This document shows, in pieces, positions 1-64,000 of a stretch of DNA of 64,000 bases. How positions within the stretch are numbered: position 1 is the stretch's first letter; the number at the start of each line of letters is the position of its first letter. Source of the DNA: Pseudonocardia hierapolitana (lineage in GTDB: Bacteria > Actinomycetota > Actinomycetes > Mycobacteriales > Pseudonocardiaceae); assembly GCF_007994075.1 (NCBI RefSeq), contig NZ_VIWU01000001.1, positions 6,448,001 to 6,512,000 of the forward strand, written 5' to 3'. The notes under the pieces are model-generated. The model was not told the DNA's origin. It was given only the letters and a program-made list of their open reading frames with translations, and did no database searches. The position numbers and the translations under genes are program-made.

Positions 1-2
1 CC

Positions 3-3000
3 GGCTCGGTCGAGCGGCGGTGGACGAGCGGGTCGAGCGTGCGGGTGCTGGCGCGTGTCGCGCTGGTCGTCGTCGTCGTCGCGGTGATGCTGGGCGTGCT
101 GTCCCGATCCGCTTCCGCCGCGGTCGCCGGTGCTGCTCTGCGCGGCTCGGGTGGAGCGGTGGCGGACGTGCTGCTCGCCGCCGGTCCGGTGCTGGCGGTC
201 GTCGGTGTGGTGGCGGCGGTGGCCCTGCGTCGGGTCGGGGCGCTGGCCGCGGATGGCACCGAGCAGGCTGCCGCGCGGGCGCGGAGCGTGCTGGCGCGGG
301 TCGGTGCGTTCCTGGCCGGGGACGGGGTCGGCGTCGCGGCGGTCGTGGCGGCGCCGGTGGTACCGGTGGCCGCGACGGTCCTGTGGGTGACCGGTACGGC
401 GTTGGCGATCTGGGTCCTGTGGTCGTCGGCGGCCGCGTCGGGTGCGCCGTCGTGGGGCGGCTCGTGGTCGACGAGGCTGTGGCGCGTCGGTGGTGTGGCC
501 ACCTCGGCGACGGTGGGTGGGCTGCTCGGCTGGGCCTCGCCGTTCCTGCTCGGTGTGGTGGTCGACGGGATCGGTGCGATGCCGGCGGCGGCCGCACGGG
601 CCTCGGCCGCGGTCGGGGTGGCGGCGGTGGTTCTCGTGGTGGCGCAGCGCGTGCTGCGCAACGCCTTGCGGGGCGGGCTGCTGGTGGCCCAGGTCACGGC
701 TCCGTCGGTGGGGAGTCGTCGGGAGCGGGTCGCCGGGTGGGCGATCGGGCTCGGGCTCGGGGTCGCGGCGGTCCTGACGGCGCCGACGCAGCCGTTGCTC
801 GCGACGGTCGCGTGGGTGGTGCTGGGTGCGGGGCTGTCCGGCTGGGCCGGGTGGCGCGATGCGGGCTCGACCGGGCCGCTGCGGGCCGGCGCCCGGACGC
901 AGCGCTCGGAGCAGCGGGAGGCGGCACCGTCGCGGTCGCTGCGCTGGGCGTTCGGCGTCGCCTCGGGTGTGGCGCTGGGGCTCATCGGGGCCGGCTACCA
1001 GAGCATGGCGGCACTGCTGGGCACGCTGACGATCGTGGACGTCGGGCTGATGGGGACGCTGTCGTTCGGCGGCTTCCTGATCGGTGCGCTGCTGTTCGGG
1101 CCGATGTGGGGCTCGCGCTCGGCCCGTGGGATGGGAACGGTGTTCCTGACCCTGCTGGCCGGTGGGTACGCCGCCTTCGCGGTGGTGGTGGCGTGGGCCT
1201 CGGCCGCGCCGTTGCTGGTGATCGCGGTGACCGTCGGGGTGGGGACCAGCGCCTTCCCGTCGTTGATGGCATTCGTCCAGGGGTGGTTCCGGGAGTCCAA
1301 CCAGGCCCGGTTGGCCGTCGACAAGGGCCTGCGCGTCATCGACAGCGTCAACCCGCTGCTGGGAGCGGCCGCCGGGCTGGTCACCTGGGGTGTATTGGCG
1401 TTCCCCGCCCAGTCGTCGGCAGCGCTCGGGGCGTGGGCGATGGTGGGCACGGCAGTGCTCGCCACCGTGCTCCTGCGGCTGACGATGCGGCAGCAGGTGT
1501 CCGCACCGCGAGGACCGCAGGTGGCGTCGGGGACGAGCGGTCGTCGGGGACCGCTGGGCACGATGGCGGACTCGGTCGGTGCGGTGTGGTCGGCGCTGAG
1601 ATCGGACCGGGCGCTGCGGATCGCCGCGTTCGTGTTCGCCTCCACGGCGTTCATCCAGGGCGCGTTCAACACCGTCTGGCGCATGGCGTTGGACCGCTAC
1701 GGCGTTGCCTCCGACGGCCCGCTGGCCTTCGTGATGAACGGCGCCGTGTTCTTCGCCAACGTCGTGCTGTTCCTGGGTGTGTTCGGTCCCGCCGACATCA
1801 GGAGCCGGCGTGCGCGACTCGCGGGTGAACAGGTCGGCGACCTGCTCGGCGAGGGTGCCGGGAAGTTCTTGATGTGGATCGCCGCCGGGATGGCGGCGAC
1901 CGGGACGGTCGTCCTGCTCACCGCGCTCGTCCCCGTGACCGCGGTGGCGGTGATGGGGGTCGTGGCAGGCAACTTCTTGTTCGTCGTGGCGAACGCCGGT
2001 GTGGGGTTGGGGATCAACGGCTTCGTCGCGACCCGGTTGGGCCCGAAGGCCGCTGCCGGGCTGTCGGCGACGGTCATCACGTCGGCGCTGGCCGGGTTCG
2101 TGGCCCCGGTCGCGGCGTCGTCGGCCTTCGGCGCCGTGGGTTGGGTCGGCGTGGCGGTGCTGACCGGTCTGGCGTCGTGGGTGGGCTGGGCGGCCGCGGT
2201 CCGGCTCGTGACGACGTCGTTCGACGAGTTCGTGTCGCGGGTCCGGCGGAGCGCGCGGGCGTCGGGCGTCGAGTGGGTGACCCGTGCCGTCCGGGCCGCG
2301 GGTGTGGTGGTGGTCCTCAGCGCCGCCGACGCGGTGGTCGCGCTGGCCGGTATCGGCGCGGCGGTCGTCGGTCCGGTGCTGGCGGCGTTGCTGCACCACG
2401 TGTGGACGCGGGGGCCCCCGTGGATGCGTACGGCGATCCGTGTCCTGCTGGTGGCCGCCGTGCTGCTGGTGGTGCTGTCCGGTACGGCGTCGGCCGCGAC
2501 GGCCGTTGGTGCCTCTGCTGTGGTCGCGGGAGGCGCTGCGACCGGTGCCGGGCACGCCGTGACCGATCTGCTGCTCGCAGGCGGGGTGGTCGGGTTCGTG
2601 GTGCTCGCGGCGGTGCGGACGCTGCTGCGGCCGCGGGCGATGCCGCTCACCGGGGATCCGGTTGCCGCTCGGCCGGTCCGCGACGGGCGGGTGCAGGTCG
2701 TCGGGATCGTCGTCGGGCTCGGTGCCGGCGTCGCGACGGCCCTGACGGTGCCGGGCGTGCCGCTGGTCGCGAGCGTCGCGTGGTTCGTGGCCGTGGCGTC
2801 GTCGGGATGGGCCGTGGCACGGGCGGTCGCCGCCGCGGCCGTCCTGTGGGAACCCGGGCCGCGGCGGGCGATGACCGGTGCGGGATCGCAGCGCTCGCCG
2901 CCGGCGACCGTGGAAGGGCTGCACGACGCGGTCGAGGCGCTGCGCGAGCGCGTACCGGGCGGAATCTGGACGCCTGCGCAGGAGCGGCAGCACACAGCGC

Positions 3001-6000
3001 TGTTCGAGGAGCTGGAGCAGCTCCGCGAGGAGGCGAACAGTGTTGGAAGCGCCGCCGATCGGACGCGGGCGCTGGCGGCGGCGTCCGAGGTGCTGGCCGA
3101 GCTCGACCGGTTGCGGCCCGCGGGTCCGCCGGCCCCGCGGTCGACCGACACCGGTGAGTCGCTCACAGCGGCGTCCGCGGCGAGCGCGGCAGGTGGGCCG
3201 TCGCGCCGCGGTGGCGGGGATATGGGCCGCTGGTCGAGGGCCAAGCTCGCCGAGTGGTTGGCGACGCGGTACCGGCAGGGCGAGGCCGTGGTGCTGCCCG
3301 TCGCGGTGCGGAACACGAACGGCGACGTCGTCGGCGTCCTCGACCTGCACCCGGTGCGCGGGATGTCGAGCTGGGTGTTGTTGCGCGTGCTGGGTGTGCA
3401 CGACCTGGTGGCGTTCGCCTGGCGGCACGAGGGGCAGCAGTTGGTGGCGGTGGACGCGGAACTGGCCGCGCGGGTACAGCGTGTTCGGGAGGTCATCGCG
3501 ACCGCTCGGGCGGCCAACAGGAACAGCCAGGCCGACGAGCTCCAGCGGATGCTGGACGGCTGGCTGTTCGACGTGTACGACCACGAGCAGGTGCACTTCA
3601 TCGACCCGAAGGCCCGCCACGACGACCCGGCCTTCGTCGGGCACCTGGTCGTGCGGCACCATCTGCTGGACCAGGCGGTCGTCTTCGCCGAATACCTGGA
3701 CCGGCAGATGACGTTCTCCGCGCTGCCGATGTGGTGGGGCCGCTCGCGGACGGACTCGGCCGCCGCGTCGCTGAAGCGGCTCCTCGCGATCCGGGACCAG
3801 TTGGCCACCGCGGACACCGAGCAGCGCACCGCGCTGCTGGCCGAGATCGCCGACCTGCTTCCCCGTCTCGACGCGTGGCTTGGTCGCGCGACCCAGGTGG
3901 CGCCGGCTCCCGCCCGCGGTCGGACTGCGGCGCGTCACCAGGCATGGGAAGCCGCGGAGGAGGAGTGGGAGCGGCATCCCGCGGCCGAGCTGGGCGAGGC
4001 CGACGCGGCCACGTGGGGTGTGTGGCGGCTCGTCCAGCTGTGGGGGCGCCCCGGGGCCCCGCCGGCCCTGGGCCCGGTCCACCTCTGGGGTATCTCGGCC
4101 GCCGACGTGGTGTCGCTGGTCGAGCGCATGGCCGGCGAGCAGGCGGTCGACGGTGCGCCCGCCTGGTTCGTCCCGCTGGTCGAGCGCTTGGCGGCGCGCG
4201 GCGTGGGCCAACCTGCCGCGGTGGGGGAGGTCGCGGCGTGGCTGGCGCAGCTCGCCGATCACGGCCTGCTGGTCGCGGAGACCACCCGGTCACGTGTGGA
4301 GCGGTACCGGCCGGGTGGTGAGCTGGGTCGGTTGCTGGCGCGGGCGCCTCCCGAGGCGGTGGCGGCGCTGTTGCGCGACCCGCTCGGGGTCGCCGGGGTC
4401 GGACTCGACGGACTTCCGATCGAGCTGCAGGCCGGAGCCATCCTCACGTGGCTGCGCGGCGTGGTGGCGTCCCGGGTCGTGCGCGGTCTGTGGGGGATGC
4501 GAGTCAAGATCGCGTGGGAGCACCGCGCGTATCCCACGGGCCTGCAATCCGTGCTGGCGAGCATCCCGGTGATCGGCCCGTGGCTGACGGGCACGCTCGA
4601 CGTGGTCCAGTTGCTCCACCTGAAGTTCAAGGTCTTCGTCAAGGGCGCGAACGTGTGGCGGAGGGGGGCCCGGGGACGCGCGACGTGTGCGACCTGCGGT
4701 GCCGAGATCGGCCCGCGGGGTCTGCAAGTGGTGACCGACTGGTTCGGCCGGGTCCGGGCGTTCCTCGCCAAGCTGCGCTTCAACCGTGCGTTCACCTCGG
4801 GGTTGCCCTGGATGCACCCCCCGGTCGGACCGGAGTTCGTGTGGAACGGCCTCGAGGTCGGATTCAAGATCAGTTTCGGCAATCTCGGGTCGTTCACCGT
4901 CCTGGACGTCGCCGAGCTGGGTGGCGCGACCATCAACCGCAACCGCGTTGTCGGCGGCTTCCTGGTGGTGCGGGTTTCTTTCCAGGCCTACCTCGGGCCT
5001 CACAGGGTGGATGTCTCCTTCATCGTTTTCATCGTCCCGGGGTGGAAGCCGGAGCAGATGTTCGCGACCCCGCGGGTGACCGGCTTGCAGCGGTTCAACG
5101 TGCCGTTGCGGTTCCTGCGCTGGCTGCGGGTCCACACCCTGGGCCCGTCGATGTGGAAGTTCCGGGAGGCGGTGTCCCAGGTCCAGCTGAGTGCGGGTGT
5201 CGGGCCGCGGGACTCGCTGCTGCCCAACTACTACGAGCACCGCCTCTCGGGGCAGACGCTGGAGGTCCGGCGGCACGGGAAGCCGATCTGGAAGATCGAC
5301 TTGGTGAAGGGCCTGGTCCCGTTGGCGGTCAAGGGTGTGGGCTGGGTCGTCCGGTTCCTCGGAGAGCGCATCGGTCGCCGGGTACCGGCCGTCGTTCGTG
5401 CAGGTGCGCTGGCCGTGTGGCGGTACGTGTGGCGGCAGAGCCTCGCCGAGCGGCGCCGCGCCTACACCCAGCGGCTGCGGGGTCGGGGGCTGCGCCAGCT
5501 GGACAAGGTGATCGACGGCCAGCGCGCCGCGCTGGAGTCGCTGGTCGCCGCGCTGCGGGACGTCGACGCACGCATCGAGGTGATGCGCGATGCGAACGGT
5601 GACCCGGTTGCCGGGGCGGGGCCGGCCTTGGTGTCCGCGGAGGTCGAGCGGGCCCGGTTGGAGCGCTTGCGCGAACAGCTGGTGAAGACGATCGAAACCA
5701 ACTACGCGCGGCACGAGGCCATCGAGGAGGGCCCCGGTTCGGATCGACAGCCGATGATTCCGCCGCCCCCGGTGAATCTGAAGCTGGCACAGTCCCGCGT
5801 CGGACGGCGCGAGGTGGAGTCGGGCACCCTCCCGGGGACCGACTCGGCTCCTGGATCGGGCCGTGTCGGGTTCGAGCTGGTTGACGGCCGGGTGGCGGGG
5901 CGCAGCGATCCCGGGCACCCGGACAGCCCGAACCTCGACGCGATGGCGGCGGCGGTGCGGTCCACCGACGGCAGGATCGTCGCCGCGATCGCCGACGAGC

Positions 6001-9000
6001 AGGGCGTGCACGGACTGTCCATCGCGCAGGTCGCGGCGGAGGCGGCGATGGCCGCGATGCGCGGGGTGCCCATGGGCACCCCCGCCGCGGAGGTCGCTCG
6101 GATCGGCTACGAGGCGGCGGTCGAGGCGACCGCCGGGGCGCACAGTTCGACGACGCTGCTGGTGGTGGTGATCGTCCCGGCCGGTCCGAACGCCGTGGAG
6201 GTGGTGTTCCTCTGGATCGGTGACAGCCGCGGCTACCTGGTGACGCGGCACGACGTCGAGCAGGTCACGACCGACCACACGTGGAGCGTCGCGGAGACCG
6301 TCGAGACGACCCCGTCGCCGGGCGCGGAGCAGTACCTCACCCGTTGGCTCGGTCGTGGTTCCCACCACGAGCCGGGTGTGGAGACCCGCACGCTGACCGG
6401 GCCGGCCACGATCGTGCTGGCCACCGACGAGCTGCACGACTTCTACCCCGACGCCGCAGACCTCGCCGCCGTCGTCCGCGGGGCGCAGGCGCCGGGCGTG
6501 GCCGCGGACGCTCTCATCGACGGGGTCGCCCACCTGGGCAGCGGCAACAAGACGACGATCGTGATCAACATCGGTGGTGCGGGCACCTCTTCCCCTGGTG
6601 CCGTCGGGAAGCGGAAGCCGGACAGCGGCAAGCGCGGTCACGGTGGACCGGTCGCGGACGGCGTGGGCAGCGCGACCGCGCGGGACGAGCTGTCGCCGCG
6701 GATGGCGCGCGTGCGAGACGGTGCGCGGCCGGTCGACGCCGAGGAGTTCCCGAACCTCGCGCGGGCACCGCCGGAGTTGGTCACCCTGGTGCGGATCACC
6801 GACGAGGAGTTGCTCGGTGGTCGGCTGATCGCGTTCGGCTGGCGGCCCGAGGGCGGCGCGCCGGAGGACGGTGTGATCGTGGTGCCGGTGCGGGTGGCCG
6901 CTCTGGCGGACCGGCTGATCGAGCTGGACCCGTCGTTCGCCGAGTGGTGGGTGCGGTTGCTGCGCCACGAGTGGGAGTTCCACCTCGCCGGCGACGAGCA
7001 CACGGGGCACCGGCATGACGGCGATGCCGACCGGCTAGTGCGGGAGCTGCACGAGGCCGAGGAGGCGGTATGGGGGCGGACCAGGACCGAACACCTGCTG
7101 GCGCGGTTGCCGGTGGTCGAGCAGTTGGAGGCGGGCGACGCCGAGCTGTCGGCCCTCAGCGGGCACCCCGGGCACCCCTGGACGGCCAGCGGCGCCCGCG
7201 GGATGCGCGCGCTGGACGGGTTCATCTCAGGGGCTCGGGGAATCGGGGGTTCGGTCCGGGTCGTGTGGCCCTCGACGGACGGGTGGCTCTACACCGACGT
7301 CCGGGTGCTGGCCGCTCTTCGCGCCGGCGCGTTGGATGCGGCAGCCCGCCGGGAGCTGTTCGAGAACACGTTGCTCCAGATATCGGCGTTGAGCATCCCG
7401 GAAGCTGAGGTCGAGCAGGCCGCGCCGTTGCCGGACCTCAGCCCGCTGCGGCACCTGTTCGAGCCGGCCGTCGCCGCGGCGACCGCGCTGCAGCGCGTGC
7501 GTGACGGCTTCGGGCGGTCGGCGTGGCAGGCGCCGGAGCTGGGCAGCGTCGCGCCGCAGACCCTTTCTCGAGTGGTGCGGGTGATCGTGCACGGCGCGGA
7601 TGGGTACGAGCATGTCGGGTCCGGTGTGCTGTGGTCGGCTGATGGTGGCTTCGGTTACGTGCTCACCAACCGGCACGTCGTCATGGACGCGACCGCATCG
7701 TGGGTGGAGGTGTCCACTGCCGCGGGAGTGCGGCGCGTGCGCGGAGTCGTGGCGCCCCGACCCTCGGCTGCGGCGATCGTGTCTTGGTTGATGGGTACTC
7801 GAACCGCGGCAGGTCTGACACGTGACGAGCTCATGCAGGCGGCCGCTGAGGTGGACCTCGCTGTGGTGCGAATCGTCGAGGACCGCGTGCTGCCGTCGTT
7901 GCGACTGGATCTGGATGGTGGCGAGCAGCGGGTCGTGCTGATGGGTTTCCCGTGGCGGCAACTGCCCGTGGAGACCGGCGACCGCGTCGTCCGCGATCTG
8001 CGCACCCGGGCCGAGCACCTGGTCGTCAGCGCAGGACTCGTCGTGGACGCCGACTGGGCTCGCCGGACTCCGGTGCGTCACCTGGACCTGTACTTCGGCG
8101 GGAACCAGTGGTTGGGCCACGGCAACTCGGGCGGGCCACTGATCACCAGGGGGGTGGACGATCGCGGCGTCCGCATCGAAAGGGTGGCGGGCCTATGGCA
8201 GGCCACCGTGCGCGAGACGGCCGGCGGCCGGCGGGCCGAGAGTGCAGTCGGCGCCGAGGCCATCGACGCCTTCCTGCGGGCGAGCGGGCTCGGCTCGGGT
8301 GCGGGGCCGCTCGGTCACCTCACCGACGAGGAGATCGCGTTCGCGACGCAGGCGTTCGCGGCGGTACGCGCTGCGGCGCGGTGGGGCAGCGGGATCGACG
8401 GGTACGGGCCGCGCAGCCGGGGCCCGCCCGGGTTCGGTCGTGACGAGGAGCTGCTCGTCGCCGATCCGGCGGCCGTGGCGGTTGCGCTGCACGAGCGTGG
8501 CGCGACCCCGGAGCAGGTCGGGCGGATCCTCGCGGTTCGGGCGTTCGGTTGGCGCGACGCCGACGGCGTGCTCGTGGTCGCGTTGTTCCCGGACAGCCTC
8601 GCGGAGCTGGAGGGGCTCGGGTTGCTGGAGCTCGTGCTCGAGCACGAGCGGCGGCACGGCGTCGGTGGGTTCGCCAGTGAGGTGGAGCACCTCGCCGACG
8701 TGCAGGCGATCCTGCAGAGGATCCGAGATGCACAGGCCGTCCCGAACACGTACGGAGCAGCCGGTCGTGGTCCCGGCGTGGTCCGCGGCACCGCGATGCC
8801 GTCGAAGCGTGCGGCGTTCAACGCTGCTGGTGCGCCATCACCGGATCGGCGTACCGCGTGGGTCGGTGCGGCCCGAGCGCTGCTGGCGGCCGGCGTCGTC
8901 GCTGCCGGGGCGGCGGGGGTTTCGAACGCTGCCGTGGCGCAGCCGGTCGTGGCGCAGCCGGTCGTGACGGTCGGGGGTGGCAGGCAGGCGACGTCGGTGC

Positions 9001-12000
9001 TACGGGAGCCGGTTGTCCCGGACCCGGTGCGTCGACGCGAGTTCGTCACGGCCCAGTTCGACGACGCGGGTGGAGTGGCGCGAGGGCTTGGTGTCGGCTT
9101 CGCGGAGTTCAACGCGGCCAACGGGCACCGGTTCACCGGGCCGCACCAGCGGATCGGTGGCAGGAAGGTGGTGGCCCCCGAGGACTGGGCGGGCGTCTGG
9201 AGCACCCGGCCGGGGGACTCGTACTGGCTCATCTACATCGTCCGGTTCCGCGACGCCGCCGGGTACGAGCGCGCGGTGAAACGCGACGCCACCCCGAACC
9301 TGATCCACCCGGGCGACGAGCACCGCGTGCGTAAGGCGCCGCCGCGCGAACGCGCGGTGGACGAGCCCCGGACGGACGAGGAGAAGCCGGCGGAGGAACA
9401 GCCCACCCCATCCCCGTCCCCGAGCCCCGCGCCCACCACGGACGAGCCGCCCGCCGTGCGCGGCGTGCCGTGGTTCGTGTTGTTCGGCATCGGGGGCATC
9501 TTGGGCGTGGTCGTGGCCTACCTCGCCGCGCGGTTGTTGCGTGCGCGCGGAGTCGGGGCGGCCGCGATTCGGGTCAGTGCCGGAATCGCATTCAGCGCCG
9601 CGGCCGGGCTGTTCGTGATCGGTGGGGGACCCGTGCAGCTGATCGGGCTGGCCGGGGGTCTGGGTGGGGTTCCGGGTTGGGTCGAGGGTGTCGTGCAGTT
9701 CGGTTACGCCGGGCTGGGTCTCGCGGTGGCCTGGTGGACCGGTCGCAAGGCGGTCCGAGCGGTCAGGGCCGGCGTGTCGCGGTGGCGGGCGCGGGTGCTG
9801 TCGGGGATGTGGCGGCGGGTGCCGGTGGCGGAGCTGCCTGCTGGTGGTTCGGCGGCCGAGCATGCGGGCCCGGTCCTGCTGCTGCGGTTGGTGCTGGGCG
9901 CCGACCGGCGGGATCTGAAGAGGTCGGGGGTGAACCTGTCGCTGCTGCGGCGGGGGAAGTGGGTGCACCGGCCGGGTGATCCGGAGTGGCTGGCGGAACT
10001 AGCGGTGTTCCTGGCCGGCGTGCCCGGCGAGTTGGCGCCGTGGGTGGCTGAGCTGGAAGCGGCCGGCCTGGTCGTGGTGGTGCGGACACGGCGAGGTCGG
10101 GTGGTGCAGGCGAGCGAGATGCTGCGGGACCTGGTGGCTCGTGCGCCGCCGGCCTACGCGGATGCGCTGCTGCGGAACCCGGCCGCCGTACTGGATGACG
10201 ACGAGCTGGCCGGGCGATCAACCGAGGAGCTGGCCGGGACGTTGCGGGCCGGGCTGCGGCGGGCGGTCTCGGATGCGCCGGTCGCCGGTGCCGTGCAGCC
10301 GCGTGGTGGTCGGGCCGGTGTGGCGGGCCGGGTCGGTCGTGCGCTGTCGCGGTGGTGGGACGGGATGCCGATCGAGGTGCACCTGGGTGCTGCGTGGGCG
10401 CGCGTCCAGGCCGGTCGGCTGCTGGCGCCGCTGCGGCGGGTGGCGGAGTGGGCCGCCTCGCGGCCGCGCTGGACGTGGGGCACGGAGAACCGGATCTATC
10501 CCACCGGAGTGCAGGAGTGGTTGGGGCCCCTGGGTGACTACGTGTTGTCGCTGCTGCACCTGAAGCTGGTGCGCAAGGACAAGGAGGGTGCTCTTGCCGA
10601 GGGGCAGCGGTTGACGCTGCGGGAGCGGGTGGTCCGGTGGTGGCGGATCGTGCGGTCCTTGATCTTCAACCGGGCGGCCACGATCGGTCCGCGCCTGGAG
10701 TTCCTCTCCACGGTGACCGAGGTGTCACTGCCGCGGTGGTTGGCACATCTGGGGGTCGAGATGTTCGCCAAGGCCTCCGCGGAGATCGCCGGTGAACTGA
10801 CGGTGCTGGACACGGCCGCGGTGGGCGATCCGTTGACCACGAAGAACGACAACCGGTCGCTGGGTGTGTTCACGCTGGGACGGTTCGAGGGCCGACTGGT
10901 GCTGTGGCGGCTCGTGGGTATGGGTTTCGGCGTGGTGGCGTTCACGACGCCCGGCAAGCAGTTCGTCCTGGTGTCGAAGATGCCCGCGGTGGTCGGGTTC
11001 CACCCGCTGCAGTGGCTGGGCGACTGGGTGTTGGTGCGGGACTGGTCGTCGTGGTCGTGGCGGGTGTTCGAGTTCATCTCGCAGTTCCACCTGTTCCTCG
11101 GGTTCGGACCCGGTGATCCGGAGCTGCCGAACTTCCTCGAGTTCCGGGTGTCGCTGCAGTCGGTGACGGTGGTCTGGCGGGGCAAGCAGGTCAAGCTCGA
11201 CCTGGTCAAGGGCCTCGGGTACCTGCTGCGGTACCTGGGCGAGCGGCTCCTGGGCATCCACCCCCAGCACCCGCCGGGCCGGGTGCAGCGCGGGTTGCGC
11301 CGGTGGGTGCCGGTGGCGGTGCGGGCCTGGCTGCGGGGGCTGCCGGCGCGGAAGGCGGCGCGATCGGCGGCGTACGACCAGGAGAAGAAGACGAAGCTGC
11401 TGGAGCGGCTGGATCAGCTGCTCGCCGGGCAGCTGGATGAGCTGAACTCCGTCCGACAGCGGCTGGTGTTCCTGGAAGGGGTGTTGGCGGACCCGCACGG
11501 TGTGGTGGCGCCGCCGTGGTACGCGTCGCTGTACTCGGTGGCCGGTGTCGCGATGGACCCCCGTGAGCTGCTGGTGGCCGAGATCGGGCGGCTGGAGCGC
11601 CGCCGCGCCGCTCTCATCGAGGCGATCCAGCACAACAAGGAGGTGGCCAACGAGGCGATCGAGTCGTTGACCGCGCACGGCGTGGTCATCCCGGGCACCG
11701 TGGCCGAGCTGGGCCCGGCGACGACGGTGCGGGTCCCGGGTGCGGCCGGGGTGGTGGAATCGGGCCCGGTGGGCAACGGCGGGGACGCGATGCGGCTGCT
11801 GCGCTCGGGCCGCCGGACGGTGGTCATGGTGGCCGACCAGCAGGGTGTGAGCCCGCGTCCGCTGCCGGCCGCGCAGGTCGCGGTCCGGGCCGGGGCGGAG
11901 GCGGTGTCCGCGCAGCCCGGGGGTCTGAGCGGGGTGCGGGTCGGTCGGGCGGTCTACGACGCCGCGGTGGCCGCGACCACCCCGCAGGCGGACTCCACGG

Positions 12001-15000
12001 ACTCGGATCTGACCGGGTTCCGGGTGGTGGTCGTCGACCGGTCGGCCGACCCGGTGGCGCGGCGCAGCGAGGTCGCGCTGGTCGGCGTCGGTGACAGCCG
12101 GGTCTACCTGATCGACGCGCAGGGCCGCGCGGTGCTGGTGACCGTCGACGACAACCTTGCCACCGCGCAGACGGTCGAGGGTGAGCCTTCATCGAGTCCG
12201 ACGTCGGCGAGCACCCGGTCGTTGGGTGAGCGGCCGGCCCCGGAGGCGGAGACGCACACGATCACCGTGGACGGGCCCGCGCTGCTGGTGGTCGTGACCG
12301 ACGGGGTCTCGGACAACTTCCCGGCGCCGTCCGACCTCGCCGCTGCGGTCGAGTTCGGCACCGCTGTGCGCGACCCGCAGCGGGCGGCGCAGCAGCTGGT
12401 CGACGCCGCGAACGCCGAGGGCGGACGAGACGACAAGACCGCGGTCGTCGTCGCGGTCAACACCGACCCGGCCGGCCCGGCCCGGCCCAGCGCGAAGGCC
12501 GATCCCGGCCCGGCCTCCCCGCAACACGGCCCCCGCGCTGGTGGCGCGGCTGCGGTCGTCGGGATCGCGGGGGCGCTGGTCGCGCTGCCGGCCTTGTTGC
12601 CGGGTGGCGGCGCCCCCGCCCACGCCGCCACGCCGGCCGATCCCACGACCGGGGCCGTCGACGGTGCGACGCAGGCGTCCGGCTCGCTGTTGGGTGACTT
12701 GGCCGACCTGCTGGGAAACGCGCCGACGCTGACCGCAGCCGCAGTGGCCGTGCTGGTCGCCGTGGCCGTCGCGGTCCTCCTGCACCTGCACCGGCAACGC
12801 GGCCCACCCGTCCCGGTCGTCGTGGCGGGTGAGCTCTCCTGGCGGGACCGCCGGGCACCGGGCCGGGTACTGCCGGTCGTGGCGACCGGTCGTCGGACCG
12901 CGGCGGAGGTCGACGGCGTCGTGAGCGGCCCCGCAAGTGGCGCCGGAGACCTGCGGGCACACCCACCCGACCGCCGCCCGCTGGCGGGCCGCCGCTATCA
13001 CGACGGTCTGCAGGAGGCCATCGAGTACGCGGAGTCCCGGACCCATCCCGGCATTCACGTCGGCAGGCCCAGCAGGACGATCGACTCGATGACCGTCCGC
13101 GAGTTCCTCGGCGATCGCGATTTCGCCGGGATGACCGGTGTCATCGGCGAGACCGAGAGGGCGTTCGCCCGGCACTACCGCAAGGGCGTGGTGGCCATCG
13201 ACCCGCACAACGGTGTGCGACGCACCGATGCAGCCACCGTCACGCACCCGACGCGGGTGGCGCAGCGTGAGGCCGTGGTGGCCGCCGCGAAGCGCGCACA
13301 CCGTGGCGGGTACCCCGTGCTGATCGACGTCCCGGACGTGCTGGAGGCGAGAGCCGTCTCGGCGCGGCTGAGCGAGGAGGGCATCTCGCACCGGGTGCTC
13401 ACGGCCGAGAACATCCGGTTCGAGGACCAGATCATCGCCGAGGCCGGTCGGGCCGGTGTGGTCACGGTCAGCACCGTGAGCGGCCGGGGCACCGACATCA
13501 AGCTCGGCGGCGACGTGGGCTTCCGCACCACCCACGCCATGAACCGCCGGTACCCGGGGGTGGCCGGCGACGACGCGGCCTACCGAGACCGGCGCGACGC
13601 GGTGCGGCGGCAGATCGAGGCCCAGCGCGACGCCGAGTTCCGCCGGCTCAACGTGCCGGGCGGCGGGCTGCACGTGATCGGCCTCGGTGACCCACCGTCG
13701 GCGCGGTTGGAGGGGCAGCTGCGCGGTCGCGCCGGCCGGGACGGCCAGTTCGGCCACAGTGAGATCCACCGCTCGCCCGAGGACAGGGTGCTTCAGTCCC
13801 GGGCCAGGGCCAGGTACCAGGTGGCCCGCGAGGTCGTCGAGCAGCCGACGTTGGCGCCTGATGCGCCCGGGTTGGCAACGATGTTCGGGTTGGCTCGGCA
13901 GCGTCTCCAGGCGCGCGTCCTGAGCGGGCTCGATGCCGTTCCGCTCCGCAGCCGGTCCGAGGTCCGCCGGGAAGCCAGGGCCGAGCGGAGGCTCGCCAGA
14001 CCGAAGCTGTCCACCGGGTCGGGCGCCGAGATGGCCGTCCGGATCGACGAGGACAGCCCGATCGACCTGGCTCAGCTGGAAGCGGCGCGGCTCGGCCACA
14101 CCATCGACGGCCTGTCCGAGCCGGCGAACGCCGAGGTCCAGCGGTTGACGCAGCTGGACCTGGCCGCGTACCCCGAGGCGGCCACGTGGCTGGCCGAACT
14201 GATCCCCCGGCGCAGCTGGGTGCCCCACCAGTACACCGAAGAAGACCTGGCGGACGTGGTTCGAGCGCAGCGGGCCCTCGCCGACCAGCTGCGCGCCTTC
14301 GAGCGGGACGTCGAGCTGCGCGCCCGGCTGGGGATGGACGCCCGGACGCTGGCCGACACGCTCGCCGTGGCCGGAAGGTTGCTCGACCAGATCCACGGAC
14401 AGCCCGACGCGGTGCTGGCCGCGAAGGTTCGACCGGAGGAGCGGTTGCGGTTGACCACCCTGCGAGACCGGGAGCTGCGGGCGTTTCTCGACTACTCCCG
14501 GGGCCTGCCGGAGGCCGAGATCGCCGCCCGACTCGGGGTGACGCCACACGAGGTCCGCTGGTTCAACGGGACCGCGGTCGAGAAGCTGACCGGGCTCATG
14601 CGGAACAACGCGCGGCTGGGTGCGCGGGAGCTGGCCGGGCGCGGGGTGCGCACCGAGGCGGACGTGCGTGACCGGGCGATCGCAGACCTCGGCGGGCTGG
14701 ACGTCGAGGGAGCGTGGCGGCGCGTCCGGGACGAGCTGCGGGACGTCGAGGTCACCGTTCTGCACCCGGCCGAGGCGGCCGCGCTGTGGCAACCGGCGGA
14801 CCGGATCGAGGAGCTGATCGAGCGGCTGCCCGCCCGGCACCGAGACCGGGTGTATCGCGCGCTGGCGCGGGCCGGGATCGTCTCGGTGGCGCAGCTGGCC
14901 GCGCTGTCGGCGGACCACCTGGCCGAAATGGAACTGCCGGGCACCGCGATCCGGGCGGTACGCCGTGTGCTCGGCCGGTCCGGGGTACCCAGCCGTACCG

Positions 15001-18000
15001 GCACGGTGGACCAGCGCCTGGCCGCCGAGCTGGCCAAGAACGCCCCCTGGGGGCACGACCAGCTGCTCACTGCGCTGCGCATCGCGGTCGGCCTGCCTGG
15101 CCGCTCGGTCGGTCCGGCCACGGCCGGTTCGCTCGACTCGCTGGTGCGGCGAGCTCACGTCGACGAGCTCGCCGTGCTTGCGGAGGGGCTGCCCGCGGAG
15201 ACTGCGGGTCTGCTGCGTCGTGCCGCCATCCCGACCGACGGCGAGCTCGCCCCGCTGACCGAGCATGAACTGGCCACGCTGGCGGCGGCCGGCTCGGGTT
15301 GGTTGCGCCCGGCTCAGCTGGATCGGACGGGTGCGAGGGGGGACAGCGCCCAGCGGGTGGCGTTGCTGGTCCTCAACGTGCGCACACAGGCCGAGCACGG
15401 CCCACCGCTCGCCGGGCCGCCGCCGCCCGCCGCACCGCGCCGGTTCCCGGTCCGGGCCACCGCCGGGGCCGCCCTGTTGGCCGGCGCCGGTGGCGGGGCG
15501 GCTGCCGCCTTGGCGGGCGGGCCGGCGATCTCGATCGCGCTGTTCTGGGTGACCGGTGCCGTGCTGGCCGGTGCGCTGGCGATGGCGGTGCATCTGGTGC
15601 GCATCCGCGGTCCACCCGGCCGGGTGGACGCGACCACACCCGCCAGCGGCGGCCTGGCCGCGTGGCGGTGGACGGACCGCGTGATCTCCCGCACCCCGCG
15701 GGTCGACGCGGGCCCCACCGGCCCGAAGGGTGGCGGCCCGTCACGGGTATCGGGTGGTGACTTCACCCCTGAGCAGCGCGGCGCTATCGCGCCGTTGCTG
15801 GATCCGGCCCTGGCCGACGAGGTGCTGCTGCCCAGTGAGCTGGCGGGCTGGGCCGGGCTGGGCCTGGCCGAGGTCAGCATCTGCAAGGGCCTCTGCGCGA
15901 TCGGGGGGCTCAACGAGCGCACCGAACAGGCCACCGGGGTCGACGACCTGGTGATCTACGCCCACGGCCGCTGGCTGTTCACCGACACCCGAACGCTGGC
16001 TGCTCTGCGCGGGGGCGCCCTGGATGAGCAAGCACTCGCCGCGCTGCTGCGCCACGAGCTGGCGCACGTGCTCCATGGGAACGAGACCGAAACGCAGATC
16101 GCGACTCGCTTCCCGTTGCCGGTGCTGACCTCGTTGTCGGGAGTGGCCGCGTCCTCGGTGGCGGGGGACGAGCACGGCCGGGCAGGCCGATCGTTCTCGG
16201 TGGCTGCGGACGGGCACGGCCGGGAGGTCTGGCTGGCTCCGGATCTCAGACGGGAGGCGCCGGGCACCGCGAACCGGGTCGTGCAAGTTGTCGGTCAGGT
16301 GCAGGCAGGGGCGGTCGATGGTTCGGGGACCATCCTGTGGACTGAGGGTTCGGTCGGCTATGTGCTGACCAACCAGCACGTCGTCGAGCAGGTGCGTGAC
16401 CTGCGGGTAAGCGTCTCCACCCCGGACGGGGAACTGACGATCCCGGGCACGGTCCTGCCTCGGCCGTCCGCCGGGGTCATCGCCGACCGGTTGGCGGCGC
16501 AGGGGGCTGCTCGCGGTCTGTCGGGTGCGGATCTGCTCGAGGCGGTGCGCCAGCTCGACCTGGCCATCATGCGCATCGAGCATCCTGCGATCGCCGAGCT
16601 CGGGATCGAGCCCATCGCACTGGATGAATCGCTCGATACCCCGAATACCCGCGTCATCGTGCTGGGCTTCCCCGACATCACGATTCCCGTCGGGCCTCAG
16701 GGCACTCCGCGGCCGACCAACGGGCGTGTTCTGGTGGTCGACGGCGGATTCGTGGTGATCGGGCCGGATCGGGGGCAACGGTTCGGGTACCGGCGGTTCG
16801 ATCTGGTCGTCGGTGGGAACGGCACCGTCGATGTAGGGGCCTCTGGCGGCCCGGTCATCGTGGAAGTCCACCGCCCGGACGGACGCAGCGCGGAACGGCT
16901 GGCCGGGGTGGTTCGTGCGTACAACGACGGAATCGTGCCCGGGCGAGCTGTCGTCGCGGTCCGTGCCGATGTCGTCTCCGCGTTCCTGTATGCCAGTGGG
17001 CTGGACGAACCGACCGTCGACCGTGACGAGACAGCCCGCCGATCGTCGCCGCTCTCGCGCTGGTGGCGGCGCATTGCGGGTTGGGGCCCGCAGAGTGGCG
17101 GCCCGTCACGGGTATCGGGTGGTGACTTCACCCCTGAGCAGCGCGGCGCTATCGCGCCGTTGCTGGATCCGGCCCTGGCCGACGAGGTGCTGCTGCCCAG
17201 TGAGCTGGCGGGCTGGGCCGGGCTGGGCCTGGCCGAGGTCAGCATCTGCAAGGGCCTCTGCGCGATCGGGGGGCTCAACGAGCGCACCGAACAGGCCACC
17301 GGGGTCGACGACCTGGTGATCTACGCCCACGGCCGCTGGCTGTTCACCGACACCCGAACGCTGGCTGCTCTGCGCGGGGGCGCCCTGGATGAGCAAGCAC
17401 TCGCCGCGCTGCTGCGCCACGAGCTGGCGCACGTGCTCCATGGGAACGAGACCGAAGCGCAGATCGCGGCCCGCTCCCCGCTGCCGGTGCTGACCTCGTT
17501 GTCGGATGTGCCCGCTGTGGCCGGAACAACGAGTGCACCGGGCGCGAACAGCCCTCGGCTGGTTGTCGGGGGTGGCAGATCGGCGGAAATGCCGGCCAAC
17601 TCGTGGCGGGACAAGACGCTGAACATGGACCGCGCCGCCTGGCCGCATGAAATCGCCGATATCGCCGCCGTCACTCTGCCCGAGGATTGGTACCAGGAGG
17701 TGGTTTTCGAGGACCTCGACTACACCGCGTTCACCGGGCCGAGGATCGGGTCACTGGCCGAGGTCATGGCCTCGCTGCGGGTGGGCGGCGTGTTGTTCGT
17801 CAAGACCGGTGCGAAGGTCCACCCCTACCTGGAGGACGTCACCGACAGGCTGAGCCGGCTCGGCGCGGGTCGGATCGAGCCGCTCAGGGAGCCACAGCGG
17901 ATCGTCGCGGTCAAAACCTCGCAGACCGACCCGGTCGCCTACCGTGCCGTGTACCACCGTGCCAGCGAGCGGGCCCGTGCAGTGCTGGCCGGCACCTACG

Positions 18001-21000
18001 GCGATCCGGAGTGGCTCGCGGTCGTGGCCGGTACTGGCTCACCGGGTCGCCTTCGGGTCGACTGGGCACTCGCCGTGTTGCGGCACGCCGAGTTCCGCCT
18101 GGCCGAATCGAACGGCCCCGAGGTGCCGTCGACCCAGACGTGCTCGAGCTGTGGCGCACCGCTCGATCCGGCCTGGCAGTTCTGCGAGGCGTGCGGCACG
18201 GAGCGCCCGGGTGGGTCGGCGCGCTTGACGGGCGCGGTCGCGCCGGTCGGGCTGGCCGCTGGTGGGCTGTCCGGGGGCGTCCAGCACGGTCTGGAGATTG
18301 CCGCCCAGCTCGGCATGGCCGCCGCGACGATCGCGGCCGCGGTGCTCGCGGTGCAGGCCTTGACCGGGGGCAAGACCGTCCGGGCGCCGCCGTTCGCGGC
18401 CGACGTCCTGCGGTGGCTCGGCGAGCGGCTCCGCGCTGCCGGCCGGGTCGGTCGCGTGATCACTGGTGCCGCCGTCGGTGTCGTTGCGCTCCTGGCGTCG
18501 GGCGCCGGGGCGACCCAGTCCGCAGACGTGCCCGCCGCCCCGGTGGCGGCGGGGCGGAACATCCGGGGTGGGGTGGACGACGCGCTCGCGGCCGGTAGCC
18601 CCGTGCGGCCGGTCTCCGGGAACGAGCCGGTGCTGGGCTCGAAGGTGAGGTTCACCGCGGGCCCCACGGACCGCGCCGGTGAGGTGGCCGCCGCGCTCAT
18701 GGGGCCTGATGGGCGCCCGGTGGGCTTCGCGGCGTTCAACGCCGCGAACGGCAACCGGTTCACCGGGCCCGGCCAGCGGATCGGCGGACGCACTGTGTTC
18801 GCCCCGAAGAACTGGACGGGTGTGTGGATCAGCCAGCGGGGCGACTCGTACTGGCGGATCTACATCGAGCGGTTCCACGACCCGGCCGGGTACCGCCGCG
18901 CCGTGGCCCGCGACGCCACCCCCGACCGGATCCACCCGGGCAACGAGTACCGCGTACGCAAGGCCCCGCCGGTGGAGCCCAGGCCGGAACGGGAGCGGTC
19001 GGGCACGCCGGACGAGGAGCAACCGAAACAGCCCGTCCCGACCCGGACGCCGACACCGACACCGTCGGCCTCGTCACCGGCCCCGACCCGCCCGCCGTCG
19101 GTTCGGGGGACGCCGTGGCCGGTGCTGTTGGGTGTCGCCGGCGCGGTTCTCGTAGTCGTCGCCGCGTTCTTCGGGCTGCGGGCGCTGTGGCGGCACGTTC
19201 CGGTCATCCGCGCTGCGTTCGGTGGCTTGATGGGCGGGATTCGACGCGGGCTGGGCAGCGCCTTCGGGGGTGTTCGGGACGCGGCCGGCGCGGTGTTCAC
19301 GGGTTGGGGCGCGCCGATGGTGCCGGGTCCGGCCCGTGCCGGGCTGCGGGCCGGCTCGGTTGCCGGTGCCGCCGTGGGCCTCGGGATGGCTCTGTCCGGG
19401 GCGGGCACACCGGTGACCCTGACCGGGCTGCTGCTCACGGCTGCGGCGGTCGCGGCCGCGATTCGCGCCTGGTGGGCGCCACGGCAGTCGCGGGCACCGC
19501 CGCGTGAGGTGGTTGCGGCGGCCGGCCGGGCGGTGCGGGCCTGGTTCGAGCAGACGCGCATCGCGCTGGAGGACACCTACGGGTTCCGGTTCCCCGATGC
19601 GTGGCCCTGGGTCGGCCCGGTTCGTGATCACGCCGGTTGGTGGATCACTGCGGCGCGGTTCCAGGTCGGCGCGGCGCGGGCGCGGGTTGCCGCGTGGGTC
19701 GATCTGGCGCGCGAGCTCGCCGGCCGGTGGGCCGCGGTCGCGCGGTTGCAGGTCGCGCTGGCGAGCGGCTGGCTGGGGCGGCTGCGAACCTCGCTGGAGA
19801 TCCGGGTGGGCGAGTGGCGGTACACGCTCACTTGGGAGAACCGGATCTACCCGACCTGGATCCAGACCCTGATCGCCTCGATCCCGGTGGTCGGTCCGTG
19901 GCTCGCGGGTTCGTTCGAGCTATACCAGCTGCTGCACCTGAAGCTGAAGGCGTTCACCAAGACGGCGAAGCTGCGCTACAACCGCGCGTTCACGTCGGTT
20001 CTCCCCTGGATGACCCCGCCGGTCGGGCCCGAGGCCCACGTCGGCTGGTTCGGCGTCGGGCTCAAGGTCAGCGGTGGCAACCTGGGCACGTTCACGGTGC
20101 TGGACCTGGCCGAGCTGGGCGGTACGACCAACAACCGCAACCGGGTGTTCGGGATCTTCCCGATCGGGCGGATCTCGTTCCAGATCTACCTCGGGGACAT
20201 CCGGCTGGACTTCTTCCTGGTGCACTTCGACGTACCCGGAAAGAAGCTCGAGCGCAAACACGCCCCGGCAGAGCTGGTCGGCCGGCAGCGGTTCGACCTG
20301 CCGCGCCGGTTCTGGCGCTGGATCCGGGCGCACGACCTGAGCCCATGGACGTGGAAGCCGTGGGAGTTCCTCTCGCAGACCCAGTTCGGGGTCGGGTTCG
20401 GGCCGCGCAACCCGCTGCTGCCGAACTTCGTCGAGTACCGAGCCTCCGCCCAGGAACTGGAGATCCACCACAAGGACAAGCCGATCTGGGAGGAGCCGTT
20501 CCATCTGGTCCAGCACACGGGCCCGGCGATCGCCGGCCTGCTGGCCCGAGGGATCCAGTTCGTCACCAGGCCCCTGGTTCGGTTGCTCCCCCAGCGATGG
20601 CGAACCGACGCGCGAATCAGGTGGCTCTTGTGGCTGGACATGGTGGCCCAGCGGCGCACGGCCCACGACGCGGTGCTGCGCGGGCGCGCGCTGCGCCAGC
20701 TGGACGCCACGATCAGCCGGCAGCTGTCCTGGCTGCGGCGGGTGCGGCTGTCCCTGATCGACGTGGCGGACCAGCTCGACGCGCTGCGCGCCGGGCGCAC
20801 GGACCCGATCGCGGCCGGCGGCCTGGCCGAGCAGGCCATCCTCACGGCCGAGGCGCGCCGGCGGCGGCTGCGCCACCTCGAGACCCAGCTGACGACCGCG
20901 ATCAACGCCAACAACGCGGCCCGCGGAGCGATCGAGGACGGTCCGGGCAGCAAGCACCGACCGCACGACCCGCCGCTGCCCACCCGGCCGGAGAGCGTCC

Positions 21001-21479
21001 CGCCCGGGCTGCTGGAGTCCGGCACGCTCCCGGGCCGTCCCCAGACCGTCCGGCCCGGGGCCGACCACCAGATCCGGTTCGGGTTCGACCTCGGCCGGGT
21101 GATGGCCGGGCGCACCGACCAGGGACACCCCGCCAACCGCAACTTCGACGCGATGGCCGGTGCGATCACCGCAGCGGGCGGCTCATCGCGGTCATCGCCG
21201 ACCAGCAGGGCTACGCCGATGTCCCGGTCTCGGCGTCCGAGGCCGCGGTCACCGCCGCCATCGCGGCCGCCCGGGAAGCCGACCGGAACCTGCCCGTCGA
21301 GCAGGTCGCCCGGATCGCGTTCGACGCCGCCGAGGCCGCCACCGCCTCGGCGCACAGCTCCACCACGTTGCTGGTCGTGGTCGCCGCCCCCACCGGGCCC
21401 GGCGCCACCCGGGTGGCGTTCGTCTGGGTCGGTGACAGCCGCGGCTACCTGGTCAGCTCCGATCGCACCGAACGAGTGA
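3..21479 (+). CDS. Giant modular membrane protein, 5' partial, frameshifted near its end
   Basis: One frame is open from the first bases of the window (a GTG at 39 is only an internal candidate start, since the frame has no stop upstream) for about 7,150 codons, which cannot be chance in either strand or frame. The protein alternates hydrophobic segments with soluble modules: MFS-like transporter, HExxH modules, winged-helix-like segments, a repeated unknown module, PP2C-like domains, two trypsin-like proteases, LysM-like segments, a SecA NBD2-like half and zinc ribbons, each listed separately. From about 21171 the translation turns into low-complexity Arg/Pro/Ser while the PP2C domain continues in another frame, so the last 100 codons before 21479 are out of frame. 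The whole gene is best read as this frame joined to the frame ending at 27946. No family is known to me for the whole. The coding status is very sure; a toxin, envelope or polyprotein role is inference. Confidence 0.9.
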   Translation, partial: GSVERRWTSGSSVRVLARVALVVVVVAVMLGVLSRSASAAVAGAALRGSGGAVADVLLAAGPVLAVVGVVAAVALRRVGALAADGTEQAAARARSVLARVGAFLAGDGVGVAAVVAAPVVPVAATVLWVTGTALAIWVLWSSAAASGAPSWGGSWSTRLWRVGGVATSATVGGLLGWASPFLLGVVVDGIGAMPAAAARASAAVGVAAVVLVVAQRVLRNALRGGLLVAQVTAPSVGSRRERVAGWAIGLGLGVAAVLTAPTQPLLATVAWVVLGAGLSGWAGWRDAGSTGPLRAGARTQRSEQREAAPSRSLRWAFGVASGVALGLIGAGYQSMAALLGTLTIVDVGLMGTLSFGGFLIGALLFGPMWGSRSARGMGTVFLTLLAGGYAAFAVVVAWASAAPLLVIAVTVGVGTSAFPSLMAFVQGWFRESNQARLAVDKGLRVIDSVNPLLGAAAGLVTWGVLAFPAQSSAALGAWAMVGTAVLATVLLRLTMRQQVSAPRGPQVASGTSGRRGPLGTMADSVGAVWSALRSDRALRIAAFVFASTAFIQGAFNTVWRMALDRYGVASDGPLAFVMNGAVFFANVVLFLGVFGPADIRSRRARLAGEQVGDLLGEGAGKFLMWIAAGMAATGTVVLLTALVPVTAVAVMGVVAGNFLFVVANAGVGLGINGFVATRLGPKAAAGLSATVITSALAGFVAPVAASSAFGAVGWVGVAVLTGLASWVGWAAAVRLVTTSFDEFVSRVRRSARASGVEWVTRAVRAAGVVVVLSAADAVVALAGIGAAVVGPVLAALLHHVWTRGPPWMRTAIRVLLVAAVLLVVLSGTASAATAVGASAVVAGGAATGAGHAVTDLLLAGGVVGFVVLAAVRTLLRPRAMPLTGDPVAARPVRDGRVQVVGIVVGLGAGVATALTVPGVPLVASVAWFVAVASSGWAVARAVAAAAVLWEPGPRRAMTGAGSQRSPPATVEGLHDAVEALRERVPGGIWTPAQERQHTALFEELEQLREEANSVGSAADRTRALAAASEVLAELDRLRPAGPPAPRSTDTGESLTAASAASAAGGPSRRGGGDMGRWSRAKLAEWLATRYRQGEAVVLPVAVRNTNGDVVGVLDLHPVRGMSSWVLLRVLGVHDLVAFAWRHEGQQLVAVDAELAARVQRVREVIATARAANRNSQADELQRMLDGWLFDVYDHEQVHFIDPKARHDDPAFVGHLVVRHHLLDQAVVFAEYLDRQMTFSALPMWWGRSRTDSAAASLKRLLAIRDQLATADTEQRTALLAEIADLLPRLDAWLGRATQVAPAPARGRTAARHQAWEAAEEEWERHPAAELGEADAATWGVWRLVQLWGRPGAPPALGPVHLWGISAADVVSLVERMAGEQAVDGAPAWFVPLVERLAARGVGQPAAVGEVAAWLAQLADHGLLVAETTRSRVERYRPGGELGRLLARAPPEAVAALLRDPLGVAGVGLDGLPIELQAGAILTWLRGVVASRVVRGLWGMRVKIAWEHRAYPTGLQSVLASIPVIGPWLTGTLDVVQLLHLKFKVFVKGANVWRRGARGRATCATCGAEIGPRGLQVVTDWFGRVRAFLAKLRFNRAFTSGLPWMHPPVGPEFVWNGLEVGFKISFGNLGSFTVLDVAELGGATINRNRVVGGFLVVRVSFQAYLGPHRVDVSFIVFIVPGWKPEQMFATPRVTGLQRFNVPLRFLRWLRVHTLGPSMWKFREAVSQVQLSAGVGPRDSLLPNYYEHRLSGQTLEVRRHGKPIWKIDLVKGLVPLAVKGVGWVVRFLGERIGRRVPAVVRAGALAVWRYVWRQSLAERRRAYTQRLRGRGLRQLDKVIDGQRAALESLVAALRDVDARIEVMRDANGDPVAGAGPALVSAEVERARLERLREQLVKTIETNYARHEAIEEGPGSDRQPMIPPPPVNLKLAQSRVGRREVESGTLPGTDSAPGSGRVGFELVDGRVAGRSDPGHPDSPNLDAMAAAVRSTDGRIVAAIADEQGVHGLSIAQVAAEAAMAAMRGVPMGTPAAEVARIGYEAAVEATAGAHSSTTLLVVVIVPAGPNAVEVVFLWIGDSRGYLVTRHDVEQVTTDHTWSVAETVETTPSPGAEQYLTRWLGRGSHHEPGVETRTLTGPATIVLATDELHDFYPDAADLAAVVRGAQAPGVAADALIDGVAHLGSGNKTTIVINIGGAGTSSPGAVGKRKPDSGKRGHGGPVADGVGSATARDELSPRMARVRDGARPVDAEEFPNLARAPPELVTLVRITDEELLGGRLIAFGWRPEGGAPEDGVIVVPVRVAALADRLIELDPSFAEWWVRLLRHEWEFHLAGDEHTGHRHDGDADRLVRELHEAEEAVWGRTRTEHLLARLPVVEQLEAGDAELSALSGHPGHPWTASGARGMRALDGFISGARGIGGSVRVVWPSTDGWLYTDVRVLAALRAGALDAAARRELFENTLLQISALSIPEAEVEQAAPLPDLSPLRHLFEPAVAAATALQRVRDGFGRSAWQAPELGSVAPQTLSRVVRVIVHGADGYEHVGSGVLWSADGGFGYVLTNRHVVMDATASWVEVSTAAGVRRVRGVVAPRPSAAAIVSWLMGTRTAAGLTRDELMQAAAEVDLAVVRIVEDRVLPSLRLDLDGGEQRVVLMGFPWRQLPVETGDRVVRDLRTRAEHLVVSAGLVVDADWARRTPVRHLDLYFGGNQWLGHGNSGGPLITRGVDDRGVRIERVAGLWQATVRETAGGRRAESAVGAEAIDAFLRASGLGSGAGPLGHLTDEEIAFATQAFAAVRAAARWGSGIDGYGPRSRGPPGFGRDEELLVADPAAVAVALHERGATPEQVGRILAVRAFGWRDADGVLVVALFPDSLAELEGLGLLELVLEHERRHGVGGFASEVEHLADVQAILQRIRDAQAVPNTYGAAGRGPGVVRGTAMPSKRAAFNAAGAPSPDRRTAWVGAARALLAAGVVAAGAAGVSNAAVAQPVVAQPVVTVGGGRQATSVLREPVVPDPVRRREFVTAQFDDAGGVARGLGVGFAEFNAANGHRFTGPHQRIGGRKVVAPEDWAGVWSTRPGDSYWLIYIVRFRDAAGYERAVKRDATPNLIHPGDEHRVRKAPPRERAVDEPRTDEEKPAEEQPTPSPSPSPAPTTDEPPAVRGVPWFVLFGIGGILGVVVAYLAARLLRARGVGAAAIRVSAGIAFSAAAGLFVIGGGPVQLIGLAGGLGGVPGWVEGVVQFGYAGLGLAVAWWTGRKAVRAVRAGVSRWRARVLSGMWRRVPVAELPAGGSAAEHAGPVLLLRLVLGADRRDLKRSGVNLSLLRRGKWVHRPGDPEWLAELAVFLAGVPGELAPWVAELEAAGLVVVVRTRRGRVVQASEMLRDLVARAPPAYADALLRNPAAVLDDDELAGRSTEELAGTLRAGLRRAVSDAPVAGAVQPRGGRAGVAGRVGRALSRWWDGMPIEVHLGAAWARVQAGRLLAPLRRVAEWAASRPRWTWGTENRIYPTGVQEWLGPLGDYVLSLLHLKLVRKDKEGALAEGQRLTLRERVVRWWRIVRSLIFNRAATIGPRLEFLSTVTEVSLPRWLAHLGVEMFAKASAEIAGELTVLDTAAVGDPLTTKNDNRSLGVFTLGRFEGRLVLWRLVGMGFGVVAFTTPGKQFVLVSKMPAVVGFHPLQWLGDWVLVRDWSSWSWRVFEFISQFHLFLGFGPGDPELPNFLEFRVSLQSVTVVWRGKQVKLDLVKGLGYLLRYLGERLLGIHPQHPPGRVQRGLRRWVPVAVRAWLRGLPARKAARSAAYDQEKKTKLLERLDQLLAGQLDELNSVRQRLVFLEGVLADPHGVVAPPWYASLYSVAGVAMDPRELLVAEIGRLERRRAALIEAIQHNKEVANEAIESLTAHGVVIPGTVAELGPATTVRVPGAAGVVESGPVGNGGDAMRLLRSGRRTVVMVADQQGVSPRPLPAAQVAVRAGAEAVSAQPGGLSGVRVGRAVYDAAVAATTPQADSTDSDLTGFRVVVVDRSADPVARRSEVALVGVGDSRVYLIDAQGRAVLVTVDDNLATAQTVEGEPSSSPTSASTRSLGERPAPEAETHTITVDGPALLVVVTDGVSDNFPAPSDLAAAVEFGTAVRDPQRAAQQLVDAANAEGGRDDKTAVVVAVNTDPAGPARPSAKADPGPASPQHGPRAGGAAAVVGIAGALVALPALLPGGGAPAHAATPADPTTGAVDGATQASGSLLGDLADLLGNAPTLTAAAVAVLVAVAVAVLLHLHRQRGPPVPVVVAGELSWRDRRAPGRVLPVVATGRRTAAEVDGVVSGPASGAGDLRAHPPDRRPLAGRRYHDGLQEAIEYAESRTHPGIHVGRPSRTIDSMTVREFLGDRDFAGMTGVIGETERAFARHYRKGVVAIDPHNGVRRTDAATVTHPTRVAQREAVVAAAKRAHRGGYPVLIDVPDVLEARAVSARLSEEGISHRVLTAENIRFEDQIIAEAGRAGVVTVSTVSGRGTDIKLGGDVGFRTTHAMNRRYPGVAGDDAAYRDRRDAVRRQIEAQRDAEFRRLNVPGGGLHVIGLGDPPSARLEGQLRGRAGRDGQFGHSEIHRSPEDRVLQSRARARYQVAREVVEQPTLAPDAPGLATMFGLARQRLQARVLSGLDAVPLRSRSEVRREARAERRLARPKLSTGSGAEMAVRIDEDSPIDLAQLEAARLGHTIDGLSEPANAEVQRLTQLDLAAYPEAATWLAELIPRRSWVPHQYTEEDLADVVRAQRALADQLRAFERDVELRARLGMDARTLADTLAVAGRLLDQIHGQPDAVLAAKVRPEERLRLTTLRDRELRAFLDYSRGLPEAEIAARLGVTPHEVRWFNGTAVEKLTGLMRNNARLGARELAGRGVRTEADVRDRAIADLGGLDVEGAWRRVRDELRDVEVTVLHPAEAAALWQPADRIEELIERLPARHRDRVYRALARAGIVSVAQLAALSADHLAEMELPGTAIRAVRRVLGRSGVPSRTGTVDQRLAAELAKNAPWGHDQLLTALRIAVGLPGRSVGPATAGSLDSLVRRAHVDELAVLAEGLPAETAGLLRRAAIPTDGELAPLTEHELATLAAAGSGWLRPAQLDRTGARGDSAQRVALLVLNVRTQAEHGPPLAGPPPPAAPRRFPVRATAGAALLAGAGGGAAAALAGGPAISIALFWVTGAVLAGALAMAVHLVRIRGPPGRVDATTPASGGLAAWRWTDRVISRTPRVDAGPTGPKGGGPSRVSGGDFTPEQRGAIAPLLDPALADEVLLPSELAGWAGLGLAEVSICKGLCAIGGLNERTEQATGVDDLVIYAHGRWLFTDTRTLAALRGGALDEQALAALLRHELAHVLHGNETETQIATRFPLPVLTSLSGVAASSVAGDEHGRAGRSFSVAADGHGREVWLAPDLRREAPGTANRVVQVVGQVQAGAVDGSGTILWTEGSVGYVLTNQHVVEQVRDLRVSVSTPDGELTIPGTVLPRPSAGVIADRLAAQGAARGLSGADLLEAVRQLDLAIMRIEHPAIAELGIEPIALDESLDTPNTRVIVLGFPDITIPVGPQGTPRPTNGRVLVVDGGFVVIGPDRGQRFGYRRFDLVVGGNGTVDVGASGGPVIVEVHRPDGRSAERLAGVVRAYNDGIVPGRAVVAVRADVVSAFLYASGLDEPTVDRDETARRSSPLSRWWRRIAGWGPQSGGPSRVSGGDFTPEQRGAIAPLLDPALADEVLLPSELAGWAGLGLAEVSICKGLCAIGGLNERTEQATGVDDLVIYAHGRWLFTDTRTLAALRGGALDEQALAALLRHELAHVLHGNETEAQIAARSPLPVLTSLSDVPAVAGTTSAPGANSPRLVVGGGRSAEMPANSWRDKTLNMDRAAWPHEIADIAAVTLPEDWYQEVVFEDLDYTAFTGPRIGSLAEVMASLRVGGVLFVKTGAKVHPYLEDVTDRLSRLGAGRIEPLREPQRIVAVKTSQTDPVAYRAVYHRASERARAVLAGTYGDPEWLAVVAGTGSPGRLRVDWALAVLRHAEFRLAESNGPEVPSTQTCSSCGAPLDPAWQFCEACGTERPGGSARLTGAVAPVGLAAGGLSGGVQHGLEIAAQLGMAAATIAAAVLAVQALTGGKTVRAPPFAADVLRWLGERLRAAGRVGRVITGAAVGVVALLASGAGATQSADVPAAPVAAGRNIRGGVDDALAAGSPVRPVSGNEPVLGSKVRFTAGPTDRAGEVAAALMGPDGRPVGFAAFNAANGNRFTGPGQRIGGRTVFAPKNWTGVWISQRGDSYWRIYIERFHDPAGYRRAVARDATPDRIHPGNEYRVRKAPPVEPRPERERSGTPDEEQPKQPVPTRTPTPTPSASSPAPTRPPSVRGTPWPVLLGVAGAVLVVVAAFFGLRALWRHVPVIRAAFGGLMGGIRRGLGSAFGGVRDAAGAVFTGWGAPMVPGPARAGLRAGSVAGAAVGLGMALSGAGTPVTLTGLLLTAAAVAAAIRAWWAPRQSRAPPREVVAAAGRAVRAWFEQTRIALEDTYGFRFPDAWPWVGPVRDHAGWWITAARFQVGAARARVAAWVDLARELAGRWAAVARLQVALASGWLGRLRTSLEIRVGEWRYTLTWENRIYPTWIQTLIASIPVVGPWLAGSFELYQLLHLKLKAFTKTAKLRYNRAFTSVLPWMTPPVGPEAHVGWFGVGLKVSGGNLGTFTVLDLAELGGTTNNRNRVFGIFPIGRISFQIYLGDIRLDFFLVHFDVPGKKLERKHAPAELVGRQRFDLPRRFWRWIRAHDLSPWTWKPWEFLSQTQFGVGFGPRNPLLPNFVEYRASAQELEIHHKDKPIWEEPFHLVQHTGPAIAGLLARGIQFVTRPLVRLLPQRWRTDARIRWLLWLDMVAQRRTAHDAVLRGRALRQLDATISRQLSWLRRVRLSLIDVADQLDALRAGRTDPIAAGGLAEQAILTAEARRRRLRHLETQLTTAINANNAARGAIEDGPGSKHRPHDPPLPTRPESVPPGLLESGTLPGRPQTVRPGADHQIRFGFDLGRVMAGRTDQGHPANRNFDAMAGAITAAGGSSRSSPTSRATPMSRSRRPRPRSPPPSRPPGKPTGTCPSSRSPGSRSTPPRPPPPRRTAPPRCWSWSPPPPGPAPPGWRSSGSVTAAATWSAPIAPNE
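39..2230 (+). other. Giant protein: polytopic membrane region with MFS-like transporter fold
   Basis: About 730 residues with many hydrophobic segments. The first 250 residues form several membrane pairs. From about 930 to 2210 there are roughly twelve hydrophobic helices with MFS-like features: a short basic loop between early helices (GSRSARG) after a GPMWG segment, and a central charged linker near 1500-1560. No complete MFS signature is visible, so the family call is by general pattern. It would place the rest of the protein at the cytoplasmic membrane. Confidence 0.55.
3220..3730 (+). other. Giant protein: HExxH module 1 (HEQVH)
   Basis: A soluble alpha/beta segment of about 170 residues ends with the motif HEQVH at 3582-3596, which fits the HExxH zinc-metallopeptidase consensus, followed by D and H residues that could supply a third ligand. 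It is preceded by a helical, coiled-coil-like linker at 2900-3120. Seven further modules in this protein carry related HExxH or HExxFH motifs. Zinc binding or proteolysis is inferred only from the motif. Confidence 0.45.
3930..4480 (+). other. Giant protein: winged-helix-like segment 1
   Basis: This alpha-helical segment contains a helix followed by a hairpin-like stretch (LADHGLLVAETTRSRVERY) typical of winged-helix wings. It then has an R-A-P-P tetrapeptide at 4341-4352 and the sequence PEAVAALLRDP. A homologous arrangement recurs at 9890-10300. It always lies directly upstream of the repeated unknown module. The structural reading is tentative. Confidence 0.35.
4490..5770 (+). repeat. Giant protein: repeated unknown module, copy 1
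   Basis: About 425 residues. Landmarks shared by the copies are WEHRAYPT at the start, a hydrophobic IPVIGPWL segment, a single CxxC pair (CATCGAE), NRAFTS..PWM..P.GPEF, a GNLGSFTVLD.AELGG..NRNR core, a GPRD.LLPN.YEHR motif, and a C-terminal basic helical region with RGRGLRQLD. I do not recognise the family. Copies 2, 3 and 4 begin near 10470, 19815 and 25150. Each copy is followed within about 100 residues by a PP2C-like domain, so module and phosphatase travel as a cassette. Confidence 0.8.
5866..6564 (+). other. Giant protein: PP2C-like phosphatase domain 1
   Basis: The order of motifs matches PPM/PP2C phosphatases: NLDAM in place of NEDS, AIADEQG in place of ADGxGG, STTLLVVV for GTTL, WIGDSRGYLV for VGDSRAY, TDHTW for TEDHS, YLTRWLG for LTRALG, ATDELHDF for SDGL.D, and GNKTTIVI where the family has DDNITVV. 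Most metal-binding Asp positions survive, but the glycine after the second Asp and the last DN Asp are replaced. Activity is therefore uncertain; a regulatory or degenerate phosphatase is possible. Confidence 0.75.
6730..7060 (+). other. Giant protein: HExxFH module 2 (HEWEFH)
   Basis: This compact module opens with EEFP.LAR-A-P-P-ELV at 6740-6780 and ends with HEWEFHLAG.EHTG.RHD; HEWEFH is at 6965-6982. Near-identical modules recur at 23430-23780 and 27405-27720. The spacing HExxxH, one residue longer than the classic HExxH, is conserved in all copies, and two further His residues follow. Metal binding is likely from the His pattern; the function is unknown. Confidence 0.5.
7570..8290 (+). 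other. Giant protein: trypsin-like serine protease domain 1
   Basis: A chymotrypsin/HtrA-type fold is indicated by GSGVLW followed by TNRHVV with the catalytic His codon at 7674. The Asp of VDLAVVRI is at 7854 and the Ser of GNSGGPL at 8127, with order and spacing as in the S1 family. The domain ends with an AIDAFL helix. All three catalytic residues are intact. A second copy with the same architecture lies at 16260-17000. Being internal to the giant protein, it could process the protein itself; that is inference. Confidence 0.85.
8410..8745 (+). other. Giant protein: HExxH module 3 (HERRH)
   Basis: This module begins just after an R-G-P-P tetrapeptide at 8418-8429 and contains HERRH at 8643-8657, followed by a Glu/His-rich helix (SEVEHLAD) that could provide the third zinc ligand. 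It has the same general layout as the other HExxH modules but is divergent in sequence. Confidence 0.45.
8836..9800 (+). other. Giant protein: signal-like helix, LysM-like segment 1, Pro-rich stalk, membrane segments
   Basis: A signal-peptide-like helix ending in AVA (about 8880-8960) is followed by a LysM-like stretch (NAANGHRF, a GDSYWLIY core, and TPNLIHPGDEHRV resembling the LysM ending NPD.I.PGQ.L.V). A stalk rich in Pro/Ser/Glu at 9360-9450 and three hydrophobic helices follow. The order is that of an exported wall-binding loop returning to the membrane. Similar cassettes lie at 18430-19500 and 23800-24860. Confidence 0.6.
9880..10310 (+). other. Giant protein: winged-helix-like segment 2
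   Basis: This segment resembles 3930-4480, with a helix, a hairpin-like stretch (LEAAGLVVVVRTRRGRVVQA), R-A-P-P at 10140-10151 and a following ADALLRNP paralleling AALLRDP of copy 1. It sits immediately before the second copy of the repeated unknown module. Tentative structural reading. Confidence 0.35.
10468..11700 (+). repeat. Giant protein: repeated unknown module, copy 2
   Basis: This is the most divergent of the four copies. It keeps ENRIYPTG at the start, a LLHLK segment, FNRAAT, a GELTVLDTAA stretch with a following NDNRS, GPGDPELPNFLEFR and the C-terminal basic helical region. The CxxC pair of copies 1 and 4 is absent. It is followed by PP2C-like domain 2, as in the other cassettes. 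Confidence 0.7.
11755..12465 (+). other. Giant protein: PP2C-like phosphatase domain 2
   Basis: This copy has VADQQG, GVGDSRVYLI, VVTDGVSDNF and GGRDDKTAVVV. It retains the SDG-like TDG motif and the terminal Asp-Asp that the other copies have lost, so it is the copy most like an active PP2C. It is followed by a hydrophobic, signal-like helix (12530-12620) and a transmembrane helix leading to R-G-P-P at 12798-12809. Confidence 0.75.
12950..13800 (+). other. Giant protein: SecA NBD2 (helicase C-terminal half)-like domain
   Basis: Clear SecA signatures occur in family order: GRRYHDGLQEAIE, FAGMTGV, TRVAQREAVV with YPVLIDV, GISHRVL.AENI, then VSGRGTDIKLGG (helicase motif V, near 13480-13510), GGLHVIG and LEGQLRGRAGRDGQFG (motif VI, near 13705-13750). 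The N-terminal SecA half with Walker A and DEAD motifs is absent, so this cannot be an independent SecA motor. It may act as a docking or regulatory half, or be a co-opted fragment. Confidence 0.9.
13850..15400 (+). other. Giant protein: helical region with sigma-region-4-like and RNAP-alpha-CTD-like segments
   Basis: About 500 mostly helical residues follow the SecA-like half. At 14451-14605, LRDRELRAFL..SRGLPEAEIAARLGVT resembles the helix-turn-helix of sigma-70 region 4. At 14845-14985, ALARAGIVSVAQLAALSADHLAEM with a following AIRAVRRVL matches the helix-hairpin-helix pattern of the RNA polymerase alpha C-terminal domain. These are pattern matches without profile scores. A DNA- or polymerase-facing role would be surprising in a membrane protein. 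Confidence 0.5.
15730..16091 (+). repeat. 362-bp perfect direct repeat, copy A (HELAH module 4)
   Basis: Base-for-base identical to 17095-17456, offset 1,365 bp. It encodes the module GGPSRVSGGD through HELAHVLHGNETE, with the HExxH motif at 16053-16067 and HGNE following, a good metallopeptidase-like zinc site. Similarity continues past the perfect stretch with scattered changes to about 16140. It follows a two-helix membrane segment and R-G-P-P at 15606-15617. Absence of even synonymous differences points to very recent duplication or gene conversion. Confidence 0.95.
16260..17005 (+). other. Giant protein: trypsin-like serine protease domain 2
   Basis: Same architecture as domain 1. The catalytic His of TNQHVV has its codon at 16377, the Asp of LDLAIMRI at 16557 and the Ser of GASGGPV at 16842. 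The triad is intact. The two copies share the RPSA..I insertion after the first beta-barrel, indicating an internal duplication of a protease module, here sandwiched between the two perfect HELAH repeats. Confidence 0.85.
17095..17456 (+). repeat. 362-bp perfect direct repeat, copy B (HELAH module 5)
   Basis: Second copy of the repeat at 15730-16091, with HELAH at 17418-17432. The unit between the copies (1,365 bp, one HELAH module plus one protease domain) is a multiple of three, so the reading frame is kept. Homologous recombination between the copies would delete or amplify exactly one protease-bearing unit in frame. Confidence 0.95.
17620..18115 (+). other. Giant protein: methyltransferase-like segment
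   Basis: WPHEIADIAAVTLPEDW is followed by GSLAEVMASLRVGGVLFVKTG, which resembles the late strands of a class I SAM-dependent methyltransferase (a proline-rich motif IV-like turn and the post-VI strand). The glycine-rich SAM-binding motif I is not present, so this is at most a C-terminal piece. Low certainty. Confidence 0.3.
18137..18215 (+). other. Giant protein: zinc ribbon 1
   Basis: Two CxxC knuckles, CSSCGAPLDP and FCEACGTERP, are 15 residues apart, the form of small zinc-ribbon domains often placed at the start of bacterial envelope proteins. A second copy with the same FCEACGTER knuckle is at 23257-23330. A hydrophobic segment and R-A-P-P at 18381-18392 follow. Confidence 0.8.
18430..19500 (+). 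other. Giant protein: signal-like helix, LysM-like segment 2, Pro/Thr-rich stalk, membrane segments
   Basis: This is the second envelope-loop cassette. It has a hydrophobic helix ending near TQSADVPA, then NAANGNRFTGPGQRIGG, a GDSYWRIY core and TPDRIHPGNEYRV. The Pro/Thr/Ser stalk at 18990-19095 and three or more hydrophobic helices to 19470 come next, with R-A-P-P at 19491-19502 right after the last helix. The LysM-like part is closely related to that at 9097-9345. Confidence 0.6.
19815..20965 (+). repeat. Giant protein: repeated unknown module, copy 3
   Basis: It starts with WENRIYPTW, then IPVVGPWLAGS, YNRAFTS with PWMTPP, GNLGTFTVLDLAELGG with NRNRV, GPRNPLLPNFVEYR and the basic helical end (RGRALRQLD). 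The CxxC segment present in copies 1 and 4 has been precisely lost between the LKLK and LRYNR segments. Very similar to copy 4 over most of its length. Confidence 0.8.
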
Positions 21480-21785
21480 CCACCGACCACACCTGGAGCG
21501 CCGCCCACACCGTCGAGGCGCCGCCCGTCGAGAACCCGGTCCAGTACGTCACCCGCTGGATCGGCCGCGGCTCCGGCCACCGGCCCGCCGTGGAGACCCG
21601 CGAGCTGACCGGCGCGGCCACGATCGTGCTGACCACCGACGAGCTGCACGACTTCTACCCTGACGCCGCCGACCTCGGCGCCGTCGTCCGTGCCACCACC
21701 AGCCCCGGCCAGGCCGCCGACCACCTCATCGACCGCGTGCTGACCCAGGGCAGCGGCAACAAGACCGCCGTCGTCATCGAGCTCG
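21064..21785 (+). other. Giant protein: PP2C-like domain 3, interrupted by a frameshift
   Basis: The N-terminal part (FGFDLGRVMAGRTD, NFDAMAGAITAA) is in the first frame and the rest (GRLIAVIADQQG, VWVGDSRGYLV, TTDELHDFYPD, GNKTAVVI) in the frame ending at 27946. By comparison with domains 1 and 4, where a Thr/Ala-Asp-Gly-Arg turn sits here, one base (or four) is missing within 21171-21180. All other motifs are intact. Confidence 0.85.
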
Positions 21786-24700
21786 GCTCCCGTCGGCTCA
21801 CCAGGCCGGTGGACGACGCCGGTGGCCCAGTGGTCATCGGGGAGCCGCTCACCGACGACCAGCGCCGCGAGGTGGCCGCCGTCCTGCGGGCGCAGGCCAG
21901 CCGGCTGACCCCGCTGGACGAGCTGCCGCACCGGATGCCGCGCGGCCCACCGGGCGTGCGGGTTCTGGTGGCAGGCGACGACGTGGCGCTGCCGCACGCG
22001 GACCGGCTGGTCGGGTTCGGCTGGGCCGAGGCCGGGGCGGCGGTGATCACCCGGGTGATGCTGGACGAGATCGCCGGGCACATCGCCGCCGGCCGGCTGG
22101 ACGAGGGCTTCTGGTCGCGGCTGCTGGGGCACGAGCAGGAGTTCCACCTCCACGGTGCCGAGCACACCGGACCGAGGCACGACGCGCACGCCGCCGAGTT
22201 GGCCGGCCTCGTCCTGCTGGCGAGGGTGCGGCGGGAGGCGGCGGACCCGGCAGGCTCCCGGACCACGGACCTGGGGCAGGACGCGCTGCGTCACCTGCGC
22301 GCCGTGGCGGCACTGCTGGCTGACCATCCCGTGCTTCACGTCCTGGGCACGAACCCGATCCCGGTCACTGGTGAGCATCCGACTGCCGCGTACGGGGAGT
22401 ACTTCGGCAACCCCGACTTCCGTGCGTCGGAGGAGGATCGGCGCCGCTACCTGGCGAACCCGCCGATCACCGCCGGCCAGAACGCATCGGCGCACCGCAC
22501 GGTCGACAAGCTGGGCACCCGCATTCCGCGCGCCGACCTGCACGCGGTGGTGGTGTACCTGTCCGCGCTGTACGCGGAACCGAACGCGGCGTTGAGGTCC
22601 GGCGATGCCGAGCAGATCGCTCGTTACGAGGACTTCATCCGGGTCGCGGCCTCCGGGTTCAACCAGCTCGACGCCGTCGACAACACCACGACCTACCGGG
22701 CGATCTGGCTGTCGCAATCCGACATCGTGCGGCTGCGCCACACCCACCCCGTCGGCGGGCTGGTGATCGACCCCGGCTTCGTCAGCACGGAGCTGCCGGA
22801 CCCCGTCCCGGCCGGCGCCGACCCCGTCGCAGGCCTGCGCACCATCTACTACCTCGTGCACCCGGTCACCATCGAGGTCCGCTCGCGCACCGGCCGGAAC
22901 TCCTGGCCGGTGATGCAGGCGATGGCCGGGGGGCGGTTCCACGAGCTGACCTTCATCCCGGGGTCCACCTTCGTGGTCCGTGACCTGCAGGTCACCCGGC
23001 ATGCTTCAGGTGAGTACGGGGCGCACATGGTGTGGGAGGACGTCAGCCACCTGCGCCCCTCGGGTGGGCCACCGCTTCACCGGTTCCATGCCGAGTTGGT
23101 CGGTGACCTCGCCGTGCTGCGCGAACAGATCGCACGGGGAGAGCGAACCGCCGGCTTGCCGCCTGCCGAGGCACGCGACGCACTCGAACTCACCCAGCGG
23201 CTGCTGGCTGCTCACTTCACCGAGCAGTACGCACCCGCGCCCCCGCTGATCGAGAACTGCGCGAACTGCGGCTACCTGCTCGGGCCGGCCGATCGGTTCT
23301 GCGAGGCCTGTGGCACGGAGCGCACGAACGGCGCCGCCGGCTCGGCTGGTCAGGGCGGGGCGGTCGCGGACGGTGTGGATGGCGGCCGGGCCCGCGAGGT
23401 GTTGATGCCGTCGACGCCGGCCCTGGTGGCGGGTGCTCGGCCGTTGCGTGGTGAGGAGTTCCCGCATCTGGCGCGCGGGCCGCCGGAGCTGACCGGCCTG
23501 GTGCGGATCACCGATGAGCGTCCCCTCGGCGGGAAGCTGATCGGCTTCGGTTGGCGGCCCGAGGGTGCCGCACCCGGGGACGGGGTGATCGTGGTCCCGG
23601 CCGCGGTCGCGGCGCTGGTCGACCGGTTGGTCGGCCTCGACGCGGGGTTCGCTGCGTGGTGGGAGCGGTTGCTGCGGCACGAGTGGGAGTTCCACCTGGC
23701 CGGCGACGAGCACACCGGTGATCGGCACGACCAGCACGCCGCGGCGTTGGTGGACGAGTTGCGGGCCGCACCAGGTGAGATCGTCGGTAAGGGGGTGGCA
23801 GCCCGCGCCCTCGCTGCGACGGTCAAGGTGACTGCGGCGGCGGGTGCTCTCGCGCTGGGTGCGTTGCTGACCCCGGCGGCGGGGGCGGTGACGACGCCGA
23901 GCGTGCCCGTGGCCGGCTTCGCACCTGTGAGGCAGCTCGCCGTGCAGCTGTCGGGCGCGGGTGTGCCTCACCTGCGCCCGCGTGACCGGGTGGTGGGGGA
24001 GAAGGTCGGGCTGACCGGGGCTCCGCGCGACACGGTCTCCACCGCGATGGCCGCGCTGCGGGTCGTGGACCGCGACTCCGGTCGGGTGCGCCCGGTGTCG
24101 TTCGCGGAGCTGAACGCGGCCAACGGTGACAGGTTCGACAGCAGGCACGAATCGATCGCCGGGAAGAGGGTGTGGACGCCGGAGAACTGGACCGGCGTCT
24201 GGGTCGCGCAGAGGAACGACCACCTGTGGCGGATCTACGTCGAGCGGTTCGGGGACCGGCAGCGCTTTGTCCGCGCCTACCAGCGGGTCCCCACGCCGGA
24301 TCGGATCTTCGCGGGCAGCAGGCACACGATCGAGAAGGCCACGGTTCTGCTCGAGCCGGAACGCCAGGAGCGGGACCTGCGCGACCCGACCCGAAACGAT
24401 CCGGACCGGGTGGCGGTACCCGAGCCGGACCAAGAGCTGCCGGTCATGCCGGCCCACGAGCGGCCCTCGGTGCGCGGGTCCCCGTGGCCGGTTCTGCTGG
24501 GCATTGCCGGCGCGGTCCTCGGTGCGGCTGCGGTCTTCTTCGGCATCCGGGCGATGCGGCGGCACGGTCCGGTGATCCGCGCCGTGCTCGGTGGCTTGTT
24601 CGGCGGGGTTCGACGCGGGCTGGGCAGCGCCGTCGGGGGTGTTCGGGACGCGGTGGGCGCGGTGTTCCCAGGTTGGGGCGCGCCGATGGTGCCGGGGCCG

Positions 24701-27700
24701 GTCCGTGCCCGGCTGTGGGCGGGCGCGGTCGCGGGTGCCGCTGCGGGCCTCGGGTTGGTGTTGTCGGGTGCAGGACCGCCGGTGGTTCTGGCGGGGGTGC
24801 TGGTCGCGGTGGTGTCGGTGGTGGGTGCGGTCCGGGCCTGGTGGACACCGCGGCAGTCGCGGGCGCCGCCGCGTGCGGTTGCGGCGGCCGGTCGGGCGGT
24901 CCGAGCCTGGTTCGAGCAGACGCGCATCGCGCTGGAGGACACCTACGGGTTCCGGTTCCCCGATCCGCGGTCGTGGGCCGGGCCGGCGCGCGATCTGGCC
25001 GGTTGGTGGTTCGCCGCAGCGCGGGCGCAGGTTGCCGCGTTGGTCGGCGCGGCGCGCGAGCAGGCCGGCTGGTGGATCACAGCAGCGCGGTTCCAGGTCG
25101 CTGCCGGACGGGACCGCGTCCGGGCGGTCGTCGGGGCGCTGCGGGGTTGGAACGTCGAGCTCACCTGGGAACACCGGGCCTACCCGACCGCGGTGCAGTA
25201 CGTCATCGCGTGGATCCCGGTGGTGGGTCCGTGGCTGGCGGGTTCGCTCGATCTCTTCCAGCTGCTGCACCTGAAGTTCAAGGTGTTCACCAGGACCGCC
25301 AAGGTGTGGCAAGGCAAGATCAAGGGCCCTGCTACTTGCCCCACCTGTGGAGCCGAGACCGGGCCGAGTGGGTGGCAGACGGTCGTGGAGTGGTTCGGGC
25401 GCGCCCGGGCCTTCGTGGCGAAGCTGCGCTACAACCGGGCGTTCACCTCGGTGTTCCCCTGGATGACCCCGGCCGCCGGGCCGGAGTTCCACTGGGGCTG
25501 GTTCGGCGTCGGGCTCAAGGTCAGCTACGGCAACCTGGGCAGCTTCACAGTGCTGGATCTGGCCGAGCTGGGCGGCACGACCAACAACCGCAACCGGGTG
25601 CTCGGCTTGTTCCCGGTCGTGCGGGTCTCGCTGCAGATCTACCTCGCGGACTCCGTCCGGCTGGACTTCTTCCTGCTGCACTTCGACGTCCCGGGCAAGA
25701 AGCTGGAGCAGAAGTTCGCCACCCCCCAGCTGACAGGTTGGAACCGGCTCAACGTGCCGTTGCGATTCTGGCGCTGGATCCGGACGCACGACCTCAGCCC
25801 GTGGACGTGGAAGCCGTGGCAGTTCATCTCGCAGTCGCAATGGGGGATCGGGATCGGTCCGCGCGACCCGCTGCTGCCGAACTTCTACGAACACCGCGGT
25901 TCAGCACAGACATTGGAGATCCGCCGGCACGGGAAGCCGGTACGCAAGATCCACATGGTGCAGGACCCGGGTCCGGTGCTGGGCCGGGCGTTGGGCCGAC
26001 TGGCCCACCGGCTTGGTGATCGACTCGGTCGGCGGGTCCCCGCCAGGGTGCGCACCGACGCGCGGATCCTGTGGGCGCTGGTGTGGCGGCGCGATCTGGC
26101 CGAGCGCCGCCGCGCCCACGAGCAGCGGTTGCGGGGGCGTGGCCTGCGGCAGCTGGATGCCGTGATCGCCGCCCAGCTGACCCAGCTGGCCGGGGTGCTT
26201 CGCGACCTGCGCGATGTCGAAGACGTGATCAGGACGTTGAGCGACCGCGCAGGCGACCCGATCCCCGGGGCCGGGCTTGCGCTGACCTCGGCCGATGCCC
26301 GGCGGGCTCTGCTGGAGCGGCTCCGCGACCGCCTGATCGAGACGATCGCCGTCAACCAGGCCCGGCGCGCGGCGATCGAGGAAGGCCCCGGCTCGACCCG
26401 GGAACCGATCACCCCGCCGCCCCCGGTGACGCTGACGCTGCTCCCCGCGCGCACCGAGCGGGCCGGGGTGGTGGAGTCCGGCACGCTGCCGGGCGCATCG
26501 GCGGCTCCTGGCGCGGGGCGGGTCGGGTTCGACCTCGGTGACGTGATGGCCGGGCGCAGCGACCCCGGGCACCCGGACAACCCCAACCTCGACGCGATGG
26601 CCGGGGCCGTCCGCTCCGCCGACGGCCGGATCTTCGCCGCGGTCGCCGACCAGCAGGGCACGCACGGGCCGCACAACGCCCAGATCGCGGTGACCGCCGC
26701 AATCACCGCCGCGCTGGCCGAGGCCCCGGCCACGCCCGCCGAGCAGGTCGTCCGGATGGCGTTCGCGGCCGCCGCCGAGGCCGGCGCCGCAGGGGACAGC
26801 ACAACGACACTCCTGTTGGTGGTCGTCACCCCGACCGGCCCGAACACCGCGTCGGCGGCGTTCGGATGGGTCGGCGACAGCCGCGGCTACCTCATCCGTT
26901 CCGACGTCACCGAGCAGGCCACGAGCGACCACACCTGGAGCGTTGCCGAAGCCGTCGAGATGAACCCGGCGCCGGACCCGGTCCAGTACGTCACCCGCTG
27001 GCTCGGTCGTGGCCGCGGCCACCCGGCTGACGTGGAGACGCGCGAGCTGACCGAGCCGAGCACCATCGTGCTGACCACCGACGAACTGCACGACTTCTAC
27101 CCCGACGCCGCCGACCTGGGCGCCGTCATACGCGCCGCGACCAGCCCGGGCCAGGCCGCGGACGACCTCATCGAGCAGGTCGCCCACCTGGGCAGCGGCA
27201 ACAAGAGCACCATCGTCATCCGACTCGACCAGCCGATGCCCGGCACGGGCACCGGAACCGGCGGCGCCACCGGCTCGGCGGCCGATCGCGGGGGCGCGTA
27301 CCACGCAGACGGTGGGCCGGTCGCGGATGGTGTGGACAGCGCCGCCGCGCGCGACGAGCTGCTCCCGCTGATGCCGGCCGTCGTGGCGGACGCGCCGCCG
27401 ATCCGTGCCGAGGAGTTCCCGCACCTGGCCCGAGGGCCGCCGGGGCTGGTGAACATGGTGCGGATCACCGACGAGGACCTCCTCGACGGCCGGTTGATCG
27501 GTTTCGGCTGGCGGCCCGAGGGTGCCGTCCCCGAGGAGGGGGTGATCCTGGTTCCGGCTCGGGTCGCGTCGCTGGTCGACCGGTTGATCGGGCAGGAGCC
27601 GGCATTCGCCGTGTGGTGGGAGCGGTTCCTGCGCCACGAGTGGGACTTCCACCTTGCCGGCGCCGAACACACCGGGCACCGCCACGACCGCAACGCCGCC

Positions 27701-27946
27701 GCGCTCGCCGAACAGCTGCGGGCCCGCTACGAGCAGCTGCGCGACGCGGACCCGGCCCGGACCGCGCTGCGGAGGGATCTGGAGGAGGCGGACCGCGAGC
27801 TCACCGAGCAGGCGAGAACCGCCCCGCACCAGTTGTTGCGGTGGTCCTCGATGCGACGGCGGTCCCGATGTCGATCATCCTCACGCCGAACGCGCTCCAT
27901 GCGCCTCGGAGAGCTGGACTTGGCGATCGGTCAAGTTCCGCCCTGA
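21172..27946 (+). CDS. Continuation of the giant modular protein after the frameshift
   Basis: This frame continues, with no start codon of its own, from the second half of the PP2C-like domain broken at 21171-21180. It carries the rest of that domain, an HEQEFH module, an ADP-ribosyltransferase-like domain, a four-Cys zinc ribbon, two HEW(E/D)FH modules, a third LysM-like/transmembrane cassette, the fourth unknown module and a fourth PP2C-like domain, ending at a TGA at 27946. Every module here has a homologue in the part before the frameshift, so the two parts are one gene. The last 35 or so residues are Arg/Ser-rich and resemble nothing in the other copies, so the true C-terminus may have been lost or shifted near 27840. 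It is convergent with the aldehyde oxidoreductase operon. Whether the frameshift is biological, programmed or a sequencing error cannot be told from the sequence. Confidence 0.88.
21835..22240 (+). other. Giant protein: HExxFH module 6 (HEQEFH)
   Basis: R-G-P-P at 21941-21952 opens this module. HEQEFHLHGAEHTGPRHD, with HEQEFH at 22130-22147, keeps the HExxFH spacing and the trailing EHTG.RHD of the HEWEFH modules. It is the most divergent of that subgroup and lies between the PP2C-like and ADP-ribosyltransferase-like domains. Confidence 0.5.
22340..23055 (+). other. Giant protein: ADP-ribosyltransferase-like domain
   Basis: The layout fits R-S-E clade mono-ADP-ribosyltransferases. TTYRAIWLS could supply the NAD-contacting Arg, followed by GFVSTEL (the S-T-x motif, near 22773-22795) and then GGRFHELTFIPGSTFVV, which parallels the ExE..PG..F.V end of the fold near 22930-22970. 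The first Glu of ExE is Phe here and only the second, catalytic Glu remains. ART domains are common toxin effectors, but here the domain is internal, not C-terminal. Confidence 0.6.
23257..23330 (+). other. Giant protein: zinc ribbon 2
   Basis: CANCGYLLGP and FCEACGTERT repeat the four-Cys pattern of the ribbon at 18137-18215, and the second knuckle is identical between the two. It directly follows the ADP-ribosyltransferase-like domain, as ribbon 1 follows the methyltransferase-like segment, suggesting ribbons mark the end of effector-like inserts. Confidence 0.8.
23425..23785 (+). other. Giant protein: HExxFH module 7 (HEWEFH)
   Basis: Opens with GEEFPHLAR-G-P-P-EL (R-G-P-P at 23474-23485) and ends HEWEFHLAGDEHTG.RHD (HEWEFH at 23678-23695). 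Closely similar to the modules at 6730-7060 and 27405-27720. Confidence 0.5.
23800..24935 (+). other. Giant protein: signal-like helix, LysM-like segment 3, stalk, membrane segments
   Basis: Third envelope-loop cassette: a hydrophobic Ala-rich helix ending in AVTTP, then NAANGDRF, a NDHLWRIY core and TPDRIFAGSRHTI, which is the most degenerate of the three LysM-like endings. A charged stalk and hydrophobic helices to about 24840 follow. R-A-P-P at 24860-24871 comes directly after the last helix, in the same place as in cassette 2. Confidence 0.55.
25150..26425 (+). repeat. Giant protein: repeated unknown module, copy 4
   Basis: It has WEHRAYPTA, IPVVGPWLAGS, the CPTCGAE pair (CxxC, like copy 1), YNRAFTS with PWMTP, GNLGSFTVLDLAELGG with NRNRV, GPRDPLLPNFYEHR and RGRGLRQLD. 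The C-terminal part continues into IEEGPGS and a Pro-rich linker shared with copy 1. Confidence 0.8.
26521..27228 (+). other. Giant protein: PP2C-like phosphatase domain 4
   Basis: It has NLDAMAGAV, AVADQQG, STTTLLLVV, WVGDSRGYLI, SDHTWS, YVTRWLG, TTDELHDFYPD and GNKSTIVI. As in domains 1 and 3, the glycines after the second Asp and the terminal DN Asp are replaced, a consistent deviation that suggests a shared altered metal site rather than random decay. Confidence 0.75.
27405..27725 (+). other. Giant protein: HExxFH module 8 (HEWDFH)
   Basis: Opens with AEEFPHLAR-G-P-P-GLV (R-G-P-P at 27431-27442) and ends HEWDFHLAGAEHTGHRHD (HEWDFH at 27635-27652). It is the last recognisable module; a short charged helix and an atypical Arg/Ser-rich tail follow to the stop at 27946. 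Confidence 0.5.
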
Positions 27947-28132
27947 TGGGTACGTGCCCCAAGTCGCGCGTCAGAACCGGGACGCTGCTGTCGGCGTGGA
28001 TGATCAAGCTGTCGATCGGCGCATTCACCGAGTGCCGACCTGCAGCTCGCCGCCGACGGCGTGGCCGTCCGGCCGTCGTCCGTTTCCCATGGGGACGTCA
28101 CCGGCGGCAGCGAGCGCCGCTTCGAGGCCATT

Positions 28133-30328
28133 TCAGATGCTGCCGAGAACGTCCTCGATGTGGATCGGCAGGCGGCGGAAGCGGGTGCCGGTGGCGTGGA
28201 AGACGGCATTGCCGATGGCTGCGGAAACACCCACCATGGCGACTTCACCGAGTCCCTTGACGCCGACCGGGTTGAGCAGCGGGTCGGGCTGGTCCACGAA
28301 GTCGACGTCGATCCGGTGGATGTCGGCGTTGACGGGGATCGGGTACTCCTCCATGGTCGAGTTGAGGAAGCCACCGTAGTGGGTGTCGACCAGGCTCTGT
28401 TCGCGCAACGTGGCGCCGATTCCCCAGACCACGCCGCCGCGGACCTGGCTGGCGGCCGTCACCGGGCTCGCTACCCTGCCGCAGTCCGCGACGCTGACCA
28501 CGCGCGGTACGCGGATCCGGCAGGTCGTCGGCTCCACCGTGACCTCGACGAAGTGCGCGATGTAGCTGAACGTGACGAACTCGGGGTATTCGGGGCCGGC
28601 GATGGTGACGAGTCCCGTGCGCAGCCGGTCCACGACGGGTTCGGTGGGCTGGCCGGCACCGACGGTGGTGGCTTCCACGTCGACCCGGGGGCGGCCGGCT
28701 GCTGCGACCGCTGCGCGCAGGTCGGGCGCACCCGTCGAGGGGAGGTCGAGTTCGGTGCGGAGCCGGCGGAGGGCGGCGTGCACCGCCGGGAGCGCCGACG
28801 CGGTGCCCCACGAACCGGCCGTCAGGTGCTGGGGTGCGTGGCGGGTGTCGCCGACACTGATCTCGACCGTCACGGGGTCGATGCCGAGATCGTCCGCCAC
28901 GAGGCGCGCGATCGCGGTGCGGATACCCTGGCCCATCTCATGGCCGGCCACCGCCACGGTGACCGTTCCGGCGGCGTTGACGGACAGCCGTGCGATCGCC
29001 GGGGTGACGCTGCCCGGGTAGGCGCCGATCGCCACACCCCAGCCGATCAGCGAGCCGTCGGGGGCCCGCATGGACCGTGGTTGCGGGTTGCGCTCCGCCC
29101 ATCCGAACCGCACTGCGCCCCGCCGCAGGCACTCGGCCACATGGCGGGAGGAGAACGGGAGCCCGGTGACCGGGTCCGCTGTGGCGTCGTTGGCGAGGCG
29201 GATCTCGACGGGATCCTGGCCGGTGGCGTACGCGATCTCGTCGACGGCGGACTCGATCGCGTAGACGGACATGTGTTCGAACGGTGCCCGCATGTAGCCG
29301 GGGGTCTGCACGTCGGTGCGGACGAGCCGCTGCCGGCCGCGGAAGTCCCTGATGCCGTAGAGCCGGGAGGACACCTCGGTGTACAGGCCCGGGAACAGGT
29401 CGTGCCGGGAGGTCTGCTGGTCGATCTCGTGGATCGCTGCGAGCAGCCGCCCCGAGGCGTCGGCACCGAGCCGCACGCGTTGCCGGCTAGCCGGTCGGAA
29501 GCTGGCCTGGTGGAAGGTCTGCGGGCGGGTCAGCACCAACTTGATCGGGCGGCCGAGCCTGCGTGCTGCGATGGCCAGCGGCCCTATGTGCGGCAGGAGC
29601 GAGTTCTTCTGCCCGAAGCCGCCGCCGACCGACGGGGAGATGACCTCCACCTGGGTCGGGTCGATGCCGAGCTGCTGGGCGACGCCGTTCTGGATCGCGC
29701 CGGAGTTCTGAGTGCCCTCGTGCACGACGAGCGTGTCCCCGCGCCACTCGACGACGCTGCTGATGAGCTCCATCGGGACCTGGTGCTGGGCGGGGCCGTG
29801 GACCTCGACGTCGACCTGCACCGGGGCCGCGGCGAATGCGGCGTCGGCGTCGCCGGTGACGGTGTCGGCGAGCATCGGGATCGGGATGGCCTCGGCCTGC
29901 GTGATCGTCTCCGCGCCGGGGTCGTCCAGGGTGACCGCGATCGGTTCGGCCTCGTACGTGGCGGTGATGAGTTCGGCCGCCTCGGTCGCTGCGAGGAGCG
30001 TGTCCGCCAGGACCAGCGCGATCGGCTGTCCGCGATAGGCGACGCGGTCGTCCACGAGCGGCTGGAGGCTCTGGAAACCGTAGCCGTTCGCCATGATGAA
30101 ACCCGGTGACCGGAGCTCGTCCGGGTCGATACGCGTGATCACCAACTGCACGCCCGGCACCCGCTGCGCAGCATCGGTGTCGATGTCGACAACTCGGCCC
30201 TTGCCGATGGTGGCGACGGCGAACACCGCGTATGCCAGGTCATGGGGCAGCCGGTCGGCGCCGTACCGGAGAACACCGGTGACCTTCGCGTGGGCGTCGA
30301 CGCGCTGTACTGTGCTGGTCGGGTTCAT
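28133..30328 (-). CDS. paoC: Aldehyde oxidoreductase, molybdenum-binding subunit (PaoC/YagR type)
   Basis: 731 residues, the usual length for the large subunit of the PaoABC-type xanthine oxidase family, which oxidises aldehydes to acids at a molybdenum cofactor. Family landmarks are GGGFGQKN, TPGYMRAPFEH (the YagR-type variant of the Mo-pterin loop), GHEMGQG.RTA, and GVKGLGEVAMVG near the C-terminus, carrying the expected catalytic Glu. The start at 30328 overlaps the stop of the FAD subunit by four bases (ATGA), so translation is coupled. It is last in an operon of four genes. No XdhC/PaoD-type cofactor chaperone is seen in the window. The physiological substrate cannot be read from the sequence. 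Confidence 0.93.
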   Translation of the reverse strand: MNPTSTVQRVDAHAKVTGVLRYGADRLPHDLAYAVFAVATIGKGRVVDIDTDAAQRVPGVQLVITRIDPDELRSPGFIMANGYGFQSLQPLVDDRVAYRGQPIALVLADTLLAATEAAELITATYEAEPIAVTLDDPGAETITQAEAIPIPMLADTVTGDADAAFAAAPVQVDVEVHGPAQHQVPMELISSVVEWRGDTLVVHEGTQNSGAIQNGVAQQLGIDPTQVEVISPSVGGGFGQKNSLLPHIGPLAIAARRLGRPIKLVLTRPQTFHQASFRPASRQRVRLGADASGRLLAAIHEIDQQTSRHDLFPGLYTEVSSRLYGIRDFRGRQRLVRTDVQTPGYMRAPFEHMSVYAIESAVDEIAYATGQDPVEIRLANDATADPVTGLPFSSRHVAECLRRGAVRFGWAERNPQPRSMRAPDGSLIGWGVAIGAYPGSVTPAIARLSVNAAGTVTVAVAGHEMGQGIRTAIARLVADDLGIDPVTVEISVGDTRHAPQHLTAGSWGTASALPAVHAALRRLRTELDLPSTGAPDLRAAVAAAGRPRVDVEATTVGAGQPTEPVVDRLRTGLVTIAGPEYPEFVTFSYIAHFVEVTVEPTTCRIRVPRVVSVADCGRVASPVTAASQVRGGVVWGIGATLREQSLVDTHYGGFLNSTMEEYPIPVNADIHRIDVDFVDQPDPLLNPVGVKGLGEVAMVGVSAAIGNAVFHATGTRFRRLPIHIEDVLGSI

Positions 30329-31326
30329 CGGGTAGCCCGCTCTCCGGCGATGCGCAGCGCGTCGGCGACGGTGCGCTTGGCCAGCTCGATCTTGAAGGCG
30401 TTGTGGGCGCCGGCGCGGGCGCCTGCCAGCGCGGCCTCGCCGGCCGCGCGTGTGGTCTCGTCGGTCAACGGGCGGCCGATCACGGCCTGCTCGGCACCAC
30501 TGGCGCGCCACGGCCGGGTGGCGACCCCACCCAATGCGATCCGGCACTCCTGGACCTGACCCCCGCCGGTCAGGGTGAGCCCGACGGCGGCCGAGGCGAG
30601 CGCGAACGCGTAGGACTCCCGGTCGCGGATCTTCAGGTAGGTCGACCCCCGGCCGGCCGGGGTGACCGGAACCCGAATCCGCAGGATCAGCTCGTCCGAT
30701 GCGAGCGTGTGCTCGCGCTGCGGCGTATCGCCGGGCTCGAGGTGCAGGTCGGCCAGCGCGACGGTCCGCTCGCCCCGTGGGCCGACCACGTCGACGACCG
30801 CGTCGAAGGCGAGTAGCGCGACCGGCCAGTCGCCCGGGTAGGTGGCGATGCACGCCTCGCTGGTGCCGAGTACGGCGTTGCCACGGTCGATGCCCTCGCG
30901 GGCCGCGCAGCCGCTGCCCGGCTCGCGCTTGTTGCAGGGGTACACCGCATCCCGGAAGTACGGACACCGGGTCCGTTGCAGCAGGTTGCCCGCGACGGTG
31001 GCCATGTTGCGAAGCTGCTGCGACGCCGCTCGCCACAGCGACTCCGACAGGACCGGGTAGTCGCGGCGCACCACGGGGTCTGCGGCGACGTCGCCCATCC
31101 GGGCGCCGCCACCGAACACCAGGTGGTCGCCGCGGGAGGTGTCGATGGTGGTGAGCTCGGCGAGCCGGCTGACGTCGATCAGCGCAGGCGGCTGCTCCAC
31201 TCCGAGCTTCATCAGGTCGAACAGCGTGGTACCGCCGGCCAGGAACTTCGCACCCCCGCCCGCCGCGGCGATGGCCTCGACGGCTTCGGCAACCGATGAG
31301 GGGGCGGTGTAGGAGAATGCACGCAT
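30325..31326 (-). CDS. paoB: Aldehyde oxidoreductase, FAD-binding subunit (PaoB/YagS type)
   Basis: 333 residues with the vanillyl-alcohol-oxidase-type FAD fold of CO dehydrogenase medium subunits. KFLAGGTTLFDLMK is the first FAD loop, and RNMATVAGNLLQRTRC is the second loop running into a Cys-rich insert (RCPYFRD.V.PCNKREPGSGCAA). That insert is known from PaoB, where it binds an extra 4Fe-4S cluster, and its four Cys are all present here. It transfers electrons between the 2Fe-2S subunit and FAD. It starts three bases after the small-subunit stop and overlaps paoC by four bases. Confidence 0.93.
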   Translation of the reverse strand: MRAFSYTAPSSVAEAVEAIAAAGGGAKFLAGGTTLFDLMKLGVEQPPALIDVSRLAELTTIDTSRGDHLVFGGGARMGDVAADPVVRRDYPVLSESLWRAASQQLRNMATVAGNLLQRTRCPYFRDAVYPCNKREPGSGCAAREGIDRGNAVLGTSEACIATYPGDWPVALLAFDAVVDVVGPRGERTVALADLHLEPGDTPQREHTLASDELILRIRVPVTPAGRGSTYLKIRDRESYAFALASAAVGLTLTGGGQVQECRIALGGVATRPWRASGAEQAVIGRPLTDETTRAAGEAALAGARAGAHNAFKIELAKRTVADALRIAGERATR

Positions 31327-31329
31327 CCC

Positions 31330-31854
31330 TCAGGCCCCCGTCTGCTCTGAGGCCGTCTGCTCTGTGGCCGTCCGCTCTGTGGCCATCCGCTCTGTGGCCG
31401 TCTGCCCAGCCGCCTGCCGGATGGCGGCCACGATGCCCACGTAGGCGCCGCACCGGCACAGGTTGCCGCTCATGTACTCGCGGATCTCGTCGTCGTCGCC
31501 GGTGTGGCCTTCGGCGATGCAGGCGAGGCCGGACATGATCTGTCCCGGCGTGCAGTAGCCGCACTGCATGCCGTCGTTGTCGATGAACGCCTCCTGGAGC
31601 GGGTGCAGCGTGCCGTCCTCGGCCGCGACGTCCTCGATGGTGCGCACTTCCCGCCCGTCGGCCTGCACGGCCATGGTGAGGCACGAGACGACCCGGCGAC
31701 CGTCGAGGTGGACGGTGCACGCGCCGCACTGGCCGTGGTCGCATCCCTTCTTCGTGCCGAACAGCTGCAGCCGGGTGTGCAGGACGTCGAGCAGGGACTC
31801 CCGTGGATCGAGGTCCACATCGACCTTCTGCCCGTTGACGATGAATACGGTCAC
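31330..31854 (-). CDS. paoA: Aldehyde oxidoreductase, 2Fe-2S subunit (PaoA/YagT type)
   Basis: 174 residues from a GTG at 31854. An N-terminal plant-ferredoxin-like cluster motif (GCDHGQCGACTV) and a C-terminal four-helix cluster motif (CGYCTPGQ with a following CRCGAY) give the two 2Fe-2S sites standard for this family. Unlike periplasmic E. coli PaoA, no N-terminal signal is visible with this start, so cytoplasmic location is likely. The start overlaps the upstream membrane-protein stop by four bases (GTGA). The C-terminus carries an odd tail of five-residue repeats (TER.A/TEQ.A) encoded by a 15-bp tandem repeat. Confidence 0.93.
   Translation of the reverse strand: MTVFIVNGQKVDVDLDPRESLLDVLHTRLQLFGTKKGCDHGQCGACTVHLDGRRVVSCLTMAVQADGREVRTIEDVAAEDGTLHPLQEAFIDNDGMQCGYCTPGQIMSGLACIAEGHTGDDDEIREYMSGNLCRCGAYVGIVAAIRQAAGQTATERMATERTATEQTASEQTGA
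31345..31404. repeat. 15-bp tandem repeat, four units, in the paoA 3' end
   Basis: Four consecutive 15-base units of the form ctctgtggccgtccg with one to three differences each. In the minus strand they encode a repeated Thr-Glu-Arg/Gln-Thr/Met-Ala pentapeptide at the C-terminus of the 2Fe-2S subunit, beyond the conserved domain. Unit number is likely to vary between strains by slippage without disturbing the frame. Confidence 0.85.
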
Positions 31855-32939
31855 GGCGTTTCCTCTCGTTCCTTCCAGATGCGTGGGAACGGCCAGCGCC
31901 GCCCGATCCCCACGTGCAAGATCACTGGGAGCCCGATGGCGTTCAACGCGGCGTGAGCCACCCAGTCGGACGCGGTGGCGCGCTGCCAGGGCACCGTGCC
32001 GGCGAAGCGGGTGAGCACGATGAACAGGGCCGCCGAGACGACGGCCACGAGGGTGAGGGCCCGCCACCTCCGGACCCGGCGCGGCCGGCCCTCGAAGAGG
32101 ATTCCCACCAGCAGACCGCCGGCGATCACGCATCCGCAGACGGCGCTGATCGTGTCCGCCGCAAGACCCACTGACGTGGACAGCGCCGAGTAGGTCAGCA
32201 GCGCACCGATCAGGACCGCGGCGTTGTTCGCCAGCAGCCGCGGTGCCCGGGACTCGATCCTGTCGAGGGGCCAGCCCTGCAGCACCACGAACAGGACGGT
32301 CTGCCACACGCCGGTGGTCACCATCAGCGCGCCGAAGTCGGCGCCGCCCACCACGCCGGGCGCGACCAGCGTCCGGGTCAGCAGGAGCGCGACCGCCCAG
32401 GCCGTGATCAAGGCGAGCACCCCGGACCACGTGCGGTTGAACCGAACGAGCGGCCACCGCTCGCAGGCGAGGGTCAGCTGCAGCATCACCACGAAGGCCG
32501 CGCCGGCCAGCGGCATCGTGGTCGGGAACGTGGCGGCGTGCTCCGGGCCCGCCCCCGGATCGAAGATCCCCGTGAGGTCCGGTCGTGCGGTCACGGCCTG
32601 TCCGGCGATGGTCAGGAGGACGGCCCCGACGATCACCAGGACCGTGTCCGCCCAACCCGCCCAGCCCGCGCGCAACCGGGTGCCAGGCCAGTCCTCCCAC
32701 CAGAACGCGATCACGGCCACGACCGGCAGCGCGAACGTGGCCAGCGGCCCCAGCACGCGCAGCGACCCCTCGGCGCCACCCACACCGAACGCGAGGGGCA
32801 CGGCGAAGGGCACGACGAACACCAGCCCGCCCACGAGCCCCAGCCCGGGCTGGCGGGCCAGCCAGCTCCCCTCGCCCTGCCGTACGTCCCGGGGCGTCGC
32901 GCTCGGGGGACGGCCGACGGGTGCAGGACTCCCGGTCAT
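31851..32939 (-). CDS. Polytopic membrane protein of unknown function, coupled to paoA
   Basis: 362 residues from the ATG at 32939, chosen because the frame upstream is Arg/Pro-rich and poor in coding character. About ten hydrophobic helices are visible, with no known transporter motif that I recognise. It is first in the aldehyde oxidoreductase operon and its stop overlaps the paoA start by four bases. It could be a membrane electron acceptor, a substrate transporter or merely co-transcribed. No haem-ligand His pairs typical of cytochrome b are evident. Confidence 0.7.
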   Translation of the reverse strand: MTGSPAPVGRPPSATPRDVRQGEGSWLARQPGLGLVGGLVFVVPFAVPLAFGVGGAEGSLRVLGPLATFALPVVAVIAFWWEDWPGTRLRAGWAGWADTVLVIVGAVLLTIAGQAVTARPDLTGIFDPGAGPEHAATFPTTMPLAGAAFVVMLQLTLACERWPLVRFNRTWSGVLALITAWAVALLLTRTLVAPGVVGGADFGALMVTTGVWQTVLFVVLQGWPLDRIESRAPRLLANNAAVLIGALLTYSALSTSVGLAADTISAVCGCVIAGGLLVGILFEGRPRRVRRWRALTLVAVVSAALFIVLTRFAGTVPWQRATASDWVAHAALNAIGLPVILHVGIGRRWPFPRIWKEREETP

Positions 32940-33151
32940 GAGACCGACAGGTCGCGTGGGTCGGCGAGCATGGCGAAGCCTCCGTTCGACGGGGATGGGA
33001 GGCCGGGCCGGCGGGCGTCGCCGGGTGGCACCGCCCAAGGGTTCCGGTCGTGGGCTGGTTCGTCCGCCCGGCAACCGTCAATTCCGAATACCGGTCAGCC
33101 CCAAGGAGCGAATTGGTGCTGACCCCAACCCCCGCCGCGGCCTGTCCGGCC

Positions 33152-33180
33152 GCTGACGGTCCTCGACGTGGCGGATAATC
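33152..33180 (+). promoter_or_regulatory. Possible promoter of the response regulator, leaderless start
   Basis: A -35-like ctgacg at 33152 and a -10-like gataat at 33174 are separated by 16 bases, ending only seven bases before the GTG at 33187. No ribosome binding site fits between them, so a leaderless transcript, common in actinobacteria, would be expected. The 247 bases between 32940 and 33186 otherwise hold the divergent promoters of this gene and the aldehyde oxidoreductase operon, with no gene seen. Confidence 0.35.
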
Positions 33181-33186
33181 CTCGTC

Positions 33187-33846
33187 GTGGTGGAGAGCGG
33201 TACGCGGGTGGTCGTCGCCGACGACGACGTGCTGCTCCGCGAAGGGCTGGCGAGCCTGCTCGCCGGCTCCGGGCTCGACGTCGTCGGGCGCGCGAGCATG
33301 CCCAGCGAACTGGTGACGCAGGTCCGGCAGCTCAACCCCGATCTGGTGATCGTCGACATCCGGATGCCGCCCACCTACACCACGGAAGGGCTCGAGGCGG
33401 CCGTCGCGATCCGCGAGGAGCTGCCCCGGATCGCGATCCTGGTGCTGTCCGCTCACGTCCTGGTCGAGCAGGCCACCGAGTTGCTGCGGAGCGGGCAGCG
33501 CACCGGCTACCTGCTCAAGGACCGCGTGAGCGACGTCGGCGAGTTCATCGCCACCCTCGACCGGATCGTGAAGGGCGCCACGGTCGTCGACCCCGCACTC
33601 GTGCAGGAGTTGCTCACCGCCCGGCGGTTCGAGGACCCGCTGCAGGCCCTCTCGCCCCGCGAGCGCGAGGTGCTCAAGCTGATGGCCGAGGGCCGGTCCA
33701 ACTCAGGTATCGCCCAGCAACTGTGGGTGACCGAGGGGACGGTGGAGAAGCACGTCAGCAGCATCTTCGCGAAGCTCGCGATCCCGGAGACCCCAGGCGA
33801 CCACCGCCGGGTGCTGGCCGTGCTCACCTTCCTCGACAACCACTGA
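33187..33846 (+). CDS. NarL/LuxR-type response regulator
   Basis: 219 residues from a GTG. The N-terminal receiver has the acidic DDD cluster, phosphoacceptor Asp57 in VIVDIRMPP, and the conserved Lys in YLLKDRV. The C-terminal LuxR helix-turn-helix has LSPREREVLKLMAEGRSN, followed by GTVEKHVSSIFAKL. It is convergent with the large sensor kinase, 24 bases away, and that kinase has a HisKA_3-type transmitter, the normal partner of NarL-family regulators. A matched two-component pair is likely. Target genes cannot be read from sequence; the divergent aldehyde oxidoreductase operon is one candidate. Confidence 0.92.
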   Translation: MVESGTRVVVADDDVLLREGLASLLAGSGLDVVGRASMPSELVTQVRQLNPDLVIVDIRMPPTYTTEGLEAAVAIREELPRIAILVLSAHVLVEQATELLRSGQRTGYLLKDRVSDVGEFIATLDRIVKGATVVDPALVQELLTARRFEDPLQALSPREREVLKLMAEGRSNSGIAQQLWVTEGTVEKHVSSIFAKLAIPETPGDHRRVLAVLTFLDNH

Positions 33847-33870
33847 CCCGACCGGAAGATCGTTTCGTCG

Positions 33871-36800
33871 TCATCCGTGGACCGTGGGGGCCGGGCGCAG
33901 CGGTAGCTCGGCCTGCACCGTGGTGCCGGCGCCCGGAGCGCTCTGCACGGAGAGCCGGCCACCCAGCGCCTCGACCCGGTCCTTGAGCCCGACGAGGCCG
34001 GATCCCCCGCCGAGGTCGGCGCCGCCACGGCCGTCGTCGCGCACCCGGACTCGCAGGACGGCGTCGTCGGTCTCGACTGCGACGGTCACGGCCGAGGCGT
34101 GAGCGTGTTTGGCGATGTTGGTCAGGGCCTCGGCCACCAGGTAGTAGGCGGCGATCACGACCTGCTCGGGCAGTCGCCGGTCGGCCTGCACCGCCAGGCG
34201 CACCGGGACGGTGGAACGGCGGGCCAGCGCTTTGAGCGCCGGGAGGAGGCCGCCGTCGACGAGGGCCGCGGGGTGGATGCCGCGGGCGAGCTCGCGCAGC
34301 TCGGCCAGCGCCCTGGACGCCTCGGCGGCGAGGTCGTCCAGCCGCGCGGCCAGCTCGCCGGACCCGGGTGGCACTGCGGCCTTCGCCACGCCCGCCCGCA
34401 TCGCGAGGGAGATCAGGCGCTGCTGGGCACCGTCGTGCAGGTCCCGTTCGATGCGTCGGCGGGTCTCGTCCGCGGCGGCGACGATGCGGGCCCGCGACGC
34501 GGTGAGCTCTGCGTAGAGCTGGGCGTTGTCGAGGGAGACGGCGAGCTGGCCGGCGATGAGCTTGACGGCGTCGAGCCGCTCGATCGTGAACGCGGCGCGG
34601 ATGAGCCGGTTCCCCAGCAGCAGCACCGCTCGCAACGCGCCGCGGCCGAGGATGGGCACCGCCAGCAGCGAACAGCATGCGAGGTCGGCGAAGTAGGGAT
34701 CGCGGGTGAAGCGGTCGTCGTGGGTGGCGTCGTCGCACACGAGCGACTCACCGGTCCGCTGGACGTAGTGCAGCACGGACATCGGCAGGGCAGGAGCGAC
34801 GCCGCTGTCGTCCCGAGCGGGCGGCAGCCAGTTCTGGCGGTCATCGCTCCACAGCAGTAGGTGCACATCAGTTGCCCCGGTCATCGCCCTGAGCACCTCG
34901 ACAACGCGCGAGTGCAGGCGTTCGATGCTGGTCTCGGAGCTCAGCGCCTGCGAGGCGGACAGGACGCCGAGCAGGTCGAGCGCGCCCGTCATGACGGTCG
35001 AGCGCTGGCGGAGGACGTCGGCGGGTCCGAGACCGCCGAGCCCGGCGGTCGTCTCCGATCCCGATCGCAGAGCCGGGTACGCCCAGTCGAGCTGGGTGAC
35101 CTTCGCGGTCGCGCCCCATGCGGCGTAGTACTCGCGGGCCCGGGCGAGCTGGTCGTAGCCCGGCTGTTCGACACCGTGTGCGAGGTAGAAGCGCGCCGCG
35201 CGCTCGGCGATCAGGGCCCGATGCCATGGCCGCTGACGGCCCAGGGCCTCCCGTCGCGCCGCGTCGAAGGCGAACACGGCGGCGCGGAAGTCGCCGACCG
35301 CCCAGGCCCGCTCGGCCTCGAGGAGCCGCAACTGGTGCAGGAAGTTGTCGGGGGCGTCCGCCGCGCGGGCGGCCAGCCATCGCATCACCTCGTCCAACTC
35401 GGACAGCGATGCGCCGCGCTCTGCGCCGCCCGTGCCGCGCGCCTGCCCCGCGAGCGCCAGCCCGCGCAGCAGGCGGACCACGGCTGCCGGGTAGGTGACC
35501 TGGGCCGCCGGCAGCAGCGACATCGCCGCCGCGGTGTGCTGCACCAGGCCTGGCGGGTCGTCGAAGACGGCGGCTGCGACCGCGCGAGCGATGTGGGTGA
35601 GGAGGAGTGCCAGGGGATTGTCGGCGTACCGGTGGGCCGGATCGCCGACGCCCGCAGCGGCTGCGGACTCGCCGCGCAGCACACCGGCCAGCCACCGGTA
35701 GCAGTCGAGCGCCTGGGCGGTCTGTTCGTTGCCCGTTCGCGGCAGGAAGGCCAGGCCCGCCTCGACCTCGGCGACGAAGCCGTCGAGCGTCGGCGCGCAG
35801 TCCCCGAGGTACTGCACCGCGGTGTCGTACGAGTAGCCGGCGTTCGCCAGATCGCCTCCCGCGATCAGCCCGTCCCGAGCTCGCCGGAACTCCTGGACAC
35901 CGACCTCGATCGGCTCGGAGGACCAGGCCAGGAGCGCGAACAGGAAGCGCGCGTGCGAGGTCTCGGGCTCGTATCCCCGCGCTTCGCCGAGCGGGAGGAC
36001 CCGCCGTTTCGCCCGGTGGCCCACCGAGTAGTCGCCGCGCAACGCCGCGGCGGCCAGGCCCACGTGGCCGACCGGGCCGAGCAAGGAACGGCTCGGCCCG
36101 TGCTCGAGCCAGATCCCCACGGCCTCCAGGCTCAGCCACGCGAACGTGTCGAGGTCGGGGACGAAGTAGGCCGGCGACAGGACGACGTTGATCAGGCGGG
36201 CCGCAGCGAGCAGTCTCGGCTCGGTGATCTCCGGCCGAGCCTGATCGTCTGCGGCTTCCGCCTGGTCCAACCACCGGTACAGGCGGTCGAACTGCTGGTC
36301 GAGCCCAGCGGAGAGCCGGTCCGCCGCCGGTACCGTGATGCCGCAGTCGTGCAGCGACTCCAGGCCCAGCCCGATCGCGTCGGCGAACCGTTTCCGATGG
36401 GTCAGGCTGCGCACCTGCAGGCACGTTGCGGTGACCCGCCCGATGGCGGTCGTGCACAGCCCGTCGATCGTGCGGTACTCCTCGTCCGCCTCGTCCAGGC
36501 GCCCGAGGCTGTACAGGGCGGCGTGGCGGCCGGTGTGCAGCTCGACACGCCTGCCGATCTCACCCGGATCGACCAGCCTCAGCGCGGAGGCCAGCAGGGC
36601 GTCCACCAGCGCGTGGTCCCCGACCGTCCTCGCCTGATCGGCGGCGCGTCGCAGCAGCTCCACCACTCGTCGTCGCTCCGCGCGGTCGTCGATCGCATCG
36701 ACCACCAGCAGGTACTGCTCGGCGGCGATCGCGAACCACCCCGGGACCTCGGCCAACCGCCGTGCCATCGTCAGCTGGACAGCGCGTCGCCGCCGCGGAC

Positions 36801-38832
36801 CCAGCCCGCGGAGGACCGCCTCGCGGACGCGGTCGTGGCGGAACCGAACTGCCTCGTCCGCCCCGGGCTCCACCACCAGGAACCCCTCGTCGAGGGCCGG
36901 CGCCAGCTGCCCTTCCACGACGCGCGCCGGCGCGCCGGTCGCGGTCTGCAGCACCCGCACCTCGACGCGACCACCGAGGCACGCCATCGCCTCCACGAGC
37001 TGCCGCGATGCGGGCGGCATCACCGCGACATGCGCCGCCAGCAGGCCGGCCGCCTCCGACCGGCCCAGGTACGTGCGCAACTGCGCCGCATCCCATCGCC
37101 ACCGGTCGGCCATCGGGGCCAGCAGCCCGTCGCGGCGCAAAGCGCACAGCAGCTCCACCGTCTCGTACGGGTTACCGGACGTGTGCGGCGCGATCACCTC
37201 GACCAGGCCCACCGCCGCGGCCGGGTCCACGTGCAGCATCTCGGCGACCATGTCGACGAGGCTCGCGACCGGCAGATTGTCCAGCCGCAGATGCCGCACC
37301 CCGGCGCGTTCCCCCGGACCGGACCGCAGCGCCGCCAGCGGACGAGCCGCGTCCACCTCGTCGTCGCGGTAGGCGCCCACCACGAACAGACCTTCGATCT
37401 GCTCCTCGTCGAGCACGAGGTCGACGAAGCCCAGTGGGGTACGCCCTGCCCACTGCAGGTCGTCGACGAACAGCGCCAACGGTCGGTCCGGTGACGCGAC
37501 GGCCCGCAGGACCTGCATGCCGCTGTGCTGTGCGCGCACCTGCGCGGTCAGGGGATCCCCGGGATCCGGCGGCACCGCCAGCAGAGCCGCGAACTCCGGC
37601 ACCACCGCGGTCAACAAACCCGCGTTCGGGCCGACGGTTTCGAAGATCCGTTCGCGGATGTGCGCCAGCTCCTCCTCGGGCTCGGCCAGCAGCAGCCGGC
37701 CCAACGCGCGAAATGCCTGATTGACCCCGTCGAACTCCAGACCCCGTCGGTACTGGTCGAACTTGCCCACCACGAACCAGCCGTCCCTGCCCGCCACGAC
37801 CGGCCGCAGCTGGTCGACCAGCGCCGTCTTCCCCACCCCCGGCGCGCCGGCAACGAGTGCTCCGCGGGCCCGACCCGCCAGCGCATCCTCGAACGCCGCC
37901 CGCAACTGCGCCAACTCGTCATCGCGCCCCACCAGCCGCGACGGCGGCAGGAGCCGGGGCGGGAAGTCCCGTTCACCGACGCGGGCCGGTGCAGCGGCCG
38001 GATCCGTCCGGGCGTCCCGCAACCGCTCCAGGTCGTGGACCAGGCCTTCCGCGGTCTGGTACCGGTTGTCCGGCTCCTTCTCCAGGAGATGCATGATGAT
38101 CTCAGAGAGCGGCGCCGGTACAGCCGGGTCCACGTCCGCCGGCGGGACGGGCACGCGCGCCAGGTGGGCGTGGGTGAGGCGCAGCGGGTCATCGGAGCCG
38201 AACGGCGGAGCACCGGTGGCCAGCTCGTACAACGTCGCCCCCAACGCGTACAGGTCGGCCCGCTGGTCGACCGGCCGGCCGGTGCGCCCGGTCTGCTCCG
38301 GCGCCAGGTACGCCAGCGTCCCCACGATCTCGCTGCGCGGGGTGAACTCGGGACGGAGCTCGGCGATCGAGGTCGCCAGTGCGAAGTCCACCAGGCACGG
38401 AGTCCCGTCGGGGGAGAGCACGACGTTCGCCGGAGTGATGTCCCGGTGCATCACCCCTCGCCCATGCATCCCGGCCGCGGCCCGGGCCAGCCCCAACCCG
38501 AGCCGGATCAGGGCGTCAACCGCCAGCGGTCTCGCCGGTCTCGTGCCGCCGACATCCGCCACCACGATCGAGGCCGGGTACTGCGGCTCGTCCACCAGCT
38601 GCGCGACCCCCGGAACGCCGCGCAGCCGCTCCAGCATCTCCCGCTCGTGGCGCAGCCGCCGTTCCGCGTCCGGGCCCAGCGGTTCTTTCCGGACGACCGT
38701 GTGCCCGGGGAGGAACAGCCGGGTGACGCGCGTGCGCTCGCTCTGGTGCAGCACGTCTGCCCGCGCGGATGGATCGTGACCCGAAACCGCCGTGCCCGTC
38801 ACCACCCGACACCTCCGTGCGCCGTCGGACAC
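33871..38832 (-). CDS. Ser/Thr kinase-ATPase-GAF-histidine kinase hybrid sensor
   Basis: 1653 residues from a GTG at 38832; a GTG about ten codons in is an alternative. Domains in order are a Ser/Thr kinase-like domain (residues about 30-285) with HRDITPANVV, VDFALA in place of DFG and an APEQTGR segment, then an AAA-type ATPase with Walker A GAPGVGKT near residue 330 and a VDDLQW Walker B. A long helical TPR-like middle (about 650-1250), a GAF domain (about 1290-1440) and a HisKA_3 transmitter with His1466 in ERDLHDGAQQR follow. The protein ends in an HATPase with NIAKHAHA and DDGRGG motifs. This architecture is known from large actinobacterial and cyanobacterial signalling proteins. The DFA instead of DFG leaves Asp for metal, so Ser/Thr kinase activity is possible. 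It faces its likely response regulator. Confidence 0.92.
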   Translation of the reverse strand: MSDGARRCRVVTGTAVSGHDPSARADVLHQSERTRVTRLFLPGHTVVRKEPLGPDAERRLRHEREMLERLRGVPGVAQLVDEPQYPASIVVADVGGTRPARPLAVDALIRLGLGLARAAAGMHGRGVMHRDITPANVVLSPDGTPCLVDFALATSIAELRPEFTPRSEIVGTLAYLAPEQTGRTGRPVDQRADLYALGATLYELATGAPPFGSDDPLRLTHAHLARVPVPPADVDPAVPAPLSEIIMHLLEKEPDNRYQTAEGLVHDLERLRDARTDPAAAPARVGERDFPPRLLPPSRLVGRDDELAQLRAAFEDALAGRARGALVAGAPGVGKTALVDQLRPVVAGRDGWFVVGKFDQYRRGLEFDGVNQAFRALGRLLLAEPEEELAHIRERIFETVGPNAGLLTAVVPEFAALLAVPPDPGDPLTAQVRAQHSGMQVLRAVASPDRPLALFVDDLQWAGRTPLGFVDLVLDEEQIEGLFVVGAYRDDEVDAARPLAALRSGPGERAGVRHLRLDNLPVASLVDMVAEMLHVDPAAAVGLVEVIAPHTSGNPYETVELLCALRRDGLLAPMADRWRWDAAQLRTYLGRSEAAGLLAAHVAVMPPASRQLVEAMACLGGRVEVRVLQTATGAPARVVEGQLAPALDEGFLVVEPGADEAVRFRHDRVREAVLRGLGPRRRRAVQLTMARRLAEVPGWFAIAAEQYLLVVDAIDDRAERRRVVELLRRAADQARTVGDHALVDALLASALRLVDPGEIGRRVELHTGRHAALYSLGRLDEADEEYRTIDGLCTTAIGRVTATCLQVRSLTHRKRFADAIGLGLESLHDCGITVPAADRLSAGLDQQFDRLYRWLDQAEAADDQARPEITEPRLLAAARLINVVLSPAYFVPDLDTFAWLSLEAVGIWLEHGPSRSLLGPVGHVGLAAAALRGDYSVGHRAKRRVLPLGEARGYEPETSHARFLFALLAWSSEPIEVGVQEFRRARDGLIAGGDLANAGYSYDTAVQYLGDCAPTLDGFVAEVEAGLAFLPRTGNEQTAQALDCYRWLAGVLRGESAAAAGVGDPAHRYADNPLALLLTHIARAVAAAVFDDPPGLVQHTAAAMSLLPAAQVTYPAAVVRLLRGLALAGQARGTGGAERGASLSELDEVMRWLAARAADAPDNFLHQLRLLEAERAWAVGDFRAAVFAFDAARREALGRQRPWHRALIAERAARFYLAHGVEQPGYDQLARAREYYAAWGATAKVTQLDWAYPALRSGSETTAGLGGLGPADVLRQRSTVMTGALDLLGVLSASQALSSETSIERLHSRVVEVLRAMTGATDVHLLLWSDDRQNWLPPARDDSGVAPALPMSVLHYVQRTGESLVCDDATHDDRFTRDPYFADLACCSLLAVPILGRGALRAVLLLGNRLIRAAFTIERLDAVKLIAGQLAVSLDNAQLYAELTASRARIVAAADETRRRIERDLHDGAQQRLISLAMRAGVAKAAVPPGSGELAARLDDLAAEASRALAELRELARGIHPAALVDGGLLPALKALARRSTVPVRLAVQADRRLPEQVVIAAYYLVAEALTNIAKHAHASAVTVAVETDDAVLRVRVRDDGRGGADLGGGSGLVGLKDRVEALGGRLSVQSAPGAGTTVQAELPLRPAPTVHG

Positions 38833-38879
38833 ACCTCATGCCGTGCCTGCGCGTGGTGCGCCTCCGCGCGGACGAAGGT

Positions 38880-39393
38880 ACCCCGGTCACCACCATCTCC
38901 GTTGCCATGAACGAGCCCCAGCACATGATCAGGACCATTGTGTGGGCGCTCAGCCGCCACCGGGAGCAGCGCGACCAGGTGCTGGCCGACCTGGGGCTGT
39001 GGCCCGTGATCTTCGACGAGGCGCTCCGCTGGCTGCCACCGATCGGCGTGTATCCGCGCAAGACCATGAAGGCGGCCGTACTGGAGGGCGTCGAGCTGCC
39101 GGCGCGGGCGCCTGCGTCGGCGTGGTCGTGGCCGGCCGCCAACCGCGACTCCTCCGCCTTCGAGCGCCCCGAGTCCTTCGACATCTCGATTCAGGCAGCC
39201 GCACCTCGGCTTCGGCAGCGGCGTCCACAACTGCGCGGGGCACTGGCCCGCCCATCACCGTCGGCGATATTGCCGTGCCCCTGCTCTACGACCGGCTCTC
39301 CGGGCTGCGAACCGATCCCCGGCGATCCGAGGACTGCTACGGCTGCGTCTTCCGCGGCCTCGCCTCCCTGCCCGTCACCTGGGGGCCGAGTAG
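38880..39393 (+). pseudogene. Cytochrome P450 remnant, 5' truncated and frameshifted
   Basis: Reading across frames reveals the C-terminal half of a P450. It has the post-I-helix region (HMIRTIVWALSRHREQ), the K-helix (IFDEALRWLPPIG), a WPAANRD..AFERPESFDI segment, then in a second frame the haem loop FGSGVHNCAG at 39211-39240, and in a third frame a C-terminal end (VPLLYDRLSGLR..., FRGLASLPVTW). The N-terminal half is missing and at least two frameshifts separate the blocks, so it cannot make a working enzyme. It is divergent from the sensor kinase. Confidence 0.8.
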
Positions 39394-39512
39394 ACGGCTG
39401 CGCGGCGATCTCGGCGAGGATCACCGCGGTCGTGGCGGCGTGGATACCGATGACGCTGCCGACATGAGAATGCCGGCCGACCGTGATGTGCCGACCGGCA
39501 CCAACCAGACGA

Positions 39513-39767
39513 TTACGCCGCGGATGCGGTTCCCTTTTCGGAAGACTCCGGAACGAACGTACCCGCCGGTGCCTCGTTCGGCATCAGGATCCACAGGATC
39601 GGGTAGATCAAGAGCTGGCTCCCCGGCACAATCAGAAGGATCCCCACGAACAGCAGCCGGGCGGGCCATGGGTCGAGGCCGATGCGCCGGCCCAACCCGG
39701 CGCACATCTGCGGGGTCAGCTCGAGGGCCGCCACGTCGGTGACGTGGTCTACGGCATCCTCGGGCAC
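39513..39767 (-). CDS. PspC-domain small membrane protein
   Basis: 84 residues. LTPQMCAGLGRRIGLDPWPARLL followed by a long hydrophobic stretch containing YPILWILMPNE matches the PspC domain, a short membrane module found in phage-shock and envelope-stress proteins; typical stand-alone versions are 60-90 residues. There is a single gene with no psp partners nearby. Its role in this organism is unknown. Confidence 0.75.
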   Translation of the reverse strand: MPEDAVDHVTDVAALELTPQMCAGLGRRIGLDPWPARLLFVGILLIVPGSQLLIYPILWILMPNEAPAGTFVPESSEKGTASAA

Positions 39768-39954
39768 CCGGGGGTACGGGACGTCGATAAGTCACGTTCG
39801 CTGCCGCCGGCCCAGGGGTTCCGGCTCCACGAGGAGCACGAGGGCTCCCGGGTGCGGTTCAGGTCGGAGGAGTCGGAGGTCGAGGTGGACCTGCGCTGTC
39901 AGGACGGCGGTCCGGTAGGCGCCGGTGGAGGTCGATGACTGAGGGTCTCTCGGC

Positions 39955-40617
39955 GTGGCCGACCCGGTCCCGGGTCCTTCTTCAGCGCCATCACAGTTCG
40001 GCCCCGGCACACTGCCGATGATGGTGCAGCTCGACGCCGGCGTCCCCTCGCGACGTCCTGTGGTCCCTCTTGGGACGGGATCTGGGCTGCACAGGTGGTT
40101 GTGGGTGGGTGTGGCCCTCGCACTGACCGCGGCGGTCACCTCTGACCTACAGGGCGAGGAGCATCCGACACACACCGTCGTGGTCGTGCTCGTGGCTGCG
40201 GTCGCCGCGCTCGTGTGGCTCCGCCTGTCCGGCTCCGCAGGGCTGGTCGGGTCCGTTGCCGGTGTCGTCGTTCTGCAGCCTGTGCTCCACGAAGTCGGCG
40301 AGCTCGTCGGAGCCGGCCAGGCACTCGACGGAGCAGGTGTCGTGCATGTCGTCGTCTCCGACGGACCGGCTGCTGGCATGCAGGTTGCACTCTCCACTGC
40401 GATCGTCGTCGCGGCGGCGGTCTTGGCGCAGTGCAGTGGCCTGCTCGGGTCCGCCCTCGACCCAGCGCGACTTCTCGTCGCCCCACCACCCGAATCCGCC
40501 GACGAGCGGGCCACCGTACAACCACGGACAGCGCCCCGGAGATCGCGACGGCAGGGACGCCGCGGCCGCGCGGCCCTCGACTCCCGCCGTGGGCCACCCC
40601 ACCGACACCAGCTCTGA
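39955..40617 (+). CDS. Small polytopic membrane protein, unknown function
   Basis: 220 residues from a GTG at 39955; the ATG at 40018 is an equally good start and gives 199 residues. Three or four hydrophobic helices span roughly 40090-40450 and are followed by a basic, Arg/Pro-rich tail of 60 residues that is probably cytoplasmic. No family recognised. Just upstream, 39785-39938 keeps a short plus-strand coding-like stretch ending in DLRCQDGGPVGAGGGR, perhaps the 3' end of a lost gene. Confidence 0.5.
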   Translation: MADPVPGPSSAPSQFGPGTLPMMVQLDAGVPSRRPVVPLGTGSGLHRWLWVGVALALTAAVTSDLQGEEHPTHTVVVVLVAAVAALVWLRLSGSAGLVGSVAGVVVLQPVLHEVGELVGAGQALDGAGVVHVVVSDGPAAGMQVALSTAIVVAAAVLAQCSGLLGSALDPARLLVAPPPESADERATVQPRTAPRRSRRQGRRGRAALDSRRGPPHRHQL

Positions 40618-40855
40618 CCGCGCTCCCGGCTCCTCCCGGCGCGGTCGCCCTTCCGGCCCGCAGGGAGATCTCGTGGCGCGCCTCGTTCCGCGACGGTGAG
40701 GGGCTGCGGCCCCCTCGACTGTCGTGCCGCGGCCCGCTCTCCGGCGCAGCCGCTGACCCGCTCCAGCACCAGCCGTGCGTCGGAGCGGCCGCTTGGCCTA
40801 AACCCATCGCGCGACCGATCGCGAGTTCCTCACCCTCTCTCCAGGGACGGTTCGT

Positions 40856-41329
40856 ATGCAGCAGAGCCCGTATCCCGCGCGCAACGGCCACCTCGCCGGG
40901 AAGGTCGCGTTGACCGTCGTCGCCGCCGACGCCGTGAGCAAGTCCGTGGCCCTGTGGGCGCTCGCCGACGCGCCACGGAAATTCCCGGGCGACATGCTGG
41001 AGAACTCGCTCGTGTCCTCAGCGGGGTCCTGGCTCGGATCCGGCGCGGCCCCCACGATGGCCGCCCTCGACGTCGTTGTCCTCGTCATCCTCGCTGGCCT
41101 GGTTCGCTACGTCTCGAACCCGCAGTGGGCCTTCGCGGCCGGCCTCGCGGGCGGTGCAGCGGCCAGCGACCTCATCGACCGGATAGCGCGACCGCCGGGG
41201 CCCCTCCGCGGCGCGCTGATCCACTGGATCGAGACCCCGTGGCTGCCATCGTTCAACTTGGCCGATGTCGCCTACGCCGGCGCAGCGTTGCTGGCCGTGT
41301 CGCTACTTCGGCCTCCCAGGACCACGTGA
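40856..41329 (+). CDS. Signal peptidase II (LspA)-like membrane protein
   Basis: 157 residues, the normal LspA length, with four hydrophobic helices. DAVSKSVALW resembles the first LspA box, SDLIDRI the NxxDR box carrying one catalytic Asp, and FNLADVAYAGA the FNxAD box carrying the other. The usual VDFI before the second box is IHWI, and Asn of GN..DR is Ser. Both catalytic Asp positions are present, so lipoprotein signal peptidase activity is possible, but the altered boxes suggest a paralogue rather than the housekeeping enzyme. It lies alone, 238 bases after the previous gene; those bases hold nothing recognisable. Confidence 0.7.
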   Translation: MQQSPYPARNGHLAGKVALTVVAADAVSKSVALWALADAPRKFPGDMLENSLVSSAGSWLGSGAAPTMAALDVVVLVILAGLVRYVSNPQWAFAAGLAGGAAASDLIDRIARPPGPLRGALIHWIETPWLPSFNLADVAYAGAALLAVSLLRPPRTT

Positions 41330-41344
41330 ATTCGGCGCCGCAAA

Positions 41345-41440
41345 GCCCGCGACAGGACGCTCGGATACGCTCGTAGTGCCGCGGCGCCTGGCTATTCACA
41401 CCGGCCTGGCGGGCCAGCTCGCTGGTGCGAACGTTGCCAT
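41345..41440 (-). pseudogene. MerR-family regulator N-terminal remnant
   Basis: The minus-strand stretch RTSELARQAGVNSQAPRHYERI matches the MerR helix-turn-helix start (normally xIGELAxxxGVNxxTLRYYER). There is no start codon at the expected place and the sequence after YERI matches nothing in the family, so only the first 25 codons survive. Confidence 0.5.
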
Positions 41441-41997
41441 CGTGATCGCCTCGAGGCGCTCGTGCCGCCTGGTTCCGACCAGCACGGCGTGTCCTCACCG
41501 ACCGCGACCGCGTTGCGTGCTGTTGCACCGGTAGCCGTTGATATTGCGTGCGAGGTACTTCTGGCACAGGCGCCTCCGCCGGATCCACCGATCTGCCCTC
41601 CTACGTCGTATCAACGGCGAAAGTCCCTGATGCGACAAAGGCGTCATCGACTGCCTGAGGCGTGTCGTCCGGAAGCGCGACGATGCAGAGTCGGCAGGCC
41701 CGACTGCGAGGCCGCCCCAACCGTGAACGCGGCACTGCTGTCACCGGCGGCGCGTCGGCGGCTACGGCCTACGCATGCGCGGCCGGCGCGGTGGCGCTGG
41801 GCGTCGTCGGTGGCCTGCTGCTACCGCTCCTCGCGGCTGCGTCCACCGAGTGAGTCTCCGCTACCGATCTGCCTCGGCGGTACTCGGAGCCGGGTCGGGC
41901 GTGCACCGCCGCTCCTCGATGCGTTCCAGCTTCTACACCGCAACCGCGACGGCGCGGGTGAGCATGAGCAAGCAGCACCACGATCGCGAACCCGACG

Positions 41998-42170
41998 TAC
42001 TCCAGGTCGAGCGCGGCGCCGATCGGTGTGTCCGAGGAGGGCGTGATCGCGCTCGATCTCCTCGACGCCGGGCCGCACGGGCTTGTGGGCGGCACCAACG
42101 GCTCCGGGAAGAGCGAGCTGTTGCGCAGCCTGCTCGCCGGGCTGGCGGCGCGGATCAGGCCCGGGCAAAG
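41998..42170 (+). pseudogene. FtsK/EccC-type ATPase Walker-A fragment
   Basis: APIGVSEEGVIALDLLDAGPH is followed by GLVGGTNGSGKSELLRSLLAGLA, the strand, P-loop and following helix of the FtsK/SpoIIIE ATPase domain as found in type VII secretion EccC proteins. No other part of the gene is present within 1 kb on either side, so it is a fragment of about 55 codons. Confidence 0.65.
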
Positions 42171-42322
42171 GCGGACGGCCCGGCCGGACGCAGCGCACGC
42201 TGCATTGACGACGCCCTCGGCCGCCGGCCCGGAAACGTCCGTGTCGGCAGCGTCGAGACCGAAGATCTACCCATGTAGGCCACCGCCTACGGCGCAGCCC
42301 TCGGGTCGTTGCCCGCATGCTC

Positions 42323-42817
42323 TCAGGCGAGAGGTGCGGCGATGAGGGAGGCGCCGATCAGGAGGTCGAGGACGATGCAGAACTCCGCGTAGCCGCGGGG
42401 GACGACGCCGACCGCGTGGTGGCGGCTCAGGTCGCGGTGGTGCGCGACGTCCCATGCGGCGTGGCCGATCCAGGCGAGACCCGCGACGTACTGGCCGGCC
42501 CTCGGGTCGACGAGCACGGCCAGCAACGCACAGCCCCCGAAGACGACGAGCCCGACGATCTCCAACCTGAGGACGCCGGGGCGGCGGAGCCGGCCGCGCA
42601 CCGCCCCGAAGACGAGGTAAGCGATCGCCAGCCCGGGCAGGAGCAGCGTGGGCGGGTCCGTTCGAGTCCACGGCTCGACGGTGAGGAGGCTGACGACGCC
42701 GGCCGCCATGCCGATCAACGCCGGCCACCACCGCGACAGTAGCCGCAGCGGCCCGGACCTTGCGGCCTGCTCGCCGGTGTCGTCGGGGAACCGCTCGGAT
42801 CCGGACAGGTCCGTCAT
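42323..42817 (-). CDS. Small membrane protein coupled to a GlxA-type regulator
   Basis: 164 residues from the ATG at 42817, with four or five hydrophobic helices, a HAAWDVAHHRD segment between two helices and a C-terminal pair of helices. The start overlaps the stop of the upstream regulator by four bases (ATGA). His-rich HAAWDVAHH motifs occur in uncharacterised actinobacterial membrane proteins; I cannot assign a function. It probably responds to the same signal as the regulator. Confidence 0.7.
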   Translation of the reverse strand: MTDLSGSERFPDDTGEQAARSGPLRLLSRWWPALIGMAAGVVSLLTVEPWTRTDPPTLLLPGLAIAYLVFGAVRGRLRRPGVLRLEIVGLVVFGGCALLAVLVDPRAGQYVAGLAWIGHAAWDVAHHRDLSRHHAVGVVPRGYAEFCIVLDLLIGASLIAAPLA

Positions 42818-43833
42818 GGGTTTCTCCGTCGTTCGATCACTGGTTCGCTGCCGCCTCGCGGTTGTCCCCGCAATTGGCCAGGGGTGGTGCCGAGAACGCG
42901 CTGGAAGGTGCGGTACATCGTTTCGACGGTCCCGAATCCGCACGTGCGGGCGATGTCCTCGAACGTAGCCTCGCTGGCCTTGATCAAGCGTTGGGCCGTC
43001 TGGAGCCGGCTCGCCTGCACAAAGGCTGCGGGCGTGGTGCCCGTCTCGCGGTGGAAGACCCGGCTGAACGTTCGCACGCTCATCGCGCACCGGTGGGCGA
43101 GCGCGGGTACCGACAGGTCGGCATCGGGATGCTCGGCGATGAGCGCCAGGAGGTCGCGGAGTGGTTCCCGCAGGGGCCTGCGCACCGCGAGCTGTGCGCT
43201 GATCTGGGGGAACTCGCTCGGCCGATGGACGAAGACGACCATCTCGCGGGCCGCCGCCATGGCGAGTGCCGGACCGTGATCGTTCTCGACGAGGGCGAGC
43301 GCGAGATCGATCCCGGCGGTAACACCCCCCGACGTCCACACATCGCCGTCGCGCACGTAGACGCGGCTGGTCTCGACTCGAACCGACGGGAAGTGCGACG
43401 CGAGGGTGTCGCACACCGACCAATGGGTCGTCGCCCTACGCCCGTCGAGCAGGCCCGCCCGAGCGAGCAGCAGGGCGCCGCTGCACACGGACGTGACCCG
43501 CCGCGCCGACAAGGCCGTGCCGGCCAACCAGCGAACGAGGTCGAGGTCATCAGCGGCCTGACGCGTGCTGTAACCGCCGGCCACCATCAACGTGTCGACA
43601 GGACCAGCGATAGTCCCGGCCGGCTCGGTTCCGATGACCAGTCCCGACGAGGCCGTGAGCATCCCGCCCGTCATCGACACGACCGACGTCGCGTACGCGG
43701 GGCGCGCGCCGAATCGATTGGCCATCGCGAACACTTCGAGGGGACCTACGACGTCCAGGCCCAGCACCCCGGGGAACGCGACGATGACCACGACCCGGGG
43801 ATCGGCCGTCGGCGCTGAGCCCATGGTGGTCAT
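42814..43833 (-). CDS. GlxA-family transcriptional regulator (DJ-1/PfpI plus AraC HTH)
   Basis: 339 residues from ATG 43833 (ATG 43824 is also possible). The N-terminal DJ-1/PfpI-like domain (about 12-190) has FPGVLGLDVVGPLEVF and SVCSGALLLARAG with the nucleophile-elbow Cys. The C-terminal AraC pair of helix-turn-helices (about 235-325) has MSVRTFSRVFHRETG and DIARTCGFGTVETMYRTFQR. In characterised members the first domain is a ligand sensor, not an enzyme. It heads a two-gene operon with the small membrane protein downstream. Confidence 0.9.
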   Translation of the reverse strand: MTTMGSAPTADPRVVVIVAFPGVLGLDVVGPLEVFAMANRFGARPAYATSVVSMTGGMLTASSGLVIGTEPAGTIAGPVDTLMVAGGYSTRQAADDLDLVRWLAGTALSARRVTSVCSGALLLARAGLLDGRRATTHWSVCDTLASHFPSVRVETSRVYVRDGDVWTSGGVTAGIDLALALVENDHGPALAMAAAREMVVFVHRPSEFPQISAQLAVRRPLREPLRDLLALIAEHPDADLSVPALAHRCAMSVRTFSRVFHRETGTTPAAFVQASRLQTAQRLIKASEATFEDIARTCGFGTVETMYRTFQRVLGTTPGQLRGQPRGGSEPVIERRRNP

Positions 43834-43834
43834 G

Positions 43835-44136
43835 CTCGACGACGATCATCGGCCCAGCAAGGACGCAACTTTGACAGATTCGGCCACGACCAGCATCGCG
43901 AGCGGCGCGGCTTGGACCGCTCTCCAAGCGGTGAATGGCGTCACGCTCAAGCAGGCAGTAGACGCCACCGCCTCGGGGCCGAAAAGGCAACTCGCTATGC
44001 CGATGCCGAGACCGTTCGCTGGATCGAGTGGGGCCTACAGGGCTACTTCCGGGTCCTGCTCGGCGTGGCCCCGGAGACGCTGGCGCGGCGCCTGGCCCTG
44101 CGTATCGACCAGGCCATCACGCTGGCCCGAGAATGA
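43835..44136 (+). pseudogene. Small unrecognised gene split by a frameshift
   Basis: Two plus-strand blocks read as one protein if one frameshift near 43966 is corrected: GAAWTALQAVNGVTLKQAVDA in one frame, then RLGAEKATRYADAETVRWIEWGLQGYF and a C-terminal APETLARRLALRIDQAITLA in the next. The second block looks like a compact helical domain. I do not recognise the family. It is divergent from the GlxA-type gene, and the 190 bases after it, to 44326, show no gene. Confidence 0.5.
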
Positions 44137-44326
44137 CCTCCAGCTGCCTCACTCGTCGACCCGGTGCACCACCTGGTCGAGTTCCGCTCACGTGGTGCGG
44201 TAGCTGTTGGCTGGGTGGGGTCGGTCGGCCGGGATCTCGCCCACCGGGACGCCAATCCGGTCCGTGCCTGCGGCGCGCTCCTGGCGGTCGATGATGATGT
44301 GGTCGGACCTGCCGGACGCGGGCGCG

Positions 44327-45955
44327 TCAGCCCATGTGGGGATAGCGGTAGTCGGTGGGAGGCACGAAGGTCTCCTTCACCGACCGGGGCGACACCCACC
44401 GCAGCAGGTTCAGCACCGATCCCGCCTTGTCGTTCGTGCCGCTCGCCCGGGCACCGCCGAAGGGTTGCTGCCCGACCACCGCACCCGTCGGTTTGTCGTT
44501 GATGTAGAAGTTGCCGGCCGAGAACCGGAGCACCTCCATGGCCTCGACGATCGCGGCGCGGTCCTGGGCGATGACCGCGCCGGTCAGCCCGTATGGAGCG
44601 ATGACGGCGGCCTCCTGGACCACCTGGTGGTAGTCGGCGTCGTCGTAGACGAACACACCGAGAAATGGCCCGAAGTACTCCGTCGTGAAGATCTCGTGCG
44701 CCGGGTTGTCGGCCTGCACGACCGTGGGCCGGATGAAGTAGCCCTCGGTGTCGTCGGCGGTGCCGCCGGCCAGGACGTCGACGCCCGCCTCCCCACGCAC
44801 CCGGTCCAGGACGCCGGCCATGCGGTCGAAGGAGCGCTGGTCGATGACAGCGCCCATGAAGTTCGAGAAGTCCGTGACGTCGCCCATCGAGATGCTGTTC
44901 ACCTCGTCGAGGAACCCGTCGCGCAGCCGCGACCACACCGAGCGGGGGATGTAGGCGCGCGACGCCGCGGAGCACTTCTGGCCCTGGAACTCGAACGCCC
45001 CGCGGGTCAGCGCGGTGCGCAGCACGTCGACGTCGGCTGAGGGGTGGGCGATGACGAAGTCCTTGCCGCCGGTCTCGCCCACCAGCCGCGGGTAGGACCG
45101 GTAGCCGGTCAGGTTCTCGGTCACGGTGCGCCACAGGTGGCCGAAGGTCACGGTGGAGCCCGTGAAGTGGATGCCGGCGAGGTCGGGGTGGACGAGCGCG
45201 ACTTCGCTCACCGCCCGCCCGTCACCAGTGATCATGTTGATGACCCCGGGTGGCAGACCGGCCGCTTCCAGCAACCGCATGGTGTAGTGCGCGGCGAGTT
45301 GCTGGGTCGGTGCCGGCTTCCACAGCACCGTGTTGCCCATCAGGGCCGGCGCGGTGGGCAGGTTGCCCGCGATCGCGGTGAAGTTGAACGGCGTGATCGC
45401 GAGGACGAAGCCCTCGAGGGGCCGGTGGTCGAACCTGTTCCACACGCCCGCGGAGCTGATCGGCTGCTCGGTGCGGATCTGGCGCCCGAAGAAGACGTTG
45501 AAACGCCAGAAGTCGACGAGCTCGCACGGGGTGTCGATCTCGGCCTGGTAGCACGTTTTGCTCTGGCCCAGCATGGTGGCCGCGGCGAGCGTGTCGCGCC
45601 ACGGTCCGGCGAGCAGCTCGGCGGCCTTGAGGAAGATGGCGGCGCGGTCGTCGTAGGCCATCTGGTGCCAGCCGGGGGCGGCGGCGCGGGCGGCCTCGAT
45701 CGCGTCCTTGACGTCGGCGGTCGTGGCATTGCTGAGCGTTCCGAGCACGGCTGCCTTGCGGTGCGGCTGCACCACCTCGATGCGTTCGCCGTCGGACAGT
45801 CGCTGCTCGCCACTGATCGTCATGGTGAGCTCCACCCGCTCGCCGGCCAGCTGCGCGAGCCGCTGCTCGAGCGCAGTGCGCTCCGCGCTGCCGGGGGCGA
45901 AGCCGCGGACGGGCTCGTTGACGGGCGGCGGGACGTCGGTGATCGCATCGATCAT
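44327..45955 (-). CDS. pruA: 1-pyrroline-5-carboxylate dehydrogenase
   Basis: 542 residues, the usual size of stand-alone P5C dehydrogenase, which oxidises glutamate semialdehyde/P5C to glutamate with NAD as the second step of proline breakdown. Aldehyde dehydrogenase landmarks are ITPFNFTAIAGN, GETGGKD with the general-base Glu, FEFQGQKCSA with the catalytic Cys, and TEYFGPFLGVFVY near the C-terminus. It follows the proline dehydrogenase gene on the same strand with a 27-base gap, the order seen in actinobacterial pruB-pruA operons. Confidence 0.96.
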   Translation of the reverse strand: MIDAITDVPPPVNEPVRGFAPGSAERTALEQRLAQLAGERVELTMTISGEQRLSDGERIEVVQPHRKAAVLGTLSNATTADVKDAIEAARAAAPGWHQMAYDDRAAIFLKAAELLAGPWRDTLAAATMLGQSKTCYQAEIDTPCELVDFWRFNVFFGRQIRTEQPISSAGVWNRFDHRPLEGFVLAITPFNFTAIAGNLPTAPALMGNTVLWKPAPTQQLAAHYTMRLLEAAGLPPGVINMITGDGRAVSEVALVHPDLAGIHFTGSTVTFGHLWRTVTENLTGYRSYPRLVGETGGKDFVIAHPSADVDVLRTALTRGAFEFQGQKCSAASRAYIPRSVWSRLRDGFLDEVNSISMGDVTDFSNFMGAVIDQRSFDRMAGVLDRVRGEAGVDVLAGGTADDTEGYFIRPTVVQADNPAHEIFTTEYFGPFLGVFVYDDADYHQVVQEAAVIAPYGLTGAVIAQDRAAIVEAMEVLRFSAGNFYINDKPTGAVVGQQPFGGARASGTNDKAGSVLNLLRWVSPRSVKETFVPPTDYRYPHMG

Positions 45956-45982
45956 GTCGCATCACCCTCTCCTCGGGTCACG

Positions 45983-46894
45983 TCATTTGCCGGCCAGCGC
46001 GCGCAGGAAGAACAGGAGATTGGCCGGCCGTTCCGCCATCCGCCGGGTGAGGTAGGGGTACCAGGCCATTCCGTACGGGATGTACACGCGGACCCGGTAG
46101 CCGCTGTTCGCCAGCTCCTGCTGCAGGTCGCGGCGGATGCCGTAGAGCAACTGGATCTCGAACTCGTTCGGCGCCTTGCCGGCCCGCACCGCGGCCGCCC
46201 GCGCGTAGTCGACGAGCTCCCCGTCGTGGGTGCCGAACGCCGGGTCGGCGCCGTACTGGAACAGCCAGTCGGTGAGGTATTTGAACTGCGCCCGGATCTC
46301 GCTGCGGCCCCGGTGCGCCACCTCGACCGGCTCCGAGTAGGCGCCCTTGACCAGCCGGACCCGTGGCTTCAACGGCGCCAACGCCTCCAGGTCCAACGGC
46401 GTGCGACGCAGGGCGGCCTGGATCGCGAGCCGCGTCTTCGGATATCCGGTCGCGGCCTCCTGGAACAGCCGTAGCGTGTCCGAGGTCAGGCTGCTGTCCT
46501 CCATGTCGATCTCGACCCGGACGTTCACCGCGTGCGCCCGGTCGAGAATCCGGTTCAGGTTCCGCACGCAGGCGGCGCGGTCGACGGTCTGCCCGAGCTG
46601 GGACAGCTTGATGGAGATCGTCGCGTCCAGGTTGCGGTCAGCGATCGCACCGGCCGCTTCCTCGTACTCGTCGACGGCGTGCGCCGCGCCGGCCAGATCC
46701 GTGACCCCTTCGCCGAGGAGATCGAGGATGCCGCCGATACCGTGCGCGTTGAGCTCGGCGGCCACCGCGAGCGCCTCCTCGAGTCGCTCGCCGGCGACGA
46801 AGCGGTGCGCAACCCGGCGGGTGAGCTTGTGCTGGGTGACTTGCTGTTGGAGGCGGGGGCTGCCGGAGGCCCACACCAGGAGCCGGTTGACCAT
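45983..46894 (-). CDS. pruB: Proline dehydrogenase
   Basis: 303 residues from ATG 46894; the longer frame upstream is Arg/Gly-rich and lacks family similarity. It is a monofunctional PRODH (TIM barrel, FAD) with SIKLSQLG, VEIDMEDSSLT, RLVKGAYSEP and an IQLLYGI segment, ending in YIPYGMAWYPYLTRR, all in family order. It oxidises proline to P5C and feeds electrons to the respiratory chain. It is first in the pruB-pruA operon and divergent from an amino-acid permease; the roughly 120 bases between hold both promoters. Confidence 0.95.
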   Translation of the reverse strand: MVNRLLVWASGSPRLQQQVTQHKLTRRVAHRFVAGERLEEALAVAAELNAHGIGGILDLLGEGVTDLAGAAHAVDEYEEAAGAIADRNLDATISIKLSQLGQTVDRAACVRNLNRILDRAHAVNVRVEIDMEDSSLTSDTLRLFQEAATGYPKTRLAIQAALRRTPLDLEALAPLKPRVRLVKGAYSEPVEVAHRGRSEIRAQFKYLTDWLFQYGADPAFGTHDGELVDYARAAAVRAGKAPNEFEIQLLYGIRRDLQQELANSGYRVRVYIPYGMAWYPYLTRRMAERPANLLFFLRALAGK

Positions 46895-47016
46895 CGTGCC
46901 TCCCGTGCGTCGACCACCACGTAGGCGTGGCGGCCGCGGCAACTGGGTAGCCCCCAGCGGCAGGGCCCCAAACCCGCTTCCTGGCTGGTCAGGGGCTCGT
47001 GGAACGGAGGCCGGTC

Positions 47017-48540
47017 ATGCCGCACGGACCCGGCGACGAAAGCCACCTGAAGAAGGGCCTCAAGCAACGGCACCTGGCGATGATCGCGATCGGCGGTGTC
47101 ATCGGCGCCGGTCTGTTCGTCGGCTCGGGGGCGATCATCGGCGAGGTGGGTCCGGGGGCATTCCTGACCTACGCCATCACCGGGGTCCTGATCGTCATGG
47201 TCATGCGGATGCTCGGCGAGATGGCCGTGGCGAACCCGTCCACCGGGTCCTTCTCCGACTACGCGCGGCAGGCCCTCGGCGGATGGGCGGGGTTCAGCGT
47301 CGGCTGGTTGTACTGGTACTTCTGGGTCATCGTGGTCGGCTTCGAGGCGGTGGCCGGCGCGGGCATCCTGCAGCGGTGGCTCCCTGGGGTGCCGCTGTGG
47401 CTCATGGCATTGGTTCTCATGCTTCTCATGACCGCGACGAACCTGTTCTCGGTGGCCTCATATGGGGAGTTCGAGTACTGGTTCGCGGGCGTCAAGGTCG
47501 CGACGATCGTCGTGTTCATCGCGCTCGGCCTGCTGTTCGTGTTCGGCCTGTGGCCTGGCCGTGACATGGATTTCTCGAACCTGACCGCGCACGGCGGGTT
47601 CTTCCCCAATGGCGCCAGCGCGCTGTTCTCCGGCATCGTCATCGTCATCTTCTCGATGGTGGGCGCGGAGATCGCCACCATCGCCGCCGCGGAGTCGGCG
47701 GAACCGGAAAAGGCGATCGTCAAGGCGACGAACTCGGTCATCTTCCGCGTCACGATCTTCTTCGTCGGATCGATCTTCCTGCTGGCCACGATCCTGCCGT
47801 GGAACTCAACCGAGCTCGGGGACTCGCCGTACGTGGCTGCCATGGAGGTGATGGGCATCCCGGCAGCGGCCGACATCATGAACTTCGTCGTGCTGACCGC
47901 GGTGCTGTCCTGCCTGAACTCCGGGCTGTACACCGCGTCGCGCATGCTGTTCGTCCTCGCCGCCCGCCACGAGGCGCCGATGCGGATGCTGTCGGTCACC
48001 GAACGGGGCGTCCCCATGTGGGCGATCATCTCGTCCAGTGTCGTCGGCTTCCTCTGCGTGATCGCCGCCTACGTCTCGCCGGACCAGGTGTTCCTGTTCC
48101 TGCTCAACTCGTCGGGCGCGATCATCCTGTTCGTCTACCTGCTCATCTCCCTGTCCCAGCTGCGGATGCGGCGGATGGTCCCGCCGGAGCGGCTCAAGGT
48201 GAAGATGTGGCTCTACCCGGTGCTGACGCTGCTGACCGCCGCGGCCATCCTCGCGGTGCTCGTGTCTATGGCCGTCCGGGAGGACACCCGCTCGCAGATC
48301 CTCCTGAGCCTGCTCGCGTGGGGCGTCGTCCTCGTGGCGTTCTTCATCAACCGCAGGCGCATCGGGGACGCCCACCTCACCGAACCCGGCCTCGCCGCCG
48401 AGAAGCGGGCGGACGCCTGGATGCACGAGCACGGGCCGGCGGCCGAACTGGAGGTCGACGCCGCGGTCGGCGAGGGGCCGCTCGACCCGAGCCTCATTCG
48501 TCGGGTCCGCGAGGAGGGTTACCCGAACGAGGGCATGTGA
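47017..48540 (+). CDS. APC-family amino-acid permease (GabP-like)
   Basis: 507 residues from ATG 47017, chosen over the GTG at 46999 because ggagg ends seven bases upstream. Twelve hydrophobic helices. GGVIGAGLFVGSGAIIGEVGPGAF in the first helix is the APC signature, and AESAEPEKAIVKA and SCLNSGLYTASRMLF are typical of the GABA/aromatic amino-acid permease subfamily. The gene is divergent from pruB-pruA, so proline or a related amino acid is a likely substrate, but the family is broad. The last 70 residues are a soluble acidic tail. Confidence 0.9.
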   Translation: MPHGPGDESHLKKGLKQRHLAMIAIGGVIGAGLFVGSGAIIGEVGPGAFLTYAITGVLIVMVMRMLGEMAVANPSTGSFSDYARQALGGWAGFSVGWLYWYFWVIVVGFEAVAGAGILQRWLPGVPLWLMALVLMLLMTATNLFSVASYGEFEYWFAGVKVATIVVFIALGLLFVFGLWPGRDMDFSNLTAHGGFFPNGASALFSGIVIVIFSMVGAEIATIAAAESAEPEKAIVKATNSVIFRVTIFFVGSIFLLATILPWNSTELGDSPYVAAMEVMGIPAAADIMNFVVLTAVLSCLNSGLYTASRMLFVLAARHEAPMRMLSVTERGVPMWAIISSSVVGFLCVIAAYVSPDQVFLFLLNSSGAIILFVYLLISLSQLRMRRMVPPERLKVKMWLYPVLTLLTAAAILAVLVSMAVREDTRSQILLSLLAWGVVLVAFFINRRRIGDAHLTEPGLAAEKRADAWMHEHGPAAELEVDAAVGEGPLDPSLIRRVREEGYPNEGM

Positions 48541-49203
48541 GACGGACCGGCTGATCACCAACCCGATCCGGTCCCTGACCAGCATCCTGCACTGGAGCCA
48601 CTGGCGACGCCGCCGCCAACACCGCGCACGAACCAGCCACTACCGCCGCCGACCAGCAACATGATCACGAATCGCAGCTGGAGTGCCAGGGGTGTCGTTC
48701 GGTTGGTGGGTGACAGGGCCTGGTGGCAGGAGTTGGGTGGGGCACCCGTCTGGAAGAGGTGGTCTGATGCCGACGGTTGCTCCGATCCCTGCTGACACGG
48801 TGGACACCTGGCTGCGCCATATGCACGAGATCGCCGGGCCGCGCCGCGAGGAGGTCGACCCGGCGCGGCACCTCCAGGGATGAGCGGCACGAGGGTGTGG
48901 AAGCAGGAGGTCCAGGCGGTCGGGCAGACGGCCTGGTGATCGACCGAGGATCCGGCCAGAACCGCCAGGACCTCGAGTCCCGGGCCGCGTCCGGGAACCA
49001 CTGCCGTTCGGTCGCGGCAATCCGCGCCGTCAGCTGCGCCGCGGCGCCCACCAGGGCGGGCATCACGTGCACAACCGCGGGTGGCATCGGTACCAATTCC
49101 ACGACGTCGGCGACGTCAACCAATTTGCCGCCAGGCAAGAGCCGGAACTATTCACCTCGGAGCGTCGGGCCGCCTTCAGGGCTCTTCGCAGACAGGGATC
49201 GTC
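48541..49203. other. 663-bp gap with transposase and epoxide-hydrolase remnants
   Basis: At 48559-48662 (+) a reading frame ends in LHWSHWRRRRQHRARTSHY, resembling the basic C-terminus of some actinobacterial transposases. A short frame at 48767-48883 (PIPADTVDTWLRHMHEIAGP) is unrecognised. At 49087-49206 lies a decayed epoxide-hydrolase end, listed separately. A GC hairpin at 48544-48574 (ggaccgg and ccggtcc arms) lies just after the permease stop and could terminate it, though it has no T-run. Confidence 0.5.
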
Positions 49204-49206
49204 ATG
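49087..49206 (+). pseudogene. Degenerate C-terminus of an epoxide hydrolase
   Basis: HRYQFHDVGDVNQFAARQEP followed by ELFTSERRAAFRALR aligns with the last 35 residues of the intact epoxide hydrolases here (Y.NEVDKGGHFAAWEQP, LFAEE.R.AFR.LR). The catalytic His of GGHFAAW is replaced by Gln (NQFAAR) and the rest of the gene is missing. It sits directly before the start of an intact paralogue on the same strand, suggesting a former tandem pair. Confidence 0.65.
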
Positions 49207-50415
49207 ACCAGCATCGCAGGAAACACCACCGAGATCCGCCCCTTCGCAGTGGAGGTGCCGGAGGAGAAGCTCACCGATCTCCGCCGGCGCATCACGGTGA
49301 CACAGTGGCCCGAGAAGGAGACTGTTTCCGATCAATCGCAGGGTGTGCCGCTGGATATGATGCAGCACCTCGCACGTTATTGGGCGACGGAATACGACTG
49401 GCGCAGGTTTGAGAAGGCTCTCAGCGCCCTTCCGCACTTCATCACCGAGATCGACGGTCTCGACATCCATTTCGTTCATGTGCGCTCACAGTATGATGAC
49501 GCGTTGCCGATCGTCATCAATCACGGGTGGCCGGGCTCGATCATCGAGCAGCTGAAGCTGACCGATCGGCTCGTCAATCCGACCGCTCATGGCGGGAGCG
49601 CCGCCGACGCCTTCCACGTCGTGATCCCGTCGATGCCGGGCTACGGGTTCTCAGGCAAGCCGACCACGACCGGCTGGGGTCCTGAGCGCATGGCCAGTGC
49701 CTGGGCGCAACTGATGACCCGCCTCGGCTACACGCGCTACGTCGCACAGGGCGGCGACTGGGGGGCGTTCGTCGTCGACCAGATGGGCCTGCAGGCACCG
49801 GAGGGCCTGCTCGCCATCCACACCAACATGCCGGCCACGGTTCCCGCTGATGTCAACGACGCCGCGCAGGCAGGCCAGGCGCCGCCGCCCGGGCTCTCCG
49901 CCGAGGAACGACGCGCCTACGACCAGCTCATCCGGACGTTCGGTCAAGTCGAGTACGCCCTGTACATGGCTGCGCGCCCGCAGACCTTGTACGGCATCGC
50001 GGACTCCCCGGTCGGCCTGGCCGCCTGGCTCCTTGACCACAACGACGCCGACGGCCAGCCTGCCGCGGCGGTCGTCGAGGCCTTGAGCCGGACCACAAGT
50101 GTCACCGGTGAACTCACGCGCGACGAGGTCCTCGACAACATCACGCTCTACTGGCTGACGAACACCGGTGTCTCCGCGTCCCGGCTCTATTGGGAGTACA
50201 AGGGCGGCTTCTTCAACGCCAAGGGCGTCACCATCCCCGTCGCCGTGACCGTCTTCCCGAGCGAGCAGTACCAGGCACCGCGCAGCTGGACCGAGCGGGC
50301 CTACCCGAACCTCATCCACTACAACCAGGTCGACAAGGGTGGCCACTTCGCCGCCTGGGAGCAGCCGCAGCTTTTCGCCGAGGAACTTCGCACCGCATTC
50401 CGTTCACTGCGCTGA
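49204..50415 (+). CDS. Epoxide hydrolase, EHN/alpha-beta hydrolase type, paralogue 1
   Basis: 403 residues from ATG 49204. The N-terminal EHN domain (about 9-115) has IRPF.VEVPEEKLTDLRRRI and YWATEYDWRRFE. The alpha/beta hydrolase core has HGWPGS (oxyanion hole, 108-113), GGDWGA with nucleophile Asp185, and a C-terminal KGGHFAAWEQP with the catalytic His. It opens epoxides to diols by an Asp-ester mechanism as known for the family; the natural substrate is unknown. Two paralogues lie at 57134-58336 and 59050-60306. A GC-rich hairpin at 50433-50456 follows the stop, then an IS256-family element. Confidence 0.92.
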   Translation: MTSIAGNTTEIRPFAVEVPEEKLTDLRRRITVTQWPEKETVSDQSQGVPLDMMQHLARYWATEYDWRRFEKALSALPHFITEIDGLDIHFVHVRSQYDDALPIVINHGWPGSIIEQLKLTDRLVNPTAHGGSAADAFHVVIPSMPGYGFSGKPTTTGWGPERMASAWAQLMTRLGYTRYVAQGGDWGAFVVDQMGLQAPEGLLAIHTNMPATVPADVNDAAQAGQAPPPGLSAEERRAYDQLIRTFGQVEYALYMAARPQTLYGIADSPVGLAAWLLDHNDADGQPAAAVVEALSRTTSVTGELTRDEVLDNITLYWLTNTGVSASRLYWEYKGGFFNAKGVTIPVAVTVFPSEQYQAPRSWTERAYPNLIHYNQVDKGGHFAAWEQPQLFAEELRTAFRSLR

Positions 50416-50432
50416 CCACGCATCGGGCGGGT

Positions 50433-50456
50433 GGCGGGTAGTGCGCGTCACCCGCC
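50433..50456 (+). terminator. Candidate intrinsic terminator after epoxide hydrolase 1
   Basis: Seven-base arms ggcgggt (50433-50439) and acccgcc (50450-50456) with a ten-base loop, 18 bases after the stop codon. There is no T-run, as is common for terminators in high-GC actinobacteria, so the call rests on the stem and its position. Confidence 0.4.
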
Positions 50457-50475
50457 GCACCCCGGCTGATCGCCC

Positions 50476-50504
50476 GGGACTGTCTGATCTTCGGTGTAAC
50501 TGGT
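50476..50504 (+). repeat. Left terminal inverted repeat of the IS256-family element
   Basis: Matches the reverse complement of 51816-51844 at about 25 of 29 positions, with the outer gggactgtc and the inner cggtgtaac blocks identical. Flanked outside by the target duplication gatcgccc. Confidence 0.9.
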
Positions 50505-50541
50505 CCGACACGCCGAGCTTGGCTCGGCGGGAGGAGCAGTC

Positions 50542-51804
50542 ATGACCAGCACGATCGAGCCTGTGCCGGACCGGATTGACCAGCAGCAGCTTGCCCAGCA
50601 ACTCGTCGAGGCGGCCCGCGCGGACGGGGTCGAGCTCGTCGGCCCGGGTGGGTTGCTGTCCGGGTTGACCAAGACGGTGCTCGAGACCGCCTTGGAAGCG
50701 GAGATGATCGAGCACCTGGGCTACGAGCGCCACGACCCTGTCGGCCGCGACGGCGGGAACTCCCGCAACGGGACTCGCACGAAAACAGTGCTGACCGAGA
50801 TCGGCCCGGTTGAGATCGAGGTCCCGCGCGACCGCGACGCCAGCTTCGACCCGGTCATCGTGCGCAAGCGGCAACGCCGCCTGGACGGCATCGACGAGAT
50901 CGTGTTGTCGTTGACCGCCCGCGGTCTCACGACCGGGGAGATCGCAGCACACTTCGAGGAGGTCTACGGCGCGAAGGTCTCCCGGGACACGATCTCGCGG
51001 ATCACCGACAAGGTCGTGGAGGAGATGACCGAGTGGCAGAACCGGCCGTTGGACCCGGTCTATCCGGTGCTGTTCATCGACGCCATCCACCTCAAGGTCC
51101 GCGACGGGCAGGTCACCAACCGGCCCTTCTACGTCGTTATCGGTGTCACCGTCGACGGCCGCCGCGACGTGCTGGGGATCTGGGCCGGCGTCGGCGGCGA
51201 GGGCGCGAAGTACTGGCTTGCGGTGCTGACCGAGATCAAGAACCGCGGCACCGCCGACGTGTGCATCGCCGTCTGTGACGGCCTGACCGGGCTCGGCGAG
51301 GCGATCACCACGGTCTGGCCGCGCACGGTCGTGCAGACCTGCATCCTGCACTTGATCCGCAACACCTTCCGCTACGCCTCCCGCCGCGACTGGGAGGCCA
51401 TGGCCAAAGACCTGCGGCCGGTCTACACCGCCGCGACCGAGCAGGCCGCTCAGGCGCGCTATGACGAGTTCGCCGGGCGCTGGGTGGCGCAGTACCCGGC
51501 AATCGGCACGCTGTGGCAGCGGGCGTGGCCGGAGTTCGTGCCGTTCCTCGACTACGACGTGGAGATCCGCCGGGTCATCTGCAGCACGAACGCCATCGAG
51601 TCACTCAACGCCCGCTACCGACGCGCGGTCCGCGCCCGCGGGCACTTTCCCACCGAGCAGGCCGCACTCAAGTGCCTCTACCTGGTCACCCGCTCACTCG
51701 ACCCGACCGGGAAGGGGCGGACGCGGTGGTCGATGCGCTGGAAGCCGGCGCTCAACGCGTTCGCGATCACTTTCGAAGGACGTATCGTTCCAGGAACCGC
51801 CTGA
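50542..51804 (+). CDS. IS256-family (Mutator-type) transposase
   Basis: 420 residues from ATG 50542, preceded by a gggagga ribosome binding site at about 50530. GYERHD and GNSRNGTRTKTV occur in the N-terminal region. The DDE catalytic core has LFIDAIHLKVRDG (first Asp), AVCDGLTGLGEAI (second Asp) and CSTNAIESLNARYRRAVR (Glu), with the CILHLIRNTFRY C/H signature of Mutator transposases between. All catalytic residues are intact. Full length for the family, so probably functional. Confidence 0.96.
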   Translation: MTSTIEPVPDRIDQQQLAQQLVEAARADGVELVGPGGLLSGLTKTVLETALEAEMIEHLGYERHDPVGRDGGNSRNGTRTKTVLTEIGPVEIEVPRDRDASFDPVIVRKRQRRLDGIDEIVLSLTARGLTTGEIAAHFEEVYGAKVSRDTISRITDKVVEEMTEWQNRPLDPVYPVLFIDAIHLKVRDGQVTNRPFYVVIGVTVDGRRDVLGIWAGVGGEGAKYWLAVLTEIKNRGTADVCIAVCDGLTGLGEAITTVWPRTVVQTCILHLIRNTFRYASRRDWEAMAKDLRPVYTAATEQAAQARYDEFAGRWVAQYPAIGTLWQRAWPEFVPFLDYDVEIRRVICSTNAIESLNARYRRAVRARGHFPTEQAALKCLYLVTRSLDPTGKGRTRWSMRWKPALNAFAITFEGRIVPGTA

Positions 51805-51815
51805 GACCCATCAAC

Positions 51816-51844
51816 ACCGGTTACACCGTTGATCGGACAGTCCC
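51816..51844 (-). repeat. Right terminal inverted repeat of the IS256-family element
   Basis: Inverted partner of 50476-50504, ending in ggacagtccc and followed directly by the target duplication gatcgccc at 51845-51852. Confidence 0.9.
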
Positions 51845-51944
51845 GATCGCCCAGGAAATCACGGATGTCACCGGCGGGATTGCGGTCGGCAACCTGGTGG
51901 TGCCGTGCATCGCGCTGGCTGCCTTGACGCAGGGTCGGCGCGCG

Positions 51945-52877
51945 TCAGCAGAGTTGTGGGTCGGTGATCCCGTCGGTGCAGGCGTAGCGGGCGATGTCCC
52001 AGCCGGCGCGGGAGGCTCCGCCGCGGTAGGCGGCTTCGTAGAAGTCGAGCACCGCGGCCTGTGCGTCCGGCGGTTTGCGGGCGGTGTCGTAGGTCAGGAC
52101 CGCAAGGTGGCTACCAGGACGGCGTTCGAGCCAATTGGCCGGGGGAGGTAGTGGCTCGTCGGCCAGTCCGTCGGGTTCGGGCGCGGTGTAGGAGTAGAAC
52201 GCGGCCTCGGGGAACGTCGGGTCGCCGAACCAGAATCCGAAGCTGATCACCTCCCGGGAGTATGCCTCTCGGGTGACCGGGTCGGTGGTCGGCGGCTGGT
52301 GGACCGCGGTGTCGGAGAATCGGGTCAGGGCGATGTCGAAGGTGTGCCAGAAGTGGTGGACGGGGCTGGTCTTGCCGGAGAAGCGGGCGGCGAACGTCTC
52401 CAGCACCTGGTTGACCTGGCTGAGCACCTGCCAGTACCGGGTGACCGCCGCCGGGTCGTAGGAGGCGTGTTCGGTGTCCTCGGCGAACGGGCGGTCCGAA
52501 TCGGGCAGGTCGAACGGCCGCGCCGCGCTGATGTCGACCGTGCCGGGTCCGACGCCGACACCTCGCAGTGCGCGCTGAAGCTCAGCGTGGAAGCCGGCCA
52601 CCGACTGCCCCACGAGCGGGAACGAGGCCGACCGCCCGTCGAGCGACGTGACCACCAGCTGGTGGGCGAGGAAGTCGAAGTCGATCGTGAAGGTCGGGTG
52701 CAGACCCATCGGGCGGGTGGTGATTCCGCGCCCGGTGAGGTGGAACGGCACGTTCCACCAGTGGTTGCGGCGCACGCTCGCCGCGAGCCGGACCTTGCCG
52801 ACCAGTTGGGTGAAGCGGTGCAGCGTGTCCCTGGTGTCCGCCCAGGACGTGTACGGCAACGACGGGAAGAGTTCCAT
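51945..52877 (-). CDS. DUF5996-family protein
   Basis: 310 residues. The N-terminus LPYTSWADTRDTLHRFTQLVG with the following KVRLA, HWWNVPFHLTGRGITT and DFDFLAHQL are the recurring landmarks of the DUF5996 family, which is widespread in actinobacteria and has no established function. A conserved HHFWHTFDIALTRFS segment and several His and Trp residues could bind a metal or cofactor. The start at 52877 ATG fits the family start. It lies 93 bases beyond the target duplication of the insertion sequence, so its 3' end was nearly hit. Confidence 0.85.
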   Translation of the reverse strand: MELFPSLPYTSWADTRDTLHRFTQLVGKVRLAASVRRNHWWNVPFHLTGRGITTRPMGLHPTFTIDFDFLAHQLVVTSLDGRSASFPLVGQSVAGFHAELQRALRGVGVGPGTVDISAARPFDLPDSDRPFAEDTEHASYDPAAVTRYWQVLSQVNQVLETFAARFSGKTSPVHHFWHTFDIALTRFSDTAVHQPPTTDPVTREAYSREVISFGFWFGDPTFPEAAFYSYTAPEPDGLADEPLPPPANWLERRPGSHLAVLTYDTARKPPDAQAAVLDFYEAAYRGGASRAGWDIARYACTDGITDPQLC

Positions 52878-52907
52878 CTACGATCACCCCGGCTCTGGAA
52901 GTCTGGA

Positions 52908-53275
52908 ACGCGCTGGTCGGTCCGTGTGGGGGACGTGATCGGCGGGGATGACGCCGAACCGGCCGGCCTGGTAGTCCTCGAAGGCCCGAGTGACCTCGGC
53001 GCGGGTGTTCATCACGAAGGGTCCGTACTGCACCACGGGGTGCCGGATCGGCCGGCCGCCGAGGAGCAGGATTCCAGTCCCGGCTCCGCAGTGGGCTGGC
53101 TGCCGCTCGCGCTGACGGTCAGCGCGTCCCCGGCCCCGAACATCGCGAACTGCCCCTTCTCGGTGCCCGCCTCACCGCACGCGACGAGGGCGTCGATCGT
53201 GGCCTCGAGCTTGCCCAGGTCGAGGTCGATCGGCTGAGGGTAGGGCTCCAGCATCGGCAAGGTGGTGCTCCTCAT
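52908..53275 (-). pseudogene. Mosaic remnant: Csp-like start joined to a pirin end
   Basis: Reading the minus strand from ATG 53275, MLEPYPQPIDLDLGKLEATI and DALVACGEA match the start of actinobacterial four-helix Cys-rich (DUF326/copper-storage-like) proteins. The sequence then switches abruptly to pirin: [14 protein letters not shown], and after a frameshift near 53075, [20 protein letters not shown] with the following [19 protein letters not shown]. The Cys-rich helices of one family and the N-terminal barrel of the other are gone. A deletion has fused two neighbouring genes and the fusion is itself broken. Confidence 0.7.
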
Positions 53276-53316
53276 GATGACCTCCACTATGAACCGACGG
53301 ATGCGACGGCAGCGCG

Positions 53317-53490
53317 TCACGGGGCCAGGAACTTGGCCAGCGCCGCCGGCATCTTGCTGGGAGGCTGCACGGCGCCCCAGTCGCCGGCGGGGATGGCCAC
53401 GGTTTGCACGTCCTTCGCCGCCGGCATGATGCCGCTCCCGACCGGTTCACCCCGGGTTCTGACTCTGCCGATCGCCAGGACGGGCACCAT
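53317..53490 (-). pseudogene. Alpha/beta hydrolase C-terminal fragment
   Basis: About 55 codons ending in a stop at 53317: GIMPAAKDVQTVAIPAGDWG followed by KMPAALAKFLAP. This resembles the last strand and helix of epoxide-hydrolase or haloalkane-dehalogenase-like enzymes (normally xGCGHW..EQAP..), with the catalytic His replaced by Asp. No hydrolase core precedes it. Confidence 0.5.
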
Positions 53491-53522
53491 GTGGCCGCGG
53501 CGCCCGGTCACCCGCGCCGCGT

Positions 53523-54023
53523 CTACCCGGTCGCGGGGCGCCCGCCCGACGGCCGATCACCGGCGCGAGCGGCTCGCAGCGAGTCGGCAGCCGTCAGGAG
53601 GGAGGCGCCAAGCAGCACGCCATCCTTCAACAGGGCCTCGCCCAGCAGCGACAGCTGCGGCTTCCCCTGCCCCTCCTGCCAGGCTTCGGGCGTCGTGGCC
53701 AGGAAGCTGAGCGTGCCGACCATCATCCCCGCGGCCCCGAAGCTGCCGACCGCGGAGGCTCGTGGCGCGAACGGCTTCGCCGCGATCAGTGAGCCCAAGG
53801 TGATCTGCATGACCCCGATGAGTCGCGCGAGTTTCTGCGCACCGAGCTTCTGACGCAGTAGCGAGGTCAGCGGACTCGCGGTGACCAATGGCTCTGCGTT
53901 CTCGACCTCGTAGTCCTTGAACTTGAGTGCCCCGATCCACAAGAAGCACGTCGCCAGCCCGCCACGCGTGACCGAGAATCCTACGGAAGTCAGGCCGCAA
54001 ACCGGTGTGTGTCGTTTGCCCAT
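53523..54023 (-). CDS. DUF417 (YkgB-like) inner-membrane protein
   Basis: 166 residues from ATG 54023, with a gagcaag ribosome-binding-like stretch upstream. Four hydrophobic helices. GGLATCFLWIGALKFKDYE, an EPLVTASPLTSLL segment and the final helix are typical of the DUF417/YkgB family, small membrane proteins linked in some bacteria to stress with reactive chlorine or aldehydes. In the same frame upstream lies a flavoprotein start (HIVIAGAGYAGLRVALRL), described separately as a fragment. Confidence 0.82.
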   Translation of the reverse strand: MGKRHTPVCGLTSVGFSVTRGGLATCFLWIGALKFKDYEVENAEPLVTASPLTSLLRQKLGAQKLARLIGVMQITLGSLIAAKPFAPRASAVGSFGAAGMMVGTLSFLATTPEAWQEGQGKPQLSLLGEALLKDGVLLGASLLTAADSLRAARAGDRPSGGRPATG

Positions 54024-54130
54024 CTTGCTCCTCGGTCGTAGCTCTGTCTCGAGGTCGTTGTGCAGCTCGGCTGTGAGGCGCAAGGCGACGCGCAGCCCGG
54101 CGTAGCCTGCACCGGCGATCACGATATGAC
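54024..54130 (-). pseudogene. NAD(P)/FAD oxidoreductase N-terminal fragment
   Basis: HIVIAGAGYAGLRVALRLTA is a complete Rossmann betaalphabeta start with the GxGxxG dinucleotide-binding motif, like the NDH-2-type protein encoded at 60364-61647. After about 35 codons the frame runs directly into the DUF417 start, so the rest of the flavoprotein was deleted. It overlaps the 3' end of the esterase gene by a few bases. Confidence 0.6.
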
Positions 54131-55021
54131 CGCTGTTGCCGGCGTTTCGAGCCCGGCGCGCAGGAAGGCGATGGCTTGGTCGATAGCGGCGCGCGCGGCG
54201 CGGGTCTCGCTGAGCGCATTGAGCAGCATGAAGTCGTGGATGGTGCCGTTGTAGCGCACGGTTGTGACGGGGACGCCCGCTGACCGGAGTTTGGCGGCGT
54301 AGGCTTCTCCCTCGTCGCGCAGCACGTCGGCTTCGTCGACGCACAGATAGGTGGGCGGCAGCCCGGCGACCTGCTCGGTGCTGGCTTGATTCGGCGATGC
54401 CGTGATCTGGGCGCGCTGTGCCGGGTCGGTGGTGTACGCGTCCCAGAACCACTCCATCGCCTTGCGACTGAGGTAGTAGTCGGTGGCGAACTGCTCGTAG
54501 GAGGCGGTGTTCATGGCTGCGTCGGTCACCGGGTAGTACATCGACTGCTGCACGAAGGTGACATCGCCGCGTCCCTTTGCCATCAGCGCCAGCGCGGCCG
54601 TCATGTTTCCGCCGACCGATTCGCCGGCCACCGCCATGCGGCTGGCGTCCAGGCCCTTCGATGCACCGTTGCGCTTGATCCACTGCGCGGTGGCGTAGCC
54701 CTGCTCGATCGCGGTCGGGTAGCGGGCTTCCGGCGAGTTCGGGTACTCCACGAACGCGAGCGCCGCGCGGGCGCCGACGGCGAGCTCGCGCACGAGCCGG
54801 TCGTGGGTCCCCGCGTTGCCGAGGATCCAGCCTCCGCCGTGCATGTACACGATGACCGGCAGCATGCCGGTAGCACCCAGCGGCTTGATGATGCGTACCC
54901 GGGCGTCTCCCACCGGGGCGGGCACCGTGATCCACTCCTCGTCGACGGGCAGCTTGCTGACCGGGGCCGACTGTGCGTCTTCGAGGACCTTCCGCGCGTC
55001 GGCCGGCGCCATCTCGTACAA
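54119..55021 (-). CDS. Alpha/beta hydrolase of the hormone-sensitive-lipase type
   Basis: 300 residues with TTG 55021 as the longest start in frame; ATG 55012 is the first ATG. HGGGW gives the oxyanion hole, GESVGGN the nucleophile Ser, DEADVLRDEG the Asp and GTIHDFM the His, so the catalytic set is complete. In frame upstream, LEPAAQQVADAFSKPPFLYE looks like real N-terminal protein, but its nearest ATG (55098, MTDTV) is in another frame. A single frameshift near 55075 would restore a full-length enzyme. It is an esterase or lipase acting on small acyl esters. Confidence 0.85.
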   Translation of the reverse strand: MYEMAPADARKVLEDAQSAPVSKLPVDEEWITVPAPVGDARVRIIKPLGATGMLPVIVYMHGGGWILGNAGTHDRLVRELAVGARAALAFVEYPNSPEARYPTAIEQGYATAQWIKRNGASKGLDASRMAVAGESVGGNMTAALALMAKGRGDVTFVQQSMYYPVTDAAMNTASYEQFATDYYLSRKAMEWFWDAYTTDPAQRAQITASPNQASTEQVAGLPPTYLCVDEADVLRDEGEAYAAKLRSAGVPVTTVRYNGTIHDFMLLNALSETRAARAAIDQAIAFLRAGLETPATAVIS

Positions 55022-55284
55022 GAACGGCGGTTTCGAGAACGCGTCAGCGACCTGCTGTGCTGCAGGCTCAAGGACGATCGGACAGTGTCAGTCATGACAA
55101 TGCTCCTCACACCAAGGCTAGGACATGGACATCACTTTGCCTCGAGCTTTCATCGAGGTCGATTTCTCGGCGACACGCGGCCGGTGAATATGCGGAAGCG
55201 GTAGGACGTTGGCGCCCGCGCCATCGTGATCACATCGGTCCATATCGGCGGATCTTTGCGTCCGCTGTGACACCGATGCGAGCG

Positions 55285-55986
55285 TTAATTGTCGCCCTGG
55301 ACAGCCTCGGCCGCGGTCTGGATGAGCTGCAGCACGTCATCGGGATGGGAGACCATCGCCACGTGGTTCGTCGAGACTTCGACGGTCGTGGCGTTCATGC
55401 GGGCGGCGAAGTGCCTCTGCGCGTCAGGCGGGATGGTCTGGTCGCCCTCGGCGACCAGGAACCAGGACGGCTGCGACTTCCAGGCCGGTACGCCCATCAC
55501 CTCCTCGACAGCGGACCAGGCCAGCGGCTGCTGCACGGCGTACATGACCCGCGCCCTGACCGGGTCGACGTCGGCCGCGAAGTGGTTCAGGAAATCGTCC
55601 TCGGGCATCCAGGCGAAGCCCTGCTCGTCGACGTCCAGGTGCGCGAGTGCCGGGCCCCCGGGACGCTGCGCCAGCAGTTTGCCGATCGATTCGCCCTCAT
55701 CCAGCCCGAAGGCCGCGATGTAGACAAGGCCGGCGACGTTCGGCGCATCCCCACCCAGAGCGGTGACGATCTGACCGCCGTAGGAGTGGCCGGCCAGGAT
55801 GGTCGGACCGTCCTGGCGCGCCAGCACCTGGTGCAGGCGAGCAACGTCCACCTCCAGCGAGGCCTCCGCGAACTGGGGCGCGGTGACGTTGTAGCCCTCT
55901 GCCTGTAGGCGCTCGATGACCGCGCTCCAGCTGGAGCCGTCGGCCCACGCGCCGTGAACGAGGACGATATTCGGTCGACCACTCAT
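55285..55986 (-). CDS. Alpha/beta hydrolase (salicylate-esterase-like)
   Basis: 233 residues from ATG 55986, chosen because aaggag lies six bases upstream; a longer start at 56007 lacks one. NIVLVHGAWADGSSW and AGHSYGGQIV with the nucleophile Ser, and a late STNHVAM with the catalytic His, are characteristic of the small esterases related to plant methyl-salicylate esterase, frequent in soil actinobacteria. The substrate is unknown. It is downstream of the epoxide hydrolase/redoxin pair on the same strand, 165 bases away. Bases 55110-55284 hold nothing recognisable. Confidence 0.85.
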   Translation of the reverse strand: MSGRPNIVLVHGAWADGSSWSAVIERLQAEGYNVTAPQFAEASLEVDVARLHQVLARQDGPTILAGHSYGGQIVTALGGDAPNVAGLVYIAAFGLDEGESIGKLLAQRPGGPALAHLDVDEQGFAWMPEDDFLNHFAADVDPVRARVMYAVQQPLAWSAVEEVMGVPAWKSQPSWFLVAEGDQTIPPDAQRHFAARMNATTVEVSTNHVAMVSHPDDVLQLIQTAAEAVQGDN

Positions 55987-56150
55987 CAGTGGCTCCTTGC
56001 CGGACAATCGTTTCCAGGGCCGACCATCACTGTCCGTATGGCCGGCCGTGCGGGAGGAGGCCGGCGGGCGATCCTCCGGGCCGGCATCGGCGTTGCCGAC
56101 GCGGCGAGCTCTCCGATATCGATCGGCTCGACGTCCATCGGACCTCCTGA

Positions 56151-57137
56151 CTAGCCGAAGGTGAACACGTAGGCCTGGGCGCCTGCGTCGAGGAAGGTGA
56201 TCTCGAAGGTGCGCTCGGCCATCGGGGCGTCCTGGCGGATCAGCTGGTAGAGCCGCTCCTCGGAGACGGTCCCGATGCCCCGTTCGTCGACGTCGAGTCC
56301 GCTGGCGCCGTTCGGTGGCTCCCCATCGAGCAGCACCAGGAAGTGCACCGGCCCGGCGCCCGCCCGGGAGCCCAGCACGATGTTGAGGTCCCGCCCGTGG
56401 AAGCGGTGCCTGATCCGGCCGCCTGGCTCGTTCAGGGTCGTGATCTGCTCACCCACCGTCCAGTCGCCGGAGAGCGCCCATTGGTTGAGCTCGAGCTTCG
56501 ACGGCTCGACGTAGACCGTGCGGCCGTCGGGTTCGAGGCCCCCGGGCGATGCGAAGCCGGTGGCCCGGGCGTAGCCGACGTAGGTCTCCGGCGTCCGCAG
56601 CGTGCCCCAGTCGGCGGAGAGGTAGACGCCGTCCGGCTCCACCGACACCAGGTCCTCGTCGACATCACTGCTTCCCGTCTCGGTGAGGAGCCGCTGGATG
56701 ACCCTCTCCGATCGCTCGTAGTCCTCCTCGCCGAAGTGGTGGTGCCGGATCCGTCCCTCGGCGTCGACGAAGTAGAGGGCGGGCCAGTACGCGTTGTCGA
56801 AGGCACGCCAGACCGCGAACTGGTTGTCGACCGCGACCGGGTAGTCGACGCCCATACCCCCCAGAGCGGACTTGATCTTCTGCAAGTCGTGCTCGAACGG
56901 GAACTCCGGTGAGTGGACGCCGATCACGACCAACCCGTGGTCGCGGTACTTCCGATCCCATGCCTTGACGTAGGGCACGGTGCGCAGCCAGTTGATGCAG
57001 GAGAAGGTGCAGAACTGGACGATGACGACCTTGCCGCGCAGGTCCGCCGGTGTCAGCGGGCGGGAGTGGAGCCAGGCGGTCGCACCGCCGAGCTCCGGGA
57101 GCCGCCCCTCGACGCGCAACTCAGCCTTCGCGGTCAC
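56151..57137 (-). CDS. Redoxin-domain protein (DipZ C-terminal-like)
   Basis: 328 residues from GTG 57137, which overlaps the stop of the upstream epoxide hydrolase by four bases (GTGA). The N-terminal thioredoxin-fold redoxin domain (about 10-160) has VVIVQFCTFSCINWLRTVPY and VIGVHSPEF. The usual CxxC is replaced by a C-x3-C with Trp after Asn, as in one branch of the DipZ/TlpA-like family. The C-terminal half is beta-rich (GLEPDGRTVYVEPSKLELNQ, HFLVLLDGEPP) and matches the extra domain of these proteins. It probably reduces or binds disulfides or peroxides; the coupling to an epoxide hydrolase is unusual. Confidence 0.85.
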   Translation of the reverse strand: MTAKAELRVEGRLPELGGATAWLHSRPLTPADLRGKVVIVQFCTFSCINWLRTVPYVKAWDRKYRDHGLVVIGVHSPEFPFEHDLQKIKSALGGMGVDYPVAVDNQFAVWRAFDNAYWPALYFVDAEGRIRHHHFGEEDYERSERVIQRLLTETGSSDVDEDLVSVEPDGVYLSADWGTLRTPETYVGYARATGFASPGGLEPDGRTVYVEPSKLELNQWALSGDWTVGEQITTLNEPGGRIRHRFHGRDLNIVLGSRAGAGPVHFLVLLDGEPPNGASGLDVDERGIGTVSEERLYQLIRQDAPMAERTFEITFLDAGAQAYVFTFG

Positions 57138-58336
57138 CGCAGCGACCTGAAGGTTGCCCGGATCTCCTCCGAGAAGGTCTGCGGCTGCTCCCAGGCCGCG
57201 AAGTGGCCGCCTTCGGCGACCTTGTTGAAGTGGATGAGCTTGGGATACGCCCGCTCCGCCCAGCTCCGGGGCGCCGGGTACAGCTCGTCCGGGAAGACGG
57301 TCACGCCCACCGGGATCTCGACGCCCTTGGCGTCGAAGAACGCCAGCTTGCTCTCCCAGTACAGACGTGCGGAGGAGATCGCCGTGTTCGTCAGCCAGTA
57401 GTGGGTGACGTTGTCCAGGACGTCGTCCCGCGACAGACCGCCGGGCTGCCCGGCGAACGCGCGCGCGATGAGCTCGTAGCTGCGGACGTCGTGATCGATC
57501 ATCCACGCCGCCAGGCCGACCGGTGAGTCCGCGATGCCGTAGAGCGTCTGCGGCCGGTTGGCCATCTCGATGGCGTAGCCGACGCCGGTCGCGAAGAAGT
57601 GCGTCAGCACCTCGAATGCCGTCTTCTCCTCGGCGGACAGGCCGGGTGGCGGTGGGTCGCCGATCGCGATCGCCTTCGAGATATCGGGGGGAACCGCCGC
57701 CGGCATGTTCGTGTGGATGCCGAGCAGCCCACGGGGCTTCAACAGGGCCATTTGCTCCGTGACGGCATTACCCCAGTCGCCGCCCTGCGCGACGAACTCG
57801 GTGTAGCCGAGCCGGCTCATCAACTCGACCCACGCACGGGCGATGCGGATGGGGTCCCAGCCGGCCGCGGTCGGCTTCCCTGAGAAGCCGTAGCCCGGTA
57901 AGGACGGGATGACGAGATGGAAGGCGTCGGATGCGCTCGCGCCGTGTTCCGTCGGCCTGGTGAGCGGACTGATGATCTTCAGCTGCTCGATCGTCGAGCC
58001 CGGCCACCCGTGCGTGACGATGAGCGGCAACGCGTCCTCGTGTTCCGAGCGGACGTGGAGGAAGTGGATGTCGACCCCATCGATCTCCGTGATGAAGTGC
58101 GGGAGGGCCGCGAAGCGCGCCTCGAACCTGCGCCAGTCGTAGTCCGTCGCCCAGTACTCGGCCAGTGCCTGGATCGTCTCGAGCCGCACGCCCTGGGAGG
58201 GGACCGTCTCCCGGTCGGGCCAGTTCGTCGCGCTGACACGACGGCGCAAGTCGGCGAGCTGCTCCTCGGAAACGTCGATCGTGAACGGACGAACCTCCGT
58301 CCCGGTTGCTGTCCCGGTCGAGCCTGTCGCTTCCAT
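57134..58336 (-). CDS. Epoxide hydrolase, EHN/alpha-beta hydrolase type, paralogue 2
   Basis: 400 residues from ATG 58336, preceded by aggag at normal spacing; the 15 codons upstream are not conserved. The EHN domain has VRPFTIDVSEEQLADLRRRV and YWATDYDWRRFEARF. Core motifs are HGWPGS, GGDWGNAV with the nucleophile Asp, and EGGHFAAWEQPQ with the catalytic His. It is about as long as, and closely similar to, paralogue 1. It is first in a coupled pair with the redoxin gene. Substrate unknown. Confidence 0.92.
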   Translation of the reverse strand: MEATGSTGTATGTEVRPFTIDVSEEQLADLRRRVSATNWPDRETVPSQGVRLETIQALAEYWATDYDWRRFEARFAALPHFITEIDGVDIHFLHVRSEHEDALPLIVTHGWPGSTIEQLKIISPLTRPTEHGASASDAFHLVIPSLPGYGFSGKPTAAGWDPIRIARAWVELMSRLGYTEFVAQGGDWGNAVTEQMALLKPRGLLGIHTNMPAAVPPDISKAIAIGDPPPPGLSAEEKTAFEVLTHFFATGVGYAIEMANRPQTLYGIADSPVGLAAWMIDHDVRSYELIARAFAGQPGGLSRDDVLDNVTHYWLTNTAISSARLYWESKLAFFDAKGVEIPVGVTVFPDELYPAPRSWAERAYPKLIHFNKVAEGGHFAAWEQPQTFSEEIRATFRSLR

Positions 58337-59049
58337 CGATGTCTCCTGACGGTCCGGTGAACGAACGCTTCGTGGCCCCACTGCCGTAGAGGTCCAGCTG
58401 CTCCCCGGGCGGCGAAGTGGGCACCCTTCTCGCGCTCACCGAAGTTGGTGTGCGGGGGGAAGGCCCCGGTGGCGAGCACCAATTTCCCTCGCCTTGGAGG
58501 GGCGGCGTTGAATCGGTGGTGCGAGGTCGACCGGCGAGCGGTTTCCAGATCGGCCTGCCGCGCACACCTCGTTCGGTGATCGCCTGCCGTACGAGGGGTT
58601 GGCTTCGTGCTCGAATGAGAACTTCGGCGTGTGAACTTCAAATGACGACTAACCGATCGTCTCGAGAGGCCTGCGACCACGCCCCACGCATGGCACTGTG
58701 CGGAGCAGACGATGCAATGTGCGGGCGGTGGTGCCGCCGAGAGCCGCGCGGGAACGAGCACCCGACCAGACGCGGAGCTGGATCCACTCATTGCGTCCTC
58801 ATCGAAAAGCGCTCCACTGTACCGCCGAGGGGCGACGTGTCGTAACCCCTAAGGCCTGGTCGCGTGCATAAGGCGCGCTGACCTGCGACGACTCCCTGCG
58901 CGCCGGACCGGCCGCGGGTGCGAGCGTGGCCGACGTCAGCTACATCCGGTTCCTTCAGGGCGAGGCGCACCTCGAGGCCCAGCGGCGTCCGCAGAATCGG
59001 CCTTGGCCTCGCCAGACCAACCCTGTCACCGCCGGGTGGAAGATCCCGG
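58337..59049. other. 713-bp gap with one decayed epoxide-hydrolase end
   Basis: Apart from the decayed epoxide-hydrolase C-terminus at 58385-58470 I see no coding pattern in either strand. The base composition is less GC-rich around 58590-58700 than elsewhere, which fits a promoter or foreign DNA, but no promoter elements are convincing. Confidence 0.5.
58385..58470 (-). pseudogene. Degenerate C-terminus of another epoxide hydrolase
   Basis: NFGEREKGAHFAAR in one frame continues as EQLDLYG in the next, aligning with NEVDKGGHFAAWEQPDLFA of the intact paralogues. The catalytic His is kept, but a one-base shift follows at the Trp-Glu position and no upstream gene remains. It lies just upstream of paralogue 2 on the same strand. 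Confidence 0.55.
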
Positions 59050-60306
59050 TTAGCGAAGCGGCGCGAACGCCGCCCGGATCTCGGTTGCGAACAGGTCGGG
59101 CTCTTCCCATGCGGCGAAGTGCCCGCCCTTGTCGACCTCGTTGAAGTAGGTGAGGTTGGGGTAGACCGCCTCCACCCAGCTGCGCGGGGCAGCCCAGATC
59201 TCCCCGGGAAACGTCGTGAAGCCGACCGGAACCGCGACCGCCGGAGGAGCCTGCCCGGCCGCAGCGGCCAGGGCCCGTCCGAACTCCCAGTACCACCGGG
59301 CGGCCGAGGCACCGGTGCCCGTCAGCCAGTACAGCGTGATGTTGTCGAGGATGTGGTCCCGGGTGAGATTGCCGACGGGCTCCCCGCCGACGAACGCGCG
59401 GGCGATCTTGTGGTAGCTGTCCGTGTCGTGGTCGAGCATCCAGGCCGCCAGCCCGATGGGTGAATCCAGCAGGGAGTAGCCGATCGTCTGCGGCCGCGTG
59501 GACTGCTCGAGGAAGTAGCCGAAGCCGTCCATCGTGAACGTGTTGACCGCCTCGTGCGCCGCGAGTTCCTGCGTGGACTCCGCCGGCAGCCCGTCCTTGA
59601 GACCGAGCGCCGCGGCGAGCAGGCTGACGTGGATACCGAGCAGCCCTTCGGGTGCTTGGCGGCCCATCGCGTCCGTGACGTCGGCGCCCACGTCGCCGCC
59701 CTGCGCGACGTAGCGCGGGTAGCCGAGGCGGTCCATCAGCTCCGCCCACGCGCGTGCGATGCGGCCGGACTCCCAGCCGAGCTCGGTCGGCTCGCTCGAG
59801 AAGCCGTAGCCGGGCAAGGACGGCAACACCAGGTGGAACGCGTCCTCAGGGGTGCCGCCGTGAGCCGTCGGGTCGGTCAGCGGGCCGACGGTCTCCAGCA
59901 GCTCGATCACCGAGCCGGGCCAGCCATGAGTCATGATCAGCGGCAACGCGTTCTCGTGCGGCGACCTCACGTGGATGAAGTGGATGTCGACGCCGTCGAT
60001 CTCCGTCGTGAACTGCGGCAGCGCGTTCAGCCTCGCCTCGCACGCGCGCCAGTCGTAGTCGGTCGCCCAGTAGCGGGCAAGCTCCTGGACCGTCGCCAGC
60101 TGCACGCCCTGCGAGCGATCCGGGACCAGCTCCCTGGTGGGTAAGCGCGGCACGGCGAGGCGGCGGCGGAGCTCGGTGAGCTGCTCCTCCGGGACGTGGA
60201 CCTCGAACGGGCGGATCGCGATCCGATCGGCATCCGGGACAGTGCGCTGCGCAGGCACCGCAGCGGCGTTGGTGGTGCGCAAACTGGGGTCGGTGGGCAA
60301 GGACAT
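59050..60306 (-). CDS. Epoxide hydrolase, EHN/alpha-beta hydrolase type, paralogue 3
   Basis: 418 residues from ATG 60306. EHN landmarks are IRPFEVHVPEEQLTELRRRL and YWATDYDWRACEARL. Core motifs are HGWPGS, GGDVGADV (nucleophile Asp kept, but the following Trp of the other two paralogues is Val) and KGGHFAAWEEPDLFATE. The region after the nucleophile (AAALGLKDGLPAES) diverges most and would alter the lid and substrate pocket. It lies 57 bases downstream of the NDH-2-like gene on the same strand and may be co-transcribed. Confidence 0.92.
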   Translation of the reverse strand: MSLPTDPSLRTTNAAAVPAQRTVPDADRIAIRPFEVHVPEEQLTELRRRLAVPRLPTRELVPDRSQGVQLATVQELARYWATDYDWRACEARLNALPQFTTEIDGVDIHFIHVRSPHENALPLIMTHGWPGSVIELLETVGPLTDPTAHGGTPEDAFHLVLPSLPGYGFSSEPTELGWESGRIARAWAELMDRLGYPRYVAQGGDVGADVTDAMGRQAPEGLLGIHVSLLAAALGLKDGLPAESTQELAAHEAVNTFTMDGFGYFLEQSTRPQTIGYSLLDSPIGLAAWMLDHDTDSYHKIARAFVGGEPVGNLTRDHILDNITLYWLTGTGASAARWYWEFGRALAAAAGQAPPAVAVPVGFTTFPGEIWAAPRSWVEAVYPNLTYFNEVDKGGHFAAWEEPDLFATEIRAAFAPLR

Positions 60307-60363
60307 CGGGCGCCTCCTGACGGCGTTCGGTTTCGGTGATGCCAGGCACGTCTCGCACGGTCG

Positions 60364-61647
60364 TCAGTTGACGGTGGAGTCGAGCGGTAGGGCCGTGGGG
60401 GCCACCAGGCCGAGTTGGACGACCTGACGGGACAGGGCGGCGTCGAGCAGCCAGTCCACGGCGGTGCGGATCCGGTTGGCGGGTAGGGCCAGCAGGTGGT
60501 ACCCGCGGGCGACCGCCTTGGCCGGCAAGCCGGTGAGGGGCAGCCCGACCGGGTTCGCGGCGGCTTGTGTGCCACCGAGGTCAACGATGAAACCCAGGTC
60601 GTGATGCCGGTACGGGCGGCGTTTGCCGTGACCGTACGAGGCGGCGATGTTGTGGGCGGCGCGCTTGCCGTGGCGTTGGGCGTGCTGCGCGGTCATCGGG
60701 GTGAGCTCGCCGGGACGGGTCAGGTCGGGCACGGCGGCCGCGTCGCCGACGGCGTACACCTCGGGGTATCCGGGCACGCTCAGGTACTCGTCGACGACGA
60801 GCCGGCCGCGTTCGGTCTTGAGGCCCAGCTCGTCGACGAGCGGGTCGGGGCGTACCCCGACGCACCAGATCAACGAGCGTGTCGCCACGAACTCGCCGGT
60901 GCTGAGTCGGACGCCCTCGCGGGTCGCCTCCCGCACCGACACGCCGGTGCGCACGTCCACCCCACGGGCGCGCAGAACCGCGTCCGCCGCGCGCGACAGC
61001 CGTGGGTGGAGCTCGGGCAGGATCCGCTCGGCCAGGTCCAGCAGCATCCACCGGGGCCGCCCGGCACCGAGCCGCGGGTGCCGGGCGTGCAGGACGTCGG
61101 TGTAGAGCACGCCCTGCGCGGCGACCTCGGTCCCGGTGTAGCCGGCGCCGACCACGACGAAGGTGGTGCGGGCGGCGCGTTCCGCCGGGTCGTCGGTCAG
61201 GTCCGCGAGCTCGACCTGCCGGGTCATGTGGTCGCGCAGGTACAACGCCTCGGCGATGCCCCGGAAGCCGTGGGCGTGCTCGTTGACGCCCGGGATCGTC
61301 AGCAGCTTGGTCACGCTGCCGACGGCCAGCACCAGCCGGTCGTAGCCGCAGGTGCCCCGTCCGCCTTCGGGGTCGACCCACCCCACCCGCCGGGCGGCGA
61401 GGTCGATGCGGTCGGCTTCGCCGAGGATGAGCCGCACGCCGGGCAGGGTCTCCGGCAGGGAGACCGCCACTCGGCGCGGGTCGAGCACAGCGGCGGCGAC
61501 CTCGGGCAGCAGCGGCAGGTACAGGAAGTAGTCCATGGGGTTGACCAGCGCGATGTCGGCGCGCCCCCGCGACAGCCGCGACAGGGCGCGGGCGGCGTGG
61601 TAGCCGGCGAATCCGGCACCGACGATGACGATCCTCGGCCGGGCCAT
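60364..61647 (-). CDS. NDH-2-like NAD(P)/FAD-dependent oxidoreductase
   Basis: 427 residues from ATG 61647. RIVIVGAGFAGYHAARAL is the FAD-binding Rossmann start, FVVVGAGYTGTEVAAQG the NAD-binding one, and EVYAVGDAAAVPD the second FAD contact; PMTAQHAQRHGKRAAHNI follows, as in type II NADH dehydrogenases. The C-terminus has an amphipathic, moderately hydrophobic end (HLLALPANRIRTAVDWLLDA) that could associate with the membrane. It likely oxidises NADH to quinone; a soluble reductase role is possible. It is followed by epoxide hydrolase 3. Confidence 0.9.
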   Translation of the reverse strand: MARPRIVIVGAGFAGYHAARALSRLSRGRADIALVNPMDYFLYLPLLPEVAAAVLDPRRVAVSLPETLPGVRLILGEADRIDLAARRVGWVDPEGGRGTCGYDRLVLAVGSVTKLLTIPGVNEHAHGFRGIAEALYLRDHMTRQVELADLTDDPAERAARTTFVVVGAGYTGTEVAAQGVLYTDVLHARHPRLGAGRPRWMLLDLAERILPELHPRLSRAADAVLRARGVDVRTGVSVREATREGVRLSTGEFVATRSLIWCVGVRPDPLVDELGLKTERGRLVVDEYLSVPGYPEVYAVGDAAAVPDLTRPGELTPMTAQHAQRHGKRAAHNIAASYGHGKRRPYRHHDLGFIVDLGGTQAAANPVGLPLTGLPAKAVARGYHLLALPANRIRTAVDWLLDAALSRQVVQLGLVAPTALPLDSTVN

Positions 61648-62133
61648 CCCCAACCCCCTCGGAACGCCGCGCCTCACGCGACGCCGCGGTGTCGGGTGGG
61701 TGGTCGCCGTGCAGCGATGTGACTGGGGCGGGTCCTGGTGTCCCCGCCCGTGGGTCCTGCTGCGACCGGACCCAGTCTCCGCCGGGTCGCTCGTGCCGTC
61801 GTCGGGCGGAGGACGCAACCACGGGCGGCCGTGTGGCCGAACATGTGCTGCACCCCCGAAGAGCGCACGGCTAGGGCAGCTGAGGTATCGGGCTGGCGCA
61901 TCACTGCCGTCGTTCGGGGAGCGGCTCCGCCATCGGGGCGGGCGGACAGGACACCGGACCTGGGGCCGCCCGCCGGAAGCGCCGTCACTGACGGGTGTCG
62001 CCCGACCGCAGCAAGCCTCGCAGTAGGACAAGGCTCGCGGACACCACCCGCGCTTTCACCGGTTGGCGCCGGGTGGCCTGACGAGGACACTGGCCCGTCG
62101 CGACCGGGCGCCGACGGAAGCAGGGTGGGGAGC
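61648..62133. other. 486-bp divergent intergenic region
   Basis: It lies between the NDH-2-like gene (minus) and the molybdopterin oxidoreductase operon (plus). Plus- and minus-strand frames here are Arg/Pro-rich and show no family similarity, so I see only promoter space. No convincing operator or hairpin was found. Confidence 0.5.
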
Positions 62134-62742
62134 ATGGGATTCGTCTCGCGGGGATTCGTCGGCCGGCCCGAGGCCCGCGAGGGCACGGTGCTGCTGCCTC
62201 CAGGGCAGTACGACATCGGAGGCGGCTTCCCGGTGCTGTCCGCCGGCCCGACGCCTCGCACCGCCTTGGACGATTGGGACTTCACGATCAGCGGAGAGGT
62301 CGATGCGCCCGACCGGCTGACGTGGCAGGAGTTCCAGGATCTGCCGCACGAAGAGGTCACCGTCGACATCCACTGCGTGACGAAGTGGTCGAAGTTCGAC
62401 ACGACGTGGAGCGGCGTCTCCCTCGACACCCTGCTCGATCGCGTCGAGACCTCGGCGGACTACCTGCTGGCCTTCTGCGACGGCGGCTACACGACGAACC
62501 TCCCGCTCGAGGACGTCACCGGTGGCCGTGCCTGGATCGTCGATCAGTACGACGGTGAGCCGCTGGAGGCGCAGCACGGCGGCCCGGCCCGGCTGCTCGT
62601 GCCGCACCTGTACTTCTGGAAGTCCGCGAAATGGGTACGTGGCCTACGGCTGTCGAGCGTCGACGAACCCGGCTTCTGGGAGTCGCTGGGCTACCACATC
62701 TACGGTGACCCGTGGCGCGAACAGCGATACGCCGGCGACTGA
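62134..62742 (+). CDS. Sulfite-oxidase-fold molybdopterin-binding protein
   Basis: 202 residues from ATG 62134, preceded by a gtggggag ribosome binding site. The oxidoreductase molybdopterin-binding domain has DWDFTISGEVDAPDRLTWQE, VDIHCVTKWSKFD with the Mo-ligand Cys, TTNLPLEDV, and the ending VPHLYFWKSAKWVRGL. There is no signal or twin-arginine peptide, so it is a cytoplasmic enzyme, unlike MsrP. It is first in a three-gene overlapping operon with a flavin reductase that could supply or accept its electrons. Substrate unknown. Confidence 0.9.
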   Translation: MGFVSRGFVGRPEAREGTVLLPPGQYDIGGGFPVLSAGPTPRTALDDWDFTISGEVDAPDRLTWQEFQDLPHEEVTVDIHCVTKWSKFDTTWSGVSLDTLLDRVETSADYLLAFCDGGYTTNLPLEDVTGGRAWIVDQYDGEPLEAQHGGPARLLVPHLYFWKSAKWVRGLRLSSVDEPGFWESLGYHIYGDPWREQRYAGD

Positions 62743-63494
62743 CGTGGCGGCTCGCGACCGTCGCCGCGAACGCCTCCGAGGCCCGTGCCGTCCACCGGTT
62801 GTCGCTGCGGATCGACGGCTGGGACGGACACCTGCCGGGACAGCACGTCGACGTCCGCCTGACGGCGCCGGACGGATACCAGGCGCAGCGCAGCTACTCC
62901 ATCGCGTCGGCTCCGGAGAGCCCGACGGTGGACCTGGTGGTGCAACGGCTCGACGACGGCGAGGTCTCGCCGTACCTCACCGACGGCCTCCGACCCGGCG
63001 ACCAGTTGGAGCTGCGCGGTCCGATCGGCGGCTACTTCGTGTGGCATGCCGAGCTCGACTCGCCGCTGCAGCTGGTGGCCGGTGGCTCGGGGGTCGCGCC
63101 GTTCCTGGCGATGCTGGATCACCACGCCGCAGCGGCCTCCGGCGCGCCGGTGCGGCTCCTCTACTCGGCACGAACCCTCGACGACGTGATCGGCCATCCA
63201 CGCCTGGAGCGCCACGCCGAACGCGGCATCGGCGTGACGATCGCCTTGACGCGCGACCAGCCGCCGGGGTGGACCGGCCTCAGCGGCCGGCTGACACCGC
63301 AGATCATCCGAGAACGGGTCTGGCCCGTCGACAGACGGCCGAGCGTCTTCGTCTGCGGCGCCACCACGTTCGTCGAGGCGGTGGCGGACAGCCTCGTCGA
63401 GGCCGGGCACCCGGCGGCCGCCATCAGGATCGAACGATTCGGGGATGTGAGAGGAGCGCGCCGTGACTCCGGAGTCCCGACGACTCGACGGTAA
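62712..63494 (+). CDS. Ferredoxin-NADP reductase-like flavoprotein
   Basis: 260 residues from GTG 62712, overlapping the upstream gene by 31 bases. FAD-binding barrel with LPGQHVDVRL and RSYSIASAPE; NAD(P)-binding half with LVAGGSGVAPFLAML and VFVCGATTFVEAVADSL. No 2Fe-2S domain is attached, so it is a stand-alone FNR-type reductase. It overlaps the DUF6510 gene by 32 bases. The trio is most simply an electron-transfer unit for the molybdopterin protein. Confidence 0.9.
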   Translation: MARTAIRRRLTWRLATVAANASEARAVHRLSLRIDGWDGHLPGQHVDVRLTAPDGYQAQRSYSIASAPESPTVDLVVQRLDDGEVSPYLTDGLRPGDQLELRGPIGGYFVWHAELDSPLQLVAGGSGVAPFLAMLDHHAAAASGAPVRLLYSARTLDDVIGHPRLERHAERGIGVTIALTRDQPPGWTGLSGRLTPQIIRERVWPVDRRPSVFVCGATTFVEAVADSLVEAGHPAAAIRIERFGDVRGARRDSGVPTTRR

Positions 63495-63729
63495 CGCCGC
63501 CGCAGGTCGGCTGTCGGAGGTCTTCGTCTTCGACGTCACCGCCGCGGAGACCCGATGCGGAGGATGCGGGATGACAGCTCCGCTGGGGGTGTACCACGTC
63601 TACGCCGACGCGCCGGGCATGGTCGTGCGCTGCCCCACCTGTGAGGCGATGGTCATGCGGATCGCTCAGACGCCGGGGCACACGTGGTTGGACATGAGCG
63701 GCGTCGCCGCGCTCCGCATCAGCACGTGA
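63463..63729 (+). CDS. DUF6510 zinc-ribbon-like small protein
   Basis: 88 residues from GTG 63463. Two Cys pairs, CGGCG and CPTCEAMVMR, fit a small zinc ribbon, and the spacing and the HVYADAPGMVVRCP core match DUF6510 proteins, which in actinobacteria accompany molybdopterin/FNR pairs such as this one. Function unknown; it could be a metal- or cluster-binding accessory protein. Its start lies inside the reductase gene, so translation is likely coupled. Confidence 0.82.
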   Translation: MTPESRRLDGNAAAGRLSEVFVFDVTAAETRCGGCGMTAPLGVYHVYADAPGMVVRCPTCEAMVMRIAQTPGHTWLDMSGVAALRIST

Positions 63730-63851
63730 AGGCGTCTGGTCCGCACGCTGGTCAACACGCTCGCCACGCGCCAGCAGCCGTTCGAGCCATTAGTCCTATC
63801 TGGCGAAACCGTACCGTACTCACATTTTCCCGACACGGATGGAGCTATCAG

Positions 63852-64000
63852 ATGGAGACGGATGACCCCACGAACCGCTGGGCCATTCGCGGTGACCCCG
63901 GCCGGCTCATGGAAGCGGCCGAAGCGCTGCGCGGCACCCGAGCTGAGCAGATCTTCGGGACTCGTTTCCCCGGCGAGTACGTCATGTCCGGAATCGCCCG
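63852..64000 (+). CDS. Unrecognised protein, 3' partial
   Basis: The frame opens at ATG 63852 (METDDPTNRWAIRGDPGRL) and runs off the right edge after 49 codons. A helical stretch (LMEAAEALRGTRAEQIFG) is visible. I do not recognise the family. The 120 bases before it contain AT-richer sequence with tactcacattttcc and may hold its promoter. Confidence 0.5.
   Translation, partial: METDDPTNRWAIRGDPGRLMEAAEALRGTRAEQIFGTRFPGEYVMSGIA

Follow-up and report, generated by a model that had tools for sequence, protein, structure and literature searches.

A giant modular multi-enzyme gene family of Pseudonocardia with recurrent R[G/A/S]PP junctions

The window, a stretch of 64,000 nucleotides from Pseudonocardia hierapolitana, contains the downstream part of a giant gene whose coding region totals about 14,000 residues and ends at about 27.8 kb. 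The gene belongs to a mosaic family that is restricted to Pseudonocardia within the searches made. Its enzyme modules are exchanged and duplicated, the tetrapeptide R[G/A/S]PP recurs among them, and cysteine is almost absent from the chain past its leader. The reading that we favor, to which we give nearly an even chance, is that the giant is a multi-enzyme precursor that is exported and recombines, has its cassettes parted by R[G/A/S]PP junctions, and is used against or with other cells.

Extent and modules of the window copy

An earlier note on the window had described one giant, modular, multi-enzyme protein whose gene starts beyond the left edge. The giant, modular, multi-enzyme character is confirmed, and leftward extension does place the start outside the window, about 14.2 kb to the left, at a probable TTG at -14166 behind GAAGGAG. 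On the plus strand, frame 0 is free of stops from -14409 to 21479 (11,962 codons), and third-position GC (GC3) is high from about -13,800 onward. The open frame and GC3 assign the gene to frame 0 from about -14166 to 21176; GC3 assigns it to frame 2 from 21176 to 27830, and this frame stays open to 27946. What stands of the single giant gene is therefore the long plus-strand coding region, but not a single open frame, as the frame switches once, from 0 to 2, within a PP2C-like domain near 21.15 kb (21141-21200, about 21147-21180). The residues just before 27946 look out of frame, as the GC3 signal fades over this stretch and part B has its sole unpaired cysteine in it. The window copy may no longer be functional. 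Two outcomes had been named as fatal to the description, namely a frame broken at many places and homologues always split into ordinary genes. The first does not apply, although the window copy has one break plus probable damage at its 3' end. The second is rejected, as related genomes contain stop-free frames of 10,000 to 58,239 codons.

All features of the gene lie on the plus strand. Positions 24-2819 encode many hydrophobic, membrane-like segments, with an RGPP junction among them (2409-2420). This block had been taken for an MFS-like transporter, an assignment that falls: it is a run of hydrophobic segments with no Pfam family at E ≤ 1, and MFS was found by Pfam at the C-terminus of one homologue. 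An RSPP site (2892-2903), the HExxH motif of a first metallopeptidase-like module (3582-3596), and a RAPP site (4341-4352) are followed by module U copy 1 (4476-5930), PP2C-like domain 1 (5931-6580), and HExxFH module 1 with RAPP at its start (6762-7118). Next come trypsin-like domain 1 (7600-8300; H, D, and S motifs at 7665, 7851, and 8121), an RGPP junction (8418-8429), an HExxH motif (8643-8657), LysM-like loop 1 followed by membrane-like segments (9099-9400), and a RAPP site (10140-10151). Module U copy 2 (10437-11813) adjoins PP2C-like domain 2 (11814-12462), and RGPP junctions, each with a membrane-like segment before it, lie at 12798-12809 and 15606-15617, on either side of the C-terminal nucleotide-binding half of SecA (12975-13820). 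A duplicate of 137 residues at 96% identity flanks trypsin-like domain 2 (16320-17000; H, D, and S motifs at 16368, 16554, and 16836), with copy 1 at 15741-16151 (HELAH at 16053, CxxxC) and copy 2 at 17106-17516 (HELAH at 17418). Zinc ribbon 1 with two CxxC pairs (18129-18200), a RAPP site (18381-18392), LysM-like loop 2 (18726-19000), and another RAPP site behind a membrane-like segment (19491-19502) lead to module U copy 3 (19761-21140) and PP2C-like domain 3 (21141-21788), which the frame switch interrupts. Frame 2 continues with HExxFH module 2, RGPP at its start (21941-22297), an ADP-ribosyltransferase-like (ART-like) domain (22331-23245), zinc ribbon 2 (23258-23330), HExxFH module 3, again with RGPP at its start (23474-23830), LysM-like loop 3 (24101-24400), and a RAPP site preceded by a membrane-like segment (24860-24871). 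Module U copy 4 (25127-26470), PP2C-like domain 4 (26585-27220), and HExxFH module 4 with RGPP at its start (27431-27787), the last recognizable module, complete the series. Self-comparison bears out the repeated cassettes that the note had described.

When the same two sequences were simulated 200 times with a Markov model, HExxH or HExxFH motifs numbered 0.85 on average and 4 at most, vs the eight observed. The four PP2C-like domains are also present: under what we take to be the correct motif assignment, GDSR is found in 4/4 copies and the first-Asp pattern in 3/4, and at the position of the final DN motif three copies have GNK, whereas domain 2 has DDK. Both trypsin-like proteases retain their H, D, and S motifs. 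The second is clear (Trypsin_2, E 4e-11), but the first is weak: its NCBIfam match, of HtrA type, lies well under the cut-off (E 8e-4), and it has no match to the PDB by sequence. The SecA half matches PF21090 at E 5.9e-33. It includes motifs V and VI and scores 150 bits vs a SecA cut-off of 800; the N-terminal SecA ATPase half was not found in the window copy, where PF21090 is the sole SecA match. Homologues carry a fuller SecA, and a SecA-like part also occurs in the leader of about half of the compared sequences. The zinc ribbons are present at 24.0 bits, under the cut-off of 27, and the LysM-like loops are recognized by eye, with Pfam LysM matches in homologues only. The ART-like domain is weak, as its best PDB match has E 0.073 and it has no Pfam match; the five PDB matches are presumably ART-fold proteins. 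With respect to R-S-E-type ARTs, paralogues match ADPrib_exo_Tox at E 8e-4 (below cut-off) and DUF3990 at E 5e-12.

The AlphaFold model of module U is poor (mean pLDDT 63.7; strand-rich, then long helices, in the low-confidence model of copy 1) and gave no Foldseek match at E ≤ 0.001. A profile search of the PDB with this module returned nothing under E 0.25, and a first profile search of genome contigs gave no confirmed match. The model of HExxFH module 3 has a mean pLDDT of 89, and Foldseek found no PDB match for this zincin-like module at E ≤ 0.001; outside its own genome, its profile gave one marginal match (E 8.5e-4) among 394 class genomes.

The family, its leader, and the junction motif

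Left of the window, the gene encodes a probable signal peptide followed by a region of charged repeats, Cys-rich repeats, and a DUF4781 core. By inspection, the N-terminus is signal-peptide-like, with a hydrophobic stretch ending in ATPASAAA, and a similar start is found in 8/15 compared sequences, some of the 15 being without their N-terminus. Cysteine pairs are invariant across seven aligned N-terminal domains. Of 62 Pseudonocardia genomes, 23 contain the Cys-rich N-terminal domain, mostly on giant frames, and none of the 45 other family genera sampled does; the family-wide search and the deeper search of the genus retrieved the same 23 genomes. The class- and family-wide searches scored 4 to 11 candidates per genome, and distant relatives would be missed because the contig profile search relies on short conserved patterns. 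Stop-free giant frames were verified at 21,891 codons in the genome of the window and at 40,947 and 58,239 codons in P. eucalypti. Sequence comparison reveals mosaic structure and duplicates within giants, and modules turn over rapidly between genomes of the same genus. Among neighboring genes at 12 loci (up to five per side, taken from rough ORF calls that are not all in the correct frame), comparison gave 11 cross-locus pairs, some of them giant vs giant, and no family was common to more than three loci.

RGPP is the outstanding tetrapeptide of the family. It occurs 133 times vs 7.51 expected in 18 sequences (263,994 aa), and 60 simulations gave a mean of 7.9 and a maximum of 16. It ranks first in a first sequence set (41 vs 2.5 expected) and in a second set of eight ORFs (42 vs 2.8 expected; a wrong-strand ORF, G074, held 2 of the 42 matches and was later dropped). 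In public proteins, it ranks second behind a low-complexity word (26 vs 1.2 expected), with one protein of that set coming from TRM90224 and possibly overlapping the second set. Crude ordinary ORFs of the window's genome contain 5 vs 3.3 expected, and a giant accounts for one of these. The contexts of the motif are unrelated in sequence, and module boundaries are favored. Membrane-like segments adjoin sites upstream in 29/101 cases and downstream in 25/101, vs 9% at random, and R[GAS]PP lies no more than 130 residues upstream of 14/22 HE..[FH]H motifs in nine sequences. The presence of RGPP at the starts of HExxFH alignment rows is not independent evidence, as these rows were mostly trimmed at RGPP by hand. 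A specific motif recurring between functional units, as expected of a polyprotein, is therefore found, although not every site lies at a boundary. The R[G/A/S]PP junctions are probably processing sites.

Possible roles of the giants

The favored precursor reading would proceed as follows. The conserved leader, made up of signal peptide, charged spacer, Cys-rich repeats, and DUF4781 core, would move the whole chain out of the cytoplasm. Behind it lies a variable array of PP2C, small zincin-like, trypsin-like, ART-like, membrane, and other cassettes, whose R[G/A/S]PP junctions would then be cut; the likeliest agents are the protease modules of the chain itself. Cutting could free several small enzymes for action, possibly antagonistic, at the cell surface or in neighboring cells. 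Recombination would exchange and duplicate cassettes, so that each strain comes to hold a different set. The "toxin platform" and "polyprotein" readings of the earlier note are thus the ones favored by the later evidence, and its interpretation is partly supported. The precursor draws support from the signal-peptide-like start, the invariant cysteine pairs, the RGPP enrichment with its varied synonymous codons, the placement of sites near homology breakpoints and membrane-like segments, the near absence of cysteine from the enzyme part, and the catalytic motifs of the two trypsin-like domains. Against it stand the SecA, NUDIX, and winged-helix modules, which are of cytosolic type. Many R[GA]PP sites also lie within stretches homologous on both sides (217 HSPs span a site vs 316 that end there), and others fall in the Cys-rich leader or the charged spacer, which have no enzyme to release. 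Further points against it are the secreted-like control ORFs, which are not Cys-poor, the ART-type or DUF3990 domains at just 2 of 10 C-termini scanned, the lack of a recognized immunity gene at the 12 loci, and the frame break in the window copy. A bolder form has Pseudonocardia producing cellular polyproteins that reach about 58,000 residues, exported stores of dozens of enzymes as arms, cut at a general R[G/A/S]PP tag by a dedicated protease and purged of cysteine in order to survive export; it is possible but doubtful.

The giant could instead stay uncut and act at the cell surface, or as a stalk, as one long machine for adhesion or attack, with the motif as a rigid linker or a docking peptide for another module. 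The size of the chain fits this proposal, as do the 77 above-threshold hydrophobic stretches of parts A and B, many of which overlap, and the Cys-rich N-terminal repeats, which could make a stalk. In Omnitrophota, a role as coats or adhesins has been proposed for giant ORFs with membrane helices (PMC10066038). However, Pfam scans of the window protein and parts of its relatives found no adhesin family, and a linker needs a composition rather than an exact tetrapeptide. In the 18 sequences, RAPP (50 vs 9.8 expected), RSPP (15 vs 4.4), and HGPP (8 vs 2.2) are enriched, yet the remaining one-letter variants of RGPP tested occur at 0 to 1.8 times expectation. We consider an uncut surface protein unlikely.

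A cytoplasmic or membrane-bound machine serving the producer's own envelope in signaling, secretion, and proteolysis would account for the SecA, PP2C, FHA, rhomboid, cation-efflux, LysM, NUDIX, and winged-helix families found across the giants. Past the leader, giants have a median of 0 cysteines per 1000 residues vs 7.3 in control ORFs. Secreted-like control ORFs (n = 9, crudely picked) have 7.9 per 1000; since they are not Cys-poor, a low cysteine content does not mark exported proteins in general here, and the purge need not indicate export. The signal-peptide-like start and the near absence of cysteine from the enzyme part nevertheless count against such a machine, and rapid module turnover and presence in just 23/62 genomes are unlike housekeeping machinery. 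This explanation is distinctly unlikely.

The locus might also be a recombining cassette store, its frame kept open mainly through in-frame exchange and RGPP being the remnant of a DNA exchange site. The mosaic structure with duplicates and the broken copy in the window agree with a store, and sites lie close to homology breakpoints (0.545 vs 0.341 ± 0.042 in 200 random draws, highest 0.473). The sites use every Gly and Pro codon and all six Arg codons, however, and RAPP and RSPP are enriched like RGPP, which points to selection at the protein level; a DNA-level origin of RGPP was ruled out by this codon variety. CCA is used in excess at the first Pro, a bias shared in part by Pro-Pro pairs in general (23% vs 15% elsewhere). 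In addition, dN/dS values of 0.40-0.74 in five module pairs indicate some constraint, and 23 of the 25 readable loci (29 in total) retain the Cys-rich linker's site. A cassette store is accordingly very unlikely. That the giant frame is an artefact of assembly or gene calling, as the single frame change in the window copy might suggest, is hardly credible, given the Cys-rich domain on stop-free frames of at least 10,000 codons in ten genomes (hand count) from several sequencing projects, five giant frames besides the window gene's own that were verified fully by script, and the GC3 coding signal along the whole window gene.

Relation to known systems

Polyproteins with a junction code are a strategy known mainly from viruses, and we know of no earlier bacterial polyprotein system with a general one. 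Viral and other polyproteins repeat a short motif between domains and encode proteases. The Pseudonocardia giants likewise have a repeated short interdomain motif and protease-like domains with catalytic motifs in place; they differ in that the gene is cellular, the motif is R[GAS]PP, and the cutting is putative. If the precursor reading is correct, bacteria would also use polyproteins with a general junction code, and chains of 10,000 to 58,000 residues would raise questions of translation, export, and folding.

With polymorphic toxins, the giants share a secretion leader, whose signal-peptide-like start (by inspection, 8/15 sequences) would provide the N-terminal trafficking signal of that class, as well as a hydrophobic DUF4781 segment and variable modules. 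ART-type or DUF3990 domains were found at 2 of 10 C-termini scanned; three gave nothing, and the remainder gave trypsin, FHA, MFS, amidoligase and sigma-like, and PP2C matches. Unlike polymorphic toxins, which carry one C-terminal toxin, the giants combine many enzymes per chain, and no immunity gene was recognized beside them at the 12 loci (up to five neighbors per side), a survey that locus-unique immunity genes would escape.

The claim that no actinobacterial system of this kind had been described was too strong, since Zhang et al. 2012 reported giant multi-toxin actinobacterial proteins, the longest being SACTE_5178 with 13,652 residues (PMC3482391); the part of it that stands is a different architecture, as far as the available text of that paper goes. 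Both groups are actinobacterial, exceed 10,000 residues, and have multiple enzyme domains per chain. The giants of Zhang et al., for which a role in conflict is proposed, carry ART domains together with lethal-factor-like peptidases, caspases, and MCF1-SHE in the text available (PMC3482391). The ART-like domain here is weak, and none of the other three families appeared among our Pfam or NCBIfam matches, which remote forms could escape. SecA, PP2C arrays, the Cys-rich leader, and RGPP set the Pseudonocardia giant apart from those proteins as they are described in the available text.

An Omnitrophota record of 85,804 residues also exists. Even if uncut, the Pseudonocardia giants would be very long bacterial proteins, at 58,239 codons vs 39,678 residues for the Omnitrophota giant ORF of V. 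archaeovorus in the portion of the source at hand (PMC10066038). As described there, Omnitrophota giant ORFs likewise span tens of thousands of codons in one frame, with many membrane segments and poor annotation. The Pseudonocardia giants come from a different phylum, have enzyme cassettes and a junction motif, and matched no adhesin family. Their two new properties are the RGPP enrichment and the near absence of cysteine past the leader. Among the matches listed in the literature searched, with subscription journals and preprints outside its scope, nothing was found on the Pseudonocardia giants, on their architecture and motif, or on RGPP as a processing site. Public databases carry members of the family as fragments or as proteins named SecA, LysM, or DUF4781 protein.

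Extent and modules of the window giant

The giant gene that crosses the left edge of the window on the plus strand lies in a genome of 8.86 Mb assembled as one contig, the window spanning positions 6,448,001–6,512,000. The 100 kb to the left was examined for its start (negative coordinates lie left of the window). As the earlier note had proposed, the gene begins beyond the window: a plus-strand frame is stop-free from -14409 to 21479 (11,962 codons), and third-position GC is high from about -13,800 onward. The candidate start is a TTG at -14166, preceded by GAAGGAG, and the predicted protein has a hydrophobic N-terminal stretch whose last residues are ATPASAAA, by inspection a signal-peptide pattern. 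That one gene runs to 27946, as also claimed, holds in part. Coding reaches about 27.8 kb, but it shifts to frame 2 at 21147–21180, within a PP2C domain, and the final residues before that frame's stop at 27946 look out of frame. The frame switch and the out-of-frame-looking 3' tail (27800–27946) may reflect a decaying gene or sequencing error; the sequences before and after the switch were handled separately as parts A and B. The whole giant comprises about 14,000 residues. Just upstream, about 15.3–15.0 kb left of the window (L005:4737-4992), a short ORF looks by eye like the C-terminus of a phage integrase. The minus strand also encodes, at window 33871–38832 and at about 10.6–15.6 kb of L006, a pair of proteins that resemble each other, each about 1,650 residues long; by eye, both begin like a kinase and end like a histidine kinase.

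Few modules of this giant are named by Pfam and NCBIfam. Scans match DUF4781 in the core left of the window (E 9e-8), PP2C, the P-loop half of SecA (E 5.9e-33) and Trypsin_2 (E 4e-11). An M48-like stretch scores 23.0 bits against a cut-off of 20.3, zinc ribbons fall slightly under cut-off, and HtrA-like and Stp1-like matches are far under theirs. The eight HExxH/HExxFH modules, four PP2C domains and two trypsin-like proteases described previously agree with the eight HExxH-type motifs, four PP2C copies and two sets of trypsin H, D and S motifs found here, alongside four copies of an unknown module (module U) and three LysM-like loops seen by eye. The proposed recurrence of modules as cassettes is borne out by segment pairs that are 59% (4476–7149 and 25127–27803) and 54% (18531–21174 and 23897–26618) alike; a further 137-residue duplicate has copies 96% alike. 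For five module pairs, dN/dS ranges from 0.40 to 0.74; the modules are constrained yet changing fast.

A family of giants in Pseudonocardia

A module U profile is positive in 8 of 62 Pseudonocardia genomes, with stop-free frames of 13,878, 12,689, 14,950 and 10,474 codons in same-genus genomes; among 394 genomes of the class, with four candidates scored per genome, it detects the window's own genome only. The Cys-rich N-terminal domain is more widespread (23 of the 62), and a family-wide search of 390 genomes from 46 genera returns the identical 23. A pattern scan of 84,980 species, one genome each, yields 29 confirmed loci, all titled Pseudonocardia. In the protein database, the leader (signal segment to DUF4781 core) is matched by 8 of 1,257 scored candidates, of which seven bear source names (Pseudonocardia, six; "Actinomycetes bacterium", one). 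One public P. alaniniphila protein (4,513 aa) equals, first residue excepted, the last 4,513 residues of one of the four stop-free frames that the module U profile detects, so databases hold fragments of giants.

By hand count, 62 of about 93 distinct frames with the Cys-rich domain have at least 5,000 codons; the short ones lie partly at contig ends in draft genomes. The window's own genome carries the domain at six places. A second giant there (G000:C1:4045526-4111201; L093, L102-L104) has 21,891 codons, long internal duplications, and DUF3990 and NUDIX domains at its end. Three further members, at 3817868, 3415627 and 6739879, have short frames (3,607, 3,060 and 2,818 codons) and are perhaps truncated giants. 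The 1,053,233-bp contig 3 of P. eucalypti DSM 45351 (G012) contains minus-strand, coding-type frames of 58,239 and 40,947 codons (815160-989876 and 68607-191447), confirmed stop-free. Of the 11 frames in this genome that have the Cys-rich domain and at least 5,000 codons, 9 lie on this contig.

The leader comprises a signal segment, a charged low-complexity spacer, Cys repeats and the DUF4781 core. The paired cysteines of its repeats are invariant in seven sequences. Of 15 sequences compared, 8 continue with a SecA-like part and, judged from listed Pfam domains, 6 of 8 public proteins also have one; two scanned homologues have a fuller SecA (DEAD, cross-linking and P-loop domains), whereas the window copy is the C-terminal half only. 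The module array beyond varies among giants, even within one genome. Rhomboid, cation-efflux, LysM, trypsin, NUDIX, FHA, MFS and amidoligase domains exceed cut-off in one or another giant, and MarR and ART-type matches fall under it. Directly after one giant, a small ORF (L074:6225-6570, TRM90224) resembles by eye a detached HExxFH-type module, the small zincin-like module.

Past the leader, the median cysteine content of giants is 0 per 1000 residues over 105 chunks of 2,000; for 215 control ORFs totalling 86,270 aa the figure is 7.3. The six most Cys-rich chunks all begin at residue 2,600, where the leader may still extend. In the window giant, the cysteines of part A past residue 2,926 and of part B lie in CxxC or CxxxC pairs, with a single exception in the out-of-frame tail. 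This depletion fits an extracytoplasmic life of the giants, as support rather than proof, because nine crudely picked secreted-like control ORFs are not Cys-poor (7.9 per 1000).

Giant bacterial proteins are already known. Zhang et al. 2012 describe actinobacterial multi-toxin proteins of up to 13,652 residues (PMC3482391); size, phylum and candidate ART-type domains are common to both groups, but the other defining toxins, compared by description, are absent from the hits in Pseudonocardia giants. Omnitrophota giants are similar in size and membrane segments (PMC10066038). In a survey of huge proteins, NRPS domains are reported as commonest in the bacterial examples, with Actinobacteria contributing most (PMC11573180). 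Among the literature matches listed, no account of this architecture or junction motif was found, and both are apparently new.

The RGPP junction motif

RGPP is the most over-represented tetrapeptide in the first seven giant sequences (41 versus 2.5 expected, by a simple score) and again in a second set (42 versus 2.8); in eight public proteins it ranks second behind a low-complexity word (26 versus 1.2). Among 193 crude ordinary ORFs of the window's genome (89,380 aa), it occurs 5 times versus 3.3 expected, one of the five being in a giant. Pooling 18 sequences (263,994 residues) gives 133 RGPP versus 7.5, with RAPP (50 versus 9.8), RSPP (15 versus 4.4) and HGPP (8 versus 2.2) also enriched; the remaining one-letter variants tested occur at 0 to 1.8 times expectation. 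The maximum for RGPP in 60 Markov simulations is 16.

Flanks are dissimilar at 101 of the 132 RGPP sites with full flanks, and a membrane-like segment lies within 40 residues upstream in 29 and downstream in 25 of these 101, compared with 9% of random points. Ends of homologous segments fall near R[GA]PP sites at 0.545 versus 0.341 ± 0.042 at random points (101 informative of 183 sites), and many segments cross the sites (217 spanning versus 316 ending). HExxFH modules frequently begin with R[GAS]PP (14 of 22 in nine sequences). A site in the Cys-rich linker is retained in 23 of 25 loci with a readable anchor motif (of 29) and in all 11 anchor-bearing sequences of 26 giant or public ones, two overlapping sets. 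All Arg, Gly and Pro codons occur at R[GA]PP sites. From these sequence patterns, RGPP appears to behave as a protein-level junction signal, and its simplest reading is a putative processing site. Small residues are favoured behind the Arg, as is Pro-Pro, which suggests a putative specific protease. The first Pro codon at the 183 R[GA]PP sites is CCA in 23%, versus 15% at other Pro-Pro pairs and 4% overall.
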